Part shown: positions 1 through 64,000 of the stretch, piece by piece
How positions within the stretch are numbered: the stretch's first letter is position 1
How the letters are laid out: each line of letters begins with the position of its first letter
Assembly (NCBI RefSeq): GCF_003625485.1
Contig: NZ_RAIR01000002.1
Coordinates: forward strand, 124,001-188,000
Reading direction: 5' to 3'
Length of the DNA stretch: 64,000 nt
Origin: Butyrivibrio sp. CB08
GTDB taxonomy: Bacteria; Bacillota; Clostridia; Lachnospirales; Lachnospiraceae
Translations under genes and position numbers: made by a program
Notes under the pieces: model-generated
What the model was told of the DNA's origin: nothing
Databases searched by the model: none
Seen by the model: only the letters and a program-made list of their open reading frames with translations

Positions 1-841
1 AGCAGAGGACGTATCAAATGCAGTGCAGGAAATCGCATCTGGTGCTACTCAGCAGGCTGACGAGATCCAGAGCGCATCTGAGAACGTTGGAAGAATCGGC
101 GATGCTGTAGGCGATGTGCAGAATTCAACTGGCAGCCTTTCAGATCTTGCAAACAAGATGAAGGAAGCTTCCGAGATTTCAAGTTCCTCTCTTGCATCCC
201 TTCAGGATTCTTCATCTGAGATGACTGCTAAGATCGATGAGATCTCACGTACTATCTCCGCTACACAGGATGCGGTTACAAATATCAACGATAAGGTTGA
301 AGGTATTGCTTCTATCGCAACACAGACCAACCTCCTTTCACTTAACGCTTCCATCGAGGCTGCAAGAGCCGGCGAAGCAGGAAAAGGATTCGCAGTCGTT
401 GCGGAAGAGATCGGCAAGCTTGCTGATGATTCCAAGCAGATGGCTGATGATATCAGAAAAGAGATGGATGTTCTTCTTGAACAGTCCAAAGCCGCAGTTC
501 AGGCAGCTGAAGACGTTAAGCAGGGCAACAACGATCAGCAGATCGCTCTTGGCGAAACACTTGATGCTGTTAACGGAATGCTTGGTGATATCGGAAGCAC
601 AGTTGGTGGTGTACAGCTCATTTCTCAGGGCGCTGATACCTGTGAATCAAGTAAGAACGCCGTTGTTGATACAATGAGTGCTCTGTCAGCTATTTCCGAA
701 GAGAACGCTGCTTCTTCAGAGGAGACAGGTGCTTCCATGCAGGAGCTCTCTGCTACAGTTACTACCCTTGCTGGATCAGCTCAGGGACTTAAGGACATCG
801 CAGAACAGCTCAATAAGGAAATGGAATTCTTCCAGTCATAA
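1..841 (+). CDS. Methyl-accepting chemotaxis protein, C-terminal part (5-prime truncated by window edge)
   Basis: The reading frame is open to the left edge, so only the cytoplasmic signalling part of a chemoreceptor is present. The conserved hairpin tip, which binds CheA and CheW, is visible: [20 protein letters not shown] followed by [20 protein letters not shown]. Flanking Ser/Ala/Glu-rich heptads (for example [20 protein letters not shown] near the end) are typical of the long coiled coil that is methylated at Glu/Gln. No membrane segment or ligand domain lies in the window, so the sensed stimulus cannot be said. A strong hairpin terminator follows the stop. Its presence fits a motile organism, which matters for the flagellum-like proteins at the other end of the window. 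Confidence 0.95.
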
Positions 842-871
842 CATGTCACATATCAATATAATGATATAAAT

Positions 872-910
872 AAAACCGGCAAAGAACTTAATCTTTGCCG
901 GTTTTTTATT
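872..910 (+). terminator. Intrinsic terminator after the chemoreceptor gene
   Basis: A 14-bp stem (AAAACCGGCAAAGA with TCTTTGCCGGTTTT) around a 6-nt loop is followed on the plus strand by a T-rich run. Because the stem starts with A residues it can also work leftwards for trpA, which ends at 942, so it probably separates two convergent transcripts. Confidence 0.85.
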
Positions 911-941
911 TTCTAAAAACTATCTGTCATGTCATGTCACG

Positions 942-1712
942 TCAGGCCATGGCCTCTTTCATGCTCTTAACATATTCACCCACATACTTAGGGCACTCTC
1001 TTCCGTACTTCTCAATGATCTTGATGATGGCTGAGCCTACAATAGCTCCGTCTGATACATCTGCCATCTTCTTTGCCTGCTCAGGAGTTGAAATTCCAAA
1101 GCCGATAGCACATGGAACATCTGTGTTCTCACGGATGGCCTTTACGATTGATCCAAGATCTGTTGTTATCTCTGTTCTTGTTCCTGTAACTCCAAGGCTT
1201 GATACAACGTAGATAAAGCCTTCAGCCTCTTTTGCTATCATTGCTATCCTGTTCTCTGATGTTGGTGCTATAAGTGAAACCAGATCAACGCCGTACTTAT
1301 GGCAGATATCATCAAACTCCTCTTTCTCCTCAAATGGAAGGTCAGGAAGGATAAGTCCGTCAATTCCTATCTCGCTGCAGGTCTTTATAAATACATCTGC
1401 ATCGTAGGAGTAAACAACGTTTGCATAAGTCATAAATACCATTGGGATAGAAACCTCGTTTCTAAGGTCTCTTACCATGTCAAAGATCTTATCTGTTGTC
1501 ACCCCTCCAGTAAGTGCGCGAAGGTTTGCTCCCTGAATAACTGGTCCTTCAGCTGTAGGGTCTGAAAAAGGGATTCCAAGCTCAATAAGGTCAGCGCCAT
1601 TATTGGCCATTTCAATGACAGCCTTCTTGGTTGTCTCAAGATCCGGGTCTCCGCATGTTATAAAGGCAATGAATGCCTTGCCATTTTCAAAAGCTTTTTT
1701 AATATTGCTCAT
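942..1712 (-). CDS. trpA: Tryptophan synthase alpha chain
   Basis: Cleaves indole-3-glycerol phosphate to indole and glyceraldehyde 3-phosphate, passing indole to TrpB through the alpha2beta2 tunnel. The TIM-barrel signature LIELGIPFSDPTAEGP holds the catalytic Glu (about residue 44). The Asp of the enteric FSDPLADG motif is Glu here. The phosphate site is near VSSLGVTGTRTE and IGFGISTPEQA. Length is about 256 residues, normal for the family. A GTG three bases upstream in frame is possible, but the ATG at 1712 overlaps the trpB stop as TGATG and sits behind GGGGAGG, so I use it. Last gene of trpDCFBA and probably translationally coupled to trpB. Confidence 0.96.
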   Translation of the reverse strand: MSNIKKAFENGKAFIAFITCGDPDLETTKKAVIEMANNGADLIELGIPFSDPTAEGPVIQGANLRALTGGVTTDKIFDMVRDLRNEVSIPMVFMTYANVVYSYDADVFIKTCSEIGIDGLILPDLPFEEKEEFDDICHKYGVDLVSLIAPTSENRIAMIAKEAEGFIYVVSSLGVTGTRTEITTDLGSIVKAIRENTDVPCAIGFGISTPEQAKKMADVSDGAIVGSAIIKIIEKYGRECPKYVGEYVKSMKEAMA

Positions 1713-2911
1713 CACTCGTCCTCCCCAACATATGTAACGCCCTTGTATCTTGCGATAGCTGCGCAGTCCTTGTCGCCACGTCCAGAAATGGTGATAACGA
1801 TGATCTCATCCTTATCCATCTTAGGCGCGATCTTCATGGCATGAGCTACTGCGTGGGCAGACTCGATAGCAGGAATGATGCCTTCTGTCCTTGAAAGATA
1901 CTCAAAGGCCTCAACCGCCTCGTCGTCAGTTACTGGCACGTACTGTGCTCTTCCGGTATCGTGGAGGTTTGCGTGCTCAGGTCCGATTCCAGGATAATCA
2001 AGTCCTGCAGATATTGAGTAAACAGGAGCGATCTGACCATACTTATCCTGGCAGAAATAGGACTTCATCCCGTGGAAGATTCCAAGGCGTCCGGTATTGA
2101 TGGTAGCTGCTGTCTCAAAGGTATCTATTCCGCGGCCTGCAGCCTCGCATCCAATGAGCTTAACGCTCTCATCTCCTATGAAATTGTAGAAGCTTCCGAT
2201 GGCATTTGATCCGCCTCCAACGCAGGCAATAACAGCATCAGGAAGTCTTCCCTCTTTCTCAAGGATCTGCTCTTTGATCTCCTTGGAGATAACAGCCTGG
2301 AAATCTCTTACGATAGTTGGAAATGGATGAGGTCCCATAACTGATCCAAGGCAGTAATGAGTGTCGCTTATTCTGTTTGTCCACTCTCTCATGGCCTCAG
2401 ATACTGCGTCCTTAAGGGTAGCAGTTCCGGTCTTTACAGGCACAACCTTAGCTCCAAGAAGCTCCATTCTGTACACGTTAAGAGCCTGTCTCTTGGTATC
2501 CTCTTCGCCCATGAACACCACGCACTCCATGCCCATAAGAGCTGCAGCTGTAGCTGTGGCAACGCCGTGCTGGCCGGCTCCTGTTTCAGCAATGAGCCTT
2601 GTCTTACCCATCTTCTTGGCAAGAAGCGCCTGTCCTAAAACATTATTTATCTTGTGAGATCCTGTGTGGTTAAGATCCTCTCTCTTTAAGTAGATCTTGG
2701 CTCCGCCCAGGTCCTTAGTCATCTTTTCTGCATAGTACAAAAGAGATGGTCTTCCCGCGTACTCATTAAAGAGGGTCTGAAGCTCCTTATTAAACTCAGG
2801 GTCATTCTTGTAGTGGTTATAGGCCTCTTCCAGCTCTATTACTGCATTCATCAGTGTCTCTGGAATGTACTGTCCGCCGTGAACACCAAATCTTCCATTC
2901 TTGTTAGTCAT
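1712..2911 (-). CDS. trpB: Tryptophan synthase beta chain
   Basis: PLP enzyme joining indole and serine to make tryptophan. The PLP lysine is in HTGSHKINN (K87) and the cofactor phosphate loop is GGGSNAIG. N-terminal [15 protein letters not shown] is characteristic of the TrpB1 class that pairs with TrpA. Length of 399 residues is normal. Four bases separate it from trpF upstream and its stop overlaps the trpA start, so synthesis of both subunits is coupled. Confidence 0.97.
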
Positions 2912-2914
2912 AAT

Positions 2915-3547
2915 TTACTCCTCAATCTTCCTTACGTTTCCTACAAATGCTCTCATTTTGTCCGGGTCTTTTACGCCGTCCGTCTCAATTCCTGAACTTA
3001 CATCAACCGCCATAGGCTTCACATAATCTATGGCCGTGCTGACATTGTCAGGGTCCAGGCCTCCAGCCAGGAAAAACGGTCTCGGGATCTCAATACTCTT
3101 TATAAGATCCCAGTTAAACGCCCTTCCGGTTCCTGTTCCTGAATCCAGTAGATAGTAATCTGGCAAAAGAGCTTCATCCGAAGGCTTACTCTTTAGCTCC
3201 AGAAGATCATCCTTACCCTTTATCTGGACCGCCTTGATGATCTCTTTTCCCGGTGCCAGCTCCCTCAGTCTTCCAATATACTCGCCGTCCTCTGTTCCAT
3301 GAAGCTGCGCCACATCGATAATGCCATCATTTAAGAGCCCCGCAACCACTAAAACCTCTTCATTGACGAATACTCCCACGGCCTTTATATCAGGTAAAAG
3401 AGCTTTCTTAAGCTTCTGGGCTGTTTCCCTTGATACGTTTCTTTTGCTCTTTTCCCAAAACACAAAGCCGATAAACTCAGGCTTTAATTCATTTGCAATT
3501 TGTACATCCTCAGGCCTTGTAAGGCCGCATAACTTAACCTGTGTCAT
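2915..3547 (-). CDS. trpF: Phosphoribosylanthranilate isomerase
   Basis: Amadori rearrangement of N-(5-phosphoribosyl)anthranilate to CdRP. Starts with VKLCGLTRPEDVQIANEL, the family N-terminus with its catalytic Cys, and has GFVFWEKSKRNVS and the phosphate-binding end FLAGGLDPDNV with VDVSSGIETDGVKD. The catalytic Asp lies in the LLDSGTGTGRAFNW segment. Length of 210 residues is normal and the protein is separate from trpC, unlike the fused enteric enzyme. RBS GGGAG precedes the ATG. Confidence 0.96.
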   Translation of the reverse strand: MTQVKLCGLTRPEDVQIANELKPEFIGFVFWEKSKRNVSRETAQKLKKALLPDIKAVGVFVNEEVLVVAGLLNDGIIDVAQLHGTEDGEYIGRLRELAPGKEIIKAVQIKGKDDLLELKSKPSDEALLPDYYLLDSGTGTGRAFNWDLIKSIEIPRPFFLAGGLDPDNVSTAIDYVKPMAVDVSSGIETDGVKDPDKMRAFVGNVRKIEE

Positions 3548-3573
3548 AAAGGTCTCCCGGGCAAAATTCCCCC

Positions 3574-4356
3574 TTAGGCAAGACCCTTAAGCTCTGATAA
3601 TTTCTGTTTCTTATCAGCTGCTCTCATAAGGGTCTCACCTACTAAAACCGCATCGGCGCCAATTTTAAGTAGCGCCTCTACGTCGCTCCTTCCCTTAACT
3701 CCGCTCTCGGAAACAAAGATCACATCTGATGGGATCAGTGCTCTTAGCTTTTTGGAATTGTCAGTATCAACTGTAAAATCCTTGAGGTTTCGATTGTTGA
3801 CACCTATCATTCTTGCGCCGGCATTTAGGGCCATCTGTATCTCTTTTTCATCGTGGGCTTCTACAAGAGCAGAAAGTCCAAGCTCGTCGCATATTGCTAT
3901 GTAATCCTTAAGCTGAGTATCTGACAATATAGAACAGATGAGTAGTACGCAGCTGGCACCAAGAACCTTAGCCTCATAGATCATGTACTCATCTACAACG
4001 AAGTCCTTGCGGATGCATGGGATACTAACCTCCTCTGCGATTTCCTTAAGGTACTCATCTGATCCAAGGAAATACTTTGGTTCAGTCAAGACTGAAATGC
4101 AGTCAGCTCCTGCCGCCTCGTACTGCCTTGCGATCTCAAGATATGGGAAATCCTCAGCTATAAGCCCCTTTGAGGGTGAAGCCTTTTTGCATTCGCAGAT
4201 AAAAGAGATCTCGTCCTTCTTAAGTGCATTCTCAAACCCAAAGTCGCCCTTTGGCATTCCAAGTGCCTTTCCCTTAACTTCCTCTAATGATACCTTTTCT
4301 TTTGCTACGGCTACTCGCTGCCTTGCAACGCCTGCTATCTCGTCAAGTATTGTCAT
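3574..4356 (-). CDS. trpC: Indole-3-glycerol phosphate synthase
   Basis: Closes the indole ring by converting CdRP to indole-3-glycerol phosphate. A 260-residue TIM barrel with the family signatures FICECKKASPSKGLI (catalytic Lys residues), CISVLTEPKYFLGS, IPCIRKDFVVDEYMIYEA, GVNNRNLKDFTVD and FVSESGVK. The order trpD-trpC-trpF-trpB-trpA follows the biosynthetic pathway. Gap to trpD is 10 bp and to trpF 26 bp. Confidence 0.97.
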   Translation of the reverse strand: MTILDEIAGVARQRVAVAKEKVSLEEVKGKALGMPKGDFGFENALKKDEISFICECKKASPSKGLIAEDFPYLEIARQYEAAGADCISVLTEPKYFLGSDEYLKEIAEEVSIPCIRKDFVVDEYMIYEAKVLGASCVLLICSILSDTQLKDYIAICDELGLSALVEAHDEKEIQMALNAGARMIGVNNRNLKDFTVDTDNSKKLRALIPSDVIFVSESGVKGRSDVEALLKIGADAVLVGETLMRAADKKQKLSELKGLA

Positions 4357-4366
4357 AATAAATTCC

Positions 4367-5389
4367 TTACTCTGGTCTGTTACTTACTTCAATTACCTTA
4401 TTCAAAACTTCAAGGGCCTTTCCTGAATCAATAAGCTCTGCTGCAAGCTCAATGCCCTTTGCAAAGCTCTCAGCCTTGCCTCCGATGTAAAGAGAAGCAC
4501 CAGCGTTCAAAAGAACTGCATCTCTCTTTGGTCCCTTGGCACCCTTTAAGATGTCCAGTGTGATCTTGGCGTTCTCCTCTGGAGTTCCGCCAACAAGATC
4601 GCTCTTTTCGCACTTCTTAAATCCAAAGTCCTCAGGAGAAATTGTGTAGGTTTTGTACCATCCGTCCTGGATCTCGCAGATCTTGGTGTTTGAGCTAAGA
4701 GAGATCTCATCAAGCTTGTCCATTCCATAGACAACCATTCCTCTCTTAACGCCAAGGCTTACAAGAACCTGAGCCAGTGGCTCAACAAGGTACTCGTCAT
4801 ATACTCCAAGAAGCTGCATCTTGGGAGAGCCCGGGTTAGTAAGTGGTCCAAGGATGTTGAACACTGTCCTAAAGCCCAGCTCCTTTCTGATGGCTCCTAC
4901 GTACTTCATTGAGGTGTGATACTTCTGTGCAAAGAAGAAGCACATGCCAGCTTCCTTGAGAAGCTCTACGCATCTCTCAGGGCTCTGCTGGATGTTTACT
5001 CCAAGAGCCTCAAGGCAGTCAGCAGTTCCGCACTTTGAAGAAGCTGCTCTGTTTCCATGCTTGGCAACCTTCATTCCGCCAGCTGCTGCAACTAAAGCTG
5101 ATGTTGTTGAGATGTTAAAGCTTCCTGCGTTGTCTCCGCCTGTTCCAACGATCTCAAAGATGTCCATTCCAGTCTCTACCTTGGTTGCGTGGTCTCTCAT
5201 GGCTGCAGCACATCCTGCGATCTCATCTGTTGTCTCTGCCCTTGCGCTCTTTGTGGAAAGAGCTGCCAGGAATGCAGCGTTCTGAGTCTGGCTTGTTTCG
5301 CCACTCATGATCTCATTCATTACGCTGTAGGCCTCGTCGTAGGTCAGGTCTTCCTTGTTTACGATTTTTACGATTGCTTCTTTGATCAT
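4367..5389 (-). CDS. trpD: Anthranilate phosphoribosyltransferase
   Basis: Transfers the phosphoribosyl group of PRPP to anthranilate. The PRPP motif is [15 protein letters not shown], followed by the anthranilate-site segment [21 protein letters not shown]. The metal-binding DE occurs in DKLDEIS. Length of 340 residues is normal, with no fused TrpG glutaminase domain. First gene of the operon, starting behind GGAGGAG and about 40 bp downstream of the T-box terminator. No trpE or trpG is visible in the window, so anthranilate synthase must be encoded elsewhere, if present. Confidence 0.97.
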
Positions 5390-5429
5390 GTCTGTTCTCC
5401 TCCTGATTGTGGGCTCTGCCAGAGGTTTT

Positions 5430-5742
5430 TAGGTATAAAAAAACCTTGACAGAAAAGTCTACTATTTCTGTCAAGGACGAATACGTACTGTTTGGTACGA
5501 CACTATCCGCGGTGCCACCTTGCCTTCACGGTTTGACCCGTGCTCTTATAGGATACCTTCATATCCCCGACTACTAACGGGAGTCTTCCGTTGCAGAATA
5601 CTAAGCCTTGGAAAAAGAGCTGTTCCCTGCACCCTCAGCGGTCCATTTGAATACTTGTTTCCAACCTGTTCTCAGCTAACCAGGCTCTCTGTGTGGGCAT
5701 CATAAACTTTATCTCCGCTTCAACGGTTTGAAGTATTAAATT
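5430..5742 (-). promoter_or_regulatory. T-box leader, tryptophan-specific, upstream of trpD
   Basis: On the minus strand the leader has the near-invariant T-box AAGGTGGCACCGCGG (about 5511-5525), which pairs with the acceptor end of uncharged tRNA. Stem I shows the GAGAG element, a small CCTG/CAGG hairpin, and then AAATGGACCGCTGAGG. The TGG at 5643-5645, just before ACC, sits where the specifier codon lies in other T-boxes and reads as tryptophan. A terminator hairpin closes the leader at 5437-5476. Uncharged tRNA-Trp should favour read-through into trpDCFBA. Boundaries are approximate. Confidence 0.92.
5437..5476 (-). terminator. T-box attenuator terminator
   Basis: Ten-base stem CCTTGACAGA / TCTGTCAAGG followed on the minus strand by seven T residues. 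It lies directly downstream of the T-box sequence, as expected for the regulated terminator of a transcriptional T-box. Confidence 0.9.
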
Positions 5743-5748
5743 AGTGAA

Positions 5749-5777
5749 ATCATACCATCTGCCAAAGGGCATGTCAA
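5749..5777 (-). promoter_or_regulatory. SigA-type promoter of the T-box/trp transcript
   Basis: Minus strand: TTGACA at 5772-5777, a spacer of exactly 17 bp, and TATGAT at 5749-5754. The start of transcription would be near 5742. The -35 box touches the T-run of the preceding terminator, so the two transcription units are packed very tightly. Confidence 0.88.
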
Positions 5778-5815
5778 TAAAAAAATGGGACAACAGAAAA
5801 TTTCTGCTGTCCCTT
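5777..5815 (-). terminator. Terminator after the OYE-family oxidoreductase
   Basis: Minus-strand stem GGGACAGCAGAAA / TTTCTGTTGTCCC followed by a T-run, six bases past the stop of the 5821-7887 gene. Confidence 0.87.
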
Positions 5816-5820
5816 ATTAT

Positions 5821-7887
5821 TTAAAGTCTCATGGCAACTTCATATGCTCTCCAGATTACTGAGCGAAGGTTTCCGATCTGCTTGCAGTCACCAACAAAGT
5901 CCATGTTGCTGGTCCTGTCATTATCCCTGATAACCGGATCAGGAACGTATCCTGCGGAGCTTATTACGCTGTCGCAGGCTATCTCGATCTCTTTTCCATC
6001 CTTGTCTGTGCAGATGATGGAGCCGTCCTTAACCTCCTTAAGACGGGTCTCAAGGTAGACTGGAGTCTTATGAAGAGCAAAGTACTCGCGAAGGTATGAG
6101 CTATTAGCAAGACATACTCCTGTCTGTGAAACAAGGTCATCCTTCATCTCTACGATAACCGGGTTCTTGCCCATAAGAGCCAGCTCGTATGCTATCTCAC
6201 AGCCTGTAAGGCCACCGCCGATAACAGCTACTGTATTGCCAACCTCTGCGCCCCTTAGGAACTCACAGGCCTCTATCATCTTCTCATGTCCTGGAACATT
6301 TTTAAGGATCCTTGGCTTAGAGCCTGTAGCAATAACGATATCGCTCTTTCTTCCAAACTTTCTAGGATCTTCAATCTCTGTATTAAGGTGCACCTCAATG
6401 CCAAGTACTTCCATCTGTCTTCTGTACCAGGCAAGAAGGTCACGAAGCTTACCCTTGTAGGACTCAGCACTGGCTGCAATAAAGGTTCCTCCAAGCTCTC
6501 CGCTCTTTTCGTAGATAACAGGGTTGTGGCCCCTGAGCTTAAGAACTCTTGCTGTCTCCATTCCGCCAATACCGCCGCCTACGATATGGATAGTCTTAGG
6601 GTGCTTGGCCTTTTCTATGAAGTGCTTGTCAGTCTGCATGGTCTCAGCATTAACTGCGCAGCGTGCAAGGTGAAGTGAATCAGAAAGTGCCTGATCATTA
6701 GGAACTCCCTTGTAGTGGCACATGTTAAAGCAGCCGTTGTGGCAGAGGATACAAGGTCTGATATCCTCTTCCTTGTCTTCCATGAGCTTGGTAACCCACT
6801 CAGTGTCTGCAAGGAATGGCCTTGCAAAGCCTGCGCCGTCGATCTCTCCCTTGGAAATAGCATCTGCTGCTACTCTTGGATCCATTCTTCCCGCACAGAC
6901 AACAGGAACATCTACCTGCTTGCGGAGGTTTATTACATCCTGAAGGTTGCAGTTCTCAGGCATATAGATTGGTGGATGAGCCCAGTACCATGCATCATAG
7001 GTTCCGTTGTCGCAGTTGAGCATATCGTAGCCAGCATCCTTAAGATACTGCGCTGCCTTAACTGACTCCTCAAAGTCTCTTCCTGCCTCAACGTAATCCT
7101 CTCCAGGAAGGGCTCCCTGCCTCATTCCCTTGGTCTTACTGATGACACTGTATCTAAGAGAAACAGGGAAATCGCTTCCGCACTGCTTCTTGATTTCCTG
7201 AACTATCTCTACTGCAAAGCGGTATCTGTTCTCAAAAGATCCGCCGTATTCGTCTGTTCTCTTGTTGACGTAAGGAAGAGTGAACTGGTCAAGAAGATAT
7301 CCCTCATGAACAGCGTGAACCTCAACGCCGTCAACACCAGCTTCCTTAAGGAGCTTTGCACTCTTACCGAAAGCTTCTACGAACTCCCTGATCTCTTTTA
7401 CAGTCATCTCTCTGGATGGTACCTTATCAGACCATCTGTTAGGTGATGGGCTGGCTGAAGCAGTGATCTTATCAAGATCCATAAATGGCTTACTAAGAAC
7501 GCGAAGTGCTCCGTTAGTATAGAGTTTCTCCATCATGCTGCTGATGGTAAAGGATCTTCCAAAGCCAGCTGTAAGCTGCACAAAGAGCTTAGCTCCAGTC
7601 TTGTGGAACTCAGGCATCCACTGCGCCAGCTCCTGATACATCTTCTTGTTGGTGTAAAGCCACTGTCCAAACATAGGATTATAGACTGGCTGACATCCAG
7701 GAAGCACAAGACCTGCGTTGTTCTTGGCAACCTTTAAGATAAACTCAGCTCCCGCCTTGTCAAAGTGGTTCTTTTCCATCCATCCAAAAAGATCTGTTCC
7801 ACCCATGGATGTCAGTACGATCCTGTTCTTGATCTCAAGGTTACCTATCTTCCATGGTGTAAATAATGACTGTAAACTCTGGTCCAT
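5821..7887 (-). CDS. NADH:flavin oxidoreductase / 2,4-dienoyl-CoA reductase-like Fe-S flavoprotein
   Basis: A 688-residue fusion as in FadH, BaiCD and trimethylamine dehydrogenase. Residues 1-370 form the FMN-binding Old Yellow Enzyme barrel with the HAVHEGYLLDQF motif (His191, His194). Cysteines at 379, 382, 386 or 390, and 410 form the linker 4Fe-4S site. Residues 432 onward are a Rossmann FAD/NAD(P) domain (HIVGGGIGGMETARVL, and a second VAVIGGGLTGCEIA). Such enzymes reduce activated C=C bonds of enoates, dienoyl-CoA or bile-acid-type substrates; the substrate here is not predictable. Nineteen bases downstream of the patatin-like gene, so likely co-transcribed with it. Confidence 0.9.
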   Translation of the reverse strand: MDQSLQSLFTPWKIGNLEIKNRIVLTSMGGTDLFGWMEKNHFDKAGAEFILKVAKNNAGLVLPGCQPVYNPMFGQWLYTNKKMYQELAQWMPEFHKTGAKLFVQLTAGFGRSFTISSMMEKLYTNGALRVLSKPFMDLDKITASASPSPNRWSDKVPSREMTVKEIREFVEAFGKSAKLLKEAGVDGVEVHAVHEGYLLDQFTLPYVNKRTDEYGGSFENRYRFAVEIVQEIKKQCGSDFPVSLRYSVISKTKGMRQGALPGEDYVEAGRDFEESVKAAQYLKDAGYDMLNCDNGTYDAWYWAHPPIYMPENCNLQDVINLRKQVDVPVVCAGRMDPRVAADAISKGEIDGAGFARPFLADTEWVTKLMEDKEEDIRPCILCHNGCFNMCHYKGVPNDQALSDSLHLARCAVNAETMQTDKHFIEKAKHPKTIHIVGGGIGGMETARVLKLRGHNPVIYEKSGELGGTFIAASAESYKGKLRDLLAWYRRQMEVLGIEVHLNTEIEDPRKFGRKSDIVIATGSKPRILKNVPGHEKMIEACEFLRGAEVGNTVAVIGGGLTGCEIAYELALMGKNPVIVEMKDDLVSQTGVCLANSSYLREYFALHKTPVYLETRLKEVKDGSIICTDKDGKEIEIACDSVISSAGYVPDPVIRDNDRTSNMDFVGDCKQIGNLRSVIWRAYEVAMRL

Positions 7888-7906
7888 TTGCCGTAATCTC
7901 CCACAA

Positions 7907-8755
7907 TTAGTCTTTTAAGTATTCTATGAGCTTATCAAGGTTTTCTGTTGCAGCTTCTCTTCCAAGCTGATAAACCCTCTCAAGCTCATTTGGATCTTTT
8001 TCTATTGCACTTATATTAAGGGGTGCCTTGGGTCTTAGAACAAAAACCCTGCCCTCATTTTCTCTGTTTCTTACATAGCGCTTCTCGTCGTTGTACATAA
8101 GATAGCGCTCCTGCATGCACTTTATCATCGCAGGATACTTACGAAGCATCACCCTTGCAAGTCCCATGAATTTCTGCTTACCCTTGACGTAGTCTATGGG
8201 CTGGGTCTCAATCACAAGGATCCTGCCGCACTCTTTTCCCTCCATGAACTTAAGAGGAATTGAATCAGATATCCCGCCGTCAAGGTATACACCGCCGTCA
8301 ATCTCAACAGGCCTTGAAACCAGTGGCATAGAAGCCGAAGCCTGTATCCAGGTGATATCCTCTTTTTCTCCGTCCACGCATCTGTGGTAAACAGGGTCTC
8401 CCGTCTTAAGGTCAGTGGCCACGCAGTAGAACTCCATTGGGTTTTCCTTAAATGACTTGATATCCCACTTATCGAGATGGTATGGAAGTTCATCGTAGCA
8501 GAAAGATACGTTGTAGATGTCTCCTGTAAGAAGAAGAGACCTTACGCTGTGATACCTCTTATCGGAGCAGTACTTCTTGTTGTAGCGAAGAGCTCTTCCC
8601 TTCTGGCCTGACTTGATGTTGCAGCCAAATGTGGCTCCCGCCGAAACTCCAACAGCCACGTCAAAAGAAATATCGTTTTCCATAAGGACGTCCAAAATGC
8701 CGCAGGTAAACATCCCGCGCATTGCTCCGCCCTCCATTACAAGCCCTTTTCTCAT
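7907..8755 (-). CDS. Patatin-like phospholipase family protein
   Basis: Serine lipid acyl hydrolase of the bacterial patatin/RssA-YjjU type. The oxyanion loop is GLVMEGGAMRGMFTCG, the nucleophile elbow GVSAG (Ser38), and the catalytic dyad Asp lies in YLDGGISDS (Asp159). No signal peptide, so cytoplasmic or peripherally membrane bound. Length of 282 residues is typical. RBS GGGGAG precedes the ATG. It shares a transcript with the downstream flavoenzyme, which hints at processing of lipids or lipid-like substrates, but no substrate can be named. Confidence 0.9.
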   Translation of the reverse strand: MRKGLVMEGGAMRGMFTCGILDVLMENDISFDVAVGVSAGATFGCNIKSGQKGRALRYNKKYCSDKRYHSVRSLLLTGDIYNVSFCYDELPYHLDKWDIKSFKENPMEFYCVATDLKTGDPVYHRCVDGEKEDITWIQASASMPLVSRPVEIDGGVYLDGGISDSIPLKFMEGKECGRILVIETQPIDYVKGKQKFMGLARVMLRKYPAMIKCMQERYLMYNDEKRYVRNRENEGRVFVLRPKAPLNISAIEKDPNELERVYQLGREAATENLDKLIEYLKD

Positions 8756-8796
8756 ACTATCTCCCCTGTAAACTCGCTATTATCAATTATATAACA

Positions 8797-8823
8797 AAAA
8801 AAGCGCCCCGTTAAGGGCGCTTT
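8797..8823 (-). terminator. Terminator after the secreted protein gene
   Basis: Minus-strand stem AAAGCGCCC / GGGCGCTTT followed by T residues, 14 bases past the stop at 8837. It separates this gene from the patatin/OYE transcription unit. Confidence 0.85.
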
Positions 8824-8836
8824 ATAAGCATTTTAC

Positions 8837-9517
8837 TTAGATATCCTCTGGAAGAGGAATGTTTGAAACTGAGGTATAGGTCACTACCACATCATCGTAG
8901 TCAGATACGTTCATGCCAACCACTTGGTAGTTGGTGCTTCCGCCGTGGAAGGCTGTTCCTACATCAGCGATATTTACTGTATCAAAAGCTACTGGCTTGC
9001 CATTCTTAAGGAAGATGGTGCGAACTCCTACTCCCTGTACATCATACTTGGAATAGTTGGTTGCAGACAGCTCTACAAGGCCGTCATTTTTCTGAGCATT
9101 TACAGAAACATGTGAGTATGCGCACTTATCTGTAGGAGCGGTGTTGTAAACATACTCAAAGCTTGCAGCTCTTTTCACTGCTTCAGTTGCAAACTGTCCA
9201 TAAAGGATGAACTGCTGGCCGTTCTTTACAGCATCTGAGTAGTCGTTGACTCTCCTTAAAACTGTTCCGCTCTTATCCTTTGCAAGAAAATCAGCGCTGA
9301 TCTTGATATCGCTGCCTGTGGTATTGGTTGCCACAACTACGTAATATGTAAAGAACCCCATTCCATCAGGGATCAGGTACTCATCGTCGATAGTAATGTC
9401 AGTACTTACCTCATTTTCTGCGTATGCTATTGTAGCTGGAACTATGTCGGATTCAAAATAAAAGACTGAAAGAATCATCCCCAAAGCGATAAGAATGGAA
9501 AAAAATCTTTTCTTCAT
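8837..9517 (-). CDS. Secreted protein of unknown function
   Basis: I do not recognise the family. The chosen start, MKKRFFSILIALGMILSVFY, gives a signal peptide (basic n-region, hydrophobic core, likely cleavage near IAYAEN) and lies 8 bases after GGAGGAG. Upstream in-frame starts would bury the signal. The mature part of about 190 residues is predicted to be beta-rich: TYYVVVATNTTGSDIKISAD and VSVNAQKNDGLVELSATNYS resemble FxLYD or DUF5067-type immunoglobulin-like modules that carry polar, Tyr-rich strands. It has its own terminators on both sides, so it is a single-gene unit. Confidence 0.7.
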   Translation of the reverse strand: MKKRFFSILIALGMILSVFYFESDIVPATIAYAENEVSTDITIDDEYLIPDGMGFFTYYVVVATNTTGSDIKISADFLAKDKSGTVLRRVNDYSDAVKNGQQFILYGQFATEAVKRAASFEYVYNTAPTDKCAYSHVSVNAQKNDGLVELSATNYSKYDVQGVGVRTIFLKNGKPVAFDTVNIADVGTAFHGGSTNYQVVGMNVSDYDDVVVTYTSVSNIPLPEDI

Positions 9518-9578
9518 AGCCATCTCCTCCGACAAAATTTTTAGTAACTTTTGCTTCGTTACATTAATCATTATCGAA

Positions 9579-9616
9579 GAAAAAAGTGCCGTTTTCCATA
9601 GGGAAACAGCACTTTT
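9579..9616 (-). terminator. Terminator after the GT39-type gene
   Basis: A 16-bp stem (AAAAGTGCTGTTTCCC with GGAAAACGGCACTTTT) with a 3-nt loop and terminal T residues on the minus strand. It lies 38 bases past the stop at 9654 and ends the DUF5722/GT39 operon. Confidence 0.87.
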
Positions 9617-9653
9617 AATGGTCTTTTAAGAAAGGTACCATTCTGTTTAGAAA

Positions 9654-11372
9654 CTACCTGTAGAGCACGTGGTACCCACCAAATTCTTCTACAGTATACA
9701 AGCCGATATCCGGGAACAGCTCTCTGTCAGCGCTTGATACAACGAACACATCGCCATCGTATTTCCCTGAACCAAGATCAGATGGGAGCTCAAAAATAAA
9801 GTTGCCAAAACTTTCAGCAATCCTGAACTCTGCAGTCTCATCCTTGTACTTAACAGTACTGATGAAGCGGTCTGGATCATACTCGGTGTAGTAAAGAGCA
9901 AGCATGAAGGGGGCTGAGAGGCCGTCGTAGGTGGAATGTATGGTCCTGTCGTCGCCTGCGATCTCATAGGCTCTCTTGATGGCATCTCCGTAGCCTGGCA
10001 TGAAGATACTCACTGCCCAGTGGTTATAATCTGTGAAATAGTCTTTGGTAAAAGAGACTCCTCCAGCCAGCAGTACCACTGTAAGAACCACTGCTCCAAC
10101 CTTTCCAAGATTATCAAAGATGAAAGCTCCACCCTTTACAAAGAAGTAGATCATAGGGATAAAGAGCATGACAAGCCTCTGAATATCAGGAAGTATCATC
10201 AGATCCAGGATCACGCTTCCTATAGTGACGCTGATGAACATGGCGTTAAGGGTCCTGCCCATGGTATCAACCTTATTGTTTATGCTGGTAAAGAGCTCCA
10301 GAACACCTATCACAAATCCCAGAAGTGTTATAGGGAAAGTGAACTCAAACAGGGAAGCATAGCCCTTGTAGTAGTGTGCAATAGTATGATTCTCATCACC
10401 AATGCTCACAGCAAGGAGCATGGACTTAAGGTTTGCAAGGATGTGTGCACCTGAGCCTTCTCCCAAAGCCACAAAGGCTTCTCCGGATCTGGCTGATGTA
10501 AACCTGTTAAAGGTAATTACATTCGTGATGATCTCAGGAAGTCCCAAATAATTAACTGCATAGAATATTAAAAGCGGCAAAAATACCACCACGAAAGTGA
10601 TGATTGAAGCCACTAGCTGCTTTGGAGACAGCGCCTTTATTGCAAGGCTGTAAAGCGCCATGAGGACCAGCACTATAGGGATCACGATGGTTGCTGCGCC
10701 GTAGCTGTACATACAAAGGGAAAAAGCTGCTGCACTGAGGCAATATACTAAGGTACTCTGTTTTTTTGCTCCAAGCAAAAACAGATACACCGCCAGCATC
10801 AGGCTAAAGGGCATGATGTTGCTGTCAAGGCTCCACCTTGAGAGGATCACATGCCATGGGCAGATAGCAAGAAATGCTGCGCCAAGAACTGATGCTTCGT
10901 TGCGATAGCTCTTTTTCTCAAATCCAAGTCTTAAGGTCAGGTAGAAAAGAAATACCGTAAGTATCCCACATACTGCAGGTATCATCCTGAGCTTTGTTAT
11001 GCCGGTTCCAAAAAGAGAAATTGATACTACGTTCAGATAGATAAGCAGGGGGCTTCCGCCGCCGCATCCCCAGGTTATCGGGTAGACCGGGAAGTGATAT
11101 CCGTTTCTGTCTATTCCGAATTTGGCAAGGATGTAAGCCTCATATCCGATGGATGCCTCGTCCTGCTGAAGGCCAAGAGGAACTTCCCCAAGCTTATACA
11201 GTCGCAGAATTGCAGCCACAAGCATGATCAGGGCAAAAAGAAATCCTGCTGCTCCATCACTTAGATGAAAGGGATTTTTCTTTTTCCTGAAAACATAAAA
11301 ATATAAGGCTGCCACACCCAAAAGGATGTAGGCAGCCGTAGCTATATAGTTGTAGTAATCAATAAGTCGCAT
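9654..11372 (-). CDS. Polytopic membrane glycosyltransferase, GT39/ArnT/PMT-like
   Basis: A 572-residue protein with about 11-12 hydrophobic segments. After the first membrane helices it carries LQQDEASIGYEAYIL, matching the Asp-Glu motif of the first extracytoplasmic loop in lipid-linked-sugar glycosyltransferases of the GT-C fold (GT39/GT83). The C-terminal 100 residues are soluble. This suggests transfer of a sugar from a polyprenyl phosphate to a cell-surface acceptor; donor and acceptor are unknown. It begins 8 bases after the secreted DUF5722 gene, so both are one operon and may act on the same surface glycan. Confidence 0.78.
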   Translation of the reverse strand: MRLIDYYNYIATAAYILLGVAALYFYVFRKKKNPFHLSDGAAGFLFALIMLVAAILRLYKLGEVPLGLQQDEASIGYEAYILAKFGIDRNGYHFPVYPITWGCGGGSPLLIYLNVVSISLFGTGITKLRMIPAVCGILTVFLFYLTLRLGFEKKSYRNEASVLGAAFLAICPWHVILSRWSLDSNIMPFSLMLAVYLFLLGAKKQSTLVYCLSAAAFSLCMYSYGAATIVIPIVLVLMALYSLAIKALSPKQLVASIITFVVVFLPLLIFYAVNYLGLPEIITNVITFNRFTSARSGEAFVALGEGSGAHILANLKSMLLAVSIGDENHTIAHYYKGYASLFEFTFPITLLGFVIGVLELFTSINNKVDTMGRTLNAMFISVTIGSVILDLMILPDIQRLVMLFIPMIYFFVKGGAFIFDNLGKVGAVVLTVVLLAGGVSFTKDYFTDYNHWAVSIFMPGYGDAIKRAYEIAGDDRTIHSTYDGLSAPFMLALYYTEYDPDRFISTVKYKDETAEFRIAESFGNFIFELPSDLGSGKYDGDVFVVSSADRELFPDIGLYTVEEFGGYHVLYR

Positions 11373-11380
11373 ATTGTATC

Positions 11381-12985
11381 CTATCTTGCATGCATTGCGC
11401 CGTTCCAGTCTGTGATGCCCATGTAGGACGCCGCTCTGTTAATATATGCACCGGCATTTGGTCCGTCCATCTGCTGGTAGAATTCAAAAGCAAGCTTTCT
11501 TGCGCCATTCTGATGAGTAAGTCCAACAGAAAGACCCTGTGCTACTTCTACAGGATAATCTGTCTGTCTGTTAAATGCAATGAGTTTGATGTGCTGATTG
11601 GTCACGCATCTCTGATATGCGTAAACAATAGCTGCAGCCTGGGCTTCCTCGCCCTGAGTTGAAGTGTAACCAACCTCTGTAAGAAGGACTGGTCTTACTC
11701 CGCCCTTGGTATTAAGGAATGCTGGCTGGCTCAGGAAATCTGTAAGAACCTCGATATTCTCCATGGTAAGGTATGGTGTGTTTGCGTCATGTCTTACCAT
11801 TGCTGCGTTCTTAGGTGTCCAGAAGCTTGTCCAGGTCATTGGATAGTTATATGGATGCTCAGCAACTGCCCAGTCGATGTTGCCCTGAGCTGAGATGCAT
11901 GCGTTGATTGCTTCCAGCATGCTTCTTGCTGAGTAATATGATCCGTTATGAATATGAGTCCAGTTCTGGTCAAGGCTTATGCAGACATAAGCGTTGGCGT
12001 TTCTGCTCTTGATGGCGTTATAGCAGACTCTTAATGAATCTGAATAAAGCTGAGCGTATGTCATCTCATCTGTTACAGCTGAATAGTTCCAGATATTCTT
12101 GGCATTTACTTCGTTGGCGATAACCCAGTTATCAACCTGGCCACAGCCATTCTTGCCGTTATATCTCATTGCAAGGAATGATACTACAGCCTCAAGATTC
12201 TCAAGACCCTGATCATCTGAAGTGTTCATCAGATAGTAGTTGGAATGTCCGCCTCTTGCAGTAGGTGAGATCATGAACTCTTTTCCACCTGCACGGGGAT
12301 TAAGAAGGACCATTGTCATGCCCATTCCCTGATTGGTGCTGGTTCTTACACAGTGGTCATACTGGCTAAGCTTGGATGAATCAAAGTGATAAGTCTTGCC
12401 ATTGTAGCCATACTGAACAGCCCCGTTACCACCGATGATGTCTGTGATGTTGATGTTATATGCACCCTGCTTTACGCCAAGCTGAACAGACTCTGTGTTG
12501 CCGTTTCCGATCTTGGCTCCGTCAAGGATAAGACCCTTTTTACCGTTGTTTTTCCTTGCTGGTGATCCTGATGCCAGAGCTTCAGGGTTGGTGATGTACT
12601 TGGCTCCTGCAACGGATACAAAGTTACCGCCCTGCTTGACTGCTACCTGGAACTTGTCATAGAGGTGGCAGTTTGCTGTCTGATAGCCAAGAGGTACACT
12701 CATGTTGAGGCCGGCGCTTATTGGAGCCTGAGCCACTGGCGCACCTGCTGGTGCTCCCTGATAGGGCTTTTCTGCGAAAAGATAGTACAGACCATCGTCA
12801 CTTGCCGGAAGGTCTGAAGCAGAAATGTTTACTACTACACTATCACCTGCGATAGATACTGAGTTGATAGTAACAGCGCCAAGTCCGGCTGCATTAGCCT
12901 TTAAAGGCGCAAAAGAAAATACACTTATAACAGCTGCAGTGAGCACAGCGGCCATTTTAAGTGATGCAAAGAATGTTCTTTTCAT
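11381..12985 (-). CDS. Secreted DUF5722-type glycoside hydrolase-like protein
   Basis: Signal peptide MKRTFFASLKMAAVLTAAVI with likely cleavage near KANAAG. An N-terminal beta-domain of about 150 residues is followed by a TIM-barrel glycosidase region. WVIANEVNAKNIW looks like the acid/base Glu of clan GH-A, and RPVLLTEVGYTST the nucleophile Glu. The arrangement resembles DUF5722 proteins of gut Firmicutes; no substrate is established to my knowledge. Length is 534 residues. RBS is GAGGG. First gene of a two-gene unit with the GT39-type enzyme. Confidence 0.78.
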   Translation of the reverse strand: MKRTFFASLKMAAVLTAAVISVFSFAPLKANAAGLGAVTINSVSIAGDSVVVNISASDLPASDDGLYYLFAEKPYQGAPAGAPVAQAPISAGLNMSVPLGYQTANCHLYDKFQVAVKQGGNFVSVAGAKYITNPEALASGSPARKNNGKKGLILDGAKIGNGNTESVQLGVKQGAYNINITDIIGGNGAVQYGYNGKTYHFDSSKLSQYDHCVRTSTNQGMGMTMVLLNPRAGGKEFMISPTARGGHSNYYLMNTSDDQGLENLEAVVSFLAMRYNGKNGCGQVDNWVIANEVNAKNIWNYSAVTDEMTYAQLYSDSLRVCYNAIKSRNANAYVCISLDQNWTHIHNGSYYSARSMLEAINACISAQGNIDWAVAEHPYNYPMTWTSFWTPKNAAMVRHDANTPYLTMENIEVLTDFLSQPAFLNTKGGVRPVLLTEVGYTSTQGEEAQAAAIVYAYQRCVTNQHIKLIAFNRQTDYPVEVAQGLSVGLTHQNGARKLAFEFYQQMDGPNAGAYINRAASYMGITDWNGAMHAR

Positions 12986-13039
12986 TAATAACCCTCATTT
13001 CATAAAATAGTAGTATCTTTAATTGTATCGAAAAAGCGA

Positions 13040-13792
13040 TTAATAATCAACCTTCATCAGGGCCAGACCCTGCGGAGGCGCGGTAGGACCTGCCTTCTGT
13101 CTGTCACAGGCCTCTAAGATATCCTTGACCTCTTCCGGTCTTATGTTTCCAAAGCCAACTTCAAGAAGGGTCCCCGTAAGGATCCTGACCATGTTCTGAA
13201 GAAATCCGTTGCCATGGAAGTAAAGCCTTATATAAGATCCGTTCTCTTCAATATTGATGGTATCGACGCATCTTACTGTGGACTTCTTCATCTTGTTGTT
13301 ACCACAAAAGCTCTTAAAATCATGGGTTCCTATAAGGTACGTCGCAGCCTTCTTCATAGCCTCAGTGTCAGGCTTCTGATCAAGGATGGTCACGTACTTC
13401 CTGTCAAATACAGGCTTGGCAGTGCCATACCAGCAGGTGTATCTGTAGGTCTTGCCAAGAGCGTTGTACCTTGCATGGAACCTTTCAGAGCAGATCCTCA
13501 CCTCATTAACAGAGATATCTTCCGGGAGATACTGATTCATGTAGCTCTGTATCTCCTCCTCGGACATATCCGTATCAAGGACTGCGTTTGCTGTCATGGC
13601 CCTTGCATGAACTCCCGCGTCTGTGCGCCCTGAACCGTTAAGGTTTACAGGTTCGCTCTCCGGAGCATTTGTCATCTTATTTAAGACCGCTTCAAGCTTA
13701 CCCTGAATAGTCATGTCCTTGCCAGGCTGTCGCTCCCATCCATAGTATCTTGTTCCGTCATAGCTGATGATAAACTTATAGTTTCGCTTCAT
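13040..13792 (-). CDS. truA: tRNA pseudouridine(38-40) synthase
   Basis: Isomerises uridines 38-40 in the anticodon stem-loop of many tRNAs. The catalytic Asp lies in GSGRTDAGVHARAM. KRNYKFIISYDGTRYYGWERQ is the family N-terminus, and FLQNMVRILTGTLLEVG the typical C-terminal segment. Length of 250 residues is normal. It lies 14 bases downstream of the GH94 gene, so it may be read from the same promoter; the functional link between the two is not obvious. Confidence 0.95.
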   Translation of the reverse strand: MKRNYKFIISYDGTRYYGWERQPGKDMTIQGKLEAVLNKMTNAPESEPVNLNGSGRTDAGVHARAMTANAVLDTDMSEEEIQSYMNQYLPEDISVNEVRICSERFHARYNALGKTYRYTCWYGTAKPVFDRKYVTILDQKPDTEAMKKAATYLIGTHDFKSFCGNNKMKKSTVRCVDTINIEENGSYIRLYFHGNGFLQNMVRILTGTLLEVGFGNIRPEEVKDILEACDRQKAGPTAPPQGLALMKVDY

Positions 13793-13806
13793 ATCCTGTC
13801 AATCTC

Positions 13807-16551
13807 TTATCCAAGAACAACCAGTATCTTGTGAGTGCCAGCAGAAAGCACGTCGATAATGTCAGCGCCAATTATCGCGCATGCCTCTCCGGCTGCTTCA
13901 ATCTCTTTTCCGTCAATAGCAACGCTCTTGATCACGTACTGACCAGCGTCCTTTTTGTCAGGATTCTGGTATGTAACTTCTAAAGTCTTGCCTCTGAATG
14001 GAAGTGAGATCGCCGCTTCATTGTCAGCACTGAACTGGCTTGCTACGAGCTTAGGCTCAATGCACAGATCTCCTGCTGCGCCGCATACACCAAACTCCTG
14101 TGTAACCACTGTCATGAGATACCAGCTGGCTGCACCTGTGAGATAGTTGTAAAGACCTCTTCCCTCGCCGTTAAAGTACTCAGGAACACCAGGATAGATC
14201 CTACTGGTCTCAAAATCTGATGCTGTCTCATAGAGAGAGTTAAGGGCCTTGAATCCCTCTTTTGCAAAGCCTCTCTTATAAAGTGCATTACCGAACATTA
14301 CTGCCATGTGTGAGAATACAGCTCCGTTCTCCTTGTCGCCATAGGAGAAACCAAACATTCTTCCAAGGTCTGTTCTAAGTGCCTTGAAGTCTGTATTTAA
14401 GCGGTATCCGCCAATCTCTTTGCTGTAGAGGTGCTTATCTGCACTCCTTATGATCTTAGGAACATCTTCCTCTGTGGCTGTTCCAGCCATTACAGAGAAT
14501 ACCTGACCTGTGAGCATCATTCTGACGTTCTTGCCCTCTGGAGTACTGAACTCACCCTCAACAGCGTTACCATTGTCATCGTAATAACCGTTGAACCAGC
14601 CATCGCCCTGTGAGTCTCTTACCCACTCGGTCTTTCTGATCCTGTCCATGAGGTCCTGAGACTTCTCTTCAAGAGCAGCTGCAAGTTCCTCAAGATCTAT
14701 CTCTTCCTTGACTCCGCTGATAGAGCTCTTTACCTCATCCATGTAGCCGTAAAGGAGCTTTCTCTTGTTCTCAGGGCTGTCAAAGAGCTCGTCGCCATCA
14801 GAGAGAATAAGTGGCAGTATCTCTTTTGCCAGCATGCAGGTCTTGTTGCCGCCAAGGGACTCATAGAGTCTTATATAATCTGCGATATCCTGGAGATTTC
14901 CAGCATATCCGTTAGTGAAAGCAACGCTCTCGCCCTTGTGAGTAGCCATATCCAGGGCGTCGTTCCAGTCTGCACCGCGAAGTCTAATCTTGCCATGCTC
15001 TCCCACATCATAAAATGCTGTGAGGTTCTCTATAAGAAGGTGCTCAAGTACTGAGCCCATGTACTCTTTTCCTGTGTCATCCTTCTGAACTACGCCGTAG
15101 TCCTCGCTGTAGGAATCATCTCTCTTCTCAGCGCGGCAAACGAAGTTGTCCTTGAAGTATGTGGCGTCTTCCATGAGGATATCAAGGTCACCTGTCTGAT
15201 CCATGTAGAGCTTAAGGGTCAGGAAAGGCCAGAAGCCGTGATCCATCCATACTCTTGGAATACCATTTCTGTCAGCCTTGAATTCTCCTGGCTTGTCACC
15301 GATGATTGTAGCGTTGGTTCCATCAAGTCTTACGCCCCTGAAGTTATCAAGGATCATTTTGCGAACTCCGTCAGGATCTGTAAGAAGAAGTGCCAGGCAA
15401 TCCTGCCAGAGGTCACGCCATCCTCTTCCGCCTCTTCCGTAGTCGTGGTGAGGAAGGAATGAGCAGCCGTATATTCTTCTAAGCTGTGGCTGGAAAGCAA
15501 TCCACTCCATGAAGTTATCAAAGTTCTCATCGCCGGTCTTAACGTGGATGTTTGTAATGTTCTCCCAGTAAGCCTTAGCTTTCTCAAGCTCTTTTGCTGC
15601 ATTGTCAGCGCTCTTTATGGCCTCTGTTGCAGCTTCAAAGTCTTTGCTCTCGTATTCCTTAAACTCTGTATCCTTTTCTCCAACATATGTACCAATAGCG
15701 ATCTGGTAGGATGCGCTCTTGCCAGGTGACAGAGTTACCTCTTCAAACTTAAGGGCGCCGATCATCTCTTTTCCATCAACCTTGATTGGGCCTGACTGGA
15801 AAGACTTCATTCCATCAAGAAGTGATCTTGGACGGGTATATGTACCGCCTTCACCCACAAAACTGTCAGCATCAGCGATGAAACCTACAGGATTTCTGCC
15901 GCTTTCATCAGCGCCGATTACGAAATATGCTGTGTCATTGATCTGGTGTCCCCTCTCATCAAAGGACAGTGTTGGCTTAACTACAACTCCCTTGTCAGTA
16001 AGTATGGCTCTGTTAAGGAGAGATGTAACATGCCTGTGGTCCCTGATGTTGTCAGCGCTACGAGCGTAGATTGGAACTGCTGCAACAGGGGTAAAAGAAA
16101 TATCAGCATCAGAGACATTAGTGAACTTAACGGTCATGATCTCTGATGAATTATCTAAAAGTGCAAAGATGGTTACCTGCGCCTGAATCCCTCTGTCCTT
16201 GGACTTTCTTGTGACACTCTGCCACATGCGTCCGCCAGAAAGAGTAACCTCATCCTCTCTGTCTGTGAATCTGTCAGCGTCCTGGGATGCAGATGCTCCG
16301 CATGCTGACCAGATGCCATCCTCAAATACAGCCCAGAAGTTTCTTGTGTCTCTCTCGGCATGCAGATCAGATACGCTCTTTGGCGCGATCAGAAAGTGAT
16401 TCTGATCCAGCTTACTATCTCCGCCAAAATCTGGAGATACAGCGCTTCTAAGTCCCTTACCTCCTGCAACAGGAAGATAAAGACCACTGGTGTGCTGTGG
16501 ATCCTTCATTTCAAATGATCCGCAGCCATCAATAAACTTGTAACCACTCAT
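13807..16551 (-). CDS. GH94 family disaccharide/oligosaccharide phosphorylase
   Basis: Phosphorolyses a beta-glucoside to glucose 1-phosphate plus the shorter sugar, in the cytoplasm (no signal peptide). Architecture fits GH94: an N-terminal beta-sandwich (residues 1-280), a helical linker, then an (alpha/alpha)6 barrel with YGRGGRGWRDLWQDCLALLL and RLRGADWNDALDMAT, the latter holding the general-acid Asp. Length of 914 residues and the N-terminal text SADNIRDHRHVTSLLNRA resemble the roughly 900-residue laminaribiose-phosphorylase-like subgroup more than the roughly 800-residue cellobiose enzymes. That substrate idea is from memory of the family and is weak. Confidence 0.85.
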   Translation of the reverse strand: MSGYKFIDGCGSFEMKDPQHTSGLYLPVAGGKGLRSAVSPDFGGDSKLDQNHFLIAPKSVSDLHAERDTRNFWAVFEDGIWSACGASASQDADRFTDREDEVTLSGGRMWQSVTRKSKDRGIQAQVTIFALLDNSSEIMTVKFTNVSDADISFTPVAAVPIYARSADNIRDHRHVTSLLNRAILTDKGVVVKPTLSFDERGHQINDTAYFVIGADESGRNPVGFIADADSFVGEGGTYTRPRSLLDGMKSFQSGPIKVDGKEMIGALKFEEVTLSPGKSASYQIAIGTYVGEKDTEFKEYESKDFEAATEAIKSADNAAKELEKAKAYWENITNIHVKTGDENFDNFMEWIAFQPQLRRIYGCSFLPHHDYGRGGRGWRDLWQDCLALLLTDPDGVRKMILDNFRGVRLDGTNATIIGDKPGEFKADRNGIPRVWMDHGFWPFLTLKLYMDQTGDLDILMEDATYFKDNFVCRAEKRDDSYSEDYGVVQKDDTGKEYMGSVLEHLLIENLTAFYDVGEHGKIRLRGADWNDALDMATHKGESVAFTNGYAGNLQDIADYIRLYESLGGNKTCMLAKEILPLILSDGDELFDSPENKRKLLYGYMDEVKSSISGVKEEIDLEELAAALEEKSQDLMDRIRKTEWVRDSQGDGWFNGYYDDNGNAVEGEFSTPEGKNVRMMLTGQVFSVMAGTATEEDVPKIIRSADKHLYSKEIGGYRLNTDFKALRTDLGRMFGFSYGDKENGAVFSHMAVMFGNALYKRGFAKEGFKALNSLYETASDFETSRIYPGVPEYFNGEGRGLYNYLTGAASWYLMTVVTQEFGVCGAAGDLCIEPKLVASQFSADNEAAISLPFRGKTLEVTYQNPDKKDAGQYVIKSVAIDGKEIEAAGEACAIIGADIIDVLSAGTHKILVVLG

Positions 16552-16601
16552 ATGATTTCCCTCTTGTTTCCTAACAAAAATGGTATTGCCTCTAACACTT
16601 A

Positions 16602-16631
16602 ATCTTACCTTATTGGCAGGCTACTTGTAAA
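16602..16631 (-). promoter_or_regulatory. Putative promoter of the GH94-truA unit
   Basis: Minus strand: TTTACA at 16626-16631, 18 bp, TAAGAT at 16602-16607, about 50 bp before the GH94 ATG. A reasonable SigA match but not perfect. Confidence 0.45.
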
Positions 16632-16655
16632 TGAAAATGGAAAAACTAGATACAA

Positions 16656-16697
16656 ATAAAAAAGACTTCTTTCGAAGTTATAGATCGAAAGAAGTCT
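16656..16697 (-). terminator. rnpB terminator
   Basis: Minus-strand 13-bp stem AGACTTCTTTCGA / TCGAAAGAAGTCT followed by T residues. It begins 16 bases after the 3-prime end of RNase P RNA. Confidence 0.9.
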
Positions 16698-16712
16698 AGA
16701 TTGTTTTTTTGT

Positions 16713-17059
16713 GAGCAGGACTATAAGCCGGGTTATGTCGTGAATGATCATCTATCTAGGACTGCTGTCGCCAACAGCCTCAAGCGACCCACCTGAGAAC
16801 GAGCCGGGCAAGCTCATGGTCCTCTTTTCGGTCTTGCTTCGGATGGGGTTTACATGGCTACTGATGTTACCACCAGCACGGTAGTCTCTTACACTGCCTT
16901 TCCACCCTTACGTAGCGCAAAGCGCTCCGCGGTATATCTCTGTTGCACTATCCTGGGAGTTGCCTCCACCAGACGTTATCTGGCATCCTGCCCTGTGAAG
17001 CCCGGACTTTCCTCTCCCGTGCCCTTTCGTTTGCACGGCAGCGATCATCCATCCTGCTC
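16713..17059 (-). ncRNA. rnpB: RNase P RNA, bacterial type A
   Basis: Catalytic RNA that removes 5-prime leaders from pre-tRNAs. The minus-strand 5-prime end GAGCAGGATGGATGATCGCT pairs with the 3-prime end TATAGTCCTGCTC to form P1. The universally conserved GAGGAAAGTCCGGGCT is present near the 5-prime end, and GAGACTACC plus CATAACCCGGCTTATAG near the 3-prime end. Length of about 347 nt is normal. A consensus promoter and a strong terminator flank it, so it is a free-standing RNA gene. Confidence 0.96.
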
Positions 17060-17070
17060 ATTGGATACTC

Positions 17071-17099
17071 AGTATAGCACAGGGTATTCCATGCCGCAA
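17071..17099 (-). promoter_or_regulatory. rnpB promoter
   Basis: Minus strand TTGCGG (17094-17099), a 17-bp spacer and TATACT (17071-17076). The expected start falls near the 5-prime end of the RNA. Confidence 0.85.
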
Positions 17100-17118
17100 G
17101 TAGCGCAAAAGGATAGTA

Positions 17119-17155
17119 ATCAAGAGGATGTCACTTTTAGTGGCATCCCCTTGAT
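17119..17155 (-). terminator. Hairpin after the anti-sigma gene
   Basis: A long stem (ATCAAGGGGATGCCAC with GTGACATCCTCTTGAT, one G-T type mismatch each side) with a 5-6 nt loop lies 23 bases past the stop at 17178 and just upstream of the rnpB promoter. It lacks a good T-run, so termination may be partial. Confidence 0.55.
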
Positions 17156-17177
17156 CTCCTCTTTGGGCAAATATGAA

Positions 17178-17891
17178 TCACTTACGCCTTCTGATGAATC
17201 GCACGATCAACCATATGATGAAAATGATGATTCCAAGTAAGATGATCGGCAAAAGTATTGGTGCGATATAGTGAGTCCAGGACACTGTCTGCGGCTCTAC
17301 AGCCTCTTCTACAGCTGTACCTGGCTCTACAGTTTCTTCAGGAGCATTTACGGCTCCAGTCTCAGTCTTTCCTGTACCCTCAGCCTTCTCTGCACTGCCT
17401 GCGGGCTCTGCAGCCTCCTCAGTTACTGCGGGTGCTTCTGTTGCGGTCTCACTTTCATAAGTAGGCTTTGCGGCTTCCTCAGTTGCGGGTGCTTCTGCCA
17501 TTGAATCACTATCATAGGTTGCCTCTGCGGCTTCCTCGTATGTCGCTTCCTCTTCAGTGGCAGGTGCTTCAGCCATTTCCGCACTCTCCGTAGCTGCTGG
17601 TGCCTCCATGGCTGTCTCGCTCATGGAAGGGCTGGTGCTCATATTTGAAACTCCGCCAGTCATCTTAACAACGGCTGCTGCGCCAACAAGGAGAATCGCA
17701 AACATGGCAGCAATTCCAGCGTACTGCCTGATGCCATCACCAAGGCGCTTTCCAAATGTCACTATCTTATCTGTCTGGGGCATCGAACCCACGCCACCCT
17801 TTGACAGTTCTTTTTCCACGTTCTGAAGGATGCGCTTTTTCATTTCATCATCGACTTTAACGTGTTGCATAACTTTTTGATATTTATTCAA
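17178..17891 (-). CDS. Membrane anti-sigma factor-like protein with Glu/Ala/Thr-rich ectodomain
   Basis: Likely holds the adjacent ECF sigma factor at the membrane. A cytoplasmic N-terminus of about 55 residues (VDDEMKKRILQNVEKELSKG resembles the helical sigma-binding segment of such proteins) is followed by a membrane helix (IAAMFAILLVGAAAVVKM), then about 130 residues of low-complexity repeats around MAEAPATEE and TYES. A second membrane helix (IAPILLPIILLGIIIFIIWL) and a basic tail end it. The start overlaps the sigma gene by 8 bases, the usual translationally coupled arrangement. No catalytic or CHCC zinc motif is seen. The binding role is inferred from position. Confidence 0.72.
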   Translation of the reverse strand: MNKYQKVMQHVKVDDEMKKRILQNVEKELSKGGVGSMPQTDKIVTFGKRLGDGIRQYAGIAAMFAILLVGAAAVVKMTGGVSNMSTSPSMSETAMEAPAATESAEMAEAPATEEEATYEEAAEATYDSDSMAEAPATEEAAKPTYESETATEAPAVTEEAAEPAGSAEKAEGTGKTETGAVNAPEETVEPGTAVEEAVEPQTVSWTHYIAPILLPIILLGIIIFIIWLIVRFIRRRK

Positions 17892-18489
17892 AGTCGTAGG
17901 CCTCCTTCAATATAGTTTTTAGTTTTTCCCTTCCTCTTAGAAGGTCAGAGCGGACTGTAGCCTCCTTGCGGTCAAGGACCTTTGAAATATCCGCGGTGCT
18001 AAGTCCCTCTGCGTAGAACAGGTGGATGACTTCCCTGTATTTTTCCGGGAGCTCTTTTACCGCGTCCCAAACAAAGGAAAGATCCTCTTTTTCAGCTGCC
18101 ACAAGCTCTTCCATAAGCTCGTCGGTCTCTCTGTATTTGTTGTATTTGATCTTGTTCTTGCTGATGTTGGCAGCAACACGAAGGATCCAGGCCTTTTCAT
18201 GCTCGTCGCTCTCAAAAGCCGGAGCTGCCTTCATATACTGGATAAGCGTATCCTGCAGAATATCCTCTGCGTCGCTCATATTGTGAACGTAAGAATATGC
18301 CAGACGGAGAACCTTGTCTCCGTAGATATCAATTACCTGGCCAGCCCTCTCGTTTATTGTGCCGGCAGATGATGTTTCTTTTTCCTTGGAAAAAGAGCTT
18401 TCTCTTGATATAACTTCTGCAAACAGGTGAAAAGACTGATAAAGCAGGTCATCCAGAGATACTTTTTCCCTCATAAGCGCTCTTGTCAT
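17884..18489 (-). CDS. ECF-type RNA polymerase sigma factor
   Basis: A sigma-70 family group 4 protein of 201 residues. Region 2 (about 48-115) includes RLAYSYVHNMSDAEDILQDTL. Region 4 (about 135-195) contains ELPEKYREVIHLFYAEGLST and a helix-turn-helix, ADISKVLDRKEATVRSDLLRGREKL. A 45-residue N-terminal extension precedes region 2. ATG with RBS GGGAGG. Placed between a VWA lipoprotein and a putative anti-sigma factor, it probably responds to an envelope signal. Confidence 0.92.
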   Translation of the reverse strand: MTRALMREKVSLDDLLYQSFHLFAEVISRESSFSKEKETSSAGTINERAGQVIDIYGDKVLRLAYSYVHNMSDAEDILQDTLIQYMKAAPAFESDEHEKAWILRVAANISKNKIKYNKYRETDELMEELVAAEKEDLSFVWDAVKELPEKYREVIHLFYAEGLSTADISKVLDRKEATVRSDLLRGREKLKTILKEAYDFE

Positions 18490-18495
18490 AACTAC

Positions 18496-18520
18496 CTCCC
18501 AGGGATTGTCTCCCCGGGAG
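18496..18520 (-). promoter_or_regulatory. Hairpin covering the ECF sigma ribosome binding site
   Basis: Minus strand CTCCCGGGG then 7 nt then CCCTGGGAG. The 3-prime arm contains the GGGAG of the Shine-Dalgarno for the sigma gene, so pairing would hide it unless ribosomes or a factor open it. It sits in the 45-bp gap after the VWA gene. Confidence 0.5.
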
Positions 18521-18533
18521 ATAGTATATCATA

Positions 18534-20213
18534 TCAGCTTCTCTTTTCCACCATGCGAACAAGTGAAATGAACTCATCCTTGTAGTCGTCAGTGTTATCA
18601 AGTTCCTTGTATCCCTTGATGATGTCCTTGTAGGTTACTGATCCTGAATAGTCGCTGTCACTAAGAAGCATAGCAAACTCTGATACAAGACCTGCGAACC
18701 TAAGGTTCTCGCTGGCGTTCTCCCTGAATACCTCGCTGCCAACTACGTATGTAAGAAGGTTTGACTTATCCTCTTCTGGCTCTTTGTAGCGGATCTTGAT
18801 TGTTGCGTAGTCATCAGAAGCATCTGAGTACTCAGCGTTCTGGTACTTGAGCTCGATGGCGTTCTTGCTGTCAGATGGAACGATCTCGTAAAGAGCTACA
18901 ACTGTGTGACCTGAACCAAGCTCTCCGCCGTCCTTCTGGTCGTTATTAAAGTCAACTGCATCCATCTCTCTGTTTTCGTAGCCGATAAGTCTGTAAGAAT
19001 TAACTACTGCAGGGTTGAACTCAATCTGGAACTTAACATCCTTAGCTACTGTTACAAGTGTAGAAGTCATCTCCTCAACAAGGACCTTTCTTGCCTCTGT
19101 AAAGGAGTCGATGTATGAGTAGTTACCGTTACCGCAGTCTGCAAGTCTCTCCATCTTGTCATCCTTGTAGTTGCCTGCGCCAAAACCAAGAACTGAGAGG
19201 TAGATTCCCTGATCCTTCTTTTCTGTGATGAACTTCTCAAGCTCGTCAGGATCTGAAATACCAACGTTGAGGTCGCCGTCTGTTGCCATGATAATGCGGT
19301 TGTTTCCGCCATCGATAAAGTTCTCTTTTGCGATATCATAAGCCATCTCCATGCCTCTCTCGCCTGCTGTTGCTCCGCCTGCTTCAAGAGATTTGATGGC
19401 AGATTTGATCTTTCTCTTATCTGAGAAGTCAGCTCCGTCAAGGACAACCTTCTCATGGCTTGCATAGGTTACGATTGATACTGTTCCTTCGCCCTCAAGG
19501 TTGTCTACAAGCTCTATAAATGCCTTCTTTAAAAGACCGAGCTTGTCTTCATCATCCATTGATCCGGATACGTCGATGAGAAATACCAGGTTACTCTCTG
19601 GGAGCTGTCCATCAAGCTTATCTTCTGCCTTTACACCAACGAACATGAGCTCGTGATCCTCATTCCATGGGCATCTTGATACTTCTGTTGTAACGCCGAA
19701 CTTCTCACCCCTCTTTGGGCTCTTAAGGTCGTATGAGAAATAGTTGATGAACTCCTCAGGTCTTACTGACTCCATTGGGATACCTGACTGTCCGTAACCA
19801 TCCTCGATCATTCGTCTTACGTTTGCGTAGGATGCTGTGTCTACATCCGCTGCGAAGGTTGAAAGAGGCTGTCCCTGGGATAAGAAGAATCCGTTCTCAT
19901 CCGGCTTGTCGTAGGACTCTGTGTTGTAGTACTCAGGAACTACTATGCAGTAGTCATCATCGTAGTAGTAACCTGTTTCGCAGGCTGACTCTGTAGCAGC
20001 AAAGCTGTCAAAGAGTGATGAACCTGCTGACTTTGGTGCTGCCATGATTGGCTCTTCGCAGGCCTCTGTGCTGTAGTCGCCGTAAGATGCCTGTGGGCTC
20101 TCTGCAGCTGTCATAGCTTCTGTAGCAGCTGTTGCGCCGCCGCATCCTGCAAGTGTTCCTGTAAGCATTGTTGTCATAGCTAAAGTAGAAATAATTCTGT
20201 AGTTCTTTTTCAT
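18534..20213 (-). CDS. YfbK-like von Willebrand factor A domain lipoprotein
   Basis: Surface lipoprotein: MKKNYRIISTLAMTTMLTGT leads to the lipobox LAGC. I use the ATG at 20213, 8 bases after GGAGGG, because upstream in-frame starts would spoil the signal. An N-terminal YfbK-type segment (FAADVDTASYANVRRMIEDG, EEFINYFSYDL) precedes a VWA domain with the metal site LVFLIDVSGSMDDEDKL (DxSxS) and ATDGDLNVGISDPDEL. A C-terminal DUF3520-like part follows. Length about 559. Such proteins are thought to mediate metal-dependent protein contacts. It heads a unit with an ECF sigma and anti-sigma gene. Confidence 0.88.
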   Translation of the reverse strand: MKKNYRIISTLAMTTMLTGTLAGCGGATAATEAMTAAESPQASYGDYSTEACEEPIMAAPKSAGSSLFDSFAATESACETGYYYDDDYCIVVPEYYNTESYDKPDENGFFLSQGQPLSTFAADVDTASYANVRRMIEDGYGQSGIPMESVRPEEFINYFSYDLKSPKRGEKFGVTTEVSRCPWNEDHELMFVGVKAEDKLDGQLPESNLVFLIDVSGSMDDEDKLGLLKKAFIELVDNLEGEGTVSIVTYASHEKVVLDGADFSDKRKIKSAIKSLEAGGATAGERGMEMAYDIAKENFIDGGNNRIIMATDGDLNVGISDPDELEKFITEKKDQGIYLSVLGFGAGNYKDDKMERLADCGNGNYSYIDSFTEARKVLVEEMTSTLVTVAKDVKFQIEFNPAVVNSYRLIGYENREMDAVDFNNDQKDGGELGSGHTVVALYEIVPSDSKNAIELKYQNAEYSDASDDYATIKIRYKEPEEDKSNLLTYVVGSEVFRENASENLRFAGLVSEFAMLLSDSDYSGSVTYKDIIKGYKELDNTDDYKDEFISLVRMVEKRS

Positions 20214-20257
20214 AATAAAATCCCTCCAAATGTGTTTGTTAATTGCCTTTCTAACAT

Positions 20258-20287
20258 GTACACAATTGAAGGGAATAAAATGTTGCA
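20258..20287 (-). promoter_or_regulatory. Candidate ECF-type promoter of the VWA-sigma-anti-sigma unit
   Basis: Minus strand: GTTGCAACATTTT (TGCAAC at 20282-20287), then about 18 bp, then GTGTAC at 20258-20263, about 45 bp before the VWA start. The AAC-containing -35 element followed by a T-run resembles ECF sigma promoters, while no SigA-like pair is evident. Autoregulation by the downstream sigma is inferred. Confidence 0.4.
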
Positions 20288-20318
20288 ACCATTCAAAAAT
20301 TTTTTTTTAAAAAATTTT

Positions 20319-21329
20319 TTAGCACCTGACATCCAGGAAATAAAGTCTTCCGTTGAGCTTAAGCTTTCTGGAATTGGCAGGCACAAACAGGCAGTCGCCT
20401 TTATAAATATCTATGTAGTGATGGGTGCCATCTTCATCTTCGTAGCACACTGTTCCGCAGCCATCGAAGCACAGCAGAACCCTGAAGGACAATTCGTCTG
20501 TCTGGTAAAAGACATCCTGCCTTCTCTCAGTGTTAACCAGCATCCTGTGGACTTCGAAGTACTTACACCTTGAAAGAAGCTCGCTGGCAACTCCCGGTTT
20601 GTAGCGAAGGACTCTCAGCTTCTGTCTTGGCTCCTGAAGGCCTTTGAGATTAGAAACCTCCAGCGCCTTGTCTATGTGGAGCGGACGAAGATTGCCGTTT
20701 TTATCTACACGGTTGTAATCGTAAAGTCTGTAGGTTAAGTTACTGCTCTCCTGGATCTCCGCGATAAGAGCTCCCGCACCTATGGCGTGAATGGTTCCAG
20801 ATTCTATATAGAAGACGTCATTCTTCTTAATAGGAACATACTGAAGGTGCTGCTCCAGCTTACCATCCCTGATATATGAAAGGAGCTGCTCTTTGGTACA
20901 GTCATGCCTTAGTCCGTACACAAGTCTTGATGAAGATGTCGCATCAAGAACGTACCACATCTCAGTTTTACCAAGCTGCCCGTTTTCATGCTCAAAGGCA
21001 TACTCATCACTTGGATGAACCTGAACAGAGAGATCTTTCTTGGCGTCAATAAACTTGATGAGGATCGGTATCTCTTTTAGCTCCTCATAGTGCTGACCAA
21101 GGAACTCCGGATGAATGTTAAGGACCTGCTTAAGCTCCATCCCGTCAAACTCTCCGCCTCTTACAGTACTTGGACCATCAGGGTGAGTGCTGCACTCCCA
21201 GGTTTCCGCCAGGGGATCCATATCTATTTTTTTGCTAAAGTCGTCATTCAGTCTCTGACCGCCCCAAAGGTAGTCCTTACCTGCAGGCTTAAGGAGAAAC
21301 GGAATGGCGCCAGATTTCTCTTTTCCCAT
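20319..21329 (-). CDS. manA: Mannose-6-phosphate isomerase, class I type
   Basis: Zn-dependent interconversion of fructose 6-phosphate and mannose 6-phosphate. The zinc-site segments are present: SVQVHPSDEYAFEHENGQLG with KTEMWYVLDA, and VFYIESGTIHAIGAGALIAE followed by IQESSNLTYRLYDYNRVD. Length of 336 residues is like the shorter Firmicute enzymes. The C-terminal cupin half is retained. It lies 9 bases behind manC, so both steps from fructose 6-phosphate towards GDP-mannose are partly co-expressed; phosphomannomutase is not seen here. Confidence 0.93.
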   Translation of the reverse strand: MGKEKSGAIPFLLKPAGKDYLWGGQRLNDDFSKKIDMDPLAETWECSTHPDGPSTVRGGEFDGMELKQVLNIHPEFLGQHYEELKEIPILIKFIDAKKDLSVQVHPSDEYAFEHENGQLGKTEMWYVLDATSSSRLVYGLRHDCTKEQLLSYIRDGKLEQHLQYVPIKKNDVFYIESGTIHAIGAGALIAEIQESSNLTYRLYDYNRVDKNGNLRPLHIDKALEVSNLKGLQEPRQKLRVLRYKPGVASELLSRCKYFEVHRMLVNTERRQDVFYQTDELSFRVLLCFDGCGTVCYEDEDGTHHYIDIYKGDCLFVPANSRKLKLNGRLYFLDVRC

Positions 21330-21338
21330 AAAGTCCTA

Positions 21339-22652
21339 TCACTCAAGCTCAAACTTCTGCTTGTCCTCCACGGAGATATCTGTTCCAAGCTGAACCTCTA
21401 CAAGCTTAAGCTCTGTGTCAGCAAATACAGTGTGTCTGCAGCCAGCGCTCATGGTAATAACATCGCCGGGAGCAATGTTCTGCTCCATGCCATCAACTAT
21501 AGTGCGGCCTGTGCCTGCCAGAACAACCCATACCTCGTCCCTGTTCTTGTGGCTGTGGTAGTTCATGGAATGGCCAGGATTTAAGATAACCTTGATGGTC
21601 ATGGCCTCTGGCTCAACGTCCATAACCTGGTAACTTCCCCAGGACTTCTCAGCGAACATGATCTGCTGGTCGATGCCATCAACGTAAGGCTTGATATATG
21701 AGCTCTGCTCCTTGTCAGAAACAAGGATTCCCTCTGGAGATGCAGAGATGACCACATCGTGAAGACCCATTGCAATGATCGGAACATTGAGTTCGTTGAG
21801 GATATGTACGCCCTCGCAGGTATCGTTCATAACGCCCTTACCTACAACATTCTCAGTCATGGCCTCAGTCAGAGTGTTCCATGTACCAAGATCCTTCCAC
21901 TCTCCGGCGAATCTCAGAACCTGGATCTTGTTCTCTTTTTCTACAACAGCATAGTCAAAAGAGATCTTCTCTAAAGTCTCATACTTGGAAAAGAGATCCT
22001 GGTAGTCTGTAAAATCAATGAGCTCATGGGCTCTGTCTAATACATAGCTAAGCTTGTATGCAAAAACACCACCGTTCCAGAGAGCGCCCTTACTGATATA
22101 ATCCTTGGCAACTTCTACTGTTGGCTTCTCCTTGAAGGTTTCAACATCAGAGGTGTTGTCCTTGGTCTTAGGAATGATGTAGCCGTACTTCTCACTTGGA
22201 TATGTTGGCTCGATACCCATAAGAACAAGATTGGCCTCGCCCTTTGCAGCCTGATCAGACAGGTTCTTAAGGGCCTCAAAGTAATCGTCATCAACGTATG
22301 GATCCACAGGGCAAACCACAACAGGCTCTGAAGGATCAACGCCCATAACATCTACAAGATAGCTGGTTGCCAGAGCAATTGCAGGGAAAGTATCCCTTCT
22401 GCAGGGCTCAACACTGATGCCAACTTCTGTTCCGATCTGATTGTGGATAGCAGAAATCTGGCTCTTACTTGTAGCTATAGTCACAGTGGCATCCTTGTCG
22501 ATCTTCTTGATCTTGCCATACATTCTCTGGACCATGGACTCATAGGTTCCATCCTCATCCTTGAAGATCTTGATGAACTGTTTGCTTCTTACGTCGTTTG
22601 AAAGTGGCCACAGACGCTTGCCTGATCCACCTGATAACAGAATAATATTCAA
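21339..22652 (-). CDS. manC: Mannose-1-phosphate guanylyltransferase with C-terminal cupin domain
   Basis: Makes GDP-mannose from mannose 1-phosphate and GTP. The nucleotidyltransferase signature is LLSGGSGKRLWPLSNDVRSK and the sugar-binding motif FKEKPTVEVAKDYI. Residues from about 335 on form a cupin: GSYQVMDVEPEAMTIKVILN, MNYHSHKNRDEVWVVLAGTG, and GDVITMSAGCRHTVF, as in bifunctional type II PMI-GMP enzymes. A separate manA next door makes that isomerase activity partly redundant. It starts with TTG behind GAAAGG. GDP-mannose would feed surface glycans. Confidence 0.9.
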   Translation of the reverse strand: MNIILLSGGSGKRLWPLSNDVRSKQFIKIFKDEDGTYESMVQRMYGKIKKIDKDATVTIATSKSQISAIHNQIGTEVGISVEPCRRDTFPAIALATSYLVDVMGVDPSEPVVVCPVDPYVDDDYFEALKNLSDQAAKGEANLVLMGIEPTYPSEKYGYIIPKTKDNTSDVETFKEKPTVEVAKDYISKGALWNGGVFAYKLSYVLDRAHELIDFTDYQDLFSKYETLEKISFDYAVVEKENKIQVLRFAGEWKDLGTWNTLTEAMTENVVGKGVMNDTCEGVHILNELNVPIIAMGLHDVVISASPEGILVSDKEQSSYIKPYVDGIDQQIMFAEKSWGSYQVMDVEPEAMTIKVILNPGHSMNYHSHKNRDEVWVVLAGTGRTIVDGMEQNIAPGDVITMSAGCRHTVFADTELKLVEVQLGTDISVEDKQKFELE

Positions 22653-22724
22653 AGTATTTTCTACCTTTCGTGTTGGTTTTTCAAAATCAATCTTCTATAG
22701 TATAGCACATTAACTAAAATGGCA

Positions 22725-22740
22725 TGCTATAATTAGGCAA
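22725..22740 (+). promoter_or_regulatory. Extended -10 promoter giving a probably leaderless mRNA
   Basis: TGCTATAAT at 22725-22733 is an extended -10 element. The ATG of the protease gene starts 6 bases later, exactly where transcription should begin. No Shine-Dalgarno fits in between (only TTAGG). The -35 region is poor, as is usual with extended -10 promoters. Confidence 0.55.
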
Positions 22741-23384
22741 TGAGCAAAAAACAACTGATTACAATTACAAAAGCATTAGGAATCATCCTGTTTCTCGCAG
22801 TCATCGCAGCCATGATCCTTGGCCAGAACAAACAAGATCCTGCTAGGGACTTTGACAGCGCCTTTAACTACGCTCTTAAGTCCTCCGTGACAATAGACAG
22901 CGGCAGCCTCTCCGGCAGCGGGAATGTCTGGAAAATTGGAAAAAAGACTATCACAGTCATAACCGCATCCCATGTGATAGACGATAAAGAAGACATCACA
23001 GTTTATTTCTGGAACGGGGATAATGCTAAAGCGCAGATCTTCACTAACAATACAGAGAAAGACTACTGTCTTCTCACCGTCAAAGTTGGTGACGCAAAAA
23101 AAATAGATATCAACGAAGTTTCACCAGCTAAGAACCTTCCTGTATCTGGAGAAAACATCTTCATGGTAATCCCGGATTACAACACAGCATCCGCAGGTCT
23201 TGTAGCTACTCCTGAAGTCTACTCAGAAGATTTTGGTCAGAACCTTATCTACTGCTATGTAGACGTCAATGAGGGCATGTCCGGTGGCGGACTGTTTAAC
23301 AACAGCGGCAAATACCTTGGTCTCCTTCTTGGTGGCTCAGATGAAGGCGAAGGGGTCTTTTTGTCAGCTGAAGAAATCCGCTGA
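22740..23384 (+). CDS. Membrane-anchored trypsin-like serine protease
   Basis: A 214-residue protein with an N-terminal signal anchor (LITITKALGIILFLAVIAAM) and a chymotrypsin-fold domain outside the cell. The triad is visible: His in ITASHVIDDK, Asp in TEKDYCLLTVK, and Ser in VNEGMSGGGLFN. It resembles HtrA/DegP catalytic domains but has no PDZ domain. It is the only plus-strand gene between 1 and 46 kb and stands alone with its own promoter and terminator. Substrates are unknown. Confidence 0.85.
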   Translation: MSKKQLITITKALGIILFLAVIAAMILGQNKQDPARDFDSAFNYALKSSVTIDSGSLSGSGNVWKIGKKTITVITASHVIDDKEDITVYFWNGDNAKAQIFTNNTEKDYCLLTVKVGDAKKIDINEVSPAKNLPVSGENIFMVIPDYNTASAGLVATPEVYSEDFGQNLIYCYVDVNEGMSGGGLFNNSGKYLGLLLGGSDEGEGVFLSAEEIR

Positions 23385-23414
23385 CAAGCCTCCACTTAAT
23401 ATCGTGAAAATAAT

Positions 23415-23450
23415 AAAGGCTGAGGAACTTAATTCCTCAGCCTTTTTGCT
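23415..23450 (+). terminator. Bidirectional terminator between the protease and nucleoside kinase genes
   Basis: AAAGGCTGAGGAA / TTCCTCAGCCTTTTT with a 5-nt loop. T residues follow on the plus strand and A residues precede, so it can serve both convergent genes. Confidence 0.9.
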
Positions 23451-23480
23451 TCTCTTTAAACTAAAGCCCAGCGCACTTCA

Positions 23481-25136
23481 TCAAACCTTAAAGCAGCTAC
23501 CGCCCACAAACTCTCTGCAGATGGAGTTACGTGGAAGCATGGAGTTGTCCACACTTACGAAGTAGTCAAGGAACTTAAGAAGTCTCTTGGCCTCGTAGTA
23601 CTCAGGCTCATCTTTCTCTATTGAGAAAAGAAGTGGCTCTGCGTACTGCTTGATAACTGCCAGCTCATAGATCTGAGCTGAGTTGAACATGGCATCAGCC
23701 TCTTCCTGGAATGGGAAGATGTTGGCCTCCTCACCTGCTCTAACAGATGGCCACATGCTGATGGTCTTCTTGGCAGATGCGCCACGGGTTCTTGCATCTC
23801 TTACAATTCTCCTAAGCAGACGCCCATCAGTTGTAGCGATTCTGTTGTGGTCGTCAATACTTAAGGTTGTAAGACAGCTTATGTAGATCTTATATTTTGA
23901 CTCAGCAGGAAGTGAATAGCTCATCTTCTCGTTAAGTCCATGAATTCCCTCGATTACTAAGACGTCGTTCTTACCAAGCTGCAGGAAATCACCGTTCATC
24001 TCTCTTTTGCCAGTAACGAAGTTAAACTCTGGCATCTCAACTCTCTCACCCTTAAGAAGTCTTGTCATATCCTTGTTGAACTGCTCAACATCAAGAGCTT
24101 CAAGGCACTCGAAGTTATAACTTCCATCCTCATTAAGAGGAGTGTCTTCTCTGTTGACGAAGTAGTTATCAAGACTTATTGGATGAGGATTCATTCCATT
24201 GGAACGAAGCTGTATTGAAAGTCTGTTGGCGAAACTGGTCTTACCTGATGAACTTGGACCAGCGATCATAACAAACTTAACATCAAGGCGTCTGAAGATA
24301 TCCATTGCGATCTCGCCGATCCTGCGCTCCTGGAGAGCCTCCTGCACAAGGATCATATCTCCGATCCTGCCAGAACAGATCATGTTGTTAAGATCACCAA
24401 CGTGCTCTATCCCCATCATGCTGCCCCAGTCGCTACTGAGCATCATGGTGTTAAAGAGCTTTTCTCTTGGCTCAGATACAATGAGCTTCTTGGAATTCTG
24501 TCTGGTTGGAAGTGTCAGCAGGATTCCATCGTGATACTTCTGAACCTTGAACTTCTCTATGTAAGAAGTGTTAGGAAGCATGTATCCATAAAAATAATCA
24601 TAGAAACCATCAAGCTTGTAGACATTGATCTCAGAACTTCTTCTGTATTTAAGAAGTCCTACCTTGTCCATCATGCCCTGTTTTCTGAATATCTCTATGG
24701 CCTCATCAAGAGGAAATACCTTCTTGGTGATAGGAAGGCCAGCGTCAAGGATCTCAGCGTATCTGTCAGAGATCTTTTTAACCAGGTCTTTAGTGACGTT
24801 ACATCCCCTGATGGTGCAGTAAAGGCCGTTACCTATAGTAAACTCTGCCTTTATGGAAACACCGTTTTTACATCCGCCAGTCACATCAATGACTGCCTTG
24901 ATAAGGATCATAAGACCTGTTCTTCTCATGGTCTTATATCCGATGTTATCTTTGACAGTGATAAAAGACAAAACGCCGTCCTTCTTAACTGTCTTCATAA
25001 GCTCTCGTATCTTGCCATTGAACATTACAGCGGCGATACGATCGTCATAGAACTTCTGATACTCCTTAGCAATCTCTTCGTAGGTTGTGCCCTTTTCGTA
25101 CTCCTTGGCTGCTCCATTAATAGTAATCTTAGGCAT
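23481..25136 (-). CDS. TGS-domain nucleoside (uridine) kinase
   Basis: A three-part protein of 551 residues common in Clostridia. It has an N-terminal TGS-like domain (1-65, INGAAKEYEKGTTYEEIAKE), a threonyl-tRNA-synthetase-like second domain (about 70-230), and a C-terminal uridine kinase/phosphoribulokinase P-loop domain. The Walker A is IAGPSSSGKTSFANRLS and the acidic motif LVIEGIHGLNE. It is annotated in relatives as nucleoside kinase, phosphorylating uridine or similar; the true substrate is not established. RBS AAGGAG. It follows trmK by 19 bases. Confidence 0.88.
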   Translation of the reverse strand: MPKITINGAAKEYEKGTTYEEIAKEYQKFYDDRIAAVMFNGKIRELMKTVKKDGVLSFITVKDNIGYKTMRRTGLMILIKAVIDVTGGCKNGVSIKAEFTIGNGLYCTIRGCNVTKDLVKKISDRYAEILDAGLPITKKVFPLDEAIEIFRKQGMMDKVGLLKYRRSSEINVYKLDGFYDYFYGYMLPNTSYIEKFKVQKYHDGILLTLPTRQNSKKLIVSEPREKLFNTMMLSSDWGSMMGIEHVGDLNNMICSGRIGDMILVQEALQERRIGEIAMDIFRRLDVKFVMIAGPSSSGKTSFANRLSIQLRSNGMNPHPISLDNYFVNREDTPLNEDGSYNFECLEALDVEQFNKDMTRLLKGERVEMPEFNFVTGKREMNGDFLQLGKNDVLVIEGIHGLNEKMSYSLPAESKYKIYISCLTTLSIDDHNRIATTDGRLLRRIVRDARTRGASAKKTISMWPSVRAGEEANIFPFQEEADAMFNSAQIYELAVIKQYAEPLLFSIEKDEPEYYEAKRLLKFLDYFVSVDNSMLPRNSICREFVGGSCFKV

Positions 25137-25155
25137 AACATTTCTCCTTGTCAGT

Positions 25156-25914
25156 TTAAAATTGGTCTAGAAGTAATTCTATGTCACTAAGCTCACCAGC
25201 AACTTCCGCATATCGCTCAGGATGCTGGTCTTTATCCAAACTACTAATTATCGAACCTGCTACCTCTCGTCCGTGTTCAAGATAGGCTTTTAAAAGAGGA
25301 TCCCGTCTTAAGATATTGTAGACGCCGTACCTGTCTGCAAGGCGGACCGCGTCGCACCTGCAAAGCTCTGACAGCTCTTTTATAGCCTTGTCATAGGACT
25401 CATCTGCCCCGGTGAAATCCACCAGCATTGGAAAATAGTACTTGCCATCCTCTAAGATGATCTGCTCATCCAGGATAGAAAAGCCTCTGCCTCTCATATA
25501 TCCCCTAAACTCCGGGATATCTGACTGAGGCTGCAGTACCGCGCGCTTGATCCCAAGGCCCTGGATATCTCTTTTCTCTAAGATGCTGAGCATGAGCTTG
25601 CCGCCCATACCTGCGATCACAAGAGAATCCGCTTCGCCCTTACCAAGCTTCTCAAGGCCATCAGAGAGTCTGACCTCCACCTTGTCACTGATACCAAACT
25701 CTTCGATGTTGCTCTTTGCAGCGGAAAGAGGTCCTTTCCGCAGGTCCATGGCTATGGCCCCCTCAGAGATTCCCTTAAGGACCAGATATATGGAAATATA
25801 TCCGTGGTCACATCCCACGTCTGCGGTGCACTTATAACCACTGCCCAGCATATCGGCAACAGTAATGAGTCTATCGGACATCCTGCCTCTTAGAACATCT
25901 AATCCGTTGTCCAT
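25156..25914 (-). CDS. trmK: tRNA (adenine22-N1)-methyltransferase, TrmK family
   Basis: SAM-dependent m1A22 methylation in the tRNA D-arm. The Rossmann motif I is CTADVGCDHGYISIYLVLKG, motif II AIAMDLRKGPLSAAKSNIEE, and the family motif SLVIAGMGGKLMLSILE carries the NPPY-like position. Length of 252 residues fits. The position right after rpoD is the usual one in Firmicutes (dnaG-rpoD-trmK). Fifteen bases separate it from rpoD. Confidence 0.92.
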   Translation of the reverse strand: MDNGLDVLRGRMSDRLITVADMLGSGYKCTADVGCDHGYISIYLVLKGISEGAIAMDLRKGPLSAAKSNIEEFGISDKVEVRLSDGLEKLGKGEADSLVIAGMGGKLMLSILEKRDIQGLGIKRAVLQPQSDIPEFRGYMRGRGFSILDEQIILEDGKYYFPMLVDFTGADESYDKAIKELSELCRCDAVRLADRYGVYNILRRDPLLKAYLEHGREVAGSIISSLDKDQHPERYAEVAGELSDIELLLDQF

Positions 25915-25929
25915 ATATTACAAATCCTA

Positions 25930-27597
25930 TCAGTCGAGGTAATCCTTGAGCTTGCGGCTGCGGCTTGGATGACGGAGCTTACGAAGTGCCTTAGCCTCGA
26001 TCTGTCTGATACGCTCACGGGTTACGTTAAATTCCTTACCAACTTCTTCAAGGGTTCTTGCTCTTCCATCGTCAAGACCAAATCTGAGACGAAGAACCTT
26101 CTGCTCACGCTCTGTAAGAGTATCAAGAACCTCAACGAGCTGCTCCTTGAGAAGTGTGAATGCTGCAGCATCTGCAGGTACAGGAACGTTGTCGTCCTGA
26201 ATGAAATCACCAAGATGGCTGTCTTCCTCTTCACCGATAGGTGTCTCAAGAGAAACAGGCTCCTGGGAGATCTTAAGGATCTCTCTTACACGCTCAACTG
26301 GCAAGTTCATCTCTTTTGCAACTTCCTCTGGAAGTGGCTCACGGCCAAGTTCCTGAAGGAGCTGACGGCTTACTCTGATGAGCTTGTTGATAGTCTCAAC
26401 CATGTGAACAGGAATACGGATAGTTCTTGCCTGGTCAGCGATAGCTCTTGTGATAGCCTGTCTGATCCACCATGTAGCGTAGGTTGAGAACTTGAATCCC
26501 TTTCTGAAATCGAACTTCTCAACAGCCTTGATAAGACCAAGGTTACCTTCCTGGATAAGGTCAAGGAAGAGCATTCCTCTTCCGACATATCTCTTGGCGA
26601 TACTTACAACGAGACGAAGGTTAGCCTCTGCAAGGCGCTTCTTGGCCTCATTGCCCTCGTAGATGATCATCTCAAGCTCTTTCTTCTTGGCAGCTGAGAG
26701 CTTGTTCTTGCCCTCGTCATCTGCAAGAGTCTTCTCAGCGTCGATACCTGCCTCCATAGCCTTGGCAAGGTCGATCTCCTGCTCAGCTGTAAGAAGAGGT
26801 ACCTTACCGATCTCCTTGAGGTACATTCTGACAGGATCCTCGATGCTGATTCCGTCAGGAACTGACAGGTCGATATTCTCCATATCAACCTCGTCCTCAT
26901 CTGTAAGCACCATATCGTCGTCATCAGGGATATCATCGTCTGTATCCGAAACTCTGAGTACGTCTATTCCGGAATTCTCAAGTACTTCAAGGACATTGTC
27001 GAGCTGCTCCTCGTTAAGTCCCATATCAGCAAAGAAATCGCTGATCTCTGCGTACTCAAGAACGTTCTTCTTTTTCTTGGCAAGGGTGAGGATATCTTTT
27101 ATCTTCTGGGAAAAGAGCTCCTTGGTAGCCTCATCCATTTCGCCCTCATTAGCTGGAGCTTCAGCTTCTTCTGTCTTGGCAGCTTTGCCACGAGTCTTCT
27201 TAGCTGGCTTCTCCTCTACTACTGCCTCTTCAGCCTTAGCTTTGCCACGGGTCTTCTTGGCTGGCTTCTCCTCTACTACTTCCTCAACCTTCTTGGAAGC
27301 CTTGGTAGCCTTCTTAGCTGGCTCTTTAACTTCTTCCTTGGCTGCCTTGGTTGCCTTCTTAGCAGGAGCCTTAGTCTCCTCTTTAGCTGCCTTGGTAGTC
27401 TTCTTGGCCGGCTTCTCCTCTACTGCCTTCTCAGCAGCCTTCTTGGTTGTTTTCTTCTTAGGCTCTTCTTTTGCAGCCTCAGCCTTAGTTGCCTTCTTGG
27501 CTGGAGCCTTCTTAGCCTCTTCCTTGACAGCCTTAGTAGCCTTAGCTGCCTTAGTCTTCTTCTCTGTTTCTTTTGCTGTATCCTTCTTAGTTGCCAT
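25930..27597 (-). CDS. rpoD: Primary sigma factor with long basic N-terminal extension
   Basis: Housekeeping sigma-70 family factor. Regions in order: a Lys/Ala-rich extension (1-150), region 1.1 (about 158-217, [20 protein letters not shown]), an acidic linker of Asp/Glu (218-240), and region 1.2 (from [16 protein letters not shown]). Region 2 shows [20 protein letters not shown] and [20 protein letters not shown] with [14 protein letters not shown]. The region 4 helix-turn-helix is [21 protein letters not shown] typical Firmicute SigA is near 370 residues; the excess is the N-terminal extension. RBS AAGGAA fits the ATG, so the extension is translated. Confidence 0.95.
27148..27597 (-). repeat. 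Repeat-rich 5-prime part of rpoD coding a Lys/Ala/Pro tail
   Basis: The first 150 codons encode degenerate repeats such as [21 protein letters not shown] (twice) and AAKEE(T/V)K. The DNA is correspondingly repetitive (GCTGGCTTCTCCTCTACTAC occurs twice on the plus strand). Composition resembles eukaryotic H1 tails and bacterial HU/topoisomerase tails. A likely recombination-prone tract whose length may vary between strains. Confidence 0.8.
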
Positions 27598-27651
27598 TTT
27601 ACGTTTTCCTTTTCTAATTTAGATAGATTTTTTATTCAAGTAATGTAAGTT

Positions 27652-29430
27652 CTAGTCATCAGGAGAAATATCTGCGTGAGATAGTTTTTCCAATTCTTTC
27701 TTGCCCTGGATAGTCTTCATAAGATACTCAGGGTCATCCAGTGCCAGTTCTTTTTTCTGGCGCTCATAACCGGAGTGCTTGACCGAATAGATGATATCTC
27801 TAAAGGCCTTACGTCTCTGGTCTTTGGTCTCGATCTCTACCAGATTGGTGTTGAACATCTCAGCAACCTGCCTGTGTTCCTCTTCATCCGTGAAGTGATC
27901 AAGAACTGTGGCCGGTGAAAAATTACCAGCCTCCATGCCTGCAAATAATTCCTTTGCGACACTTCTATATAAATCATCTGAGAAATCCTCAGGTGTTACC
28001 CACTTGGTTACCTTGGGGAATATCTGTGGCTCATCTGTAAGCCAGGTAAGAAGCAGTCTCTGGTTCTTGCGAGCACCGTCATCAGGACTCTTTTTAGCTG
28101 CTATTCCTGACTTGGGTCTCTCAACCTGTCTGACTCCGCCGCCTCTTGCTGCAGTGTCGGAAACGAGCTTACGAAGGTCATCTATGGCTATGTTGTATCT
28201 TGCTGCAACTGCCTCGATGTAGTTCTCCCTCTCAAGAGCCTCTTCAAACTCGCAGAGCTTTCCTGCAAGTTCCCTCTGGAACTCGGTCTTGGATACGGGA
28301 TCTGAGAAATCATATCTGGATTCCATGACCCTTATCTCGAAAAAGAAGGTGTTCTCTGCGTTTTTGATACGCTCTTCAAAAGCTTCTCTGCCCTCAGCCT
28401 TCATGAACTCATCAGGATCCTTGTAGGGCCTAAGGTCAAGAACCTTACCCTTAAGACCTGCGTCCTTGAGTATTCCGATTCCTCGAAGAGCCGCTTTGGT
28501 TCCGGCTTCATCGCTGTCATAGGACAGGATCACAGTGTCAGTGTATCTCTTAAGGATCATTGCCTGTCCCGGCGTAAATGCTGTTCCAAGAGAGGCAACT
28601 GCCATATCAAAGCCCGCCTGATGCATGGCTATAACGTCCATGTAACCCTCACAGATTATCATGTAGCCTGCCCTTGAGCTCTTGGCATAGTTAAGACCAA
28701 ATAGGTTTCTGCTCTTATCAAAGATAGGCGTCTCTGGTGAGTTTAAGTACTTGGGCTTGCCATCTCCCATAACTCTTCCGCCAAAGCCAATAACCTTGCC
28801 TGTGGCATCCATTATAGGAAACATGACTCTGTTCCAGAACTTGTCGTGGGTTCCACGCTTCTCATCAAAGGAAGCAAGTCCCGCCTCGATTATCTGTGAG
28901 TCATCATAGCCAAGCTTCTTAAGATGCACCACCATATCGTCAGGACTAATATTGGAATATCCAAGTCCAAAGTGCTTGATGGTGTCATCACTAAGCTGTC
29001 TTTCTTTAAAGTACTCCATACCCTTCTGGCCATTTCGGCTCCTTAAATTGGCGTAGTAGTACTTGGCAGCCTCTTTGTTGATATCAAAGAGGATCTGCTT
29101 TTTATCCCGAAGAGCCTTAGCCTGCGGCGAGTTGTCCTCTTCCGGGAGCTTGATGCCAGCTCTGTCTGCCAGCACCTTAAGAGCTTCAGAAAATGTTAAG
29201 TTGTCATATTTCATCAAAAAAGTGATCACGTTGCCGCCGGCTCCGCATCCAAAGCAGTAATACATCTGCTTACTAGGTGATACGGAAAATGAACCCGACT
29301 TCTCATTGTGGAAAGGGCATAGGCCAAAATAGTTGGCTCCCTTTTTCTGGATATGGACGTACTGTCCAACCACATCCACAATGTCGTTGCGCGATCTGAC
29401 TTCTTCTACGATCTGATCTGAATAGCGCAC
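27652..29430 (-). CDS. dnaG: DNA primase
   Basis: Makes RNA primers at the fork. The zinc-binding CHC2 motif is FGLCPFHNEKSGSFSVSPSK then YYCFGCGAGGNV. The TOPRIM/catalytic core follows, with ICEGYMDVIAMHQAGFDMAV and VILSYDSDEAGTKAALRG. The C-terminal helicase-binding domain is present, and length (592) is normal. Start codon is GTG behind GGGGAAAA. It lies between dgt and rpoD, the usual macromolecular synthesis cluster. Confidence 0.96.
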   Translation of the reverse strand: MRYSDQIVEEVRSRNDIVDVVGQYVHIQKKGANYFGLCPFHNEKSGSFSVSPSKQMYYCFGCGAGGNVITFLMKYDNLTFSEALKVLADRAGIKLPEEDNSPQAKALRDKKQILFDINKEAAKYYYANLRSRNGQKGMEYFKERQLSDDTIKHFGLGYSNISPDDMVVHLKKLGYDDSQIIEAGLASFDEKRGTHDKFWNRVMFPIMDATGKVIGFGGRVMGDGKPKYLNSPETPIFDKSRNLFGLNYAKSSRAGYMIICEGYMDVIAMHQAGFDMAVASLGTAFTPGQAMILKRYTDTVILSYDSDEAGTKAALRGIGILKDAGLKGKVLDLRPYKDPDEFMKAEGREAFEERIKNAENTFFFEIRVMESRYDFSDPVSKTEFQRELAGKLCEFEEALERENYIEAVAARYNIAIDDLRKLVSDTAARGGGVRQVERPKSGIAAKKSPDDGARKNQRLLLTWLTDEPQIFPKVTKWVTPEDFSDDLYRSVAKELFAGMEAGNFSPATVLDHFTDEEEHRQVAEMFNTNLVEIETKDQRRKAFRDIIYSVKHSGYERQKKELALDDPEYLMKTIQGKKELEKLSHADISPDD

Positions 29431-29454
29431 GCTGTTTTCCCCATTTTATTAGAA

Positions 29455-30465
29455 TTAGAGTACTGTCCATGACTTGGGCACATAGACCTCCTGGAATGCG
29501 GATACTGCATATCTGTCGGTCATAGAGCTCACATAGTCGCAAACAATGCGTTCCCTGCTGGCTTCTCCAAGGTCATACATCTCCTTGAGGTAATCAGGAA
29601 GTACATCGATGTGATCAAGATAATAGTGATAAAGGATCTTGATCATATCATCAACCTTGGTCTCCTCCCCCTTAGCTACAGGGTTTGTATATACTCTTTC
29701 AAACATAAAGCTCCTAAGAGCATGAAATGCCTCGTAGACTTCCTCAGACATCCTGATGTCGTCCTTGTCCATGCTGTTGGCGATGATATCGTGGATAAAA
29801 CCATCAAGCCACTCGCCCTTGGTATGTCCAAGAACCTTAGTGATGGAATCCGGAACATCGCTCTCTGCAATGATACCGCCCCTTATGGCATCATCCATGT
29901 CGTGATGCATATAGGCGATCTTGTCAGAAAGTCGCACAACCTTGCCCTCAAGGGTTCCAGGATTTAGGTTCATCTCATGGTTGATAATTCCATCCCTTAC
30001 TTCCCAGGTGAGGTTAAGGCCCTTGCCATAGTTCTCAAGCCTCTCAACTATGCGAAGCGACTGCTCATTGTGTCTGAAACCTTCTGGACACTCTGCATCA
30101 AGCGCCCTCTCGCCTGCGTGACCAAAGGGTGTGTGTCCAAGATCATGTCCCAGCGCAATGGCTTCCACCAGGTCCTCGTTTAAACGAAGAGCCTTGGCTA
30201 TAGTCCTTGCATTTTGTGAAACTTCAAGGGTATGCGTCATGCGAGTCCTGTAATGATCCCCATCAGGCGACAAAAAAACCTGGGTCTTGTCCTTGAGCCT
30301 CCTAAACGACTTGGAATAAAGGATCCTGTCGCGGTCTCTCTGAAAACAAGGCCTGATATCACACGGTTTTTCTTCTTTTTCCCTACCCTTGGAATTCATG
30401 CTGAGAGTAGCATGTGTACTTAAGATCTGAGTTTCTCTTTCTTCAAGTTTCTCACGTATCTTCAA
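29455..30465 (-). CDS. dgt: Deoxyguanosinetriphosphate triphosphohydrolase-like HD protein
   Basis: Hydrolyses dGTP or other dNTPs to nucleoside and triphosphate. HD-domain metal ligands: H in RTRMTHTLEVSQNARTIAKA, HD in AIALGHDLGHTPFGHAGERA, and a distant Asp in RLSDKIAYMHHDMDDAI. The N-terminus KIREKLEERETQILS starts at a TTG codon and matches the usual N-terminus of clostridial homologs, so I keep it despite a weak RBS. Length of 336 fits the short dGTPase type. Upstream neighbour of dnaG. Confidence 0.92.
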   Translation of the reverse strand: MKIREKLEERETQILSTHATLSMNSKGREKEEKPCDIRPCFQRDRDRILYSKSFRRLKDKTQVFLSPDGDHYRTRMTHTLEVSQNARTIAKALRLNEDLVEAIALGHDLGHTPFGHAGERALDAECPEGFRHNEQSLRIVERLENYGKGLNLTWEVRDGIINHEMNLNPGTLEGKVVRLSDKIAYMHHDMDDAIRGGIIAESDVPDSITKVLGHTKGEWLDGFIHDIIANSMDKDDIRMSEEVYEAFHALRSFMFERVYTNPVAKGEETKVDDMIKILYHYYLDHIDVLPDYLKEMYDLGEASRERIVCDYVSSMTDRYAVSAFQEVYVPKSWTVL

Positions 30466-30496
30466 TGCTGTTCTTCTTTCTCAGTTTGACATTTGG

Positions 30497-30541
30497 ACAA
30501 AAGAAAAGTCCCATATCTAGTATTATTCGACATGGGACTTT
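30497..30541 (-). terminator. Terminator after the 30566-32034 gene group
   Basis: Stem AAAGTCCCAT / ATGGGACTTT with a 17-nt loop, followed on the minus strand by TTTTCTTTT. It ends the transcript of the three small envelope-type genes before dgt. Confidence 0.75.
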
Positions 30542-30565
30542 AAATTCCTTTTTTATTTTTCTAAA

Positions 30566-30877
30566 TTATTTATTCCACTCCGAAATCCTGCTCTCATACT
30601 GCTCATTGATCCAGACTACAGCTGCTTCAAGCCCCTCCTGGGATACCTCAAAGTTTTCGCTTGTCATAAGATCTTTGTCAGTATTTGCATAGGAGTATGG
30701 CTCTGGCCACACGGTAGCCATAAGTGTCGCTGGGCCTCTGTCTTCTTTTTTTACGAAAAAGACATTTTCCAGTGGTTCACGGGCCAGGCGGTATCTCATG
30801 CCTTTGTGACTTCCAAAATAAGCCTCTCCATATTCATAGTGGGTCAGATTAAAAAAGCTTGATAACTCTATTTCCAT
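30566..30877 (-). CDS. Conserved small protein of unknown function
   Basis: Not recognised. It has 103 residues, no membrane segment and no signal peptide. It is rich in aromatics (HYEYGEAYFGSHKGMRYRLA, TVWPEPYSYANT) and probably forms a single alpha/beta domain. Its start overlaps the preceding stop as TAATAATG, so it is translationally coupled to the amphipathic-repeat protein upstream and should act with it. Confidence 0.7.
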   Translation of the reverse strand: MEIELSSFFNLTHYEYGEAYFGSHKGMRYRLAREPLENVFFVKKEDRGPATLMATVWPEPYSYANTDKDLMTSENFEVSQEGLEAAVVWINEQYESRISEWNK

Positions 30878-30879
30878 TA

Positions 30880-31557
30880 TTAGAATTCAAGTTTACCTGT
30901 ATCTTCGTGGTTGATAACGTAGTAAGCCGCATTATCTGAAGGTTTGATGTAAACCTGGATCTCCTTTATCTCTTTTTCATGATGGCCTTTGCTCACATAA
31001 TCAGCCTTGGCTCTGTCAATGATATCCCTTGCCCTTACCTCATGGTGATTGTACTGGACATAGACCTCTTCCTTGACCTTTCTCTTTGAAGCGCTGGCTT
31101 CCAGAGTGTTTTTCATCCTGTTTGCAGCTTCCGTAGCCTTGCCTGCCTGCTTTTTAGCTGCCTTGGCTGCAGGAGAAGTCTTCTCTTTTACCTTCTTGAT
31201 AACAGGGTCTGCCTTGGTCATGATCTGCTCGATATAGGGTTCAGCTTTAAGCTTAGCATCCTCTACCATAGGCTCAGTTCTGCCTTTAAGATCATTGAGC
31301 TCAGCCTCAGCCTTGGTTTTGATATCCTGGGTAACAGGCTCTGCCATGTTCTTAAGCTCATTAACTATAGGATCAGTCTTGCTCTTAAGGTCCTCAATAT
31401 AGGGCTCTGCCTTCTTGACATAGGGACTTGCTGCCACCTTAACGTCTCTTACGATTGGTTCAGCTGCCTTCCTTGCGCTGTCGATCATTGGCTCAGCCGC
31501 TTCAAGAGCTTCCTTGGCCAGTTCCTTTAATCTTTCAGAAGTATCCTTTTTTGCCAT
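30880..31557 (-). CDS. Amphipathic-repeat protein with DUF6465-like C-terminus
   Basis: 225 residues. Positions about 15-135 are a run of degenerate repeats with the pattern A-E-P-x-(I/V)-x-x-x-K-x-K (MAEPVTQDIKTKAE, RTEPMVEDAKLKAE), giving long Lys/Glu amphipathic helices like LEA or apolipoprotein repeats. A basic Ala/Lys linker leads to a C-terminal alpha/beta part (KEIKEIQVYIKPSDNAAYYV) resembling DUF6465. No signal peptide. The ATG at 31557 lies 6 bases from GAGAGG. It may coat membrane or DNA; no function is established. Confidence 0.7.
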   Translation of the reverse strand: MAKKDTSERLKELAKEALEAAEPMIDSARKAAEPIVRDVKVAASPYVKKAEPYIEDLKSKTDPIVNELKNMAEPVTQDIKTKAEAELNDLKGRTEPMVEDAKLKAEPYIEQIMTKADPVIKKVKEKTSPAAKAAKKQAGKATEAANRMKNTLEASASKRKVKEEVYVQYNHHEVRARDIIDRAKADYVSKGHHEKEIKEIQVYIKPSDNAAYYVINHEDTGKLEF

Positions 31558-31569
31558 GTTATTCACCTC

Positions 31570-32034
31570 TCACCTAAACCTATTGAAAAAATTAGCCATT
31601 GGGCCAACTGTATCCTGAAGATCAGTTATAGCCTTGTTAAGACCATCAAAATCAACATTTGACATGTTCTTGACCGCCTCTGTAAGTGGTCCGGCATTTT
31701 CATTAACAAGCTCATTGAGATTCTTGCTGGCGGTGGTCATCTCAGATACCATGCCATTTATCTGCTCCAGTGAGTCTGTGGCGTCAGATAAAACCTGGTT
31801 CACATTGTAAAGTGTGACAAGAACCCTGGGAACAACCACAAGCGCTGCTATAAGGATAACAGCAAATATTCCAAGAACCGCAAGAGAAGCGATCCTCTGC
31901 CAAAAGAGCTGCTTCCTGCTATACTTATTGAGCTCTGCCATCATCTTATCGTCTGCCATAGCTGCTGCAGGTACCTCAGCACTCTGTGCAACAGGCTCAG
32001 GAGCCTTAACTTCTTTATTTTCTACATCACTCAT
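31570..32034 (-). CDS. Single-pass membrane protein with periplasm-side coiled coil
   Basis: Unknown family. 154 residues: a polar, Ala/Pro-rich N-terminus, one membrane helix (IASLAVLGIFAVILIAALVVVP), then about 80 residues of helical heptads (VLSDATDSLEQINGMVSEMT, LNELVNENAGPLTEAVKNMS). The layout resembles MCE-like or septum-type coiled-coil anchors. The ATG at 32034 follows AGAGGGGG. First gene of a three-gene unit with the amphipathic-repeat protein. Confidence 0.7.
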   Translation of the reverse strand: MSDVENKEVKAPEPVAQSAEVPAAAMADDKMMAELNKYSRKQLFWQRIASLAVLGIFAVILIAALVVVPRVLVTLYNVNQVLSDATDSLEQINGMVSEMTTASKNLNELVNENAGPLTEAVKNMSNVDFDGLNKAITDLQDTVGPMANFFNRFR

Positions 32035-32071
32035 AACATGCACCCCCTCTAAAGAATAATTATATCACCTA

Positions 32072-35000
32072 TTACTTCTGGTGGTACTCCTGAAGAGATT
32101 TGATGTGTCCACAGCCCTTGGCCTTAACTTCAGTGATACCCTCTGCTGCTGCCTTGGCTGCTGCCACTGTGGTGATATATGGAATGCGGGCCTTTATTGC
32201 TGCGCGGCGAAGGTATCCGTCATCATGCTCAGCGCCCTTTCCAATTGGTGTGTTAACAACAAGCTGTACATCGCCGTTCTTGATAACATCCTCTACGTTA
32301 GGTCTTCCGCCCTCGTAGTTCTTCATGATCCTTACTGCGTCGATGCCTGCTTCTACTATGTTCTCAAAGGTCTTGCCTGTTGCGTAGATCTTAAAGCCCT
32401 CGTCTGCGAAAGCTCTTGCAAGATCTGCTGCCTCTGGCTTGTCCTCTGAATTCAGTGAAATAAGTACTGCTCCCTCTAATGGAAGTGCTGCGTTTGCTGC
32501 CTCCTCAGCCTTAAAGAATGCTTCACCAGGAGTTCTTGCAAGACCAAGAACCTCACCAGTTGAGCGCATCTCAGGTCCGAGAACAGGGTCAACCTCAGGG
32601 AACATATTGAATGGGAATACAGCCTCTTTTACTCCGTAGTAAGCTGGCTCATCCTTGCTCTTACTGTCGATAAGATCCTGTACCGGTGAAGGTCTTCCTG
32701 TTATCTGGGAAGTGATGATATCTGTAGCAACTGGAACCATCTTGATTCCACAAACCTTGGAAACAAGAGGTACTGTTCTGGATGCTCTTGGGTTAGCCTC
32801 AAGAACATATACAGTGTCATCCTCGATGGCGTACTGCATGTTCATAAGACCTACAACGTTCATCTCAACAGCGATCTTTCTTGTGTACTCCTCAATAGTC
32901 TTAAGGTGCTTGTCAGAAATGTGCTTGGAAGGAATGATACATGCTGAATCTCCGGAGTGGATACCAGCAAGCTCGATGTGCTCCATAACTGCAGGAACGA
33001 AAGCCTGCTTGCCATCGCTTATGGCATCTGCCTCGCACTCAAGGGCATTGTGAAGGAATCTGTCAATGAGGATAGGTCTGTCAGGTGTTACACCAACAGC
33101 TGCCTTCATGTAGCCTTCCATGCTCTCCTCATCCCTTACGATCTCCATTCCTCTTCCGCCAAGGACGAAGGATGGACGAACCATTACAGGATATCCGATC
33201 TTAGCCGCAATCTCTTTTGCTGTCTCAACGTCTGATGCCATTCCTGACTCAGCCATTGGGATACCGAGCTTTTGCATCATCATGCGGAACTGGTCTCTGT
33301 CCTCAGCAAGATCGATAACTTCTGGTGTTGTTCCAAGGATATTTACGCCCTCTTCCTTGAGCTTGGCTGCAAGGTTAAGAGGTGTCTGTCCTCCGAACTG
33401 AGCGATTACTCCAACGGGCTTCTCCTTCTTGTAGATCTGGAGAACATCCTCAAGAGTAAGTGGCTCAAAGTAAAGTGTATCTGATGTATCGTAGTCAGTT
33501 GAAACTGTCTCAGGGTTGCAGTTTACAATAATGGTCTCAAAACCAAGCTTCTTAAGGGCAAGGGCTGCATGTACGCAGCAGTAGTCAAACTCGATACCCT
33601 GTCCAATTCTGTTAGGACCACCGCCAAGGATCATGATCTTCTTGGAATCTCCAGTTCCCATGTCCTTAGGATTCTCGAGATTAGCACCTCTCTTATAAGT
33701 TGAGTAGTAGTAAGCTGCGCCGTCAGTACCATAAACGTGAACGCCGTCCCACTCCTCTGAAAGTCCTGCTTTTTCTCTTGTATTTCTGATATCATCCTCA
33801 GATACTTCAAGGATCTGAGAAAGATACTTATCTGCAAATCCATCTTCCTTGGCCTTTATAAGAGCTGCCTCAGAAGGAACTGATCCCTTAAAGCTCTCTA
33901 CAAGCTCTTTTTCCTCTTCTACAAGGTCCTTGATCTCGTTAAGGAAATAGTGCTTAACCTTGGTGATCTCAAAGAGCTCATCTACAGTAACGCCCTTCTT
34001 GAGCGCTTCATAAATGAGGAAGTATCTCTCAGAGGAAGCATCCTTGAGCATACGAAGGAGCTCACTCTTTTCCATCTGCTCGTACTTAGCCACGTTGCCA
34101 AGTCCGTATCTGCCCTTCTCTAAGGATCTTATAGCCTTCTGGAAAGCTTCCTTGAAGTTCTTACCAATTGACATTACTTCGCCAACGGCTCTCATCTGGG
34201 TTCCAAGCTTGTCCTCAACGCCGTGGAACTTCTCAAATGCCCAGCGGGCAAACTTAACAACAACGTAGTCTCCGTTAGGTACGTATTTATCAAGAGTTCC
34301 AAACTTGGAATCAGGAAGTTCTGAAAGTGTAAGTCCAGTTGCCAGCTTGGCTGAAACAAGGGCGATAGGGAAGCCTGTTGCCTTACTTGCAAGGGCTGAT
34401 GAACGGGAAGTACGTGGATTGATCTCAATAACAACTATTCTGCCGGTCTTGGGGTCGTGAGCGAACTGTACGTTGGTTCCACCGATAACACCGATGTGCT
34501 CAACAATCTTGTAAGCCTGGCGCTGAAGTTCCTGCTGAAGGTCCTCTGATATTGTCAGCATAGGAGCTGTACAGAAGGAATCACCTGTGTGAACACCAAC
34601 AGGGTCAACGTTCTCGATAAAGCATACGGTGATCATATTGTTGTCCTTGTCTCTTACAACCTCAAGCTCAAGCTCTTCCCAGCCAAGGATTGACTCCTCT
34701 ACAAGAACCTGGTGAATGATAGAAGCTGCAAGACCTCTTGCGCAGACTGTCTGGAGCTCTTCCTTGTTGTAAACAAGTCCGCCGCCAGCGCCGCCCATGG
34801 TGTATGCAGGACGAAGAACTACAGGATAACCAAGTTCGTCAGCCTCAGCTAAAGCTTCCTCTATGCTGTAGCATGCCTTGGACCTTGCCATCTCGATTCC
34901 CAGCATGTCCATGGTCTTCTTGAACTCAGTTCTGTCTTCACCACGCTCAATGGCGTCAACCTGAACACCAATTACCTTTACGTTATATTTATCGAGGACT

Positions 35001-35317
35001 CCTGCCTTATATAGCTCAGAGCACAAATTAAGACCAGATTGTCCACCCAAATTAGGCAGTAATGCATCTGGTCTTTCTTTTTCAATAACAGCCGCAACGC
35101 GCTCAACATTAAGCGGCTCAATATAAGTCTTGTCAGCCATCTCCGGATCAGTCATGATAGTTGCCGGATTGGAATTAACCAAAACTATTTCATATCCAAG
35201 GCTACGAAGGGCCTTGCATGCCTGTGTTCCTGAATAATCAAATTCACAAGCCTGTCCGATAACGATAGGCCCTGAACCGATTATGAGTACTTTGTGTATG
35301 TCTGTTCTCTGTGCCAT
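32072..35317 (-). CDS. carB: Carbamoyl-phosphate synthase large chain
   Basis: Makes carbamoyl phosphate from bicarbonate, ATP and glutamine-derived ammonia, for arginine and pyrimidines. Two homologous ATP-grasp halves: VLIIGSGPIVIGQACEFDYS and KIMILGGGPNRIGQGIEFDY, with RPAYTMGGAGGG and RPSFVLGGRGME, and VIEINPRTSRSSALASKATG plus VLEANPRASRTVPLVSKV. A C-terminal MGS-like allosteric domain follows (VLISLNSEDKPEAADLARAF to VVNTPIGKG). Length of 1081 is normal. carA is not adjacent; the small subunit must lie elsewhere. Confidence 0.97.
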   Translation of the reverse strand: MAQRTDIHKVLIIGSGPIVIGQACEFDYSGTQACKALRSLGYEIVLVNSNPATIMTDPEMADKTYIEPLNVERVAAVIEKERPDALLPNLGGQSGLNLCSELYKAGVLDKYNVKVIGVQVDAIERGEDRTEFKKTMDMLGIEMARSKACYSIEEALAEADELGYPVVLRPAYTMGGAGGGLVYNKEELQTVCARGLAASIIHQVLVEESILGWEELELEVVRDKDNNMITVCFIENVDPVGVHTGDSFCTAPMLTISEDLQQELQRQAYKIVEHIGVIGGTNVQFAHDPKTGRIVVIEINPRTSRSSALASKATGFPIALVSAKLATGLTLSELPDSKFGTLDKYVPNGDYVVVKFARWAFEKFHGVEDKLGTQMRAVGEVMSIGKNFKEAFQKAIRSLEKGRYGLGNVAKYEQMEKSELLRMLKDASSERYFLIYEALKKGVTVDELFEITKVKHYFLNEIKDLVEEEKELVESFKGSVPSEAALIKAKEDGFADKYLSQILEVSEDDIRNTREKAGLSEEWDGVHVYGTDGAAYYYSTYKRGANLENPKDMGTGDSKKIMILGGGPNRIGQGIEFDYCCVHAALALKKLGFETIIVNCNPETVSTDYDTSDTLYFEPLTLEDVLQIYKKEKPVGVIAQFGGQTPLNLAAKLKEEGVNILGTTPEVIDLAEDRDQFRMMMQKLGIPMAESGMASDVETAKEIAAKIGYPVMVRPSFVLGGRGMEIVRDEESMEGYMKAAVGVTPDRPILIDRFLHNALECEADAISDGKQAFVPAVMEHIELAGIHSGDSACIIPSKHISDKHLKTIEEYTRKIAVEMNVVGLMNMQYAIEDDTVYVLEANPRASRTVPLVSKVCGIKMVPVATDIITSQITGRPSPVQDLIDSKSKDEPAYYGVKEAVFPFNMFPEVDPVLGPEMRSTGEVLGLARTPGEAFFKAEEAANAALPLEGAVLISLNSEDKPEAADLARAFADEGFKIYATGKTFENIVEAGIDAVRIMKNYEGGRPNVEDVIKNGDVQLVVNTPIGKGAEHDDGYLRRAAIKARIPYITTVAAAKAAAEGITEVKAKGCGHIKSLQEYHQK

Positions 35318-35400
35318 TTTGATCCTCCCCGATTAATCTTTTTCCATCCCTACAATTCTATTATTCAATCGGCACAAAGACAAGTAGAAATACCTTGATT

Positions 35401-38400
35401 TTAATTAATCTCTTTTAGTATTTTTTCCATCTCCTCATAATCACCTGCAGCAAAGGCATCTTTTAATTTCGCAATGGTGTTTGTATGTTCCTCAGAAAAC
35501 GTATAGTCCGCCATCTCCTTAAAGGTATTCTCTAAGAACTCCTTGTTCTTCTCCTTAGCTCCCGCTTCCAGTGCGGTATACATGCTCTTTACAAGGATCT
35601 CCCCAAGGTCCTGGCTGGGCACAGCAGAAGGCGCCTCATGTTGTTCTTCTTCGGCAAAAGAGCTTTCGCCTCCCACAGGGTTTTCATCAAAGTACTTCTT
35701 AAGTGGCTCCTTGAAGGAAAGAAGCTCATCCAAAAGGTTCTGGTGATTCTTCTGAACATAGGAGGTCTTACCGTCTTTACCAGCCATCTCCATGTCCTCA
35801 GCGTTCTTGGACAGTTGCATGGCGCCAACCAGACGGGCAGCGCTCTTAAGAGCATGAGCTTTTATGGTGTAGCTTTCGTAGTCGCCCTTATCAAAGTAAT
35901 CAGACAGCTCTTTTGCCTTCTGCTCTATTGAGTTGTAGAAAATGGACAGCACAGTTAAGAACGCCTCTTCAGAGCCGCTGTTTTCTATTGCTATCTCTTT
36001 ATCCAGACCCTCTATGCCTGCAAACCACTCTTTTTCTTTGACAACAGGCTCTGGCTTAGTCGTTCTGTCAGGCTCAGAGTCAGGTACAAAGGAAGGAACA
36101 TCTTCATCATATGAAATTAGCTTTTCAAGGTTATATGGGTGCTCAGTCTCATCCATATACATGATTCCAAAGGCTCCAGGGCCGCAGCTAAGTGACATTG
36201 CTGCGCAGGCTTTCTGGAATATAACCTTCTTAAACGGGAATCTTGAAAGGACCCTGTCCTCAATTCTTTCAAGGGTATCCTCAGAAACATCCGAATAGGT
36301 TATAAATACGAAATCCAGGTTTGGCTTTGCCATCTTTGGAAGGGCGTAGTCGATGTACTTTTCATAACCTCTCCAGGTATCTCCAAAGTGAGCTCTGTCC
36401 ATTCTGAAGGTATTGTCCTTAACCAGCATGAATGGCATCATTCCTATGGACTCCATGAATCCATAAAGTCCCTTTCCTACAAATCCTCTCCTGAAGAGGA
36501 CTCCGGTATCTGCAGACACAAAACTGCAGTGTACATACTTCTTGATATTGTTAAGCTCTCCTATGATGTTTCCTGGAGTAAGGCCCTGGTTTGACATGTG
36601 GTATGCCAAAAGAGCCATGATTCCCATGGAGCTTGAGTTAAGTCCAGAGTCATAGACATATACATTGCCATAGGCCTTGGCTGCCTCCTTGGCATGTTCA
36701 TACTCCTTGCTGACCTGGGATGACAAGGTGATATGAATGACCTGATGGGCCTTCTTAAGCTCTTTTTCAAAGAACTGCTCAAACTCTGTGACAGATGGTG
36801 GTGCAGACGCGAACTCTTTTCCCTCGCTCATGTAACGAAGAACCTCGTCAGCGTCAGCTTCGATTCCATCAAAATACTCCCTGCCGTCAGCAAGGACCTT
36901 GAAGGCTATTGTATCGATCTGAAGGTTACGAAGGATATTCTCAGGAAGGTCGCACATACTGTTGATGGTAATAACAATAGGCACCTTTCTGCTGTATCCG
37001 CGGGAAGTGTTCATCTGTGCTCTAAGGGCCTCTGTGCCTTCAGAACGCAAAAGCACTGCCTCAGGAAGATGTGCTAAAAGCGTCTCCTCAAGCTGCTGCC
37101 CTGAAACAGGTTTAACAAGATATCCGTCAAAACCGCTTGAAGAATAGAGCTCTCTGTTCTCACTTCCGGCATTGGCTGTAAGAACGATGATCGGCACGTG
37201 GTTATTTCTGCCGCCAGCCTGCTTTCTGATCCTCTGCATACACTCAATGCCGCTCATACCAGGCATCAGGTGATCCATAAGGATAATGTCGTAGCGGTTA
37301 TTGGTGGTCATAACAAGGGCTTCTTCGCCGCTGTCTGCAGTATCTATGGCCATCTTAGTTCCAAGAAGGAGCTTCTTTTCTACTTCCAGGTTCATCTCAT
37401 TGTCATCGACAATAAGTATCCTGGCTTCCGGAGCAGTAAAGCTCGCCTCGTATCTTCGGCCGTTTGTCACGCTTCCGTAATTGGTAAGGTCTATATCTCC
37501 AACAGCCATAGGGTTTGAAACCTTCTGCCAGAGGGATACGGTAAAGGTTGAACCCTGTGTGTAGACACTGCTTACTGTGATATCGCCGCCCATGAGGTCC
37601 ACCAGCTGCTTAACGATGGAAAGGCCAAGGCCAGTTCCCTCGATCTTGATAGTCTTGTCCTCATCAAATCTCTCGAAGGCATTGAAAAGATAAGGCAGCG
37701 CATCCTGCTTGATTCCCATACCCGTATCAGAAACAGAGAACAGGATATGTACGGAATCATCTCTGATGTCTTCCTCTTCGATATGAAGGGTCACTGTACC
37801 CTCCTTGGTGTATTTGACAGCGTTGTTAAGGAGATTTACCAATATCTGCTTGATACGCATCTCATCGCCAAAAAGCTCCTGAGGGATCGCAGGGTCAATC
37901 TCAACCTTAAACTCCAGGCCCTTTTGCTCGGCTCTTAGCCAGATCATGTTTACGATCTCAGAAACAAGCGTGGCCACGCTGTAATTGACAGGAATGATAT
38001 CCATCTTGCCAGCTTCGATCTTGGACAGATCCAGGATATCGTTAACAAGGGACAGAAGCATCTTGCCTGCACCCTGGATATTTCCTGCATCCTTGATGAT
38101 CTCATCTGAAGCATCTTCCTGACGAAGGATGATCTCATTAAGGCCAAGAATGGAGTTAATAGGAGTCCTGATCTCATGGCTCATGCTGGAAAAGAATCTG
38201 TTCTGCGATTTATTGAGCTCCTCGAATTTAAGGGTCTCCTCTCTGGCCCTCTTGTTCTCAGCTCTAAAGAGCCACTCCACAAACCAGACCATGGCGCAGC
38301 AGATGATGCCAACAAGGATAATGGATATGACAGAATCAATGTAGTACATTCGCTCAGAGTGATGCACTACACGTTCAGGGTGGAAATATCCGTCAAGATA

Positions 38401-38820
38401 AAATCCGATAGTCTCGGCAGTTAATATGATAAGCATTACAGGCTTCCATCTTGCGCCTACAACAAGTCCGGTATATAGAAATGCAAAGATGATCCAGATA
38501 GCTCCGCCGCCTCTTATTCCTCCGCCGTAGTAGAATGCAGCAGGAAGCTGAACAAGCAGGATTCCAACTACCGCTATGCGGATAGCGACAGTTACCCTGT
38601 TCTTTTTTATGGCGATGGCAGTCATTATAGGCGCAGAAACAACCGTAAATGCCAGAACAATGATCTCAACAATGTTCTCGCCGCAGATAATATCGCCTAT
38701 AAGGGCCAGTGCTACGAAAAATACAGTAATAAGAGTAAGCAATATAAAGACACGTTCCCTGAAGCTTCGTGAAGGGTCTTTAAGGCGTTCTATGGTGCTT
38801 TTAAACAATTTGGCAATCAT
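35401..38820 (-). CDS. Hybrid histidine kinase - receiver - DegV domain - HPt fusion
   Basis: 1139 residues. In order: about six membrane helices (24-185), HisKA with SSMSHEIRTPIN (His215), HATPase (about 318-432, LNNAVKYTKEG, VSDTGMGI, EGTGLGLSIV), and a receiver (467-585, phospho-Asp516 in IILMDHLMP). A DegV/EDD domain (612-890) follows, with ASAPPSVTEFEQFFEKELKK, VIHITLSSQVSKEYEHAKEA, VYVYDSGLNSSSMGI and CGPGAFGIMY. A C-terminal HPt (about 950-1075) has His989 in KAHALKSAARLVGA. DegV proteins bind fatty acids, so the phosphorelay may sense a lipid. ATGA overlap with the upstream kinase gene. Confidence 0.88.
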   Translation of the reverse strand: MIAKLFKSTIERLKDPSRSFRERVFILLTLITVFFVALALIGDIICGENIVEIIVLAFTVVSAPIMTAIAIKKNRVTVAIRIAVVGILLVQLPAAFYYGGGIRGGGAIWIIFAFLYTGLVVGARWKPVMLIILTAETIGFYLDGYFHPERVVHHSERMYYIDSVISIILVGIICCAMVWFVEWLFRAENKRAREETLKFEELNKSQNRFFSSMSHEIRTPINSILGLNEIILRQEDASDEIIKDAGNIQGAGKMLLSLVNDILDLSKIEAGKMDIIPVNYSVATLVSEIVNMIWLRAEQKGLEFKVEIDPAIPQELFGDEMRIKQILVNLLNNAVKYTKEGTVTLHIEEEDIRDDSVHILFSVSDTGMGIKQDALPYLFNAFERFDEDKTIKIEGTGLGLSIVKQLVDLMGGDITVSSVYTQGSTFTVSLWQKVSNPMAVGDIDLTNYGSVTNGRRYEASFTAPEARILIVDDNEMNLEVEKKLLLGTKMAIDTADSGEEALVMTTNNRYDIILMDHLMPGMSGIECMQRIRKQAGGRNNHVPIIVLTANAGSENRELYSSSGFDGYLVKPVSGQQLEETLLAHLPEAVLLRSEGTEALRAQMNTSRGYSRKVPIVITINSMCDLPENILRNLQIDTIAFKVLADGREYFDGIEADADEVLRYMSEGKEFASAPPSVTEFEQFFEKELKKAHQVIHITLSSQVSKEYEHAKEAAKAYGNVYVYDSGLNSSSMGIMALLAYHMSNQGLTPGNIIGELNNIKKYVHCSFVSADTGVLFRRGFVGKGLYGFMESIGMMPFMLVKDNTFRMDRAHFGDTWRGYEKYIDYALPKMAKPNLDFVFITYSDVSEDTLERIEDRVLSRFPFKKVIFQKACAAMSLSCGPGAFGIMYMDETEHPYNLEKLISYDEDVPSFVPDSEPDRTTKPEPVVKEKEWFAGIEGLDKEIAIENSGSEEAFLTVLSIFYNSIEQKAKELSDYFDKGDYESYTIKAHALKSAARLVGAMQLSKNAEDMEMAGKDGKTSYVQKNHQNLLDELLSFKEPLKKYFDENPVGGESSFAEEEQHEAPSAVPSQDLGEILVKSMYTALEAGAKEKNKEFLENTFKEMADYTFSEEHTNTIAKLKDAFAAGDYEEMEKILKEIN

Positions 38821-40880
38821 TGTACACCTCCCCTTCCTGCTTTTCCTTCAGAGATTATGCGCTGCATAACTCTTTCGAAATCTCCGATGCTGATAGGCTT
38901 AGAGATAAAGCCATCAAAGCCCTCTTTTATGAACATCTCTTTTGCACCGCTGACAGCATTGGCTGTAAGAGCCACAAGACTGACTCTGCGGTTATCTCTT
39001 TCTGCGATGCTCTTAATTCTCTTCATGGCTTCAACGCCATCCATCTGTGGCATCATATGATCCATGAAGATGACGTCGTAGCTGTTTCTTGTAAACTTGT
39101 CTATAGCCTCGATACCGCTGTCTGCAGTGTCGATGGACATGTTATATTCCTTGAAAAGACCTGTTGCAACTACAAGATTCATTGGCTCATCGTCCACGAC
39201 AAGAGCCCTGATTCCAGTAAGGTCAGGTTTTTGGATATCTTCTTCAAAAGAGACAACAGTGTTCTTGGAGGTGCCATTGAGCACCTGCACAAGAGACATT
39301 CCATATACAGGCTTTCTAAGAACGATGCCTCTTGAGTCCTTATCAGGAATAAAATCATTGTCAACAGTTACAGCAAAAACGATGTTCTTATCAAGTTCAT
39401 TTTCAAAGAAGGACTTATCATGCAGGTACTCTCTGTCCCCCATATATACGTGAGTTATGTCGCCTCTTGCAATAAGCTTTTTGAACTCATCAAAGGTAGC
39501 TGCAAAGAACAGGTTGTGGCGAAGACCCTTTGCAAGGTTTTCAGACATGTTCTTGTACATACCCGCAAGGATCGGATTCTGGAATCTATCCAGCCAGTTA
39601 TATATCACCACATTTACAAACCTGTCGGTATTTAAGGCCATGCATGGCGAAGAATCAATAACTTCCTGGAAGATACTGATCCTGACTGTTGTGCCAAGGT
39701 TTTTCTGGCTTTCTATCTTTACAAATCCGTCCATACTGCGGACAAGACCAAGGACTACTGAAAGACCAAGTCCTACACCTCCGGTGCTCTTATCTCTCTT
39801 TCTGTCCGCTTTATACATACCTCTGGATATCCTGTTAATATCCCTCTGGGTCATACCTACACCGGTATCAGAAACCTCTATGATCAGGTTAACTCCGTAG
39901 TCCTTCTTAAAGGATGTGATCCTAAGGCAGGCTCCACCTTTCCTCGTGAATTTAAAGGCATTATCAAGAAGGTGACTTATGATCTTGTGGATCTTTTTCA
40001 TGTCACCTTTCATAACCGCCGGGACTTCAGGGTCAAGGTCCACCACAAAGTCCAGCGGAGACTGACTTCTCATGAGACTGTAGTTCATCAGGATGTCATT
40101 TAAAAGAGATGTGATCATATATCTCTCGTTCTCAACAATGACGTTCTGCCTCTGAATCTCACTGTAGTCCTGGATATCCTCGATCTGGTGGGAGATCCTT
40201 ACTCCTGCGTTTTTGATGGTCTTTATGTCTTCTCTTTTTTCTCTTTTAAGGATCAGGTCTGTAAGACCATTTATTACGTTGATAGGGGTCCTGAGCTCAT
40301 GGGATAAGTTAACCAGGAAGTCCTCCATATCGTTGTCATTGGACTCTATGGTCTTTTCGAGTTTTTCTACAGTGCTTTCACTGTCCTGGATCTTATCCAC
40401 AATAGCCTTAAGGACAATGTACAGGCATATGAGAGCAACTATATGAAGAGCAACCCTTGAGATTGTCATGGAGTCAAAGACATATTCATCCGAAGATGTG
40501 GCCATTCCTATGTGCATCACCATAAGTATCATGAATTCCAGCATGATAAGACGCAGGAAATCAACCCTCAGGATCAGGGCGGAGACTGCCATCAGTAAAG
40601 CTGCGATAACAAAGATGTCAAAAAAGCTGCTCCTGTGGGCGCCATGATAGAATGCGATGACCATGGAGAATATCAGGTAGTAGTCCTCTCTTATCCTTGC
40701 AGTACCCTTCTGGGTAACATGTATCCACCAGGCAGAGATAATGCCGATCAGAATAAGTGGTGGCACCCAGAATTCCCATCTCTGAGATACACTCTCAGCG
40801 ACGGCCCCGATACCAGCAATGGTAATGACAGCTACTACGGTATTATGAATTTTAATGGTCTTTTGTGAGTTATCTCCCAC
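38817..40880 (-). CDS. Hybrid sensor histidine kinase with C-terminal receiver
   Basis: 687 residues. About five N-terminal membrane helices without a large outside domain, HisKA with NLSHELRTPINVI (His194), HATPase (LLDNAFKFTRKG, VSDTGVGM, GGVGLGLSVV), an intervening receiver-like fold without a clear phospho-Asp (about 415-545), and a true receiver with VDDEPMNL and Asp607 in VIFMDHMMPQMDG. GTG start behind AAGGAG, 11 bases after the GGDEF gene. Its stop overlaps the DegV-kinase start, so the two kinases are made together and may form one relay that uses the downstream HPt. Confidence 0.9.
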   Translation of the reverse strand: MGDNSQKTIKIHNTVVAVITIAGIGAVAESVSQRWEFWVPPLILIGIISAWWIHVTQKGTARIREDYYLIFSMVIAFYHGAHRSSFFDIFVIAALLMAVSALILRVDFLRLIMLEFMILMVMHIGMATSSDEYVFDSMTISRVALHIVALICLYIVLKAIVDKIQDSESTVEKLEKTIESNDNDMEDFLVNLSHELRTPINVINGLTDLILKREKREDIKTIKNAGVRISHQIEDIQDYSEIQRQNVIVENERYMITSLLNDILMNYSLMRSQSPLDFVVDLDPEVPAVMKGDMKKIHKIISHLLDNAFKFTRKGGACLRITSFKKDYGVNLIIEVSDTGVGMTQRDINRISRGMYKADRKRDKSTGGVGLGLSVVLGLVRSMDGFVKIESQKNLGTTVRISIFQEVIDSSPCMALNTDRFVNVVIYNWLDRFQNPILAGMYKNMSENLAKGLRHNLFFAATFDEFKKLIARGDITHVYMGDREYLHDKSFFENELDKNIVFAVTVDNDFIPDKDSRGIVLRKPVYGMSLVQVLNGTSKNTVVSFEEDIQKPDLTGIRALVVDDEPMNLVVATGLFKEYNMSIDTADSGIEAIDKFTRNSYDVIFMDHMMPQMDGVEAMKRIKSIAERDNRRVSLVALTANAVSGAKEMFIKEGFDGFISKPISIGDFERVMQRIISEGKAGRGGVQ

Positions 40881-40891
40881 TTCCTGCTCCT

Positions 40892-42946
40892 TTACTGCCC
40901 GCGCTGACTTTCTCTGTCCTTAGCCAGAAGTTCTCTTGTGTACCTTATGACGTTCATGATATCTGAGGTTCCGTTGGCGCAGTAGGATGCACCAATAAAG
41001 GTCCTGCAGCCTCTTTCCTTAAAGAGCCTCTTAGCCCTTTCTACGTCATTGATAAAATAGTACTCATCATTTTCAAATCCAAAGCAGACGAACTCTTCTC
41101 CGGAAACCGCATATACATTGTCATCTCCAAAGGCATCCATAAGACACCTTGCAGTATTCTTAAGGATCTGCTCAGTGTTTTCATGGCGAAGGTTGTCATT
41201 TATCTCACGAAGGCCTGCGACTTCACAGACCACATATCCGAATGGCTGGCCATAGTCCATCTTCTTTTCAGCAAACTCAGAAAGAGCGCTTCTGTTCCTT
41301 GCTCCTGATACAGGATCATGGTAGCTGTAAAAGAGCATTCTCTCCTGCTCTTTTCGCTGACCAATAAACTGGGCAAAGAAGTAGGTCATGATGTTTACGA
41401 TCTCATTAAGGCTTCTTGAGCGCTCCTGAGCCACGTTGTTCACACCAAGGAAGCCTATGACAGTGCTTCCGGATTTTATTGCTCCATAAGCATTAAGGCC
41501 AGGTTTATCACTCATCTTTTCAAGGAACTCTTTTTCGCAGCTTTCCTGATTCAAAACAAGCCCGTCCTTAGGCAGAGGATCAAGACCTTCCGCAAACCAT
41601 TCGTAGGAAGGTCTGAATTTGCCATCACCCTTATCTTCATAGATAAAAGCACGGCTGGCTCTAAGCTCTTTTGCAATATACTCAAGAAGAACGCGGATAC
41701 TGTCAGATGGATTACTGGTGGCCATGGCGACCTGAATAGACCTGTTGATAAAGCGGTCTCTGTCGATGGCTGCCTGATCCCTCATCCACCAGTTGACGAA
41801 TTGTGCCATAACTGTGGTGATAAACAGTACCATACCGATCCTGATGAAATTGCCAAAGTGATGCTGCCAGAGATGGAAGAAATAGATTATTACTTCTATG
41901 ACACTGCACACAGCCATTTCAATAAGGGCAACATATATTCCGTTCAGCTTTATAGGTATTGATTCTCTCTTGCAGTAGCGGTAATTATCGATGATAAGAG
42001 CTACCAACAGGATGACCATTACTGCCACAGAAGCAAGCTCAAAGGGAACATAGCTGTCCACCATATCTACTTCCGCATAATAACGAAGGCCCACGATCAT
42101 GATCATCACAGTGATGGTTGCCAGAAACGCAATATACTCATATATCTTTTTCTTTTGTCTGGTGGTGGAATTAAAGAATCTGACAAAGGGATAGACAAGC
42201 AGCATGATAAGGAGCCTGTTAAGGACTCGCCAGAAAAAGACAGTACCTGTAACTGCCTGCGCAACTGGCATTCCGGCAAGAAGCCACATGCCAAACAGAC
42301 CTGCCCCAACGCCAAGGTCCAGAATATCAAGTGGAATGTTCTTTTTATCAGATATGCCAGCCCAGATAAGGACGATGGCAAATCCAAAGAATATGATAAG
42401 AAGTGTAAGGATAATGCTAATAGCATCCTTCCTTACCATCATATGAATATAGTCAGAAGCAGGTCCCACATAGACATTGAAAATCTCGCCAGCAGTAGCC
42501 TTTATGCTGACCCTGCTGTATTCAATGATTATGCTCTTTCCTGCGTGCTTTTTCGAAAGACCTACAGTATGACAAACTGTGCCATACCCCATTCCTGTCA
42601 GGTTCTCTTTTGCGTCATAGCTGTAGACAACCTCTGCATCAAGGTAGACCTTGATATTGGTATTACTGGATAAGAAGCATAGACAATCGTCATCAGAAAG
42701 TCTCGTGGGCAAAGTGTTTGCCAGGGTAGCACTGCCCCCAAACTCCTTAACCTCTATTTCATCGACAACGTAGGTATTACCCGAAGAATCTCTCCAGCTT
42801 CCGGAAAAGCTCCGAAGATGATCTTTATAGTCCTTGTTAAAGACATCAGTAAAGAAAAGTGCGTAGAAAAACACCACAATAACCACACCTGCAAAGATCA
42901 GGTTGTAATATACTATTGTACTGATGGTCTTCTTGCTGTCCTTCAT
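40892..42946 (-). CDS. Membrane GAF-GGDEF protein with 7TM sensor region
   Basis: 684 residues. One N-terminal helix, an extracytoplasmic beta-domain (about 40-170, like 7TMR-DISM), seven membrane helices (about 175-385), a GAF-like domain (about 400-530), and a GGDEF domain (from YSYHDPVSGARNRSALSEFA). The active-site loop reads SGEEF instead of GG(D/E)EF, which may lower or abolish diguanylate cyclase activity. Other GGDEF landmarks (the DPVSG region, VCEVAGLREIND) are recognisable but variant. First gene of a three-gene operon with two hybrid kinases, so c-di-GMP or a GTP-binding role may join their signalling. Confidence 0.85.
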   Translation of the reverse strand: MKDSKKTISTIVYYNLIFAGVVIVVFFYALFFTDVFNKDYKDHLRSFSGSWRDSSGNTYVVDEIEVKEFGGSATLANTLPTRLSDDDCLCFLSSNTNIKVYLDAEVVYSYDAKENLTGMGYGTVCHTVGLSKKHAGKSIIIEYSRVSIKATAGEIFNVYVGPASDYIHMMVRKDAISIILTLLIIFFGFAIVLIWAGISDKKNIPLDILDLGVGAGLFGMWLLAGMPVAQAVTGTVFFWRVLNRLLIMLLVYPFVRFFNSTTRQKKKIYEYIAFLATITVMIMIVGLRYYAEVDMVDSYVPFELASVAVMVILLVALIIDNYRYCKRESIPIKLNGIYVALIEMAVCSVIEVIIYFFHLWQHHFGNFIRIGMVLFITTVMAQFVNWWMRDQAAIDRDRFINRSIQVAMATSNPSDSIRVLLEYIAKELRASRAFIYEDKGDGKFRPSYEWFAEGLDPLPKDGLVLNQESCEKEFLEKMSDKPGLNAYGAIKSGSTVIGFLGVNNVAQERSRSLNEIVNIMTYFFAQFIGQRKEQERMLFYSYHDPVSGARNRSALSEFAEKKMDYGQPFGYVVCEVAGLREINDNLRHENTEQILKNTARCLMDAFGDDNVYAVSGEEFVCFGFENDEYYFINDVERAKRLFKERGCRTFIGASYCANGTSDIMNVIRYTRELLAKDRESQRGQ

Positions 42947-43067
42947 GGCCCATTACCTCAAACAGGCAAATGCGTATAATAATACACATTAATTCTATCA
43001 TGTATGGGCGAAACAGTCGGTAAACTTTTTCTAAATTTCGAAGCGCAGGGAACGTTTTTTCATAAAC

Positions 43068-43101
43068 GAGTACCACATGGGTTCAAGTCCCATCTTCCGC
43101 A
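43068..43101 (+). pseudogene. tRNA-Leu 3-prime fragment (probable att remnant)
   Basis: GAGTACCACATGGGTTCAAG then TCCCATCTTCCGCA gives the end of a long variable arm, a perfect T-arm (ATGGG-TTCAAGT-CCCAT, stem 43077-43081 with 43089-43093), the acceptor strand CTTCCGC and the discriminator A, as in tRNA-Leu. No matching GCGGAAG 5-prime strand or anticodon arm lies upstream, and CCA is not encoded. Integration into a tRNA 3-prime end leaves exactly such a piece. Confidence 0.7.
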
Positions 43102-43168
43102 CGAACAAAAAGGATCAACTCGAAAGAGTTGGTCCTTTTTTGTTTTGTTTAGTGCGGAAGATGGGACT
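43086..43168. repeat. 17-bp inverted repeat copying the tRNA-Leu 3-prime end
   Basis: AGTCCCATCTTCCGCAC at 43086-43102 recurs exactly in inverted orientation at 43152-43168, on either side of a terminator hairpin. The inverted copy, read on the minus strand, is oriented correctly for an element extending to the right, where the integrase lies. Confidence 0.75.
43108..43142 (+). terminator. Bidirectional terminator between the inverted tRNA-end copies
   Basis: AAAAGGATCAACTC - GAAA - GAGTTGGTCCTTTT with T residues on the plus side and A residues before it. It is placed just downstream of the tRNA fragment, where a tRNA terminator would be. Confidence 0.85.
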
Positions 43169-43293
43169 GTATCCACATACCCGCATAAATACTGCTTTTC
43201 ATGCTATCTGTCATCATATCTGTCATCTTTTGTACAAGATGATGTAAACAGGCCTCTATAAGAGCTCTTCTAGCATTTTTGCCGAACCATAAA

Positions 43294-44403
43294 TCATATT
43301 ACTATTCTCAATCTGCTCATTGCCTTTTCTTTTGTATCATCTATAACATGACCATATAAATTCATAGTAATGCAATAGTCCTTATGTCCTAATAGTTCCT
43401 GCAATGTTCTAGGTTCTATTCCCTGCTCAATCGCCCTTGTAGCAAAAGTATCGCGAAATGCATGGCATGTAAAATGCTCTATGCCAGCTCTCTTACAAAT
43501 ACGTTTTATTTCCCTGTCACAAGGTGTTGCCATAAGCAGTCCTCTCTCTGGTGCTTTAAATATCAAATCATCAAAGCCACTTATATTTCCATCAAACATA
43601 CGATTAAACTCACGCTGATGGGCAATTATTTCTGAAATGCTCTCATTTAGCGGAACAGTTCTTTTTCCGCTCCATGTTTTTGTTTCTTTACCCACGCAGT
43701 ACGATCCATCTTCTTCCCTTGTGATTGTCCTATTAACGTGTATCGTACCATTGTAAATATCGCTATTCTTCAAAGCACCTATCTCACCAATTCTCATTCC
43801 AGTGTGAATAGCAATCCTAAAAACATCATAGTAAAAACTGTTTTGCGCATATTCAAAGAAAAGCCGTGTTTCTTCAGGCGTCAAAGCCCTATGAATTGTT
43901 TCCCTTGCAGCCACCTCAGTTTTCTTAAGCGGTTTGACCGGGCTGCATGGATTATAGTTAATATACTGCTCTCTAATGGCATCATGAAAGATGTGAGAAA
44001 TGAAGCTGATCTTATCATTTACTGTCTGAGTTCTAATTTTTCTCTCAACCAATGTCCTTTGGATTATCCTGATATCTTCCGCTTTCACTTCAGAAAGGCG
44101 ACAATCTTTAAATGCCTTTCCATTTATCTGAATCTTGGCTATTGTATTAAAATGACACTGCTGTGATCTCAGAGTCGCCGGAGTCACACTCCCTCTTCTG
44201 TTTTCCATCCACCTTTCAAAGAAAATGCCTATCGTAGGATTATCATGCATTTCCTTCTTTTCTTCTAATTCCAGCTTTTTCTCGTATATCTTTTTTTCTA
44301 ATTCATCCTTATCTCTAGCACGCACAAACACTCTTTTTCCATTGAATGTGAAGGATCTTTGAAATCGACCATCGTCGCATAAGTATTTTTTCTTCTTGCT
44401 CAT
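43294..44403 (-). CDS. Tyrosine recombinase, Tn916 Int-like integrase
   Basis: Site-specific integrase of 369 residues. The N-terminal arm-binding domain (1-55, beta-rich and basic) is followed by a SAM-like core-binding domain (about 58-165) and the catalytic domain. Catalytic residues are all present: Arg204 (HTGMRIGEIGAL), the Lys region (SGKRTVPL), His314/Arg317 (HAFRDTFATR), His340 (LGHKDY) and Tyr350 (MNLYGH). It probably catalysed integration at the tRNA-Leu end about 130 bp downstream. The xis-int order on the minus strand is that of Tn916. Confidence 0.93.
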   Translation of the reverse strand: MSKKKKYLCDDGRFQRSFTFNGKRVFVRARDKDELEKKIYEKKLELEEKKEMHDNPTIGIFFERWMENRRGSVTPATLRSQQCHFNTIAKIQINGKAFKDCRLSEVKAEDIRIIQRTLVERKIRTQTVNDKISFISHIFHDAIREQYINYNPCSPVKPLKKTEVAARETIHRALTPEETRLFFEYAQNSFYYDVFRIAIHTGMRIGEIGALKNSDIYNGTIHVNRTITREEDGSYCVGKETKTWSGKRTVPLNESISEIIAHQREFNRMFDGNISGFDDLIFKAPERGLLMATPCDREIKRICKRAGIEHFTCHAFRDTFATRAIEQGIEPRTLQELLGHKDYCITMNLYGHVIDDTKEKAMSRLRIVI

Positions 44404-44446
44404 TTTCTTATCCTCTCAGCATAAGCACACATTTCAGATTATTCTT

Positions 44447-44638
44447 TTATCCCTGCTCTGCTCCCATAGCATCCAAAGCGACATCAATGATGTATCTATC
44501 ATATAAAACGCGCCTGCCGATGTGTCTTATGCATTTTATCTTTTCACCGTATTCTCTGCACTTATTTCTTTTTAGCCCCAGATACTCCTGAGCTTCCTTT
44601 TCTGATAAAAGACGTTTCATAACCATCTGATTTGTCAT
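44447..44638 (-). CDS. Excisionase, Tn916 Xis-like
   Basis: A 63-residue winged-helix protein: LLSEKEAQEYLGLKRNKCRE is the usual helix-turn-helix opening, followed by IGRRVLYDRYIIDVALDAMG. Excisionases bend att DNA and steer Int towards excision. AAGGAG lies 11 bases before ATG. Its first 26 codons overlap the end of mazF in another frame, and int follows 43 bases later. Confidence 0.85.
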   Translation of the reverse strand: MTNQMVMKRLLSEKEAQEYLGLKRNKCREYGEKIKCIRHIGRRVLYDRYIIDVALDAMGAEQG

Positions 44639-45017
44639 TATGCTTTTTTTCTCTCCTTCTTGTTTTTATATCAAGCTGCGCAGCTATTGATGCTTCAATT
44701 CTGTCATCCATAAAATGTCTTGGCAATGTTCCCATTTTTTCTAGAAGCTTACATTTATCAATAGTGACTATTTGTTCTGCCATAGCAGCTGACTTTTCAT
44801 TAAGTCCTCCCAGATTGTCAATGATGACATGTGTTGGAAGTCCCATACTCTTGTGTATTTTTGTTGTAATTGGTAATACTGTTACTGTTGGAGAATGCTT
44901 GTTGCCCTTATCGTTCTGAACAATCAGTACCGGTCTTATGCCTTTTTGTTCAGATCCAACTCCATCTCCTAGATTAGCAAGATAAATCTCTCCACGCTGG
45001 ATATCATCCTTTCCCAT
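44562..45017 (-). CDS. MazF/PemK family endoribonuclease toxin
   Basis: Sequence-specific mRNA interferase fold. Family motifs are RGEIYLANLGDGVGSEQKGI, RPVLIVQNDKGN, VTVLPITTK and AAMAEQIVTIDKCKLLEKMG. The core is about 120 residues, plus a basic C-terminal tail (RRREKKHNDK onward) that overlaps xis. I choose the ATG at 45017, 8 bases after AGGTGG. No MazE-like antitoxin gene is seen upstream, where a GC-rich RNA-like region lies instead. It may act as an orphan, or use an antitoxin encoded elsewhere. Confidence 0.87.
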   Translation of the reverse strand: MGKDDIQRGEIYLANLGDGVGSEQKGIRPVLIVQNDKGNKHSPTVTVLPITTKIHKSMGLPTHVIIDNLGGLNEKSAAMAEQIVTIDKCKLLEKMGTLPRHFMDDRIEASIAAQLDIKTRRREKKHNDKSDGYETSFIRKGSSGVSGAKKK

Positions 45018-45047
45018 ACTCATCACCACCTTTCAGACATATGTAAA

Positions 45048-45345
45048 GAGGGCTCCTTATTATATGAAGGAACGCCCTCGTAATTGTTCCAGCGAATTAT
45101 ACGTATCTACTTGTCCTCGACACCCCGATTTAGGGAAATCATCAGGCGGCTGCAGCTGACAGCACCATAGGCTACACCTCCCCGCGGATCTCGCCGGGCC
45201 GCTCCCATTACGATAGTTGTGGCTGAGCGGAAGTATCATTATCCCTGCAATTATCATCGCCAGGCCGGAACTACCGGCTTTCCAGTGAGGCTATATCGCG
45301 CGAGGCGTACCTTTGAAGCTATCTGCTGCAGGAATGTACCTGATG
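45048..45345 (-). ncRNA. Candidate structured RNA, GC-rich non-coding region of the element
   Basis: This gap between mazF and the sigma-like gene has no credible ORF and is much richer in G+C than its AT-rich surroundings. It is full of short self-complementary pieces: GCCGG-TAGTT-CCGGC, CCCTAAATCGGGG, CCGCTCAGCC with GGGAGCGG, and on the minus strand a 3-prime hairpin GAGGGC...TCCTT/AAGGA...GCCCTC followed by TTT (45048-45079). I infer a folded RNA read on the minus strand. I cannot name the family; group II intron remnants, raiA-type RNA or an oriT are alternatives. Confidence 0.5.
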
Positions 45346-45483
45346 AATGGTTATTCAGTTTTCAATGTCCTTTCACCTTTTGCCACAAAACAGTATTTTT
45401 TTACATGCACTTTTTTTAATCTTTTTATTTTTTTTTAAATTAAAAGACAGTAGACCAAAATGCTGATCTACCGCCTTTTATTA

Positions 45484-46011
45484 TTATTTCTTTATGATTT
45501 TTCTTAACCTTACAAGTGCTCTATTGATCGAAAGCGACACATTCTGTTGACTGATTCCTTCTAATGATGCGATTTCTTCCTCTGATAATCCCATCAGAAA
45601 ATAAAGTTTACATCTTCTGCGCTGTTTCTCTGGTAGCCTATCAATTGCACTGATAAGTGCTTCTCTATTAAGCATTTCAATAACAGTATCCTCCGGTTCT
45701 TCTTTTGAAAAAATAGAATTGCAATACTCTGTAGCACCCTCTGTATATCCCCAGATATCATGATGCCTGATTCTCCTCATTTCATGCTTATTCTCATTGC
45801 GCCTATATTCATGTAAGGCTTCGCCCTGCTCACATGTCATGATTACATATGGTTTGAATATTGAAAGCTCCTCGCTAAATTTTAAATCTAGTTCTTCCTG
45901 CGACAGATCAGTAATTATCGCCCACTTTACGCCTCCTGTCATTCCTGGATACTCATAGCCAAGGTTAATAATCTCATATTCCTTATTCTGTTCATTTTCA
46001 TTTCTATTCAT
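45484..46011 (-). CDS. Sigma-70 region 4-like protein, Tn916 ORF7-like
   Basis: About 175 residues from the ATG at 46011 behind GGAGG (upstream in-frame codons lack an RBS). The C-terminal part is a sigma region 4 helix-turn-helix: ISAIDRLPEKQRRRCKLYFL, then MGLSEEEIASLEGISQQNVS and SINRALVRLRKIIKK. The N-terminal 90 residues do not look like region 2. In Tn916-type elements ORF7 is needed for expression of xis and int, which lie downstream here too, after mazF. Confidence 0.82.
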   Translation of the reverse strand: MNRNENEQNKEYEIINLGYEYPGMTGGVKWAIITDLSQEELDLKFSEELSIFKPYVIMTCEQGEALHEYRRNENKHEMRRIRHHDIWGYTEGATEYCNSIFSKEEPEDTVIEMLNREALISAIDRLPEKQRRRCKLYFLMGLSEEEIASLEGISQQNVSLSINRALVRLRKIIKK

Positions 46012-46149
46012 TTTCCGTTTCCTCCGATTTTTGAAAGTTGATAGATTCAAAAACCGGAAGATCACGGGTACTTCCCTATATAAGTTTCCCAGCACAATAA
46101 GTGCATCTGTTACACCCTAAGGGCAAACAGAGGGGACATACTTAAGAGC

Positions 46150-46208
46150 AAAATAAAAAGACGTAGCAAAACAGAATACCCATCACAGGTATTTCCCATC
46201 TGTTTTGC
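46150..46208 (-). terminator. Terminator or attenuator upstream of the sigma-like gene
   Basis: Minus strand GCAAAACAG...ATACC-loop-GGTAT...CTGTTTTGC with an inner mismatch bubble, followed by CTTTTTATTTT. It lies in a 340-bp gene-free stretch (46012-46352) between the zinc-ribbon and sigma-like genes. Two smaller hairpins (TCCGA/TCGGA near 46280, CGA...TCG near 46230) precede it, so the stretch may be an attenuated leader. Confidence 0.6.
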
Positions 46209-46352
46209 CCGCCTTTCAACGATTCTTTGTCGTTCTTAGCCGTCTAAGCAAACTCTTGTCATCTGCTGCGAACCTTCCGATTCTCTGTCGGATCCAACGC
46301 CTATAACAGTGACTCATTACTTATTCAATTACATCAATAATCTATCATCTTC

Positions 46353-46544
46353 CTACACGGCGCATCTCCGCTCCAGAAGAAGCCTAAATCCGTTCTCATC
46401 ATTTATCATGACAATATAATGATTACACGCTTTACATTCTCGCTCAGCCTCACCATAAACTAAAGTCAATAGATATTTCCCACAGAAAGGACAGTGGACA
46501 AATATTTTGCTTCTCCTTACAATAATTTTTCTTTTTTCTACCAT
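46353..46544 (-). CDS. Small zinc-ribbon protein of the integrated element
   Basis: 63 residues with two Cys pairs, VHCPFCGKYLL and ERECKACNHYIVM, making a rubredoxin-like zinc knuckle. The basic N-terminus is KRKIIVRRSK. A strong RBS (AGGAGGAG) precedes the ATG. It takes the ORF8 position of Tn916-like regulation modules, between the divergent repressor and the sigma-like gene. A nucleic-acid or protein-binding role is inferred only from the zinc ribbon. Confidence 0.75.
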   Translation of the reverse strand: MVEKRKIIVRRSKIFVHCPFCGKYLLTLVYGEAERECKACNHYIVMINDENGFRLLLERRCAV

Positions 46545-46727
46545 AACAATCTCCTCCTCTATACTTCATCAACAATCAAAAGTTCCTTTCTCGAAACATT
46601 TTTGATTTTCTAGGTAGCGTATATGAAATATGTTTCTAATGTGTTACGTAATTATTTTTATACGTTTCATTGCTGTAATTTATAAGTAAGCCTATTATCC
46701 ATAGAATATTCATAGAGGTAATAGCGC

Positions 46728-47102
46728 ATGAATAAGGACATTAAACTATATTTAACAGCATTATCAAAAGCCGTAAAAAGAGCTAGAAAAGCTCAGCATC
46801 TTAAACAAATTGATCTCGCAGACATCGCAAACTTGGAAACCATGAGCATAAAGCGTGCTGAGAATCCCAATCTTGTTGATGACCTGAAGTTATCTACTTT
46901 TATCTTCATAATCAGAGCCCTTAATCTAGATTCCAATATTGTTGTGTATCCTGAGCTTAAAGAAATGCAACCCACAAAATCGGAACTACTCAACTTTATT
47001 ACAACTAATTGTTCAGAAGCTGACTGCAAATTTATCTTCCCAGCTTTCAAAGAACTCGTAAAGATGGCACATTCCAGCAACTTGTCTGACATAAGAGATT
47101 AA
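46728..47102 (+). CDS. Xre-family repressor in the Tn916 ORF9 position
   Basis: 124 residues. The helix-turn-helix spans about 13-65: AVKRARKAQHLKQIDLADIA then NLETMSIKRAENPNLVDDLK. The C-terminal half is helical. Divergent from the minus-strand zinc-ribbon and sigma-like genes, with a 180-bp AT-rich intergenic region that should contain both promoters and its operator. In Tn916, ORF9 represses ORF7/ORF8, and the gene order here is the same. Confidence 0.82.
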   Translation: MNKDIKLYLTALSKAVKRARKAQHLKQIDLADIANLETMSIKRAENPNLVDDLKLSTFIFIIRALNLDSNIVVYPELKEMQPTKSELLNFITTNCSEADCKFIFPAFKELVKMAHSSNLSDIRD

Positions 47103-47105
47103 AAA

Positions 47106-47140
47106 AGAGTCTACTCTTCCATATAGGAAAAGCAGACTCT
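47106..47140. terminator. Bidirectional terminator between the repressor and KTR genes
   Basis: AGAGTCTACTCTTCC - ATATA - GGAAAAGCAGACTCT hairpin with A residues before it on the plus strand (a T6 tail on the minus strand). It serves the convergent genes at 46728-47102 and 47148-47330. Confidence 0.83.
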
Positions 47141-47147
47141 CCACATT

Positions 47148-47330
47148 TCATGTGCCCGGCTCCAAGCTTTTTTCTATTTTAAAATTGATTACATTTATTA
47201 GAGTTGTCTTTTTGCATTTTTGGCAATGCAACGGAAACTTAATAAGCACCGTATCTTCGCAAACTTTTATTCTGGTTTTCTTATCACATTCCGGGCATCT
47301 TACCCATCGTGTCTTTTTTTCTTCATTCAT
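47148..47330 (-). CDS. Cysteine-rich KTR domain protein
   Basis: 60 residues: WVRCPECDKKTRIKVCEDTV then FPLHCQKCKKTTLINVINFK, a four-Cys zinc ribbon with the KTR sequence that names the family. These are common next to conjugative elements in gut Firmicutes, with no known function. RBS is weak (AAGAAG). Its promoter region holds a LytTR-type direct repeat at 47408-47439 with a GATAAA -10 box, so it seems to belong to the regulon of the neighbouring cluster. Confidence 0.8.
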   Translation of the reverse strand: MNEEKKTRWVRCPECDKKTRIKVCEDTVLIKFPLHCQKCKKTTLINVINFKIEKSLEPGT

Positions 47331-47371
47331 TGCTTCTTACTCATATATTGACAGGAACGCAACAGTTATGT

Positions 47372-47439
47372 TTTATCACTTTGTCATTTAATTATCAATA
47401 TCAGTTGCATGAATGGACGTTATTTTGTCATGAAAAGAC
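47372..47439 (-). promoter_or_regulatory. LytTR-type direct-repeat promoter J (KTR gene)
   Basis: Minus-strand repeats GTCTTTTCATG (47429-47439) and GTCCATTCATG (47408-47418) are offset by 21 bp. Thirty bases further is GATAAA (47372-47377) as -10. Same geometry as six other sites in the window. Confidence 0.7.
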
Positions 47440-47485
47440 AAAATTGAGAATGTCATCTTTCTTTTACTCGCAAAACCTACAAAAC

Positions 47486-48523
47486 CTACAACATGGCCAT
47501 TCCAAAATAATCCATTATCCAGTTTCTGTCATCTGGATTTTTTAAAGGAATTCCATTACTGTTCAAATATTTGTGAATTCTGGCTTTTCCTTCTCTTAGC
47601 GAGTTGTCATAATGACTATTCCGTTGTATTTCCATCACCAGTTTTGAGTCACTACTGTCATTCGTTTTTCGTAAGTTCTTTGAGACATATTTCTCAACAA
47701 CAGTTTTTATCTCATCAAGATTTGAGTATCCCCTAAGATCAGCCCTTGCCTCGCAGAATAAAAATGACCTTGATGGTACAAAATCATTTGCAATAACTCC
47801 GGAGTCATCCAGACCCCTGTATATATTTATTGTCTTCTGATTCCATACACCATTGTATGTAATTCCTCCATCTATAAACGTACCGCTCTTATCAATTGCG
47901 TCATAGTCAGGTCTATTTATTCCGTACTGATCGGCCAGTTCGTTCAATGTATTCTTTACTATGCTCTGCATATCGGAATAAGCGTAGTAATAATCTGCAT
48001 TATAGTACATACTACCCTTGAGATTACTGTAATAATCCCCGGCGTCCTGCCTCAATCCGGTTTTGATATACAATTGCTCAGATTCGAGATAATTGTTTTC
48101 TGCTGCATATTGGGCATTGGCTCTTGACATATGCTCATACATTGTAGATAACGCTTTTGATATTCTTTCTTTGCTGACATTATTGAAGCTGCAGGTTTTC
48201 TTTACATACTCTACGACTTCATCTGCAGTTCTGGTACCGGAATAGTATTCCTTCATTACATCATCTGTTTCATGAAAAAGCGTATTCCAGCTTAAAAGCG
48301 GTATTTCAGCCATTCTGCTCTTAATATCATTATAGTTCTCACAGGGAATCGGGGCTGAAGACACTACGGGAGCCTCATATCTATATAAAGATGTTTCTGT
48401 ACCATCTTCATTAATCCTGTTAAAGCCACCGTCATCTCCCTTTCTAAGAGTAACAGTTTCATAACTGTTCTTCTGATAATAGCTAAATTCATATGTATCT
48501 GTCAGCCCCGTTTTCTGAATCAT
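47486..48523 (-). CDS. Unrecognised protein of the LytTR cluster, signal-less
   Basis: 345 residues, no signal peptide and no membrane helix. The N-terminus MIQKTGLTDTYEFSYYQKNS carries the aromatic Y-Y-Q motif seen in cluster mates. The remainder is Tyr/Asn-rich and mixed alpha/beta, with ITYNGVWNQKTINIYRGLDD and LREGKARIHKYLNSNGIPLK. No enzymatic motif is seen. Good RBS (AGGAGA). It is the last gene of the unit starting at promoter C. The role is unknown; export without a signal peptide, through the flagellar apparatus, is a guess from the company it keeps. Confidence 0.68.
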   Translation of the reverse strand: MIQKTGLTDTYEFSYYQKNSYETVTLRKGDDGGFNRINEDGTETSLYRYEAPVVSSAPIPCENYNDIKSRMAEIPLLSWNTLFHETDDVMKEYYSGTRTADEVVEYVKKTCSFNNVSKERISKALSTMYEHMSRANAQYAAENNYLESEQLYIKTGLRQDAGDYYSNLKGSMYYNADYYYAYSDMQSIVKNTLNELADQYGINRPDYDAIDKSGTFIDGGITYNGVWNQKTINIYRGLDDSGVIANDFVPSRSFLFCEARADLRGYSNLDEIKTVVEKYVSKNLRKTNDSSDSKLVMEIQRNSHYDNSLREGKARIHKYLNSNGIPLKNPDDRNWIMDYFGMAML

Positions 48524-48580
48524 AATAATTCTCCTGTATCATCCTGCGTCATACATTACTCATGGCATCATAAATTCATT

Positions 48581-49426
48581 TTACGTCCTCATTTTTGGGA
48601 ATTGCACATCAAAAATATCGATTCCATATGGGATATCTATTGTTCTATCTTCCTTTAATTCATATTCTTGCCCAGCAAAGGTGAATTTTGATCCTACAGG
48701 ATAGTCTTTGAATAATGCACTTCCCCTTTTGTTGTACATTTCATAAGTGGCATCATACTCAAATTTTCTTACACACACCCCTGCATTTCCGTTGGAATAA
48801 TAGTATTCTTGTTTTCTTGACCCTGATTCCACGCAAAAGAATCCTTCTTTTATGCCAGCGTCACCAAGCATCTGTTTCTGTTCTTCTGCACTGAAATAAA
48901 GTCCCAAGTATGTCCCATCACCAGAAAGCATATTCCAAAATTTAGTAATCTGGTAACTATTATTATTTTGTCTTCCAGCCAGCTGATCTGAATAAGGCTG
49001 ATTAATCCTGTCATGATCACAGGCAAAAGTATGTGTATACCCGCTACGGTCCGTATACTTGTAATAATTTCCATTCTCAAACCGAACTGTGTTGTTAATT
49101 GCCTGAATTGGGGAACACCAATCAGTATCAATCGAAGGAAGGTCTTTTTTTAATAGTTTTTTTCCATTGACTGTAATCGAATCAACAGATTCACCATGAT
49201 TCCTATGAATGTCCATGTAATTGAAATTAATCGCATCCATGACAGATCTTGATAATTTCGATTTATTCATCAACTTTTTGGAATAGGTAATAGAAGGCGA
49301 TATTAGTCCATGAACATATTCATCACGTTGAGTTCTGTTTCCCTTACTACGAGCTATTGTTGTATTTGAACCTTTGTATAGTAGCATTTGCGTCAAACTC
49401 AAATTAGGTTTCCTTTGTACCCTCAC
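48581..49426 (-). CDS. Unrecognised protein of the LytTR cluster
   Basis: 281 residues starting at GTG behind AGGAGG (9 bases). The N-terminus is basic (MRVQRKPNLSLTQMLLYKGS). It has no signal peptide or membrane span. A central YYKYTDRSGYTHTFACDHDR and a C-terminal beta-rich segment (VGSKFTFAGQEYELKEDRTI) are visible, but match no family I know. It lies 41 bases after the large two-domain paralog and 57 bases before the next gene, in one operon. Confidence 0.65.
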   Translation of the reverse strand: MRVQRKPNLSLTQMLLYKGSNTTIARSKGNRTQRDEYVHGLISPSITYSKKLMNKSKLSRSVMDAINFNYMDIHRNHGESVDSITVNGKKLLKKDLPSIDTDWCSPIQAINNTVRFENGNYYKYTDRSGYTHTFACDHDRINQPYSDQLAGRQNNNSYQITKFWNMLSGDGTYLGLYFSAEEQKQMLGDAGIKEGFFCVESGSRKQEYYYSNGNAGVCVRKFEYDATYEMYNKRGSALFKDYPVGSKFTFAGQEYELKEDRTIDIPYGIDIFDVQFPKMRT

Positions 49427-49466
49427 TAATATCGCCTCCTAACCCTAATTGAAGTATAGTAGTTTA

Positions 49467-51242
49467 TCAAGCATTCTTTTTCTTCTGTAAAACTGCCCAG
49501 TTAGCCAGGTCAAGGAAATCATTTCTGGGTGTTCTTGCATTAGCACGCTGCTCAGCCCACATATTATCCATGAAGTTACAGAACTCATCGAAAGAATAAC
49601 GTTTGCTGCCATTGTCGTACATGTACCATCTGCTCGCCGCATTGGGATCTTGCTCAAGCAGTCTTTCTCTGGTGAACTTCCAGTTTTTGTTAAGCTCCTG
49701 CTGGTTACTGGCAACCTTTTCGCCCATCATTCTTATGAACTCGTATCCATCCATAGCCTTCTGAATCTTGCCATTCTTCCAGTTTTCTTCGATGATATTC
49801 TTTACTCTTTCTGCCTCTTTCTCTCTGCTTTCCTGCGCTTTGCTAGCAGCCTCTTTTGACTCCTCTACGTTTTTATCGGTATCTCCAAGAAGCTTCTCCC
49901 ATTCTTCATCAGTCAGGTCGCCCAGATCCCTGTCTCCGCCCTGTGATAAAAAGAGATTACGGGTCTCTTCAAGCATCTTTAGAACAACTGATGCATCAAT
50001 TGTCTCGCCTGTCTTTTCCTTTGTGAAAGAAACCTTAGAACCTGACAAGGCACTATTCCAGTTCTGCTTCTTTGTCATGGCCTCTTCGAAATTTGAATAA
50101 CTGTTTTCTGAAAGAGGGTCTATAACGCTTTTCATGGAATGGAAGCTGCCAAAAGAATCAGATGTGCCTGTCCCATGTGCATCAGCATACTGACAGTATG
50201 CAAACATCTCTATTACCGTAGCATTCTTGGGATCAACCTCATCAACGTTCACGTCGATATCATGATCGTGTACATGAACCCTGACTATTTTTTCATCAGA
50301 ACCAGGCTTGATGACCTCAGAAGCAGTCATGACATAACTGTTGTTATTTCCTACCGGAATTGTTCCCATTCCATGAAGTGGTCTTACTTCCAGTTCTCCC
50401 AGATACTCTTCGCTCTCTTCTGGTTTATTTTCTGTTTTTTCAGCACCACCAATTTCTCTTGTTCCTTCAAAGGTTATTGACTGGAACCTAAAGCTGGTGC
50501 TCCCAAATGTACCAAAACCTCCTGTATCTCCCCAGACTTTTGCACCATTAAAGCTTGTTGCTGTAGCAGCAGGGTCCGGTGAGATGCCGGTTCCGATACC
50601 CGATGTCATCATAACTTCCATAAGCCTGTTTATATGCGACAGAAGCTGCTCTGCTCCAAGTGTACTTACACCCATAAGCTGATAGTTTTTGATTGAACCA
50701 TCAAGCTCAGACATATAGTTCTTTTTCTCAAAAATATCATCAGGCGCAACACTATCCACAGCTCCCATAGCCTCATCTGCCAGCCCTTCTGTATCCCTGA
50801 TGTATGAGCAAAGCGCTGCAAACTCTGTAAAATCAGAGTCAGTTGGATCTACGTTATAAGGGTCTATCTCCTTTGAAAACTCATTTCCGTTTTCATCGGT
50901 ACCTGTGGCGGTATACTTTCTGGTGTCCCCATCTACATCTATTCTGATCTGGAACTGCTGCATTACTCCCTGATAGGAATAAGCCGTTTTTCCATCTGCA
51001 AGCTGCGTCGCACCAAATCCGGAGTTCCAGATATTTGCAGTAATAACGCGGGTATAGCCCTTCTTAGCAGATGTATCTTCCTTAGCTACTGCGTCAGTAA
51101 GCTCCGGCGCTTCCTCATCCTTATCAAGAACCGCACTCTGAAAATCTCCGCTGCCAATAGTCTGGTTTGAATAATAGTGGGCACTCTGCACATACGCACT
51201 CTGGGTGTAATAATAATTTCCGTTTGTAATGGTATTTGACAT
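49467..51242 (-). CDS. Large cluster protein with two copies of the VDP-EM-AY domain
   Basis: 591 residues from the ATG at 51242 behind AGAAAGGAA. N-terminus MSNTITNGNYYYTQSAYVQS is Tyr/Gln-rich and signal-less. Two related domains are seen. One is about residues 105-200 (KEIDPYNVDPTDSDFTEFAA, LCSYIRDTEGLADEAMGAVD); the other about 305-385 (HVHDHDIDVNVDEVDPKNAT, VIEMFAYCQYADAHGTGTSD). Both resemble the single domain in the next two upstream genes. The C-terminal 160 residues are Lys/Glu-rich helices. A structural or surface role is likely but unproven. Confidence 0.68.
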   Translation of the reverse strand: MSNTITNGNYYYTQSAYVQSAHYYSNQTIGSGDFQSAVLDKDEEAPELTDAVAKEDTSAKKGYTRVITANIWNSGFGATQLADGKTAYSYQGVMQQFQIRIDVDGDTRKYTATGTDENGNEFSKEIDPYNVDPTDSDFTEFAALCSYIRDTEGLADEAMGAVDSVAPDDIFEKKNYMSELDGSIKNYQLMGVSTLGAEQLLSHINRLMEVMMTSGIGTGISPDPAATATSFNGAKVWGDTGGFGTFGSTSFRFQSITFEGTREIGGAEKTENKPEESEEYLGELEVRPLHGMGTIPVGNNNSYVMTASEVIKPGSDEKIVRVHVHDHDIDVNVDEVDPKNATVIEMFAYCQYADAHGTGTSDSFGSFHSMKSVIDPLSENSYSNFEEAMTKKQNWNSALSGSKVSFTKEKTGETIDASVVLKMLEETRNLFLSQGGDRDLGDLTDEEWEKLLGDTDKNVEESKEAASKAQESREKEAERVKNIIEENWKNGKIQKAMDGYEFIRMMGEKVASNQQELNKNWKFTRERLLEQDPNAASRWYMYDNGSKRYSFDEFCNFMDNMWAEQRANARTPRNDFLDLANWAVLQKKKNA

Positions 51243-51378
51243 AAGTGTTCCTTTCTGCGGCTCATCTGTCATTCAAAGCCGCTCCACTCTCCTGAAAGGA
51301 CCGAGTGGGTGCTACGTTTTTAGGTTCTTTACATTTAATCCTGGCCTCACCTTCCTTCATCATTTTCTATCCCTGGTA

Positions 51379-51996
51379 TTAAAGCCATTTAAGAAGATCC
51401 AACAATCCTTTCAGACCTCTTGGCGAAGCATTATTGTTCATATTTAACATAAGCTGCTGCTCGTACCAGCTCCTAAAGTTGATATTTGTACTCATATCCG
51501 CATCCGGTCTGCTATATTCCATCTTATGATGGGCAACCACAAGGTTCATCATCACATCCTTACTATCCAGCTTGCCCTCATCCTGAAGGTGTTGCATCCT
51601 CACGGATAGTTCTATAAAGTCACAGCTTGATGCATCTACTTTATCAACATCAATGTGTCTCTCTTCATATCTTCCATCGTTAAACTTTAGCTTGACCGTA
51701 TACTCAGAGTCTGTTCCTTCATCTCTGTAAACTTCTGCATCATATCCATATTTGCCGTCATACCAATGGAACGTAGGCTTTTTACTCTGCTGGTCATCTG
51801 CGATATCATTATCGTCGGAATTGATTCTGTTTTCTACGACATCTGCCTCATTTTCATAGGCTTTACTTTTCTCCATCAGTTTTGTTGCAAAAGAATCTGA
51901 AATGGATTCTTTATTATTACTGTCTGGTGGTCTGTCGCTTATACGAACGCCCTGATAGAAGCTCGTCTGACTAAGATACTGTACGTTTGTTACCAT
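51379..51996 (-). CDS. Single-domain paralog of the VDP-EM-AY family
   Basis: 205 residues from the ATG at 51996 (RBS GAGGCAGG); the longer GTG form would run through the leader. N-terminus MVTNVQYLSQTSFYQGVRIS has the F-Y-Q motif. The family domain is YTVKLKFNDGRYEERHIDVD then KVDASSCDFIELSVRMQHLQ, and EGKLDS. The C-terminal helix ends in Asn-rich LMLNMNNNASPRG. First gene of the C unit, with the 40-nt hairpin in its leader and a LytTR-type promoter. Confidence 0.68.
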   Translation of the reverse strand: MVTNVQYLSQTSFYQGVRISDRPPDSNNKESISDSFATKLMEKSKAYENEADVVENRINSDDNDIADDQQSKKPTFHWYDGKYGYDAEVYRDEGTDSEYTVKLKFNDGRYEERHIDVDKVDASSCDFIELSVRMQHLQDEGKLDSKDVMMNLVVAHHKMEYSRPDADMSTNINFRSWYEQQLMLNMNNNASPRGLKGLLDLLKWL

Positions 51997-52027
51997 ATTT
52001 TTCCTGCCTCTCTTAAAAAACACAAAT

Positions 52028-52067
52028 GCCGAATACCCCTAGACTTATCAATCCATTGATATCCGGC
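52028..52067 (-). promoter_or_regulatory. Conserved 40-nt 5-prime UTR hairpin, copy C
   Basis: Starts with GCCGGATATCAATGGATTGA, then 10 nt, then the closing arm GGTATTCGGC. Arms pair with two G-U pairs where copy B has G-C or A-U. An inner stem GGATT/AGTCT is possible. It begins about 10 nt after the predicted transcription start and ends 31 nt before the ATG. Confidence 0.75.
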
Positions 52068-52082
52068 TGTTCCTTCACTTTT

Positions 52083-52151
52083 TATATCGGAAATAACACA
52101 GGTCATCTTATATTGACAGCATGAATAGTCGCTAAATAGTCATAATTGGAC
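52083..52151 (-). promoter_or_regulatory. LytTR-type direct-repeat promoter C
   Basis: Repeats GTCCAATTATG (52141-52151) and GACTATTCATG (52120-52130), offset 21 bp; -10 GATATA at 52083-52088, 31 bp after the second repeat. It drives the four-gene unit 51996-47486. Confidence 0.7.
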
Positions 52152-52166
52152 TATTAACACCCTTAT

Positions 52167-52793
52167 CTACATGAATGCGTATGATTTCGTGTTTGCTCCA
52201 AAGAAATTCCGACTTTCTGAGAGTGCATCAAAAAACGCCTTAAACCGCAAATATCCCTGAGTATTTCCTATTGTGTACTGCATCTGCATCATGTCACGCG
52301 CAAGCTCCATGAAATTAGCTGACCCCAGGCCATCATAACTGGGATTCTTATCATAAATCTGACTCCTGCACATCAAAAAACTGTCAACAGCATTCTTACA
52401 CTTTCCGCTATCTGACAGATATGCAGAATAGGCATGCATTTCAGCCGTGGTAGCATTACTTGGATCAACCTCAGAAATCTTTACCATCTGCTCTGTTTTA
52501 TTTCCATCTTTATCCCATACCTCTACCCGATACTCAGGATCACTCTCATCAAAATCTGCAGGCTTATAAATAACGGTATTTACTCCTGATCGCGCATCCA
52601 CCCACGAACTAAGACACCTTGAGCCATCCGTAGGTGTTTTATCATAGTGAAGTGTAAGGCCTTCTGATAAGGAAATTGTTGATATACCCTTTCCTCCAAT
52701 AGCATTCTTAAAATCCCAGTTTTCTGCTTTATTTGTCTTTGATTCATTAATCCGCTGGTAAGAATATGTATTATCAACTGCTCCTATTCTCAT
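52167..52793 (-). CDS. Single-domain paralog of the VDP-EM-AY family
   Basis: About 208 residues; I choose the ATG at 52793 (9 bases after GGGG; another ATG six bases upstream is closer). N-terminus MRIGAVDNTYSYQRINESKT has the Y-S-Y-Q motif. The family domain is EVWDKDGNKTEQMVKISEVD then PSNATTAEMHAYSAYLSDSG. The C-terminus is helical (ELARDMMQMQYTIGNTQGYL). Single-gene unit with a LytTR promoter and hairpin leader, ending just before promoter C. Confidence 0.68.
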   Translation of the reverse strand: MRIGAVDNTYSYQRINESKTNKAENWDFKNAIGGKGISTISLSEGLTLHYDKTPTDGSRCLSSWVDARSGVNTVIYKPADFDESDPEYRVEVWDKDGNKTEQMVKISEVDPSNATTAEMHAYSAYLSDSGKCKNAVDSFLMCRSQIYDKNPSYDGLGSANFMELARDMMQMQYTIGNTQGYLRFKAFFDALSESRNFFGANTKSYAFM

Positions 52794-52821
52794 TGCCATT
52801 TCCCCTTTCAATATACAAAAT

Positions 52822-52861
52822 GCCGGATATCCAGGATTGTCTCAATCCATTGATATCCGGC
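52822..52861 (-). promoter_or_regulatory. Conserved 40-nt 5-prime UTR hairpin, copy B
   Basis: GCCGGATATCAATGGATTGA, 10 nt, GATATCCGGC. Arms are perfectly complementary over 10 bp, with an inner perfect stem GGATTG/CAATCC. It ends about 28 nt before the start codon. Confidence 0.78.
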
Positions 52862-52876
52862 TGTTCCATCAATTCT

Positions 52877-52946
52877 ATTATCGAAAAAAGCACCTGTAAT
52901 CTTTATATTTATGTCATGAATAGACGTTATAATGTCATGAATCGCA
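52877..52946 (-). promoter_or_regulatory. LytTR-type direct-repeat promoter B
   Basis: Repeats TGCGATTCATG (52936-52946) and GTCTATTCATG (52915-52925), offset 21 bp; -10 GATAAT at 52877-52882, 32 bp after the second repeat. It starts 5 bp after the end of the HD-GYP gene. Confidence 0.75.
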
Positions 52947-52951
52947 TATGC

Positions 52952-53563
52952 TTAATCATTTACTATAGTTGTCGGTCTGCACCTGTCCAGACTGTTCTTA
53001 GGTATTCTCACAAAAACATCAGCTATATCTTCATCAAGTTGGGTTCCGGAAACTTCCCGAATGATACTTATTGCGTCCTGGTGAGTTCTTTCGCCCTCAT
53101 AAGCTCTCTTCATCGTAATAGCAGAGTAAGTATCTGTTATGGCTATCATTCTGGACGCTGTAGGTATATCTTTTCCCTGTAAATGATAGTAGCCTATGCC
53201 ATCAATTCTCTCATGATGGTATAATACCCATTTTGCGATCTCGGAAGGAACCCCAATAGTATCAAGTGCTCTGGCCCCAAGCTCAGGATGAGTGCGTATT
53301 ATCTCCCATTCTGCTTCATCAAGTTTTGCCGGTTTATATAGTATGGCTCTGGGTATTTCAAGTTTCCCTATGTCATGCATTAGGGCAGCAATCTCTAAAT
53401 TCACAGGATCAACCTTGCATCTGTATACTTCCGGCAAAGCAGTATAAAGAGTCATGGTAAGTCTTTGTACATGCATGCTATGCCACAGCACTTCATTGTC
53501 ATCAAAGTATGCATATAGATCCTCTATCCTATTCTTCCACTCCAACGCTTGTTGAATACTCAA
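52952..53563 (-). CDS. HD-GYP-type phosphohydrolase (GYY variant)
   Basis: 203 residues, a stand-alone HD-GYP domain. The metal-binding HD is IAALMHDIGKLEIPRAILYK, then LDEAEWEIIRTHPELGARAL, then VLYHHERIDGIGYYHLQGKD-IP, where the signature GYP is GYY. SRMIAITDTYSAITMKRAYE completes the family pattern. Intact HD-GYPs break down c-di-GMP to pGpG or GMP; the Tyr change may alter activity or partners. Last gene of the RR1-HK1 unit (40 bases after the kinase), which links the LytTR system to c-di-GMP signalling. Confidence 0.85.
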   Translation of the reverse strand: MSIQQALEWKNRIEDLYAYFDDNEVLWHSMHVQRLTMTLYTALPEVYRCKVDPVNLEIAALMHDIGKLEIPRAILYKPAKLDEAEWEIIRTHPELGARALDTIGVPSEIAKWVLYHHERIDGIGYYHLQGKDIPTASRMIAITDTYSAITMKRAYEGERTHQDAISIIREVSGTQLDEDIADVFVRIPKNSLDRCRPTTIVND

Positions 53564-53603
53564 TTTCTAAAATTACCCCTTAGGAAAAGCGTAAAATACT
53601 GCA

Positions 53604-54881
53604 TCAGATCATTACTACCGCACTGAACTCCTGATCATTACAAGAGATTGCGAAACTGCCATCATACTTACTTGCTACATGTTCCACATTGATAAGCCCA
53701 ATCCCATGTCCTACCGAATTATTCCCCTGAACCTTATTGTCAATAATATCAACTCTCTGGGCTACAGGATTTTTAACCATAATTATTATGTTTCCATCCT
53801 TCTCAACGAATTTAACCTGTATTGAAGCCGTTCTACCGGTTGCAATTACCTTTTCACATTCATGAATAGCATTCTCAAGAAGATTTCCAAGTAGTACTAC
53901 AATATCCTCATCAGATATTCGGATGCTCTTAAGATCGCTTACTGCAAACGTCATTCCAATATTCTTTTCCTTGGCAATGCGATACTGCTGGTTCAAAACT
54001 GCATTTACCACTGGATGGCCAACATTTACCTCTGCAATTTCGACAGAAATACTCTTGGTGAGCTGTTCCACATACTCTGCAGCTGCACTAACATCCCCAC
54101 TTTTTAATAATTCCTGCACAGTGCCAAGCTGTTTTTTATAATCATGGAGTTTTCTTCCCTGTCGTTCATACAAGGACTGCATATCCCTGAATGCCTGTAG
54201 CTGATTCTGCTTACTTTCGATTTGTACCTCAGACAGCCTTATCTTCTCGTCTTTAATCATTAGTTCCTGTAACGCGAACAAGGCTGCGACATTTCCAATA
54301 AGCAACACCGCAGAAACAAACGTTTCAAATGGTCCCATAAGCGCTTGTGTGAAAAAAGAACCATAATACAAACCGGCAATAACACCTGCAAATGGCAACC
54401 ATATAAATTTCAAAAGCTGATTTGTAGGTCTTTTTAGCAGTTGTTTTATCTCAGGCATTTTCCATTTTAGCAGCCTTATGATCGCTGCCATGATTGTGTA
54501 TGCACCGCTTATTCCAAGTACAGAACGCCACATATACTTATCATCATATGTAAACTGCAGTACTCCAATCATTATTGTCGCTGATAAAGCCATAAATGTT
54601 GTATTGATGCTTGCAACAAATATAGCTGTTATAACGCTTGATTTGTAAAACACCTTCAGAAATACCACAAAAATATTCAACAGTATCAGTAATTTCAATG
54701 CTATATTAGTGGAAAAAGACTCAACCAAAAGCGCGTTTCCGCACATTGCTATATACAATGACACCCCTAAAACATATCTCCTGACAGAATTCCATTTATG
54801 GTCAAGAAATATATCAAAAAGCCACATGCTTAAGATCATTTCAATCGCGCTTGAAGCAAAAAAGAGAAACCATGCCATCAT
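53604..54881 (-). CDS. GHKL-domain sensor histidine kinase (AgrC-like), HK1
   Basis: 425 residues with about six to seven membrane helices in the first 205 residues and no large outside domain, like AgrC/ComD receptors of peptide pheromones. The phospho-His box is RKLHDYKKQLGTVQELLKSG. The GHKL ATPase has LLGNLLENAIHECEKV (N-box), IIMVKNPV and SVGHGIGLINVEHVASKYDG. It overlaps the LytTR regulator gene as ATGA and is its cognate partner. No AgrB or AgrD-like gene is in the window, so the ligand is unknown. Confidence 0.9.
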   Translation of the reverse strand: MMAWFLFFASSAIEMILSMWLFDIFLDHKWNSVRRYVLGVSLYIAMCGNALLVESFSTNIALKLLILLNIFVVFLKVFYKSSVITAIFVASINTTFMALSATIMIGVLQFTYDDKYMWRSVLGISGAYTIMAAIIRLLKWKMPEIKQLLKRPTNQLLKFIWLPFAGVIAGLYYGSFFTQALMGPFETFVSAVLLIGNVAALFALQELMIKDEKIRLSEVQIESKQNQLQAFRDMQSLYERQGRKLHDYKKQLGTVQELLKSGDVSAAAEYVEQLTKSISVEIAEVNVGHPVVNAVLNQQYRIAKEKNIGMTFAVSDLKSIRISDEDIVVLLGNLLENAIHECEKVIATGRTASIQVKFVEKDGNIIIMVKNPVAQRVDIIDNKVQGNNSVGHGIGLINVEHVASKYDGSFAISCNDQEFSAVVMI

Positions 54882-55588
54882 ATCCGATCCCCCGCGTAGA
54901 GAGCAAAAGCTCTTCTAACTTCTTTATATCTCCCCCGCGGAACAGGTAACTCCCTGCCGTCATCCAAAGTCAGAACATAGTTATTAATGCTTCTAACGTG
55001 ATCCATGTTTACAAGAAAACTGTTATGAATACGGAGAAATCCGTGCGGTTTAAGCTGTTCCTCCATATCATCCAGCTTCTTATATATCTGGTAGGTCTGA
55101 TTACTCAAATGGATAATATTCTTATGCCCTGCAGTTTCTACCAGTAAAATGTCCGCTGCTTTCAGGCAGACATCCCCACCCACACATGAAAACATTATCT
55201 TACTGGATCTTCTGTGCTTGTCACTGCAAATATGGTCCATGCACTCAAAGATAGTCTTATCCAAATCGTCTTTTATTAGGAACCGACTTGCTCTTACTTT
55301 ATAACCATCAAGAGCATAATTCATGTATGCAGTAACAAGGATTATCGGAACATCTTCCATATCCATTCGGATTTCCTTTGCTACAGCAAGTCCATCCATT
55401 CCTTCCATGTTAATATCAAGGAAAATGGCATCTGTGTCGGAATCTGTTTTTAGCGAGTGAATCAGCTCAGATCCCGATTTATACTCGGAAAAAGAAATGC
55501 CAATTCCTGTCTTTTTATCATATTCTTCAATTAGCTTCTCCAGTCTTTCTATATCCCTTATATCATCATCACATATTGAAATGTTCAT
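54878..55588 (-). CDS. LytTR-family response regulator, RR1
   Basis: 236 residues. Receiver 1-118 with ICDDDIRD acidic pocket, phospho-Asp58 in AIFLDINMEGMDG, and Lys in RFLIKDD. The LytTR DNA-binding domain (about 128-230) has DILLVETAGHKNIIHLSNQT, FLRIHNSFLVNMDHVRSINN and LPVPRGRYKEVRRAF. LytTR regulators bind pairs of direct repeats about 21 bp apart. One such pair lies in its own promoter (D) and six others nearby, so autoregulation and control of the cluster are inferred. Confidence 0.93.
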   Translation of the reverse strand: MNISICDDDIRDIERLEKLIEEYDKKTGIGISFSEYKSGSELIHSLKTDSDTDAIFLDINMEGMDGLAVAKEIRMDMEDVPIILVTAYMNYALDGYKVRASRFLIKDDLDKTIFECMDHICSDKHRRSSKIMFSCVGGDVCLKAADILLVETAGHKNIIHLSNQTYQIYKKLDDMEEQLKPHGFLRIHNSFLVNMDHVRSINNYVLTLDDGRELPVPRGRYKEVRRAFALYAGDRI

Positions 55589-55619
55589 AAAACACCTTCT
55601 TTCAAGTTCTACTAATAAT

Positions 55620-55687
55620 GATATCGGATATTTTATGAATATAAAAACATGGCAGCATGAATCGACTTCAAAATGGCATAAATCGGC
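55620..55687 (-). promoter_or_regulatory. LytTR-type direct-repeat promoter D (RR1-HK1-HD unit)
   Basis: Repeats GCCGATTTATG (55677-55687) and GTCGATTCATG (55656-55666), offset 21 bp; -10 GATATC at 55620-55625, 30 bp after. It precedes a LytTR regulator gene and lacks the hairpin leader. Confidence 0.7.
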
Positions 55688-55697
55688 GGTAATACAT

Positions 55698-55738
55698 TAA
55701 AAATCAAGAAGGCACTCCTTTGGTGGAATGCCTTGACG
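55698..55738 (-). terminator. Terminator of the FliD-like/calcium-loop unit
   Basis: Minus-strand TCAAGGCATTCC - loop - GGAGTGCCTTcTTGA followed by TTTTT, 12 bases after the stop at 55750. It lies directly beside promoter D. Confidence 0.8.
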
Positions 55739-55749
55739 ATTTCCAAAGC

Positions 55750-56730
55750 TTATGTGCCATATAACATTTTCCTATGCTCTATAGCCTTTTCAGTGAGTTC
55801 CTTGTTCAGATCCTGTCTTTTCTGGTAATCTTCGAGTTGCTTTTTCTGCCTAGCAGCCCTGGCTCTGCGTCTTGCAGCATTATCATTATTATTGCTCCGC
55901 CTCCTCTGGGAGTTTTCGCTTCGCATCTTTTCCAAAACTTCATCAAGCTTTTCTGCTGCACTCATAAGTTCAGATTCACGCCCCTTAATGGCGAGGTCAA
56001 CGTGCTGGATGGTTCCGGCTGTGCCATCTTCTTTCAGGAAAATGCCTGTTTTACGAACCTTCCCATCCAGAACGCCATCCTCACCTTCAAGGGTAAACTC
56101 CGTATCTTCCGATCCCAGGAAAATTGCACCTACCCCAGAGTCTTTTAGGCTCTTAAGCTCATCCTTCCCATCTTCTGTTCTGGTCCATACCTTAAGCTTC
56201 TCAAAAACCTCATCGTTTTCATCAATCCAGCCGTTGCCATCGCTGTCATATTCAGCCAGATCAGAAAAACCGTCACCGCTCTTAACTCCAAAGAGTTCAT
56301 TGCCATCATTTATCTTGCCATCTCCATTTTTATCAAGTGCCAGGAATCCGCTTCCCGCCTTCGTCATGGAGATTTCATCCTCCTTGCCATCTGCATCCAG
56401 GTCGAATTTAAATTTCTTATCACTAAGCCCGGATGTCTGGGCATTGGTATTGATGATCAGCGGATCAAAAAGGTTATCCAGAGGTGATGACATTGCAATA
56501 AAGGTTTCATGCTCTTTCTTCCTCGCCATGCTCACATCTACATCGACATTGATCTCTCTGCCATCCTCTGTCTGTACTTTTCCGGATGCTGTATAATCCG
56601 TCTTTTCTTTTTCTATATGCTTTTCTACAATGCCTGCAAAAAATCCGCTAGTCCCTGCGCCGGTTGCTGCCAAATCCTTTTGATAGCTGTAGTTTGCATT
56701 TGAATACACATCACTATTTGCTATCTTCAT
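55750..56730 (-). CDS. Calcium-loop (EF-hand-like) cluster protein
   Basis: 326 residues, signal-less N-terminus MKIANSDVYSNANYSYQKDL with the Y-S-Y-Q motif. Three Asp-rich loops suggest calcium binding: DLDADGKEDE (about 110), DKNGDGKINDGNE (about 133) and YDSDGNGWIDENDE (about 162), followed by LKVWTRTEDGKDELKSLKDS. This block occurs in many large secreted or flagellum-linked bacterial proteins. The C-terminal 55 residues are very basic (RRRSNNNDNAARRRARAARQ). RBS GAGGT. Second gene after the FliD-like protein; 34 bases apart. Confidence 0.78.
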   Translation of the reverse strand: MKIANSDVYSNANYSYQKDLAATGAGTSGFFAGIVEKHIEKEKTDYTASGKVQTEDGREINVDVDVSMARKKEHETFIAMSSPLDNLFDPLIINTNAQTSGLSDKKFKFDLDADGKEDEISMTKAGSGFLALDKNGDGKINDGNELFGVKSGDGFSDLAEYDSDGNGWIDENDEVFEKLKVWTRTEDGKDELKSLKDSGVGAIFLGSEDTEFTLEGEDGVLDGKVRKTGIFLKEDGTAGTIQHVDLAIKGRESELMSAAEKLDEVLEKMRSENSQRRRSNNNDNAARRRARAARQKKQLEDYQKRQDLNKELTEKAIEHRKMLYGT

Positions 56731-56764
56731 ATGTTTTTACCTCGTCTGCGCCTGCCTGCTAAGA

Positions 56765-57526
56765 TCAGAACCAGCTTGAGAACATGGATGAAAGCATCGA
56801 AGCATATCCTCCATATCCTCCCAAGAAACTGTTTGTTCCGTATCTTCCATTTGATCCATAAATACCGCTTGTTGCAGCGTTATACCTTGTGGCTGTAACG
56901 GCTGCCTGCGATGTCAAAGAAGCATTATTACGCATTCTCTGTCCAAAAGATCCTGTATTTCCAAGAGTCTTCTTAACAGTCTCTTTGTCTGCTCCCTTAA
57001 GAACATCCTCATCAACAGATAATTCCCCAGTCTTACTATTAAATCCAATTCCGATTTTTCTTAGATCAGATACATTGTTAAGGGCATCTTCCCTCATCCA
57101 TCCGGCACGGTTTCTTACTGTTGTACTTGTGGTATTTCTGGCATTGTTATTTACTTCGTTATATCCTTCCACAAAGTTCTTTACCGTCTTAAGGAGCTGA
57201 TCCGTGTTCTTTTCCTCATAAAGTTCACCATATGAGAGCTTTCGTCCAGCATTCTCTACTTTCACTGCTCCATCGGCTACGGACTGATCTGACATATAAT
57301 TTCTGTTGTATGTCGTGTTATAGGCATTGTTCATGGCCTTGATGGTATTAGCACTGAGTCCAAAATAACTGTTATTGTTTCCAAGTCCGGTCGTTCGTGA
57401 CGTACCACGTGTTCCTGTGGTTCTGTTTCTGCTGTTAACATTAGACGTTCCCTGTCTGTTCCAGATATTGGAGGCTCCGCCAAACCTGCTTGTCAGGACA
57501 TCAAAATAGTTTTGCCCAAAGTTCAT
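56765..57526 (-). CDS. FliD C-terminal-like (flagellar cap-related) protein
   Basis: 253 residues, ATG at 57526 behind AAGGAGG. The N-terminal 60 residues are Asn/Arg/Gly/Thr-rich and signal-less (MNFGQNYFDVLTSRFGGASN). The rest resembles the C-terminal half of the filament cap FliD: LLKTVKNFVEGYNEVNNNAR, ALNNVSDLRKIGIGFNSKTG and ELSVDEDVLKGADKETVKKT. A Gly/Tyr/Ser tail ends in SSMFSSWF. Full FliD is 450 or more residues, so this is a short derivative. FliD relatives leave the cell through the flagellar type III apparatus, which suggests the export route of the cluster. Confidence 0.72.
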   Translation of the reverse strand: MNFGQNYFDVLTSRFGGASNIWNRQGTSNVNSRNRTTGTRGTSRTTGLGNNNSYFGLSANTIKAMNNAYNTTYNRNYMSDQSVADGAVKVENAGRKLSYGELYEEKNTDQLLKTVKNFVEGYNEVNNNARNTTSTTVRNRAGWMREDALNNVSDLRKIGIGFNSKTGELSVDEDVLKGADKETVKKTLGNTGSFGQRMRNNASLTSQAAVTATRYNAATSGIYGSNGRYGTNSFLGGYGGYASMLSSMFSSWF

Positions 57527-57569
57527 AAAAAACACCTCCTTCTATGGACGTACATTTTGTTTCAATTCA

Positions 57570-57639
57570 AGTATCGTCCATAAAAAGAGGCGTTTAAATA
57601 GCTTTGTCACGAACGGACATATTTATGTAATGAATAGTT
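57570..57639 (-). promoter_or_regulatory. LytTR-type direct-repeat promoter E (FliD-like unit)
   Basis: Repeats AACTATTCATT (57629-57639) and GTCCGTTCGTG (57608-57618), offset 21 bp; -10 GATACT at 57570-57575, 32 bp after. The repeats overlap the last codons of the HK2 gene. This is the most diverged pair. Confidence 0.6.
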
Positions 57640-59040
57640 ATTATCTGTATTTTGTAACATTATCTTTACTTCAAAGACATTGTTTTCCGTCTTAATCTCC
57701 ACTGCTCCAAGATACTTCTCAGCTATGTTCTGTACACTCTTAAGGCCAATTCCATGCAGTTCATCTTCTGCCCCAAGTTTTTTTCTGCTGACTATACTGT
57801 TTTCAGAATCTCTTTTGACAATTCCATCATAAGCATTTTCGATATTTATAAGATAGAAGTTATCTTTTACTCTTCCGGTCAGTTTAATATACCGGTTTCC
57901 AACCCGAACCTCAGAAACCGCTTCAAGAGCATTATCCAAGAGATTATTCAGAATAATTCCCATATCAAGAGCACTGATTTCGTTATCATCAGGGAATGAA
58001 AAGTCGCAGTCAAATCGGCAATCTAACTTCTCACAAGATGCAGTAGCTTCATTTATCACCACATCAGTTACCGGATTTCCAGTTGAATATTTAAAGCCAC
58101 CGGAATTAAGCTCAATATCCATTTCCCCCAGGAACTGCTTTGCATCCTCAAGTCTTCCTGCTTCAAGGAAGCTCTTTATTATCATAAACTTACCTGCCAT
58201 ATCATGGCGAAGAGTCCTGATCTGATCATGGTATTTTTCGGTATATTCTATTTTCTTTTTGATAAACTCCTGCTCATGAAGCTGTTCCTGCAATATCAAC
58301 TCTTCTTCCTTAAGTCTCCTGTACCTCTGCCAGGTCGCAATGGCTGACATTTCACCGGCAAAGATAAGGATTGCAAGAACCGGCAACATCCATTTGATAT
58401 CCTTTTTCTCCTCAAACAACACGAACACCTCGTTTTCCAAAGGAACAATCATTACCTCAGCTATCATGTATACTATAAAATACGAAATCACAGAATAAAC
58501 CGACAGATACAAAGCTTCCGTCAGGCTCATATCATACTTCTTTTTGCATATCACCTTAATGATAAAGTGCGAAACCATGAAATAAACACATAGAAATAGG
58601 ATAGCTATAGCAAACAGAATCGACATCCTGCCATACATCTGTTCCATGGCATTTTCCGCTGAATAATCCAGAGTCTCTATGATCAGATCTCCCAAGATAT
58701 CATTGGTTACTGTATTCATCAGAAACCATACATAATAGACATTTGTCCAGAGCAGCAGCACAAATGCGATATGTGGCATATATTGTCTGTTATAGAAAAA
58801 GAAAACTGCAAGAACTGTGATAAGACTTATATATGTCCATACCCCTCTTGTTGATACCGGCAGCGAAAACAGAACCACGCCTTCTACAGTCACTACCGCC
58901 GACAGAATGATATTTTTTTTATTATCTAAAACCGATTGAGCAAAAAAGGTTTTTATCAGCAATCCCAGAAAAATGCCTCTCACTATGATCATGGCATATC
59001 CATAGCCATCCTGAAACAGCAAAAATAGTTCCTCTGACAT
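57607..59040 (-). CDS. GHKL-domain sensor histidine kinase, HK2
   Basis: 477 residues. About six to seven membrane helices occupy residues 10-235, followed by a coiled coil with the phospho-His box HDQIRTLRHDMAGKFMIIKS and a GHKL ATPase (LNNLLDNALEAVSEVRVGNR, INIENAYDG, HGIGLKSVQNIAEKYLGAVE). It lies 25 bases after its LytTR regulator. The same class as HK1 but with a different sensor part, so a second signal is likely. The end of the gene doubles as regulatory DNA for the next unit. Confidence 0.9.
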   Translation of the reverse strand: MSEELFLLFQDGYGYAMIIVRGIFLGLLIKTFFAQSVLDNKKNIILSAVVTVEGVVLFSLPVSTRGVWTYISLITVLAVFFFYNRQYMPHIAFVLLLWTNVYYVWFLMNTVTNDILGDLIIETLDYSAENAMEQMYGRMSILFAIAILFLCVYFMVSHFIIKVICKKKYDMSLTEALYLSVYSVISYFIVYMIAEVMIVPLENEVFVLFEEKKDIKWMLPVLAILIFAGEMSAIATWQRYRRLKEEELILQEQLHEQEFIKKKIEYTEKYHDQIRTLRHDMAGKFMIIKSFLEAGRLEDAKQFLGEMDIELNSGGFKYSTGNPVTDVVINEATASCEKLDCRFDCDFSFPDDNEISALDMGIILNNLLDNALEAVSEVRVGNRYIKLTGRVKDNFYLINIENAYDGIVKRDSENSIVSRKKLGAEDELHGIGLKSVQNIAEKYLGAVEIKTENNVFEVKIMLQNTDNNYSLHKYVRS

Positions 59041-59065
59041 AAAAAGTCTAGCTCCCCCTCTAAAT

Positions 59066-59830
59066 CTATGATATGAAATCCATATATGCCCTGATAAAAT
59101 CAGAATACTTATACTTGGAAATAATCAATAGTTCGCCGTTATCTACCTGAACCTCTGTCCTGGAATAACCAACCACATGACTGAGGTTTACAAGGTATCC
59201 TCTGTGAATCCTGAAAAAGTCTTTTCCAAGCGCCTCTTCAAATTCGGCCATCTGCTTATAAACCTCATATTTCTTTTCGTTCAAATGAACAATGGCTTTC
59301 CTTCCAGAGCTTTCCACGTAAAGAATATCCTTATGCTTAACATTGACGATTCCTTTACCGGATTGTAATGCTATAAACGCATCTGACATATCTGCATAAG
59401 AAGTCTCACAGACGAGCTGTGCATCCAGCTTTTTAAGTTCCTCCACAGCCCTGTGAAGTTCACCATCAAAAGAAGGTCTTGAAACAGGCTTTAACAAATA
59501 ACCATACGCTTTTACCCCAAAAGCATCACCCATTCTGTCTGGAATCCCTGTAACATATATGATAAGCGGCCTGGATGCACGCATGCTTTTGCCATTATTC
59601 TCTATTCTGGTTACAAGTTTTTTAGCAATCTCTATACCGTCACTCGCTCCCATGGCAATATCAAGGAAAAGAACATCTATCCTTGTCCCGGTATCAATAT
59701 CCTTTATGAGTTCTTCCCCTGATGAATAATCACTTATCTGTGCTTTGTATGGACTATCTGACAGCCATCCATGAAGCAGATCCCTTACAGCTTTTTCATC
59801 GTCACACACAGCAAAATGGTATTTTTCCAT
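59066..59830 (-). CDS. LytTR-family response regulator, RR2
   Basis: 254 residues. Receiver with AVCDDEKAVRDLL, phospho-Asp57 in VLFLDIAMGASDG and Lys in GYLLKPVSRPSFDG. The LytTR domain has DILYVESSGRKAIVHLNEKK, FFRIHRGYLVNLSHVVGYSR and ELLIISKYKYSDFIRAYMDF. Upstream lies promoter F with the same direct repeats as RR1, so the two regulators may bind the same sites and regulate each other. Confidence 0.93.
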   Translation of the reverse strand: MEKYHFAVCDDEKAVRDLLHGWLSDSPYKAQISDYSSGEELIKDIDTGTRIDVLFLDIAMGASDGIEIAKKLVTRIENNGKSMRASRPLIIYVTGIPDRMGDAFGVKAYGYLLKPVSRPSFDGELHRAVEELKKLDAQLVCETSYADMSDAFIALQSGKGIVNVKHKDILYVESSGRKAIVHLNEKKYEVYKQMAEFEEALGKDFFRIHRGYLVNLSHVVGYSRTEVQVDNGELLIISKYKYSDFIRAYMDFIS

Positions 59831-59909
59831 TTACAGACACCTCTTTTATCCACAACCAAAAATGCTTAGCATGGAGCCCCATGTAAGCACTTTTGACTTT
59901 AGCACCATA

Positions 59910-59983
59910 TTTATCATAACATCATAGAAATTATCGTTTACACAAGGATGTAATGAATGGACATTTTTTTGTCATGAATGGTC
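59910..59983 (-). promoter_or_regulatory. LytTR-type direct-repeat promoter F (RR2-HK2 unit)
   Basis: Repeats GACCATTCATG (59973-59983) and GTCCATTCATT (59952-59962), offset 21 bp; a -10-like TTATGATAAAT lies 33-36 bp after (GATAAA at 59910-59915). The 270-bp gap 59831-60101 holds only this promoter as far as I can see. Confidence 0.65.
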
Positions 59984-60101
59984 AAGAATTAAATTGCCTC
60001 CAACTCATCACTGTTACCACCATGTTTTCTACCCTCCATGCTCTGTATTTTATATATCGAGTTCAACTATTGTTTATGCCGAACAAATCAATCAGCTATT
60101 G

Positions 60102-61076
60102 TCAGATAAGACCACCGCTTGTTTCATCCAGTTGTCTTTCACGTAATGCACGCAAGGAATTACTTCCTTCATCTTCATATATCATTAGAAGAGTAAGATA
60201 ATTACCACTCTTCTTACATTCACCCAAGAGACATCTCATGCTTTCTGATGTTCTGCCAAACATCATTCCCAGAAGTCCCATATCATAGTAACTCTGTTTA
60301 TCACTCAGAATTCCCTGTTCATGAAGATCTTCCATAAGCCCGTTTATCCTTACTTCTTTTCCAATCTCCTGAGCTCTGTTATACAGATCAGGATCTACTC
60401 GTCTTAAATAGTCCAAATATCGGGTCTCAATATTCCTGTTTGGTGTACCACTCATTATCCAATTAGATATGTCTTCAAGTGACGCTCCCACCTCATAGTC
60501 CTGGATTAGATTCATCCGTACTCGTCCTGATTCATCAGTAGTAAATGTATATTTACCATCTTCGGAATACATGGTTGAAGAGCCAGGGTACTTGGGCATT
60601 GCTTCCTGTTTAACCAAAACTTCAAATGCATCATTAACCTTTCTGTATGCTTCCTTAGGGCTATCATCGTCTGTCACTGTCACTTTCCCCGCTGATACAG
60701 CTATCTGTAATAATTCATAATCAGTCACATTTCTTCCATGATAATAATATTGCTTATTATCTTTTAATTGTTCATATACAGACGGAAGGGATGTGTTTTT
60801 GACAGCAAACTCATCACTACCTGACCACTCAGCCGCTTCTTTGCATCCTGCAGTTCTCTTTCTGATACTTGGTCCGTTTGTTATGGCTGTTCCATACTTG
60901 TCAACCAGCATATGCTCAGTAATCGTCACTGAAGCAAATTCAAAAAGACTACCTTTGTTCGATGTATTACCATATCCAGAAACCTTGTATGAATATGGAA
61001 AACCACCACTTTTTCTTTCACTTCTTAAAGCTGAATATGTACCTGAATAGGGAATACCTCTGTTGTGAACAATCAT
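60102..61076 (-). CDS. Unrecognised protein of the LytTR cluster
   Basis: 324 residues starting at an ATG 7 bases after GGAGG. The N-terminus MIVHNRGIPYSGTYSALRSE is signal-less and no membrane segment is seen. A central segment (MYSEDGKYTFTTDESGRVRM, LIQDYEVGASLEDISNWIMS) leads to a helical C-terminus (DPDLYNRAQEIGKEVRINGL). No known family is evident. Single-gene unit whose leader has hairpin copy A and whose promoter has the direct repeats. Confidence 0.66.
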   Translation of the reverse strand: MIVHNRGIPYSGTYSALRSERKSGGFPYSYKVSGYGNTSNKGSLFEFASVTITEHMLVDKYGTAITNGPSIRKRTAGCKEAAEWSGSDEFAVKNTSLPSVYEQLKDNKQYYYHGRNVTDYELLQIAVSAGKVTVTDDDSPKEAYRKVNDAFEVLVKQEAMPKYPGSSTMYSEDGKYTFTTDESGRVRMNLIQDYEVGASLEDISNWIMSGTPNRNIETRYLDYLRRVDPDLYNRAQEIGKEVRINGLMEDLHEQGILSDKQSYYDMGLLGMMFGRTSESMRCLLGECKKSGNYLTLLMIYEDEGSNSLRALRERQLDETSGGLI

Positions 61077-61101
61077 TTAATGACCTCCGATAATAACAAA
61101 T

Positions 61102-61141
61102 GCCGAACATCCATGAATTTTTCAATCCATTGATATCCGGC
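61102..61141 (-). promoter_or_regulatory. Conserved 40-nt 5-prime UTR hairpin, copy A
   Basis: GCCGGATATCAATGGATTGA, 10 nt, GATGTTCGGC. The 10-bp stem keeps pairing through two G-U pairs, and the inner TGGATT/AATTCA stem is also kept by a G-U. It ends 25 nt before the ATG. The 3-prime arm contains CATGGATGT, close to a CsrA-type binding sequence. Confidence 0.75.
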
Positions 61142-61159
61142 AAATCCTTTGCTGATATT

Positions 61160-61228
61160 ATTATCGGAAAAAGTATTGTTTTGTTTATAGAAACGTCACA
61201 AATAGACGGTCATAATGCATGAATGTTA
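61160..61228 (-). promoter_or_regulatory. LytTR-type direct-repeat promoter A
   Basis: Repeats TAACATTCATG (61218-61228) and GTCTATTTGTG (61197-61207), offset 21 bp; -10 GATAAT at 61160-61165, 31 bp after. It drives the 61076-60102 gene. Confidence 0.7.
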
Positions 61229-61235
61229 TCTATGC

Positions 61236-61424
61236 CTATATGTCTATCGACGAAGCACTTGTCATCTGTGGCGCAGGAACAGAAACTCTTATACTCTGGG
61301 GGACTGAAAGTGTTGTTGCCAAAGAACTTCCGCTGCCACCTCCCATGCCTTGCATAGACGCATTCTTCGCAAGCTCATGCTTTATCATATTCTTGAGATA
61401 TTCCGTGCTTAGTTTATTTTGAAA
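61236..61424 (-). pseudogene. Truncated copy of the C-terminus of the 62997-61903 gene
   Basis: The minus strand encodes, without a start codon, LSTEYLKNMIKHELAKNASM followed by a Gly-Met-Gly linker, VPQSIRVSVPAPQM and SIDI before a stop. This aligns with the last 55 residues of the gene two positions upstream (EYLKDMIKHELAKNASM, LPQSIGISVSAPQM, TIDIQA). The frame upstream is closed by a stop. It is a tandem-duplication remnant lying right after the FlxA-like gene. Confidence 0.85.
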
Positions 61425-61433
61425 TACGAGATT

Positions 61434-61865
61434 TTAATACACTGACGAATGCTCACGCCTATATGACTCAGTTGTCTTTAACAACAATTCTGCATTAACC
61501 TGATTTAGCTCTGCTTCTATCTGCTGGCGTTTAGCTTCGTCAGCTGTACGCAGCTTCTGCTCAAGCTCAGCCTTCTTTTCTTTAAGTCTTTCTATCTCTT
61601 TATCCACAGAATCTGTGTCTGTAGTTGTCTTTTCTGCCTTAGCTTCCTTATCTTTCTTCAGCGCAGCCATACCTTCCTCAGAAATAGATAAAGCATTTTC
61701 CTGGCGTTGCTGCTTCCTACTGGCCACAAATGCTGCTGCACCCTGAGCATCGCCTTCAGCGATATACTTCCCTTCAGTCTTTACTTTTTCAATCATAGCC
61801 TTGGCTGTAGGCTGACTTGTCAGATAATCAAGTTCTGCTTTTGATACATCAGTGAGAATACGCAT
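61434..61865 (-). CDS. FlxA-like coiled-coil protein
   Basis: 143 residues from the ATG at 61865 behind GGAGG. The N-terminal 60 residues are mixed (MRILTDVSKAELDYLTSQPT); the C-terminus is a long Lys/Glu/Gln helix, DSVDKEIERLKEKKAELEQK then KRQQIEAELNQVNAELLLKT, like FlxA-domain proteins. In E. coli flxA is a flagellar-regulon gene of unclear role. No signal peptide. It lies 38 bases after the preceding gene, same operon. Confidence 0.68.
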   Translation of the reverse strand: MRILTDVSKAELDYLTSQPTAKAMIEKVKTEGKYIAEGDAQGAAAFVASRKQQRQENALSISEEGMAALKKDKEAKAEKTTTDTDSVDKEIERLKEKKAELEQKLRTADEAKRQQIEAELNQVNAELLLKTTESYRREHSSVY

Positions 61866-61902
61866 AATATCGTCCTCCACTATTTATGTTTACATAAAAC
61901 CT

Positions 61903-62997
61903 CTATGCCTGTATATCTATTGTGGGAGCCTGCATCTGTGGTGCAGAAACAGAAATCCCGATGCTTTGTGGCAATGAAACAGATGTTGCAGAGGAAATCC
62001 CGCCACCTCCCATGCTGGGCATTGAAGCATTCTTTGCAAGCTCATGTTTTATCATATCCTTAAGATATTCCATGTTTGCTTTCATGATAGCCTTGTCTTC
62101 AGATGCGCGGTGTTTACGTTTAAGGTCTTCTAAATCCGCTTTACTCATATGCGGATCGACCACTTCCATGGTCTCCATTAGTTCCATGGCTTCTTCAAGC
62201 TCTTTTAGTTCTTCCTCTCCGAATTCGGAGATCATCTCATTCAGCTCTTTTAACTCTTCTTCAGAAAAAGAGGCTTCTCCTTCCTGCATCTGCTGGAGTG
62301 CTGCATCAAGCATCTCTTCACGGGCATCAAATATGGCATCTTCCTTCTCAGTGATTTTTTCTTCTTCGGCAGAAGCAAGTGCGCTCTGCATCTGTTGTCC
62401 TACGTCTCGCTGATTTTCAAGTTTTTCATCCCTGCTCTGGGTGCGCTCTACCATTTCTTCCAGTTCAAGGTGATGCTGCTTTTTCCGGGCAACCATTTCC
62501 ATGCGTTTTGCATGGGTAAGCGCAAGCTGTAATTCTTCCGGATCACCGTTTCCTGAAGATATCTTTCTTTTTATCTTTAAGGTCTCCCTTTTTGCTGCAA
62601 GGACGGCCTGTCCTGCGCTTATGGAAGTCTTTGCCCTCTGGATTTTGGAAGCTACTGTCTTGTAATTATATTTTTCGGAAGTATCTATCTCTTCCTCTTC
62701 TGCAGCATCAGGAGATCCTGACAACTCAGAAAAACCATTAACCTTATCCTTTGATGTCTTCGAAGCATACTGTTCCTGCTTCAAATCTCTGATCATCTGT
62801 CGCATCTGTTGTGAGATGGAAGCCTTATCTTCTGTTACCTTGTTCGCAAATTTAGAAAGAGGATTTGCTGATGCATCTTTTCCAGGCGCAAAAGGAGAGT
62901 TGCTCCCAGCAGTCTTTTGCTGCGAGTTCTGCCCCATAAGAGTGCCTTTTTGATAAAAAGACGAATATGGACTTTGTGTATTAAACGATATATTCAT
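61903..62997 (-). CDS. Helical, signal-less cluster protein with Gly/Pro-rich tail
   Basis: 364 residues, ATG at 62997 behind GGGAGG. N-terminus MNISFNTQSPYSSFYQKGTL has the F-Y-Q motif. Residues about 110-310 are charged helices (YKTVASKIQRAKTSISAGQA, THAKRMEMVARKKQHHLELE and a very acidic EELKELEEAMELMETMEVVD). The C-terminal EYLKDMIKHELAKNASM plus a GGGG linker and beta-type tail is duplicated at 61236-61424. The family is unknown to me. It resembles flagellar-operon-associated proteins of Lachnospiraceae by general look only. Confidence 0.7.
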   Translation of the reverse strand: MNISFNTQSPYSSFYQKGTLMGQNSQQKTAGSNSPFAPGKDASANPLSKFANKVTEDKASISQQMRQMIRDLKQEQYASKTSKDKVNGFSELSGSPDAAEEEEIDTSEKYNYKTVASKIQRAKTSISAGQAVLAAKRETLKIKRKISSGNGDPEELQLALTHAKRMEMVARKKQHHLELEEMVERTQSRDEKLENQRDVGQQMQSALASAEEEKITEKEDAIFDAREEMLDAALQQMQEGEASFSEEELKELNEMISEFGEEELKELEEAMELMETMEVVDPHMSKADLEDLKRKHRASEDKAIMKANMEYLKDMIKHELAKNASMPSMGGGGISSATSVSLPQSIGISVSAPQMQAPTIDIQA

Positions 62998-63019
62998 TAT
63001 CGTTCCTCCCATCCATATA

Positions 63020-63673
63020 TCAGCTATGTATCTTTTCTAAAATACTGTTCCATAACCTCTCCTGCGCTTCCTTGTCTTTATCCTGCTTAGATTGGAGCAG
63101 CTTGATCTCATCAGTAGAAATAACAATCGACTTTCTGTTATTTCTCATGTGATAATCATGATTCTCAGGCGTTCCTGAAGACTTAACATAAATATCCACT
63201 TCGGGATCTTCGTTATGTATTCTGTCAAAGATATCACCATAAGCCCAGTTATATGCCTTGGCATAGACTTTAAACTTTTCGCTTGGATCAGAATCATTAT
63301 CAGCAGTTTGCTCTGCTTTTAAAAGATCATTATACGAAGTGCGGTCTGTATCCTTCATTCTGCTCCGAATATCATAGTACTCTTCAAGCCTGAAGCTTTT
63401 TAGAATACACGTTTCATCTTCTGAAAGGTTAAACTTTTTGTAACCCCCATCAAGTTGAACAATGGATTCCTTAAGAGCAGCCTCTCTTCCGGCACGATCC
63501 ATCTGCGCAGCTCCTGATGATGAGATTGAAAGTGTGGCTGCCACATCTGAATCAAAGGCATTGGAAACAGTGCCATCCTGCTTTGAAGCAGCCAGCTTGT
63601 CTTTTATTTCCAATTGCATTCCCTGTAAATAGTTTTCAGTTTTATTGATTCCAATAGAATCAATTCCGTTCAT
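63020..63673 (-). CDS. Unrecognised signal-less cluster protein
   Basis: 217 residues with a strong RBS (AGGAGG). The N-terminus MNGIDSIGINKTENYLQGMQ is amphipathic and lacks a signal. The middle is acidic and helical (YYDIRSRMKDTDRTSYNDLL), and the C-terminus (RKSIVISTDEIKLLQSKQDK) is helical. No family is recognised. It lies 22 bases before the 62997 gene in the same operon, which starts upstream of the window edge. Confidence 0.66.
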   Translation of the reverse strand: MNGIDSIGINKTENYLQGMQLEIKDKLAASKQDGTVSNAFDSDVAATLSISSSGAAQMDRAGREAALKESIVQLDGGYKKFNLSEDETCILKSFRLEEYYDIRSRMKDTDRTSYNDLLKAEQTADNDSDPSEKFKVYAKAYNWAYGDIFDRIHNEDPEVDIYVKSSGTPENHDYHMRNNRKSIVISTDEIKLLQSKQDKDKEAQERLWNSILEKIHS

Positions 63674-63754
63674 AAGTCATGTCCTCCTACTTTGAGGTAT
63701 ATGTTATGTGTCTGAACGTTACTTTCACAATTGTTGTAAATCTCTATATGCGTT

Positions 63755-64000
63755 TTATCCCTTGAAGTCCACCCTTGTACCTACTGCTCTTTCGGTATCT
63801 GTCATTACCCTTGAAGCTGCGTTGTTATAAGAATAAGTCTGTACCTTGGAAAGAAGATCATCCAGGGAATTTGCCTCTATTATTTCGAACTCTTCTTCCT
63901 CATAAATGTTCATATCATCTTTGTCTTTTGCCTTTTCAGCCTTACTGTCTTTTGCCTTATTTATGCGGTCTTCCTGAGCTTTTTTCTCGGCTTTCTTCTT
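63755..64000 (-). CDS. C-terminal part of a Lys-rich cluster protein (truncated by window edge)
   Basis: The minus-strand frame is open from the window edge to a TAA at 63755. The visible 81 residues are KKKAEKKAQEDRINKAKDSK, an acidic YEEEEFEIIEANSLDDLLSK, then VQTYSYNNAASRVMTDTERA. A charged coiled coil ends in a short polar tail. It is the most upstream gene seen of the operon ending near 61434, so that operon's promoter lies outside the window. Confidence 0.7.
   Translation of the reverse strand, partial: KKKAEKKAQEDRINKAKDSKAEKAKDKDDMNIYEEEEFEIIEANSLDDLLSKVQTYSYNNAASRVMTDTERAVGTRVDFKG

Follow-up and report, generated by a model that had tools for sequence, protein, structure and literature searches.

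Gene content and genomic context

The window, by which we mean the whole 64,000-nucleotide stretch of Butyrivibrio sp. CB08 DNA that was analysed, contains a cluster in which genes for LytTR response regulators adjoin genes for GHKL kinases (Pfam), together with a series of genes that we refer to as output genes (window coordinates throughout):

47486-48523, minus strand: output protein, no family
48581-49426, minus strand: output protein, no family, GTG start
49467-51242, minus strand: output protein, VD.VDPsNATxxE-like motif present twice
51379-51996, minus strand: output protein, VD.VDPsNATxxE-like motif
52167-52799, minus strand: output protein, VD.VDPsNATxxE-like motif, no Pfam family
52952-53563, minus strand: HD-domain protein 3' of HK2, TTG start
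53604-54881, minus strand: HK2, second GHKL sensor kinase
54878-55588, minus strand: RR2, second LytTR response regulator
55750-56730, minus strand: conserved companion of 56765-57526, with an EF-hand-like match solely below cut-off
56765-57526, minus strand: FliD-like protein with disordered ends
57607-59040, minus strand: HK1, sensor kinase with GHKL ATPase domain
59066-59830, minus strand: RR1, response regulator with LytTR DNA-binding domain
60102-61076, minus strand: output protein, no family above cut-off
61434-61865, minus strand: output protein, no family above cut-off
61903-62997, minus strand: output protein, no family
63020-63673, minus strand: output protein, no family above cut-off, 3' of the DUF6033 gene
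~63755-64636: DUF6033 gene

The cluster is carried by an ICE of about 41 kb in tRNA-Leu, whose hallmarks are present: an integrase, att repeats at the tRNA, a relaxase, a coupling protein and a T4SS. The module sits between the integrase and the relaxase, and in genomes G011 and G030 the cluster again lies alongside homologs of ICE genes.

43152-43168, no strand: 17-bp att repeat; other copy at the 3' end of tRNA-Leu(AAG), ~84410 in window coordinates
43294-44403, minus strand: tyrosine integrase of the ICE

Paired boxes are confined to the cluster

Direct-repeat boxes of the LytTR type precede genes in the cluster:

47408-47439, minus strand: box 5' of a 60-aa Zn-ribbon-like ORF (47148-47330)
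47372-47377, minus strand: GATAAA 3' of box 47408, a misfit to sigma-28
52120-52151, minus strand: box 5' of 51379-51996 and the genes beyond
52915-52946, minus strand: box 5' of 52167-52799
55656-55687, minus strand: box 5' of RR2
57608-57639, minus strand: box within the 3' end of HK1, 5' of the FliD-like gene
59952-59983, minus strand: box 5' of RR1
61197-61228, minus strand: box 5' of 60102-61076

The preliminary description had placed seven 32-bp boxes on the minus strand, and all lie where it put them, their half-sites exactly 21 bp apart. A two-box pattern allowing at most three mismatches recovers five of the seven (0.01 expected; 0 of 100 shuffles reach five), sites 57608 and 61197 exceeding that limit. 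On a 32-mer matrix the seven sites score 27.6-39.1 bits, and the next-best matches in the window reach 14.8 bits, at a position overlapping site 52915, and then 12.5. Left-out scores range from 15.6 to 33.4 bits, the lowest (site 61197) being near background. The downstream half-site is well kept, and the upstream one deviates from GTC at 52915, 57608 and 61197; site 57608 falls within the 3'-terminal part of the kinase gene (57607-59040). Two further boxes lie outside the window, at ~65878 and ~67012.

A model built on 18 sites (nine of this genome and nine of G011, with the G007 sites excluded) was searched against the 3.54-Mb genome with filters that may miss weak matches, and all nine matches at E<=1 fall inside 20 kb (C19:171408-191043). 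With a matrix made from the seven window sites alone, two related clusters yield nine boxes each.

Boxes track RR1 across genomes

Across 61 genomes, a box at E<0.01 was found in 13/13 that carry a close ortholog of RR1, at 66-100% identity, and in 3/48 without one (Fisher p 9e-11), one genome, G026, being near-identical to the genome studied and hence not independent. Two of the three boxes that occur without a close ortholog are located at contig ends. The order box, RR1, HK1, box, FliD-like gene, 55750 is kept as a core in relatives, and Pseudobutyrivibrio ruminis shares the order of the genes at 39% RR1 identity, with a perfect 15-bp repeat at an offset of 21 upstream of its RR1 homolog. 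In a distant homolog, both half-sites have changed in concert.

We conclude that a compact LytTR regulon in the cluster, as the preliminary description had proposed, is well supported: the genome's box matches are confined to the cluster, the matrix made from the window alone recovers boxes in two related clusters, the boxes follow RR1 among the 61 genomes, and the half-sites of a distant homolog have changed in concert. Its statement that two boxes precede the LytTR regulators themselves also holds (59952 before RR1, 55656 before RR2). RR2 too lies behind a box, so RR1 may not be the sole regulator. No peptide gene of the AgrB/AgrD type was recognised among the ORFs scanned with Pfam, a scan that covered short ORFs in part.

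Most output promoters resemble SigD promoters

The -10 elements downstream of the boxes had been described as uniformly GATAAT-like. They do not form one class: five of nine own sites fit sigma-28, and the RR1 promoter does not. The four sigma-28-type promoters within the window are:

52084-52110, minus strand: TAAG-N15-TCCGATAT (-35 at 52107-52110, -10 at 52084-52091), 16.6 bits
52878-52905, minus strand: TAAA-N16-TTCGATAA, 12.6 bits
57571-57596, minus strand: TAAA-N14-GACGATAC, 12.3 bits
61161-61187, minus strand: TAAA-N15-TCCGATAA, 17.0 bits

Scores come from a SigD matrix trained solely on five flagellar promoters of the same genome, with TAAA-N15-GCCGATAT-like as the reference pattern. 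Sites 52120, 52915, 57608, 61197 and 65878 fit it at 12.3-17.0 bits (at least 12 in each case), and 6.4% of shuffles reach 8. At these five sites the box lies 9-11 bp upstream of the -35, and the sigma-28 assignment is made for them and not for all nine. Site 55656 shows a partial fit (7.7 bits), with a perfect -10, TCCGATAT, at 55621-55628 and a poor -35; sites 47408, 59952 and 67012 show none. The GACGATAC element at the end of HK1 is kept in most of the relatives inspected.

At site 59952, relatives read by eye keep a TATGAT-like element at box+33 (59913-59918) and not GATAAA at +36. RR1's own promoter looks SigA-like; site 67012, with TATAAT, has a similar look. The classes overlap, since five RR1 promoters of relatives score 9.0-9.5 on the SigD matrix, and the relatives' sites scored in this way are orthologs and not independent events. 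Counted genome-wide, the bare SigD pattern shows no enrichment (17 matches versus 18 for a reversed control), and the sigma-28 claim therefore depends on where the elements lie with respect to box and hairpin. A generic sigma-70 scan was uninformative (59 matches against 50.3 in shuffles).

Leader hairpins carry a CsrA-like motif

A conserved hairpin that bears a CsrA-like ANGGA occurs in three leaders of the cluster:

52028-52067, minus strand: leader hairpin with AATGGA motif
52822-52861, minus strand: leader hairpin with AATGGA motif
61102-61141, minus strand: leader hairpin with AATGGA motif

Counting this genome and its relatives, a SigD promoter of at least 12 bits stands 5' of 16/20 hairpins, compared with 0.65% of random 90-nt windows drawn from all DNA and not from intergenic DNA alone; the 20 include four near-identical orthologs (L081, L093, L095 and L097), which counted once give 13/17. 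The remaining four of the 20, L029:17497 among them, have no such promoter. This census left out L115, L116 and four weak matches (G007:C72, G022:C13 and two in G057), and opposite-strand calls of the same palindromic hairpin were counted once, the GGA strand being used for L106-L109 and L114. Among the weaker matches L110-L113 (E 0.01-0.26), which were dropped, 0/4 have a SigD promoter of at least 12 bits on either strand. At L107, no output gene was recognised 3' of the hairpin.

The stem is conserved and very stable, with two pairs showing double-sided changes. All 16 listed hairpins contain [CA]A[AT]GGA, a motif that is partly selected, as seven of the hairpins built the finding model. ANGGA stays constant against a varying 3' side of the upper part, and its GGA is frequently base-paired in predicted folds. 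A search of window positions 42800-64000 against Rfam (E<=1) assigned the hairpins to no family, nor did one of L106, L108, L114 and L158 at gathering threshold. The genome encodes both FliW and CsrA, as a fliW-csrA pair. We rejected the idea that the leader motif is an upstream ORF of two codons (ATG GAT TGA): the ORF is absent from L029:14607 and L029:17497, which retain the GGA.

N-termini of 13 output proteins resemble those of flagellar substrates

The product of 56765-57526 matches FliD_C at 26.4 bits (Pfam cut-off 25.4), a partial match covering profile positions 114-181 of 236. The Pfam scan found no FliD_N in it, a domain that the genome's own FliD carries, and with neither FliD_N nor the full cap architecture we class the protein as FliD-like only. 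The VD.VDPsNATxxE-like motif is common to the products of 52167, 51379 and 49467.

The N-termini of 13 output proteins are polar and similar to those of flagellar substrates in composition and hydropathy (p 2e-7 versus 92 other proteins), and they contain no hydrophobic stretch of the Sec type. Four box-linked genes kept apart in this test (47148, 52952, L027:2943 and L027:3325) have N-termini unlike flagellar substrates. Disorder was predicted in two output proteins, and Foldseek searches with two models both ended without a match at E<=0.001. Genes for FlhA, FlgM, FliD and flagellin are present in the genome; FlhA occurs in 53/61 genomes, which makes co-occurrence non-discriminating as a test of flagellar export. 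Most output products, which have no hydrophobic signal, are probably exported via the flagellar type III apparatus.

Comparison with known systems

The sites of AgrA, VirR and ComE have a 21-bp repeat period. LytTR regulators are known for controlling bacteriocins, competence and toxins (PMC6193735), and their sites are described as two 9-bp repeats separated by 12 bp, which lie roughly 10 bp 5' of the -35 and precede the gene of the regulator itself (PMC6193735, PMC4847170). The 21-bp spacing, which the preliminary description had likened to known sites, agrees with these published sites (PMC4847170, PMC6193735). The cluster shares the LytTR domain and direct repeats of 21-bp period with AgrA, VirR, ComE, YpdB and the LytTR Regulatory Systems HdrRM/BrsRM, and the YpdB site GGCATTTCAT (PMC4847170) resembles ATTCAT of the boxes; the box sequence itself was not met in the compared portions of PMC6193735 and PMC4847170. 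The cluster differs from known LytTR systems in that most output promoters are SigD-type in look and the outputs are flagellar-like, not bacteriocins or toxins.

An activator immediately upstream of a sigma-28 promoter, as proposed below for RR1, has a counterpart in E. coli, where CRP activates the sigma-28 promoters aer and trg from just upstream (PMC2859248). CRP, however, is a global regulator, whereas the two-component system here is dedicated to a gene set of its own.

Flagellum-secreted proteins of Campylobacter are under sigma-28 control, and we know of no LytTR switch for them. Cia, Fed and FlaC are secreted through the flagellar export apparatus without being flagellar proteins (PMC5223770, PMC2764114, PMC4863622). 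Campylobacter belongs to a different phylum from this host, and the likeness drawn here is one of description.

In CsrA-FliW flagellin leaders, ANGGA lies in 5' stem-loops with the motif (C/A)A(A/T)GGA (PMC4894983). By contrast, each leader here has one hairpin with a partly paired GGA, which in several genes lies tens of bases or more 5' of the start codon.

To our knowledge, paired boxes on SigD promoters are not known for C. difficile AgrA. This LytTR regulator has been studied with colonization and flagellar genes (PMC3754575); no Agr peptide gene was recognised in the present cluster. Within the same genus, Butyrivibrio proteoclasticus B316 has three LytTR response regulators that lie beside secreted GH3 enzymes (PMC2914790), and these GH3 neighbours set them apart by description.

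Proposed mechanism and alternative explanations

We lean, by a modest degree, towards a signal-dependent LytTR switch that activates the SigD promoters of genes for predicted substrates of flagellar export. The boxes would be operators of RR1, the partner of HK1, with RR2/HK2 as a second input. A signal would lead HK1 to activate RR1, which would bind both half-sites; binding in front of the SigA-like promoter of RR1 itself would produce positive feedback. At most output genes RR1, placed 9-11 bp 5' of the -35, would aid SigD (sigma-28) RNA polymerase in starting at promoters of the form TAA(A/G/T)-N14-16-NNCGATA, so that output would be expected only if the signal is present and the flagellar programme active. 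On the three transcripts with a 5' ANGGA hairpin, CsrA (with FliW) probably restrains translation, and most products would probably leave by the type III export route of the flagellum. An ICE carries the module in this genome.

Four other explanations bear on parts of this scheme. That the leader hairpin is a 5' stability hairpin, or the site of another factor, and not a CsrA site has a chance not far short of even: its stem is very stable and its GGA is paired in many predicted folds, but ANGGA persists in 16/16 hairpins despite the varying 3' side of the upper part, and the genome has a fliW-csrA pair. We consider it rather unlikely that the cluster is no more than a LytTR regulon whose promoters are of the ordinary SigA kind, its CGATA resemblance an AT-rich coincidence and its outputs unrelated to flagella. 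The SigA-like look of the RR1 promoter and of 67012 (TATAAT), the missing genome-wide enrichment of the bare SigD pattern and the 3/9 own sites that misfit SigD would all be expected under that explanation. Against it stand the 5/9 own sites of at least 12 bits on a matrix trained elsewhere, the retention of GACGATAC in the HK1-end promoter of most inspected relatives, the strong SigD-type promoters at most hairpin genes without boxes, and the FliD-like product.

It is unlikely that RR2 (54878-55588) is the main activator in place of RR1, or that both compete for the same boxes. The cluster does carry two LytTR regulators, and RR2 has its own box at 55656, but an RR2 ortholog is absent from the inspected loci L081-L096 (at most 20 kb viewed per genome), which keep the boxes and RR1 or parts of it, and among the nine boxes of G011 the one 5' of RR2 scores lowest, at 21.8 bits. 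Quite improbable, finally, is a role of the output proteins in conjugation, as T4SS partners, surface exclusion or mating-pair factors, with LytTR timing ICE transfer. The position of the module between integrase and relaxase of a T4SS-bearing ICE, and the ICE-gene homologs beside the cluster in G011 and G030, fit such a role; yet L092, L093 and L095 have the core without a nearby BLAST homolog of this ICE's relaxase or T4SS genes, and no box lies 5' of relaxase or T4SS genes.

Signal-gated activation of SigD promoters can be extended to the mobile element as a whole, which might gate flagellar secretion, its own LytTR system, as a dedicated activator of SigD-dependent promoters, and CsrA-type leaders loading the host's flagellar export apparatus with proteins encoded by the element only when a signal is present; we regard this extension as possible but doubtful. 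If true, signalling would be tied directly to what a gut bacterium exports via its flagellum. The cluster offers exact operators, a delimited set of genes and predictions of a simple kind for proteins with no known role, such as DUF6033, and suggests that an ICE can carry flagellar cargo of its own.

A LytTR-type box confined to one gene cluster

The preliminary description had placed seven LytTR-type boxes on the minus strand of the window, and all seven lie where it put them, with direct-repeat half-sites offset by exactly 21 bp in every one.

LytTR-type boxes (window coordinates) and SigD (sigma-28 flagellar sigma factor) matrix scores after each
47408, minus: 3.0 bits
52120, minus: 16.6 bits
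52915, minus: 12.6 bits
55656, minus: 7.7 bits (-10 perfect, -35 poor)
57608, minus: 12.3 bits
59952, minus: 5.4 bits
61197, minus: 17.0 bits
~65878 (L027:2878), outside the window, found by matrix: 13.2 bits
~67012 (L027:4012), outside the window, found by matrix: 1.9 bits

A pattern allowing up to three mismatches retrieved five of the seven (0.01 expected), the other two having more than three. Matrix scores were 27.6–39.1 bits, the best other window match reaching 14.8; when the matrix was built without it, site 61197 scored only 15.6 bits. A sequence-only model of 18 sites (nine from this genome, nine from the relative G011) gave nine matches in 3.54 Mb (E ≤ 1), all within positions 171408-191043 of contig C19 and two of them outside the window. 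These nine helped to build the model; the informative part is that there was no other match, and filters can lose weak sites.

Fetched loci of relatives were scanned at 13 bits with a held-out matrix of the seven window sites alone. It found nine boxes each in G011 (L029, L030; 21.8–39.9 bits) and G007 (L031, L043; 26.7–41.2 bits), whose cluster proteins are mostly 55–91% identical to their window counterparts. Extras were a single weak 13.5-bit match in L030 and, in each genome, one overlapping 18.8-bit call adjoining a true site. No box of at least 13 bits occurred in ten loci (L032-L041) with more distant homologs of the output protein 52167-52799. A third LytTR-type regulator/kinase pair, with a weaker box of its own (18.5–24.5 bits) near the kinase 3' end, was seen at L083:16451, L087:15679 and L090:6501.

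RR1 is the likely reader of the boxes

Close orthologs (66–100% identity) of RR1, the LytTR response regulator at 59066-59830, are present in 13 of the 61 genomes, all 13 of which carry a box at E < 0.01, versus 3 of the 48 genomes without one (G010, G015 and G022; Fisher p = 9e-11). In G010 just 78 bases separate the box from the end of its 3507-base contig, and in G022 the box sits at base 54 of its contig, so RR1 may have been cut off in both; G015 has a partial RR1 match (47% over 94 residues) on a different contig from its box. Inspected relatives share a recurring order, box, RR1, GHKL kinase HK1, box in the HK1 3' end, FliD-like gene and 55750-56730 homolog, some members being absent or lost at contig ends; the inspected stretches that keep it lack an ortholog of the second LytTR regulator, RR2. 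In Pseudobutyrivibrio ruminis (L194), where RR1 is 39% identical, a mismatch-free 15-bp repeat with an offset of 21 lies upstream of RR1, its two half-sites having changed together; about 1.0 Mb of fetched loci holds three other offset-21 runs of at least 13, runs of N excluded. Solved-structure relatives of RR1 include AgrA (3bs1). The co-occurrence, the recurring core order and the joint half-site change argue that RR1 likely reads the boxes.

Two apparent promoter types follow the boxes

The SigD matrix was built from five flagellar promoters of this genome (flgM twice, flaG and two flagellins) and applied to the 50 nt after each box; the available text of PMC5200910 and PMC3865298 gives the consensus as TAAA-N15-GCCGATAT. 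Scores reached at least 8 bits at 22 of 39 sites in this genome and relatives, orthologs included, versus 6.4% of shuffles; RR1 promoters account for five of these 22 (9.0–9.5 bits), which blurs the two promoter classes. At the five SigD-fitting sites of this genome the box ends 9–11 bp upstream of the -35, in agreement with the published positional bias of LytTR sites (~10 bp; available text of PMC6193735). Read by eye, each of the eleven RR1-type promoters listed has, at box+32 or +33, the element TATGAT, TAATAT or TATTAT; one of the eleven is that of L084, where RR1 itself is cut off. Judged by these -10 elements and the matrix scores, RR1 seems to be SigA-driven and most larger output units SigD-driven.

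Also by eye, an inverted repeat (TATGGACG...CGTCCATA, ~57543-57582, minus) spans the -10 before the FliD-like gene, and the RR1 leader (~59858-59894, minus) holds a further hairpin ending in a T run, similar to one in L030 and possibly an attenuator.

A shared leader hairpin

Leader hairpins (z-scores -3.9 to -6.1)
52028-52067, minus
52822-52861, minus
61102-61141, minus

In this genome a covariance model of seven hairpins matched only these three leaders (E ≤ 0.5); relatives gave further matches. SigD-type promoters of at least 12 bits precede 16 of 20 examined hairpins (versus 0.65% of random 90-nt windows), and those 16 hairpins start 16–25 nt past the -10. Across 15 hairpins the stem is paired in 98% of cells (slid control, at most 43%), with double-sided changes at two pairs, a number matched in 18 of 500 shuffles. 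All 16 listed hairpins contain [CA]A[AT]GGA, a reported CsrA motif (available text of PMC4894983), and fliW and csrA are adjacent in this genome. Because the GGA is often paired in predicted folds, we offer CsrA control of the three leaders only as a hypothesis.

At locus L114, from another family of the order (G039), an AATGGA hairpin (E only 0.29) together with a 13.1-bit SigD-type promoter precedes the gene for a 202-aa protein without Pfam match; the hairpin may predate the genus.

Thirteen output proteins resemble flagellar substrates at their N-termini

Ten of the 11 window output proteins match no Pfam family at cut-off. For the eleventh, 56765-57526, Pfam gives a partial match to FliD_C, and the only PDB hits of its profile are FliD, at weak E-values (0.015 and 0.037); because Pfam finds no FliD_N, we class it as FliD-like, not FliD. 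A DUF6033 protein is encoded just outside the window. In two AlphaFold models (mean pLDDT 66 and 70) confidence is low for residues 1–58 and 1–47, respectively, and better in the core; fold searches with both gave nothing significant.

Median polarity of the first 40 residues was 0.53 in 13 output proteins and 0.47 in seven flagellar substrates, versus 0.30 in 92 other predicted proteins, from which the output proteins differ (p = 2e-7); no strongly hydrophobic stretch occurs in these 13 N-termini. The test excluded four genes behind boxes, a Zn-ribbon-like ORF, an HD-domain protein and the two behind box 67012, whose N-termini are hydrophobic.

Homologs of 52167-52799 occur in 14 of the 61 genomes and those of the FliD-like protein in 18. 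The 17 named loci with a relative of the FliD-like protein comprise 15 from Butyrivibrio and one each from Pseudobutyrivibrio ruminis and Cellulosilyticum, the nearest being a Butyrivibrio MAG from water-buffalo rumen. A minus-strand fragment (61236-61388) matches the C-terminus of 61903-62997 with 70% identity across 50 residues and is a duplication remnant.

The cluster is carried by an integrative and conjugative element

A 17-bp att repeat occurs at 43152-43168 and again, about 41 kb away, at the 3' end of a tRNA-Leu. With this repeat and genes for a tyrosine integrase, relaxase, PrgI, VirB4-like and TrbL-like proteins, coupling proteins and ParB, the element is by its content an integrative and conjugative element (ICE). 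Between the integrase and relaxase genes, the box module takes up about 20 kb of this element. A pemK RNA (RF02913, 59.1 bits; 45165-45242, minus) lies upstream of a PemK toxin gene (44562-45017). Next to a terminator-like hairpin, a 28-bp tRNA-Leu 3'-end match (43078-43105, plus) in inverted orientation relative to the att repeat has the look of a second tRNA-Leu end that was truncated.

Relation to known systems

In a literature collection with few subscription journals, no match listed for LytTR in Butyrivibrio or for LytTR with ICEs appears to describe this regulon, nor does any of those listed for LytTR/AgrA with sigma28, SigD or flagellar promoters (15 of 340 and 12 of 29 matches); the same collection has no mention of DUF6033. 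Three LytTR regulators of Butyrivibrio proteoclasticus B316 adjoin GH3 enzymes, unlike the regulon here (available text of PMC2914790). We met no precedent for the combination, a dedicated LytTR system that, as read from sequence, would control predicted flagellar cargo through SigD-type promoters; its individual parts are of known kinds.
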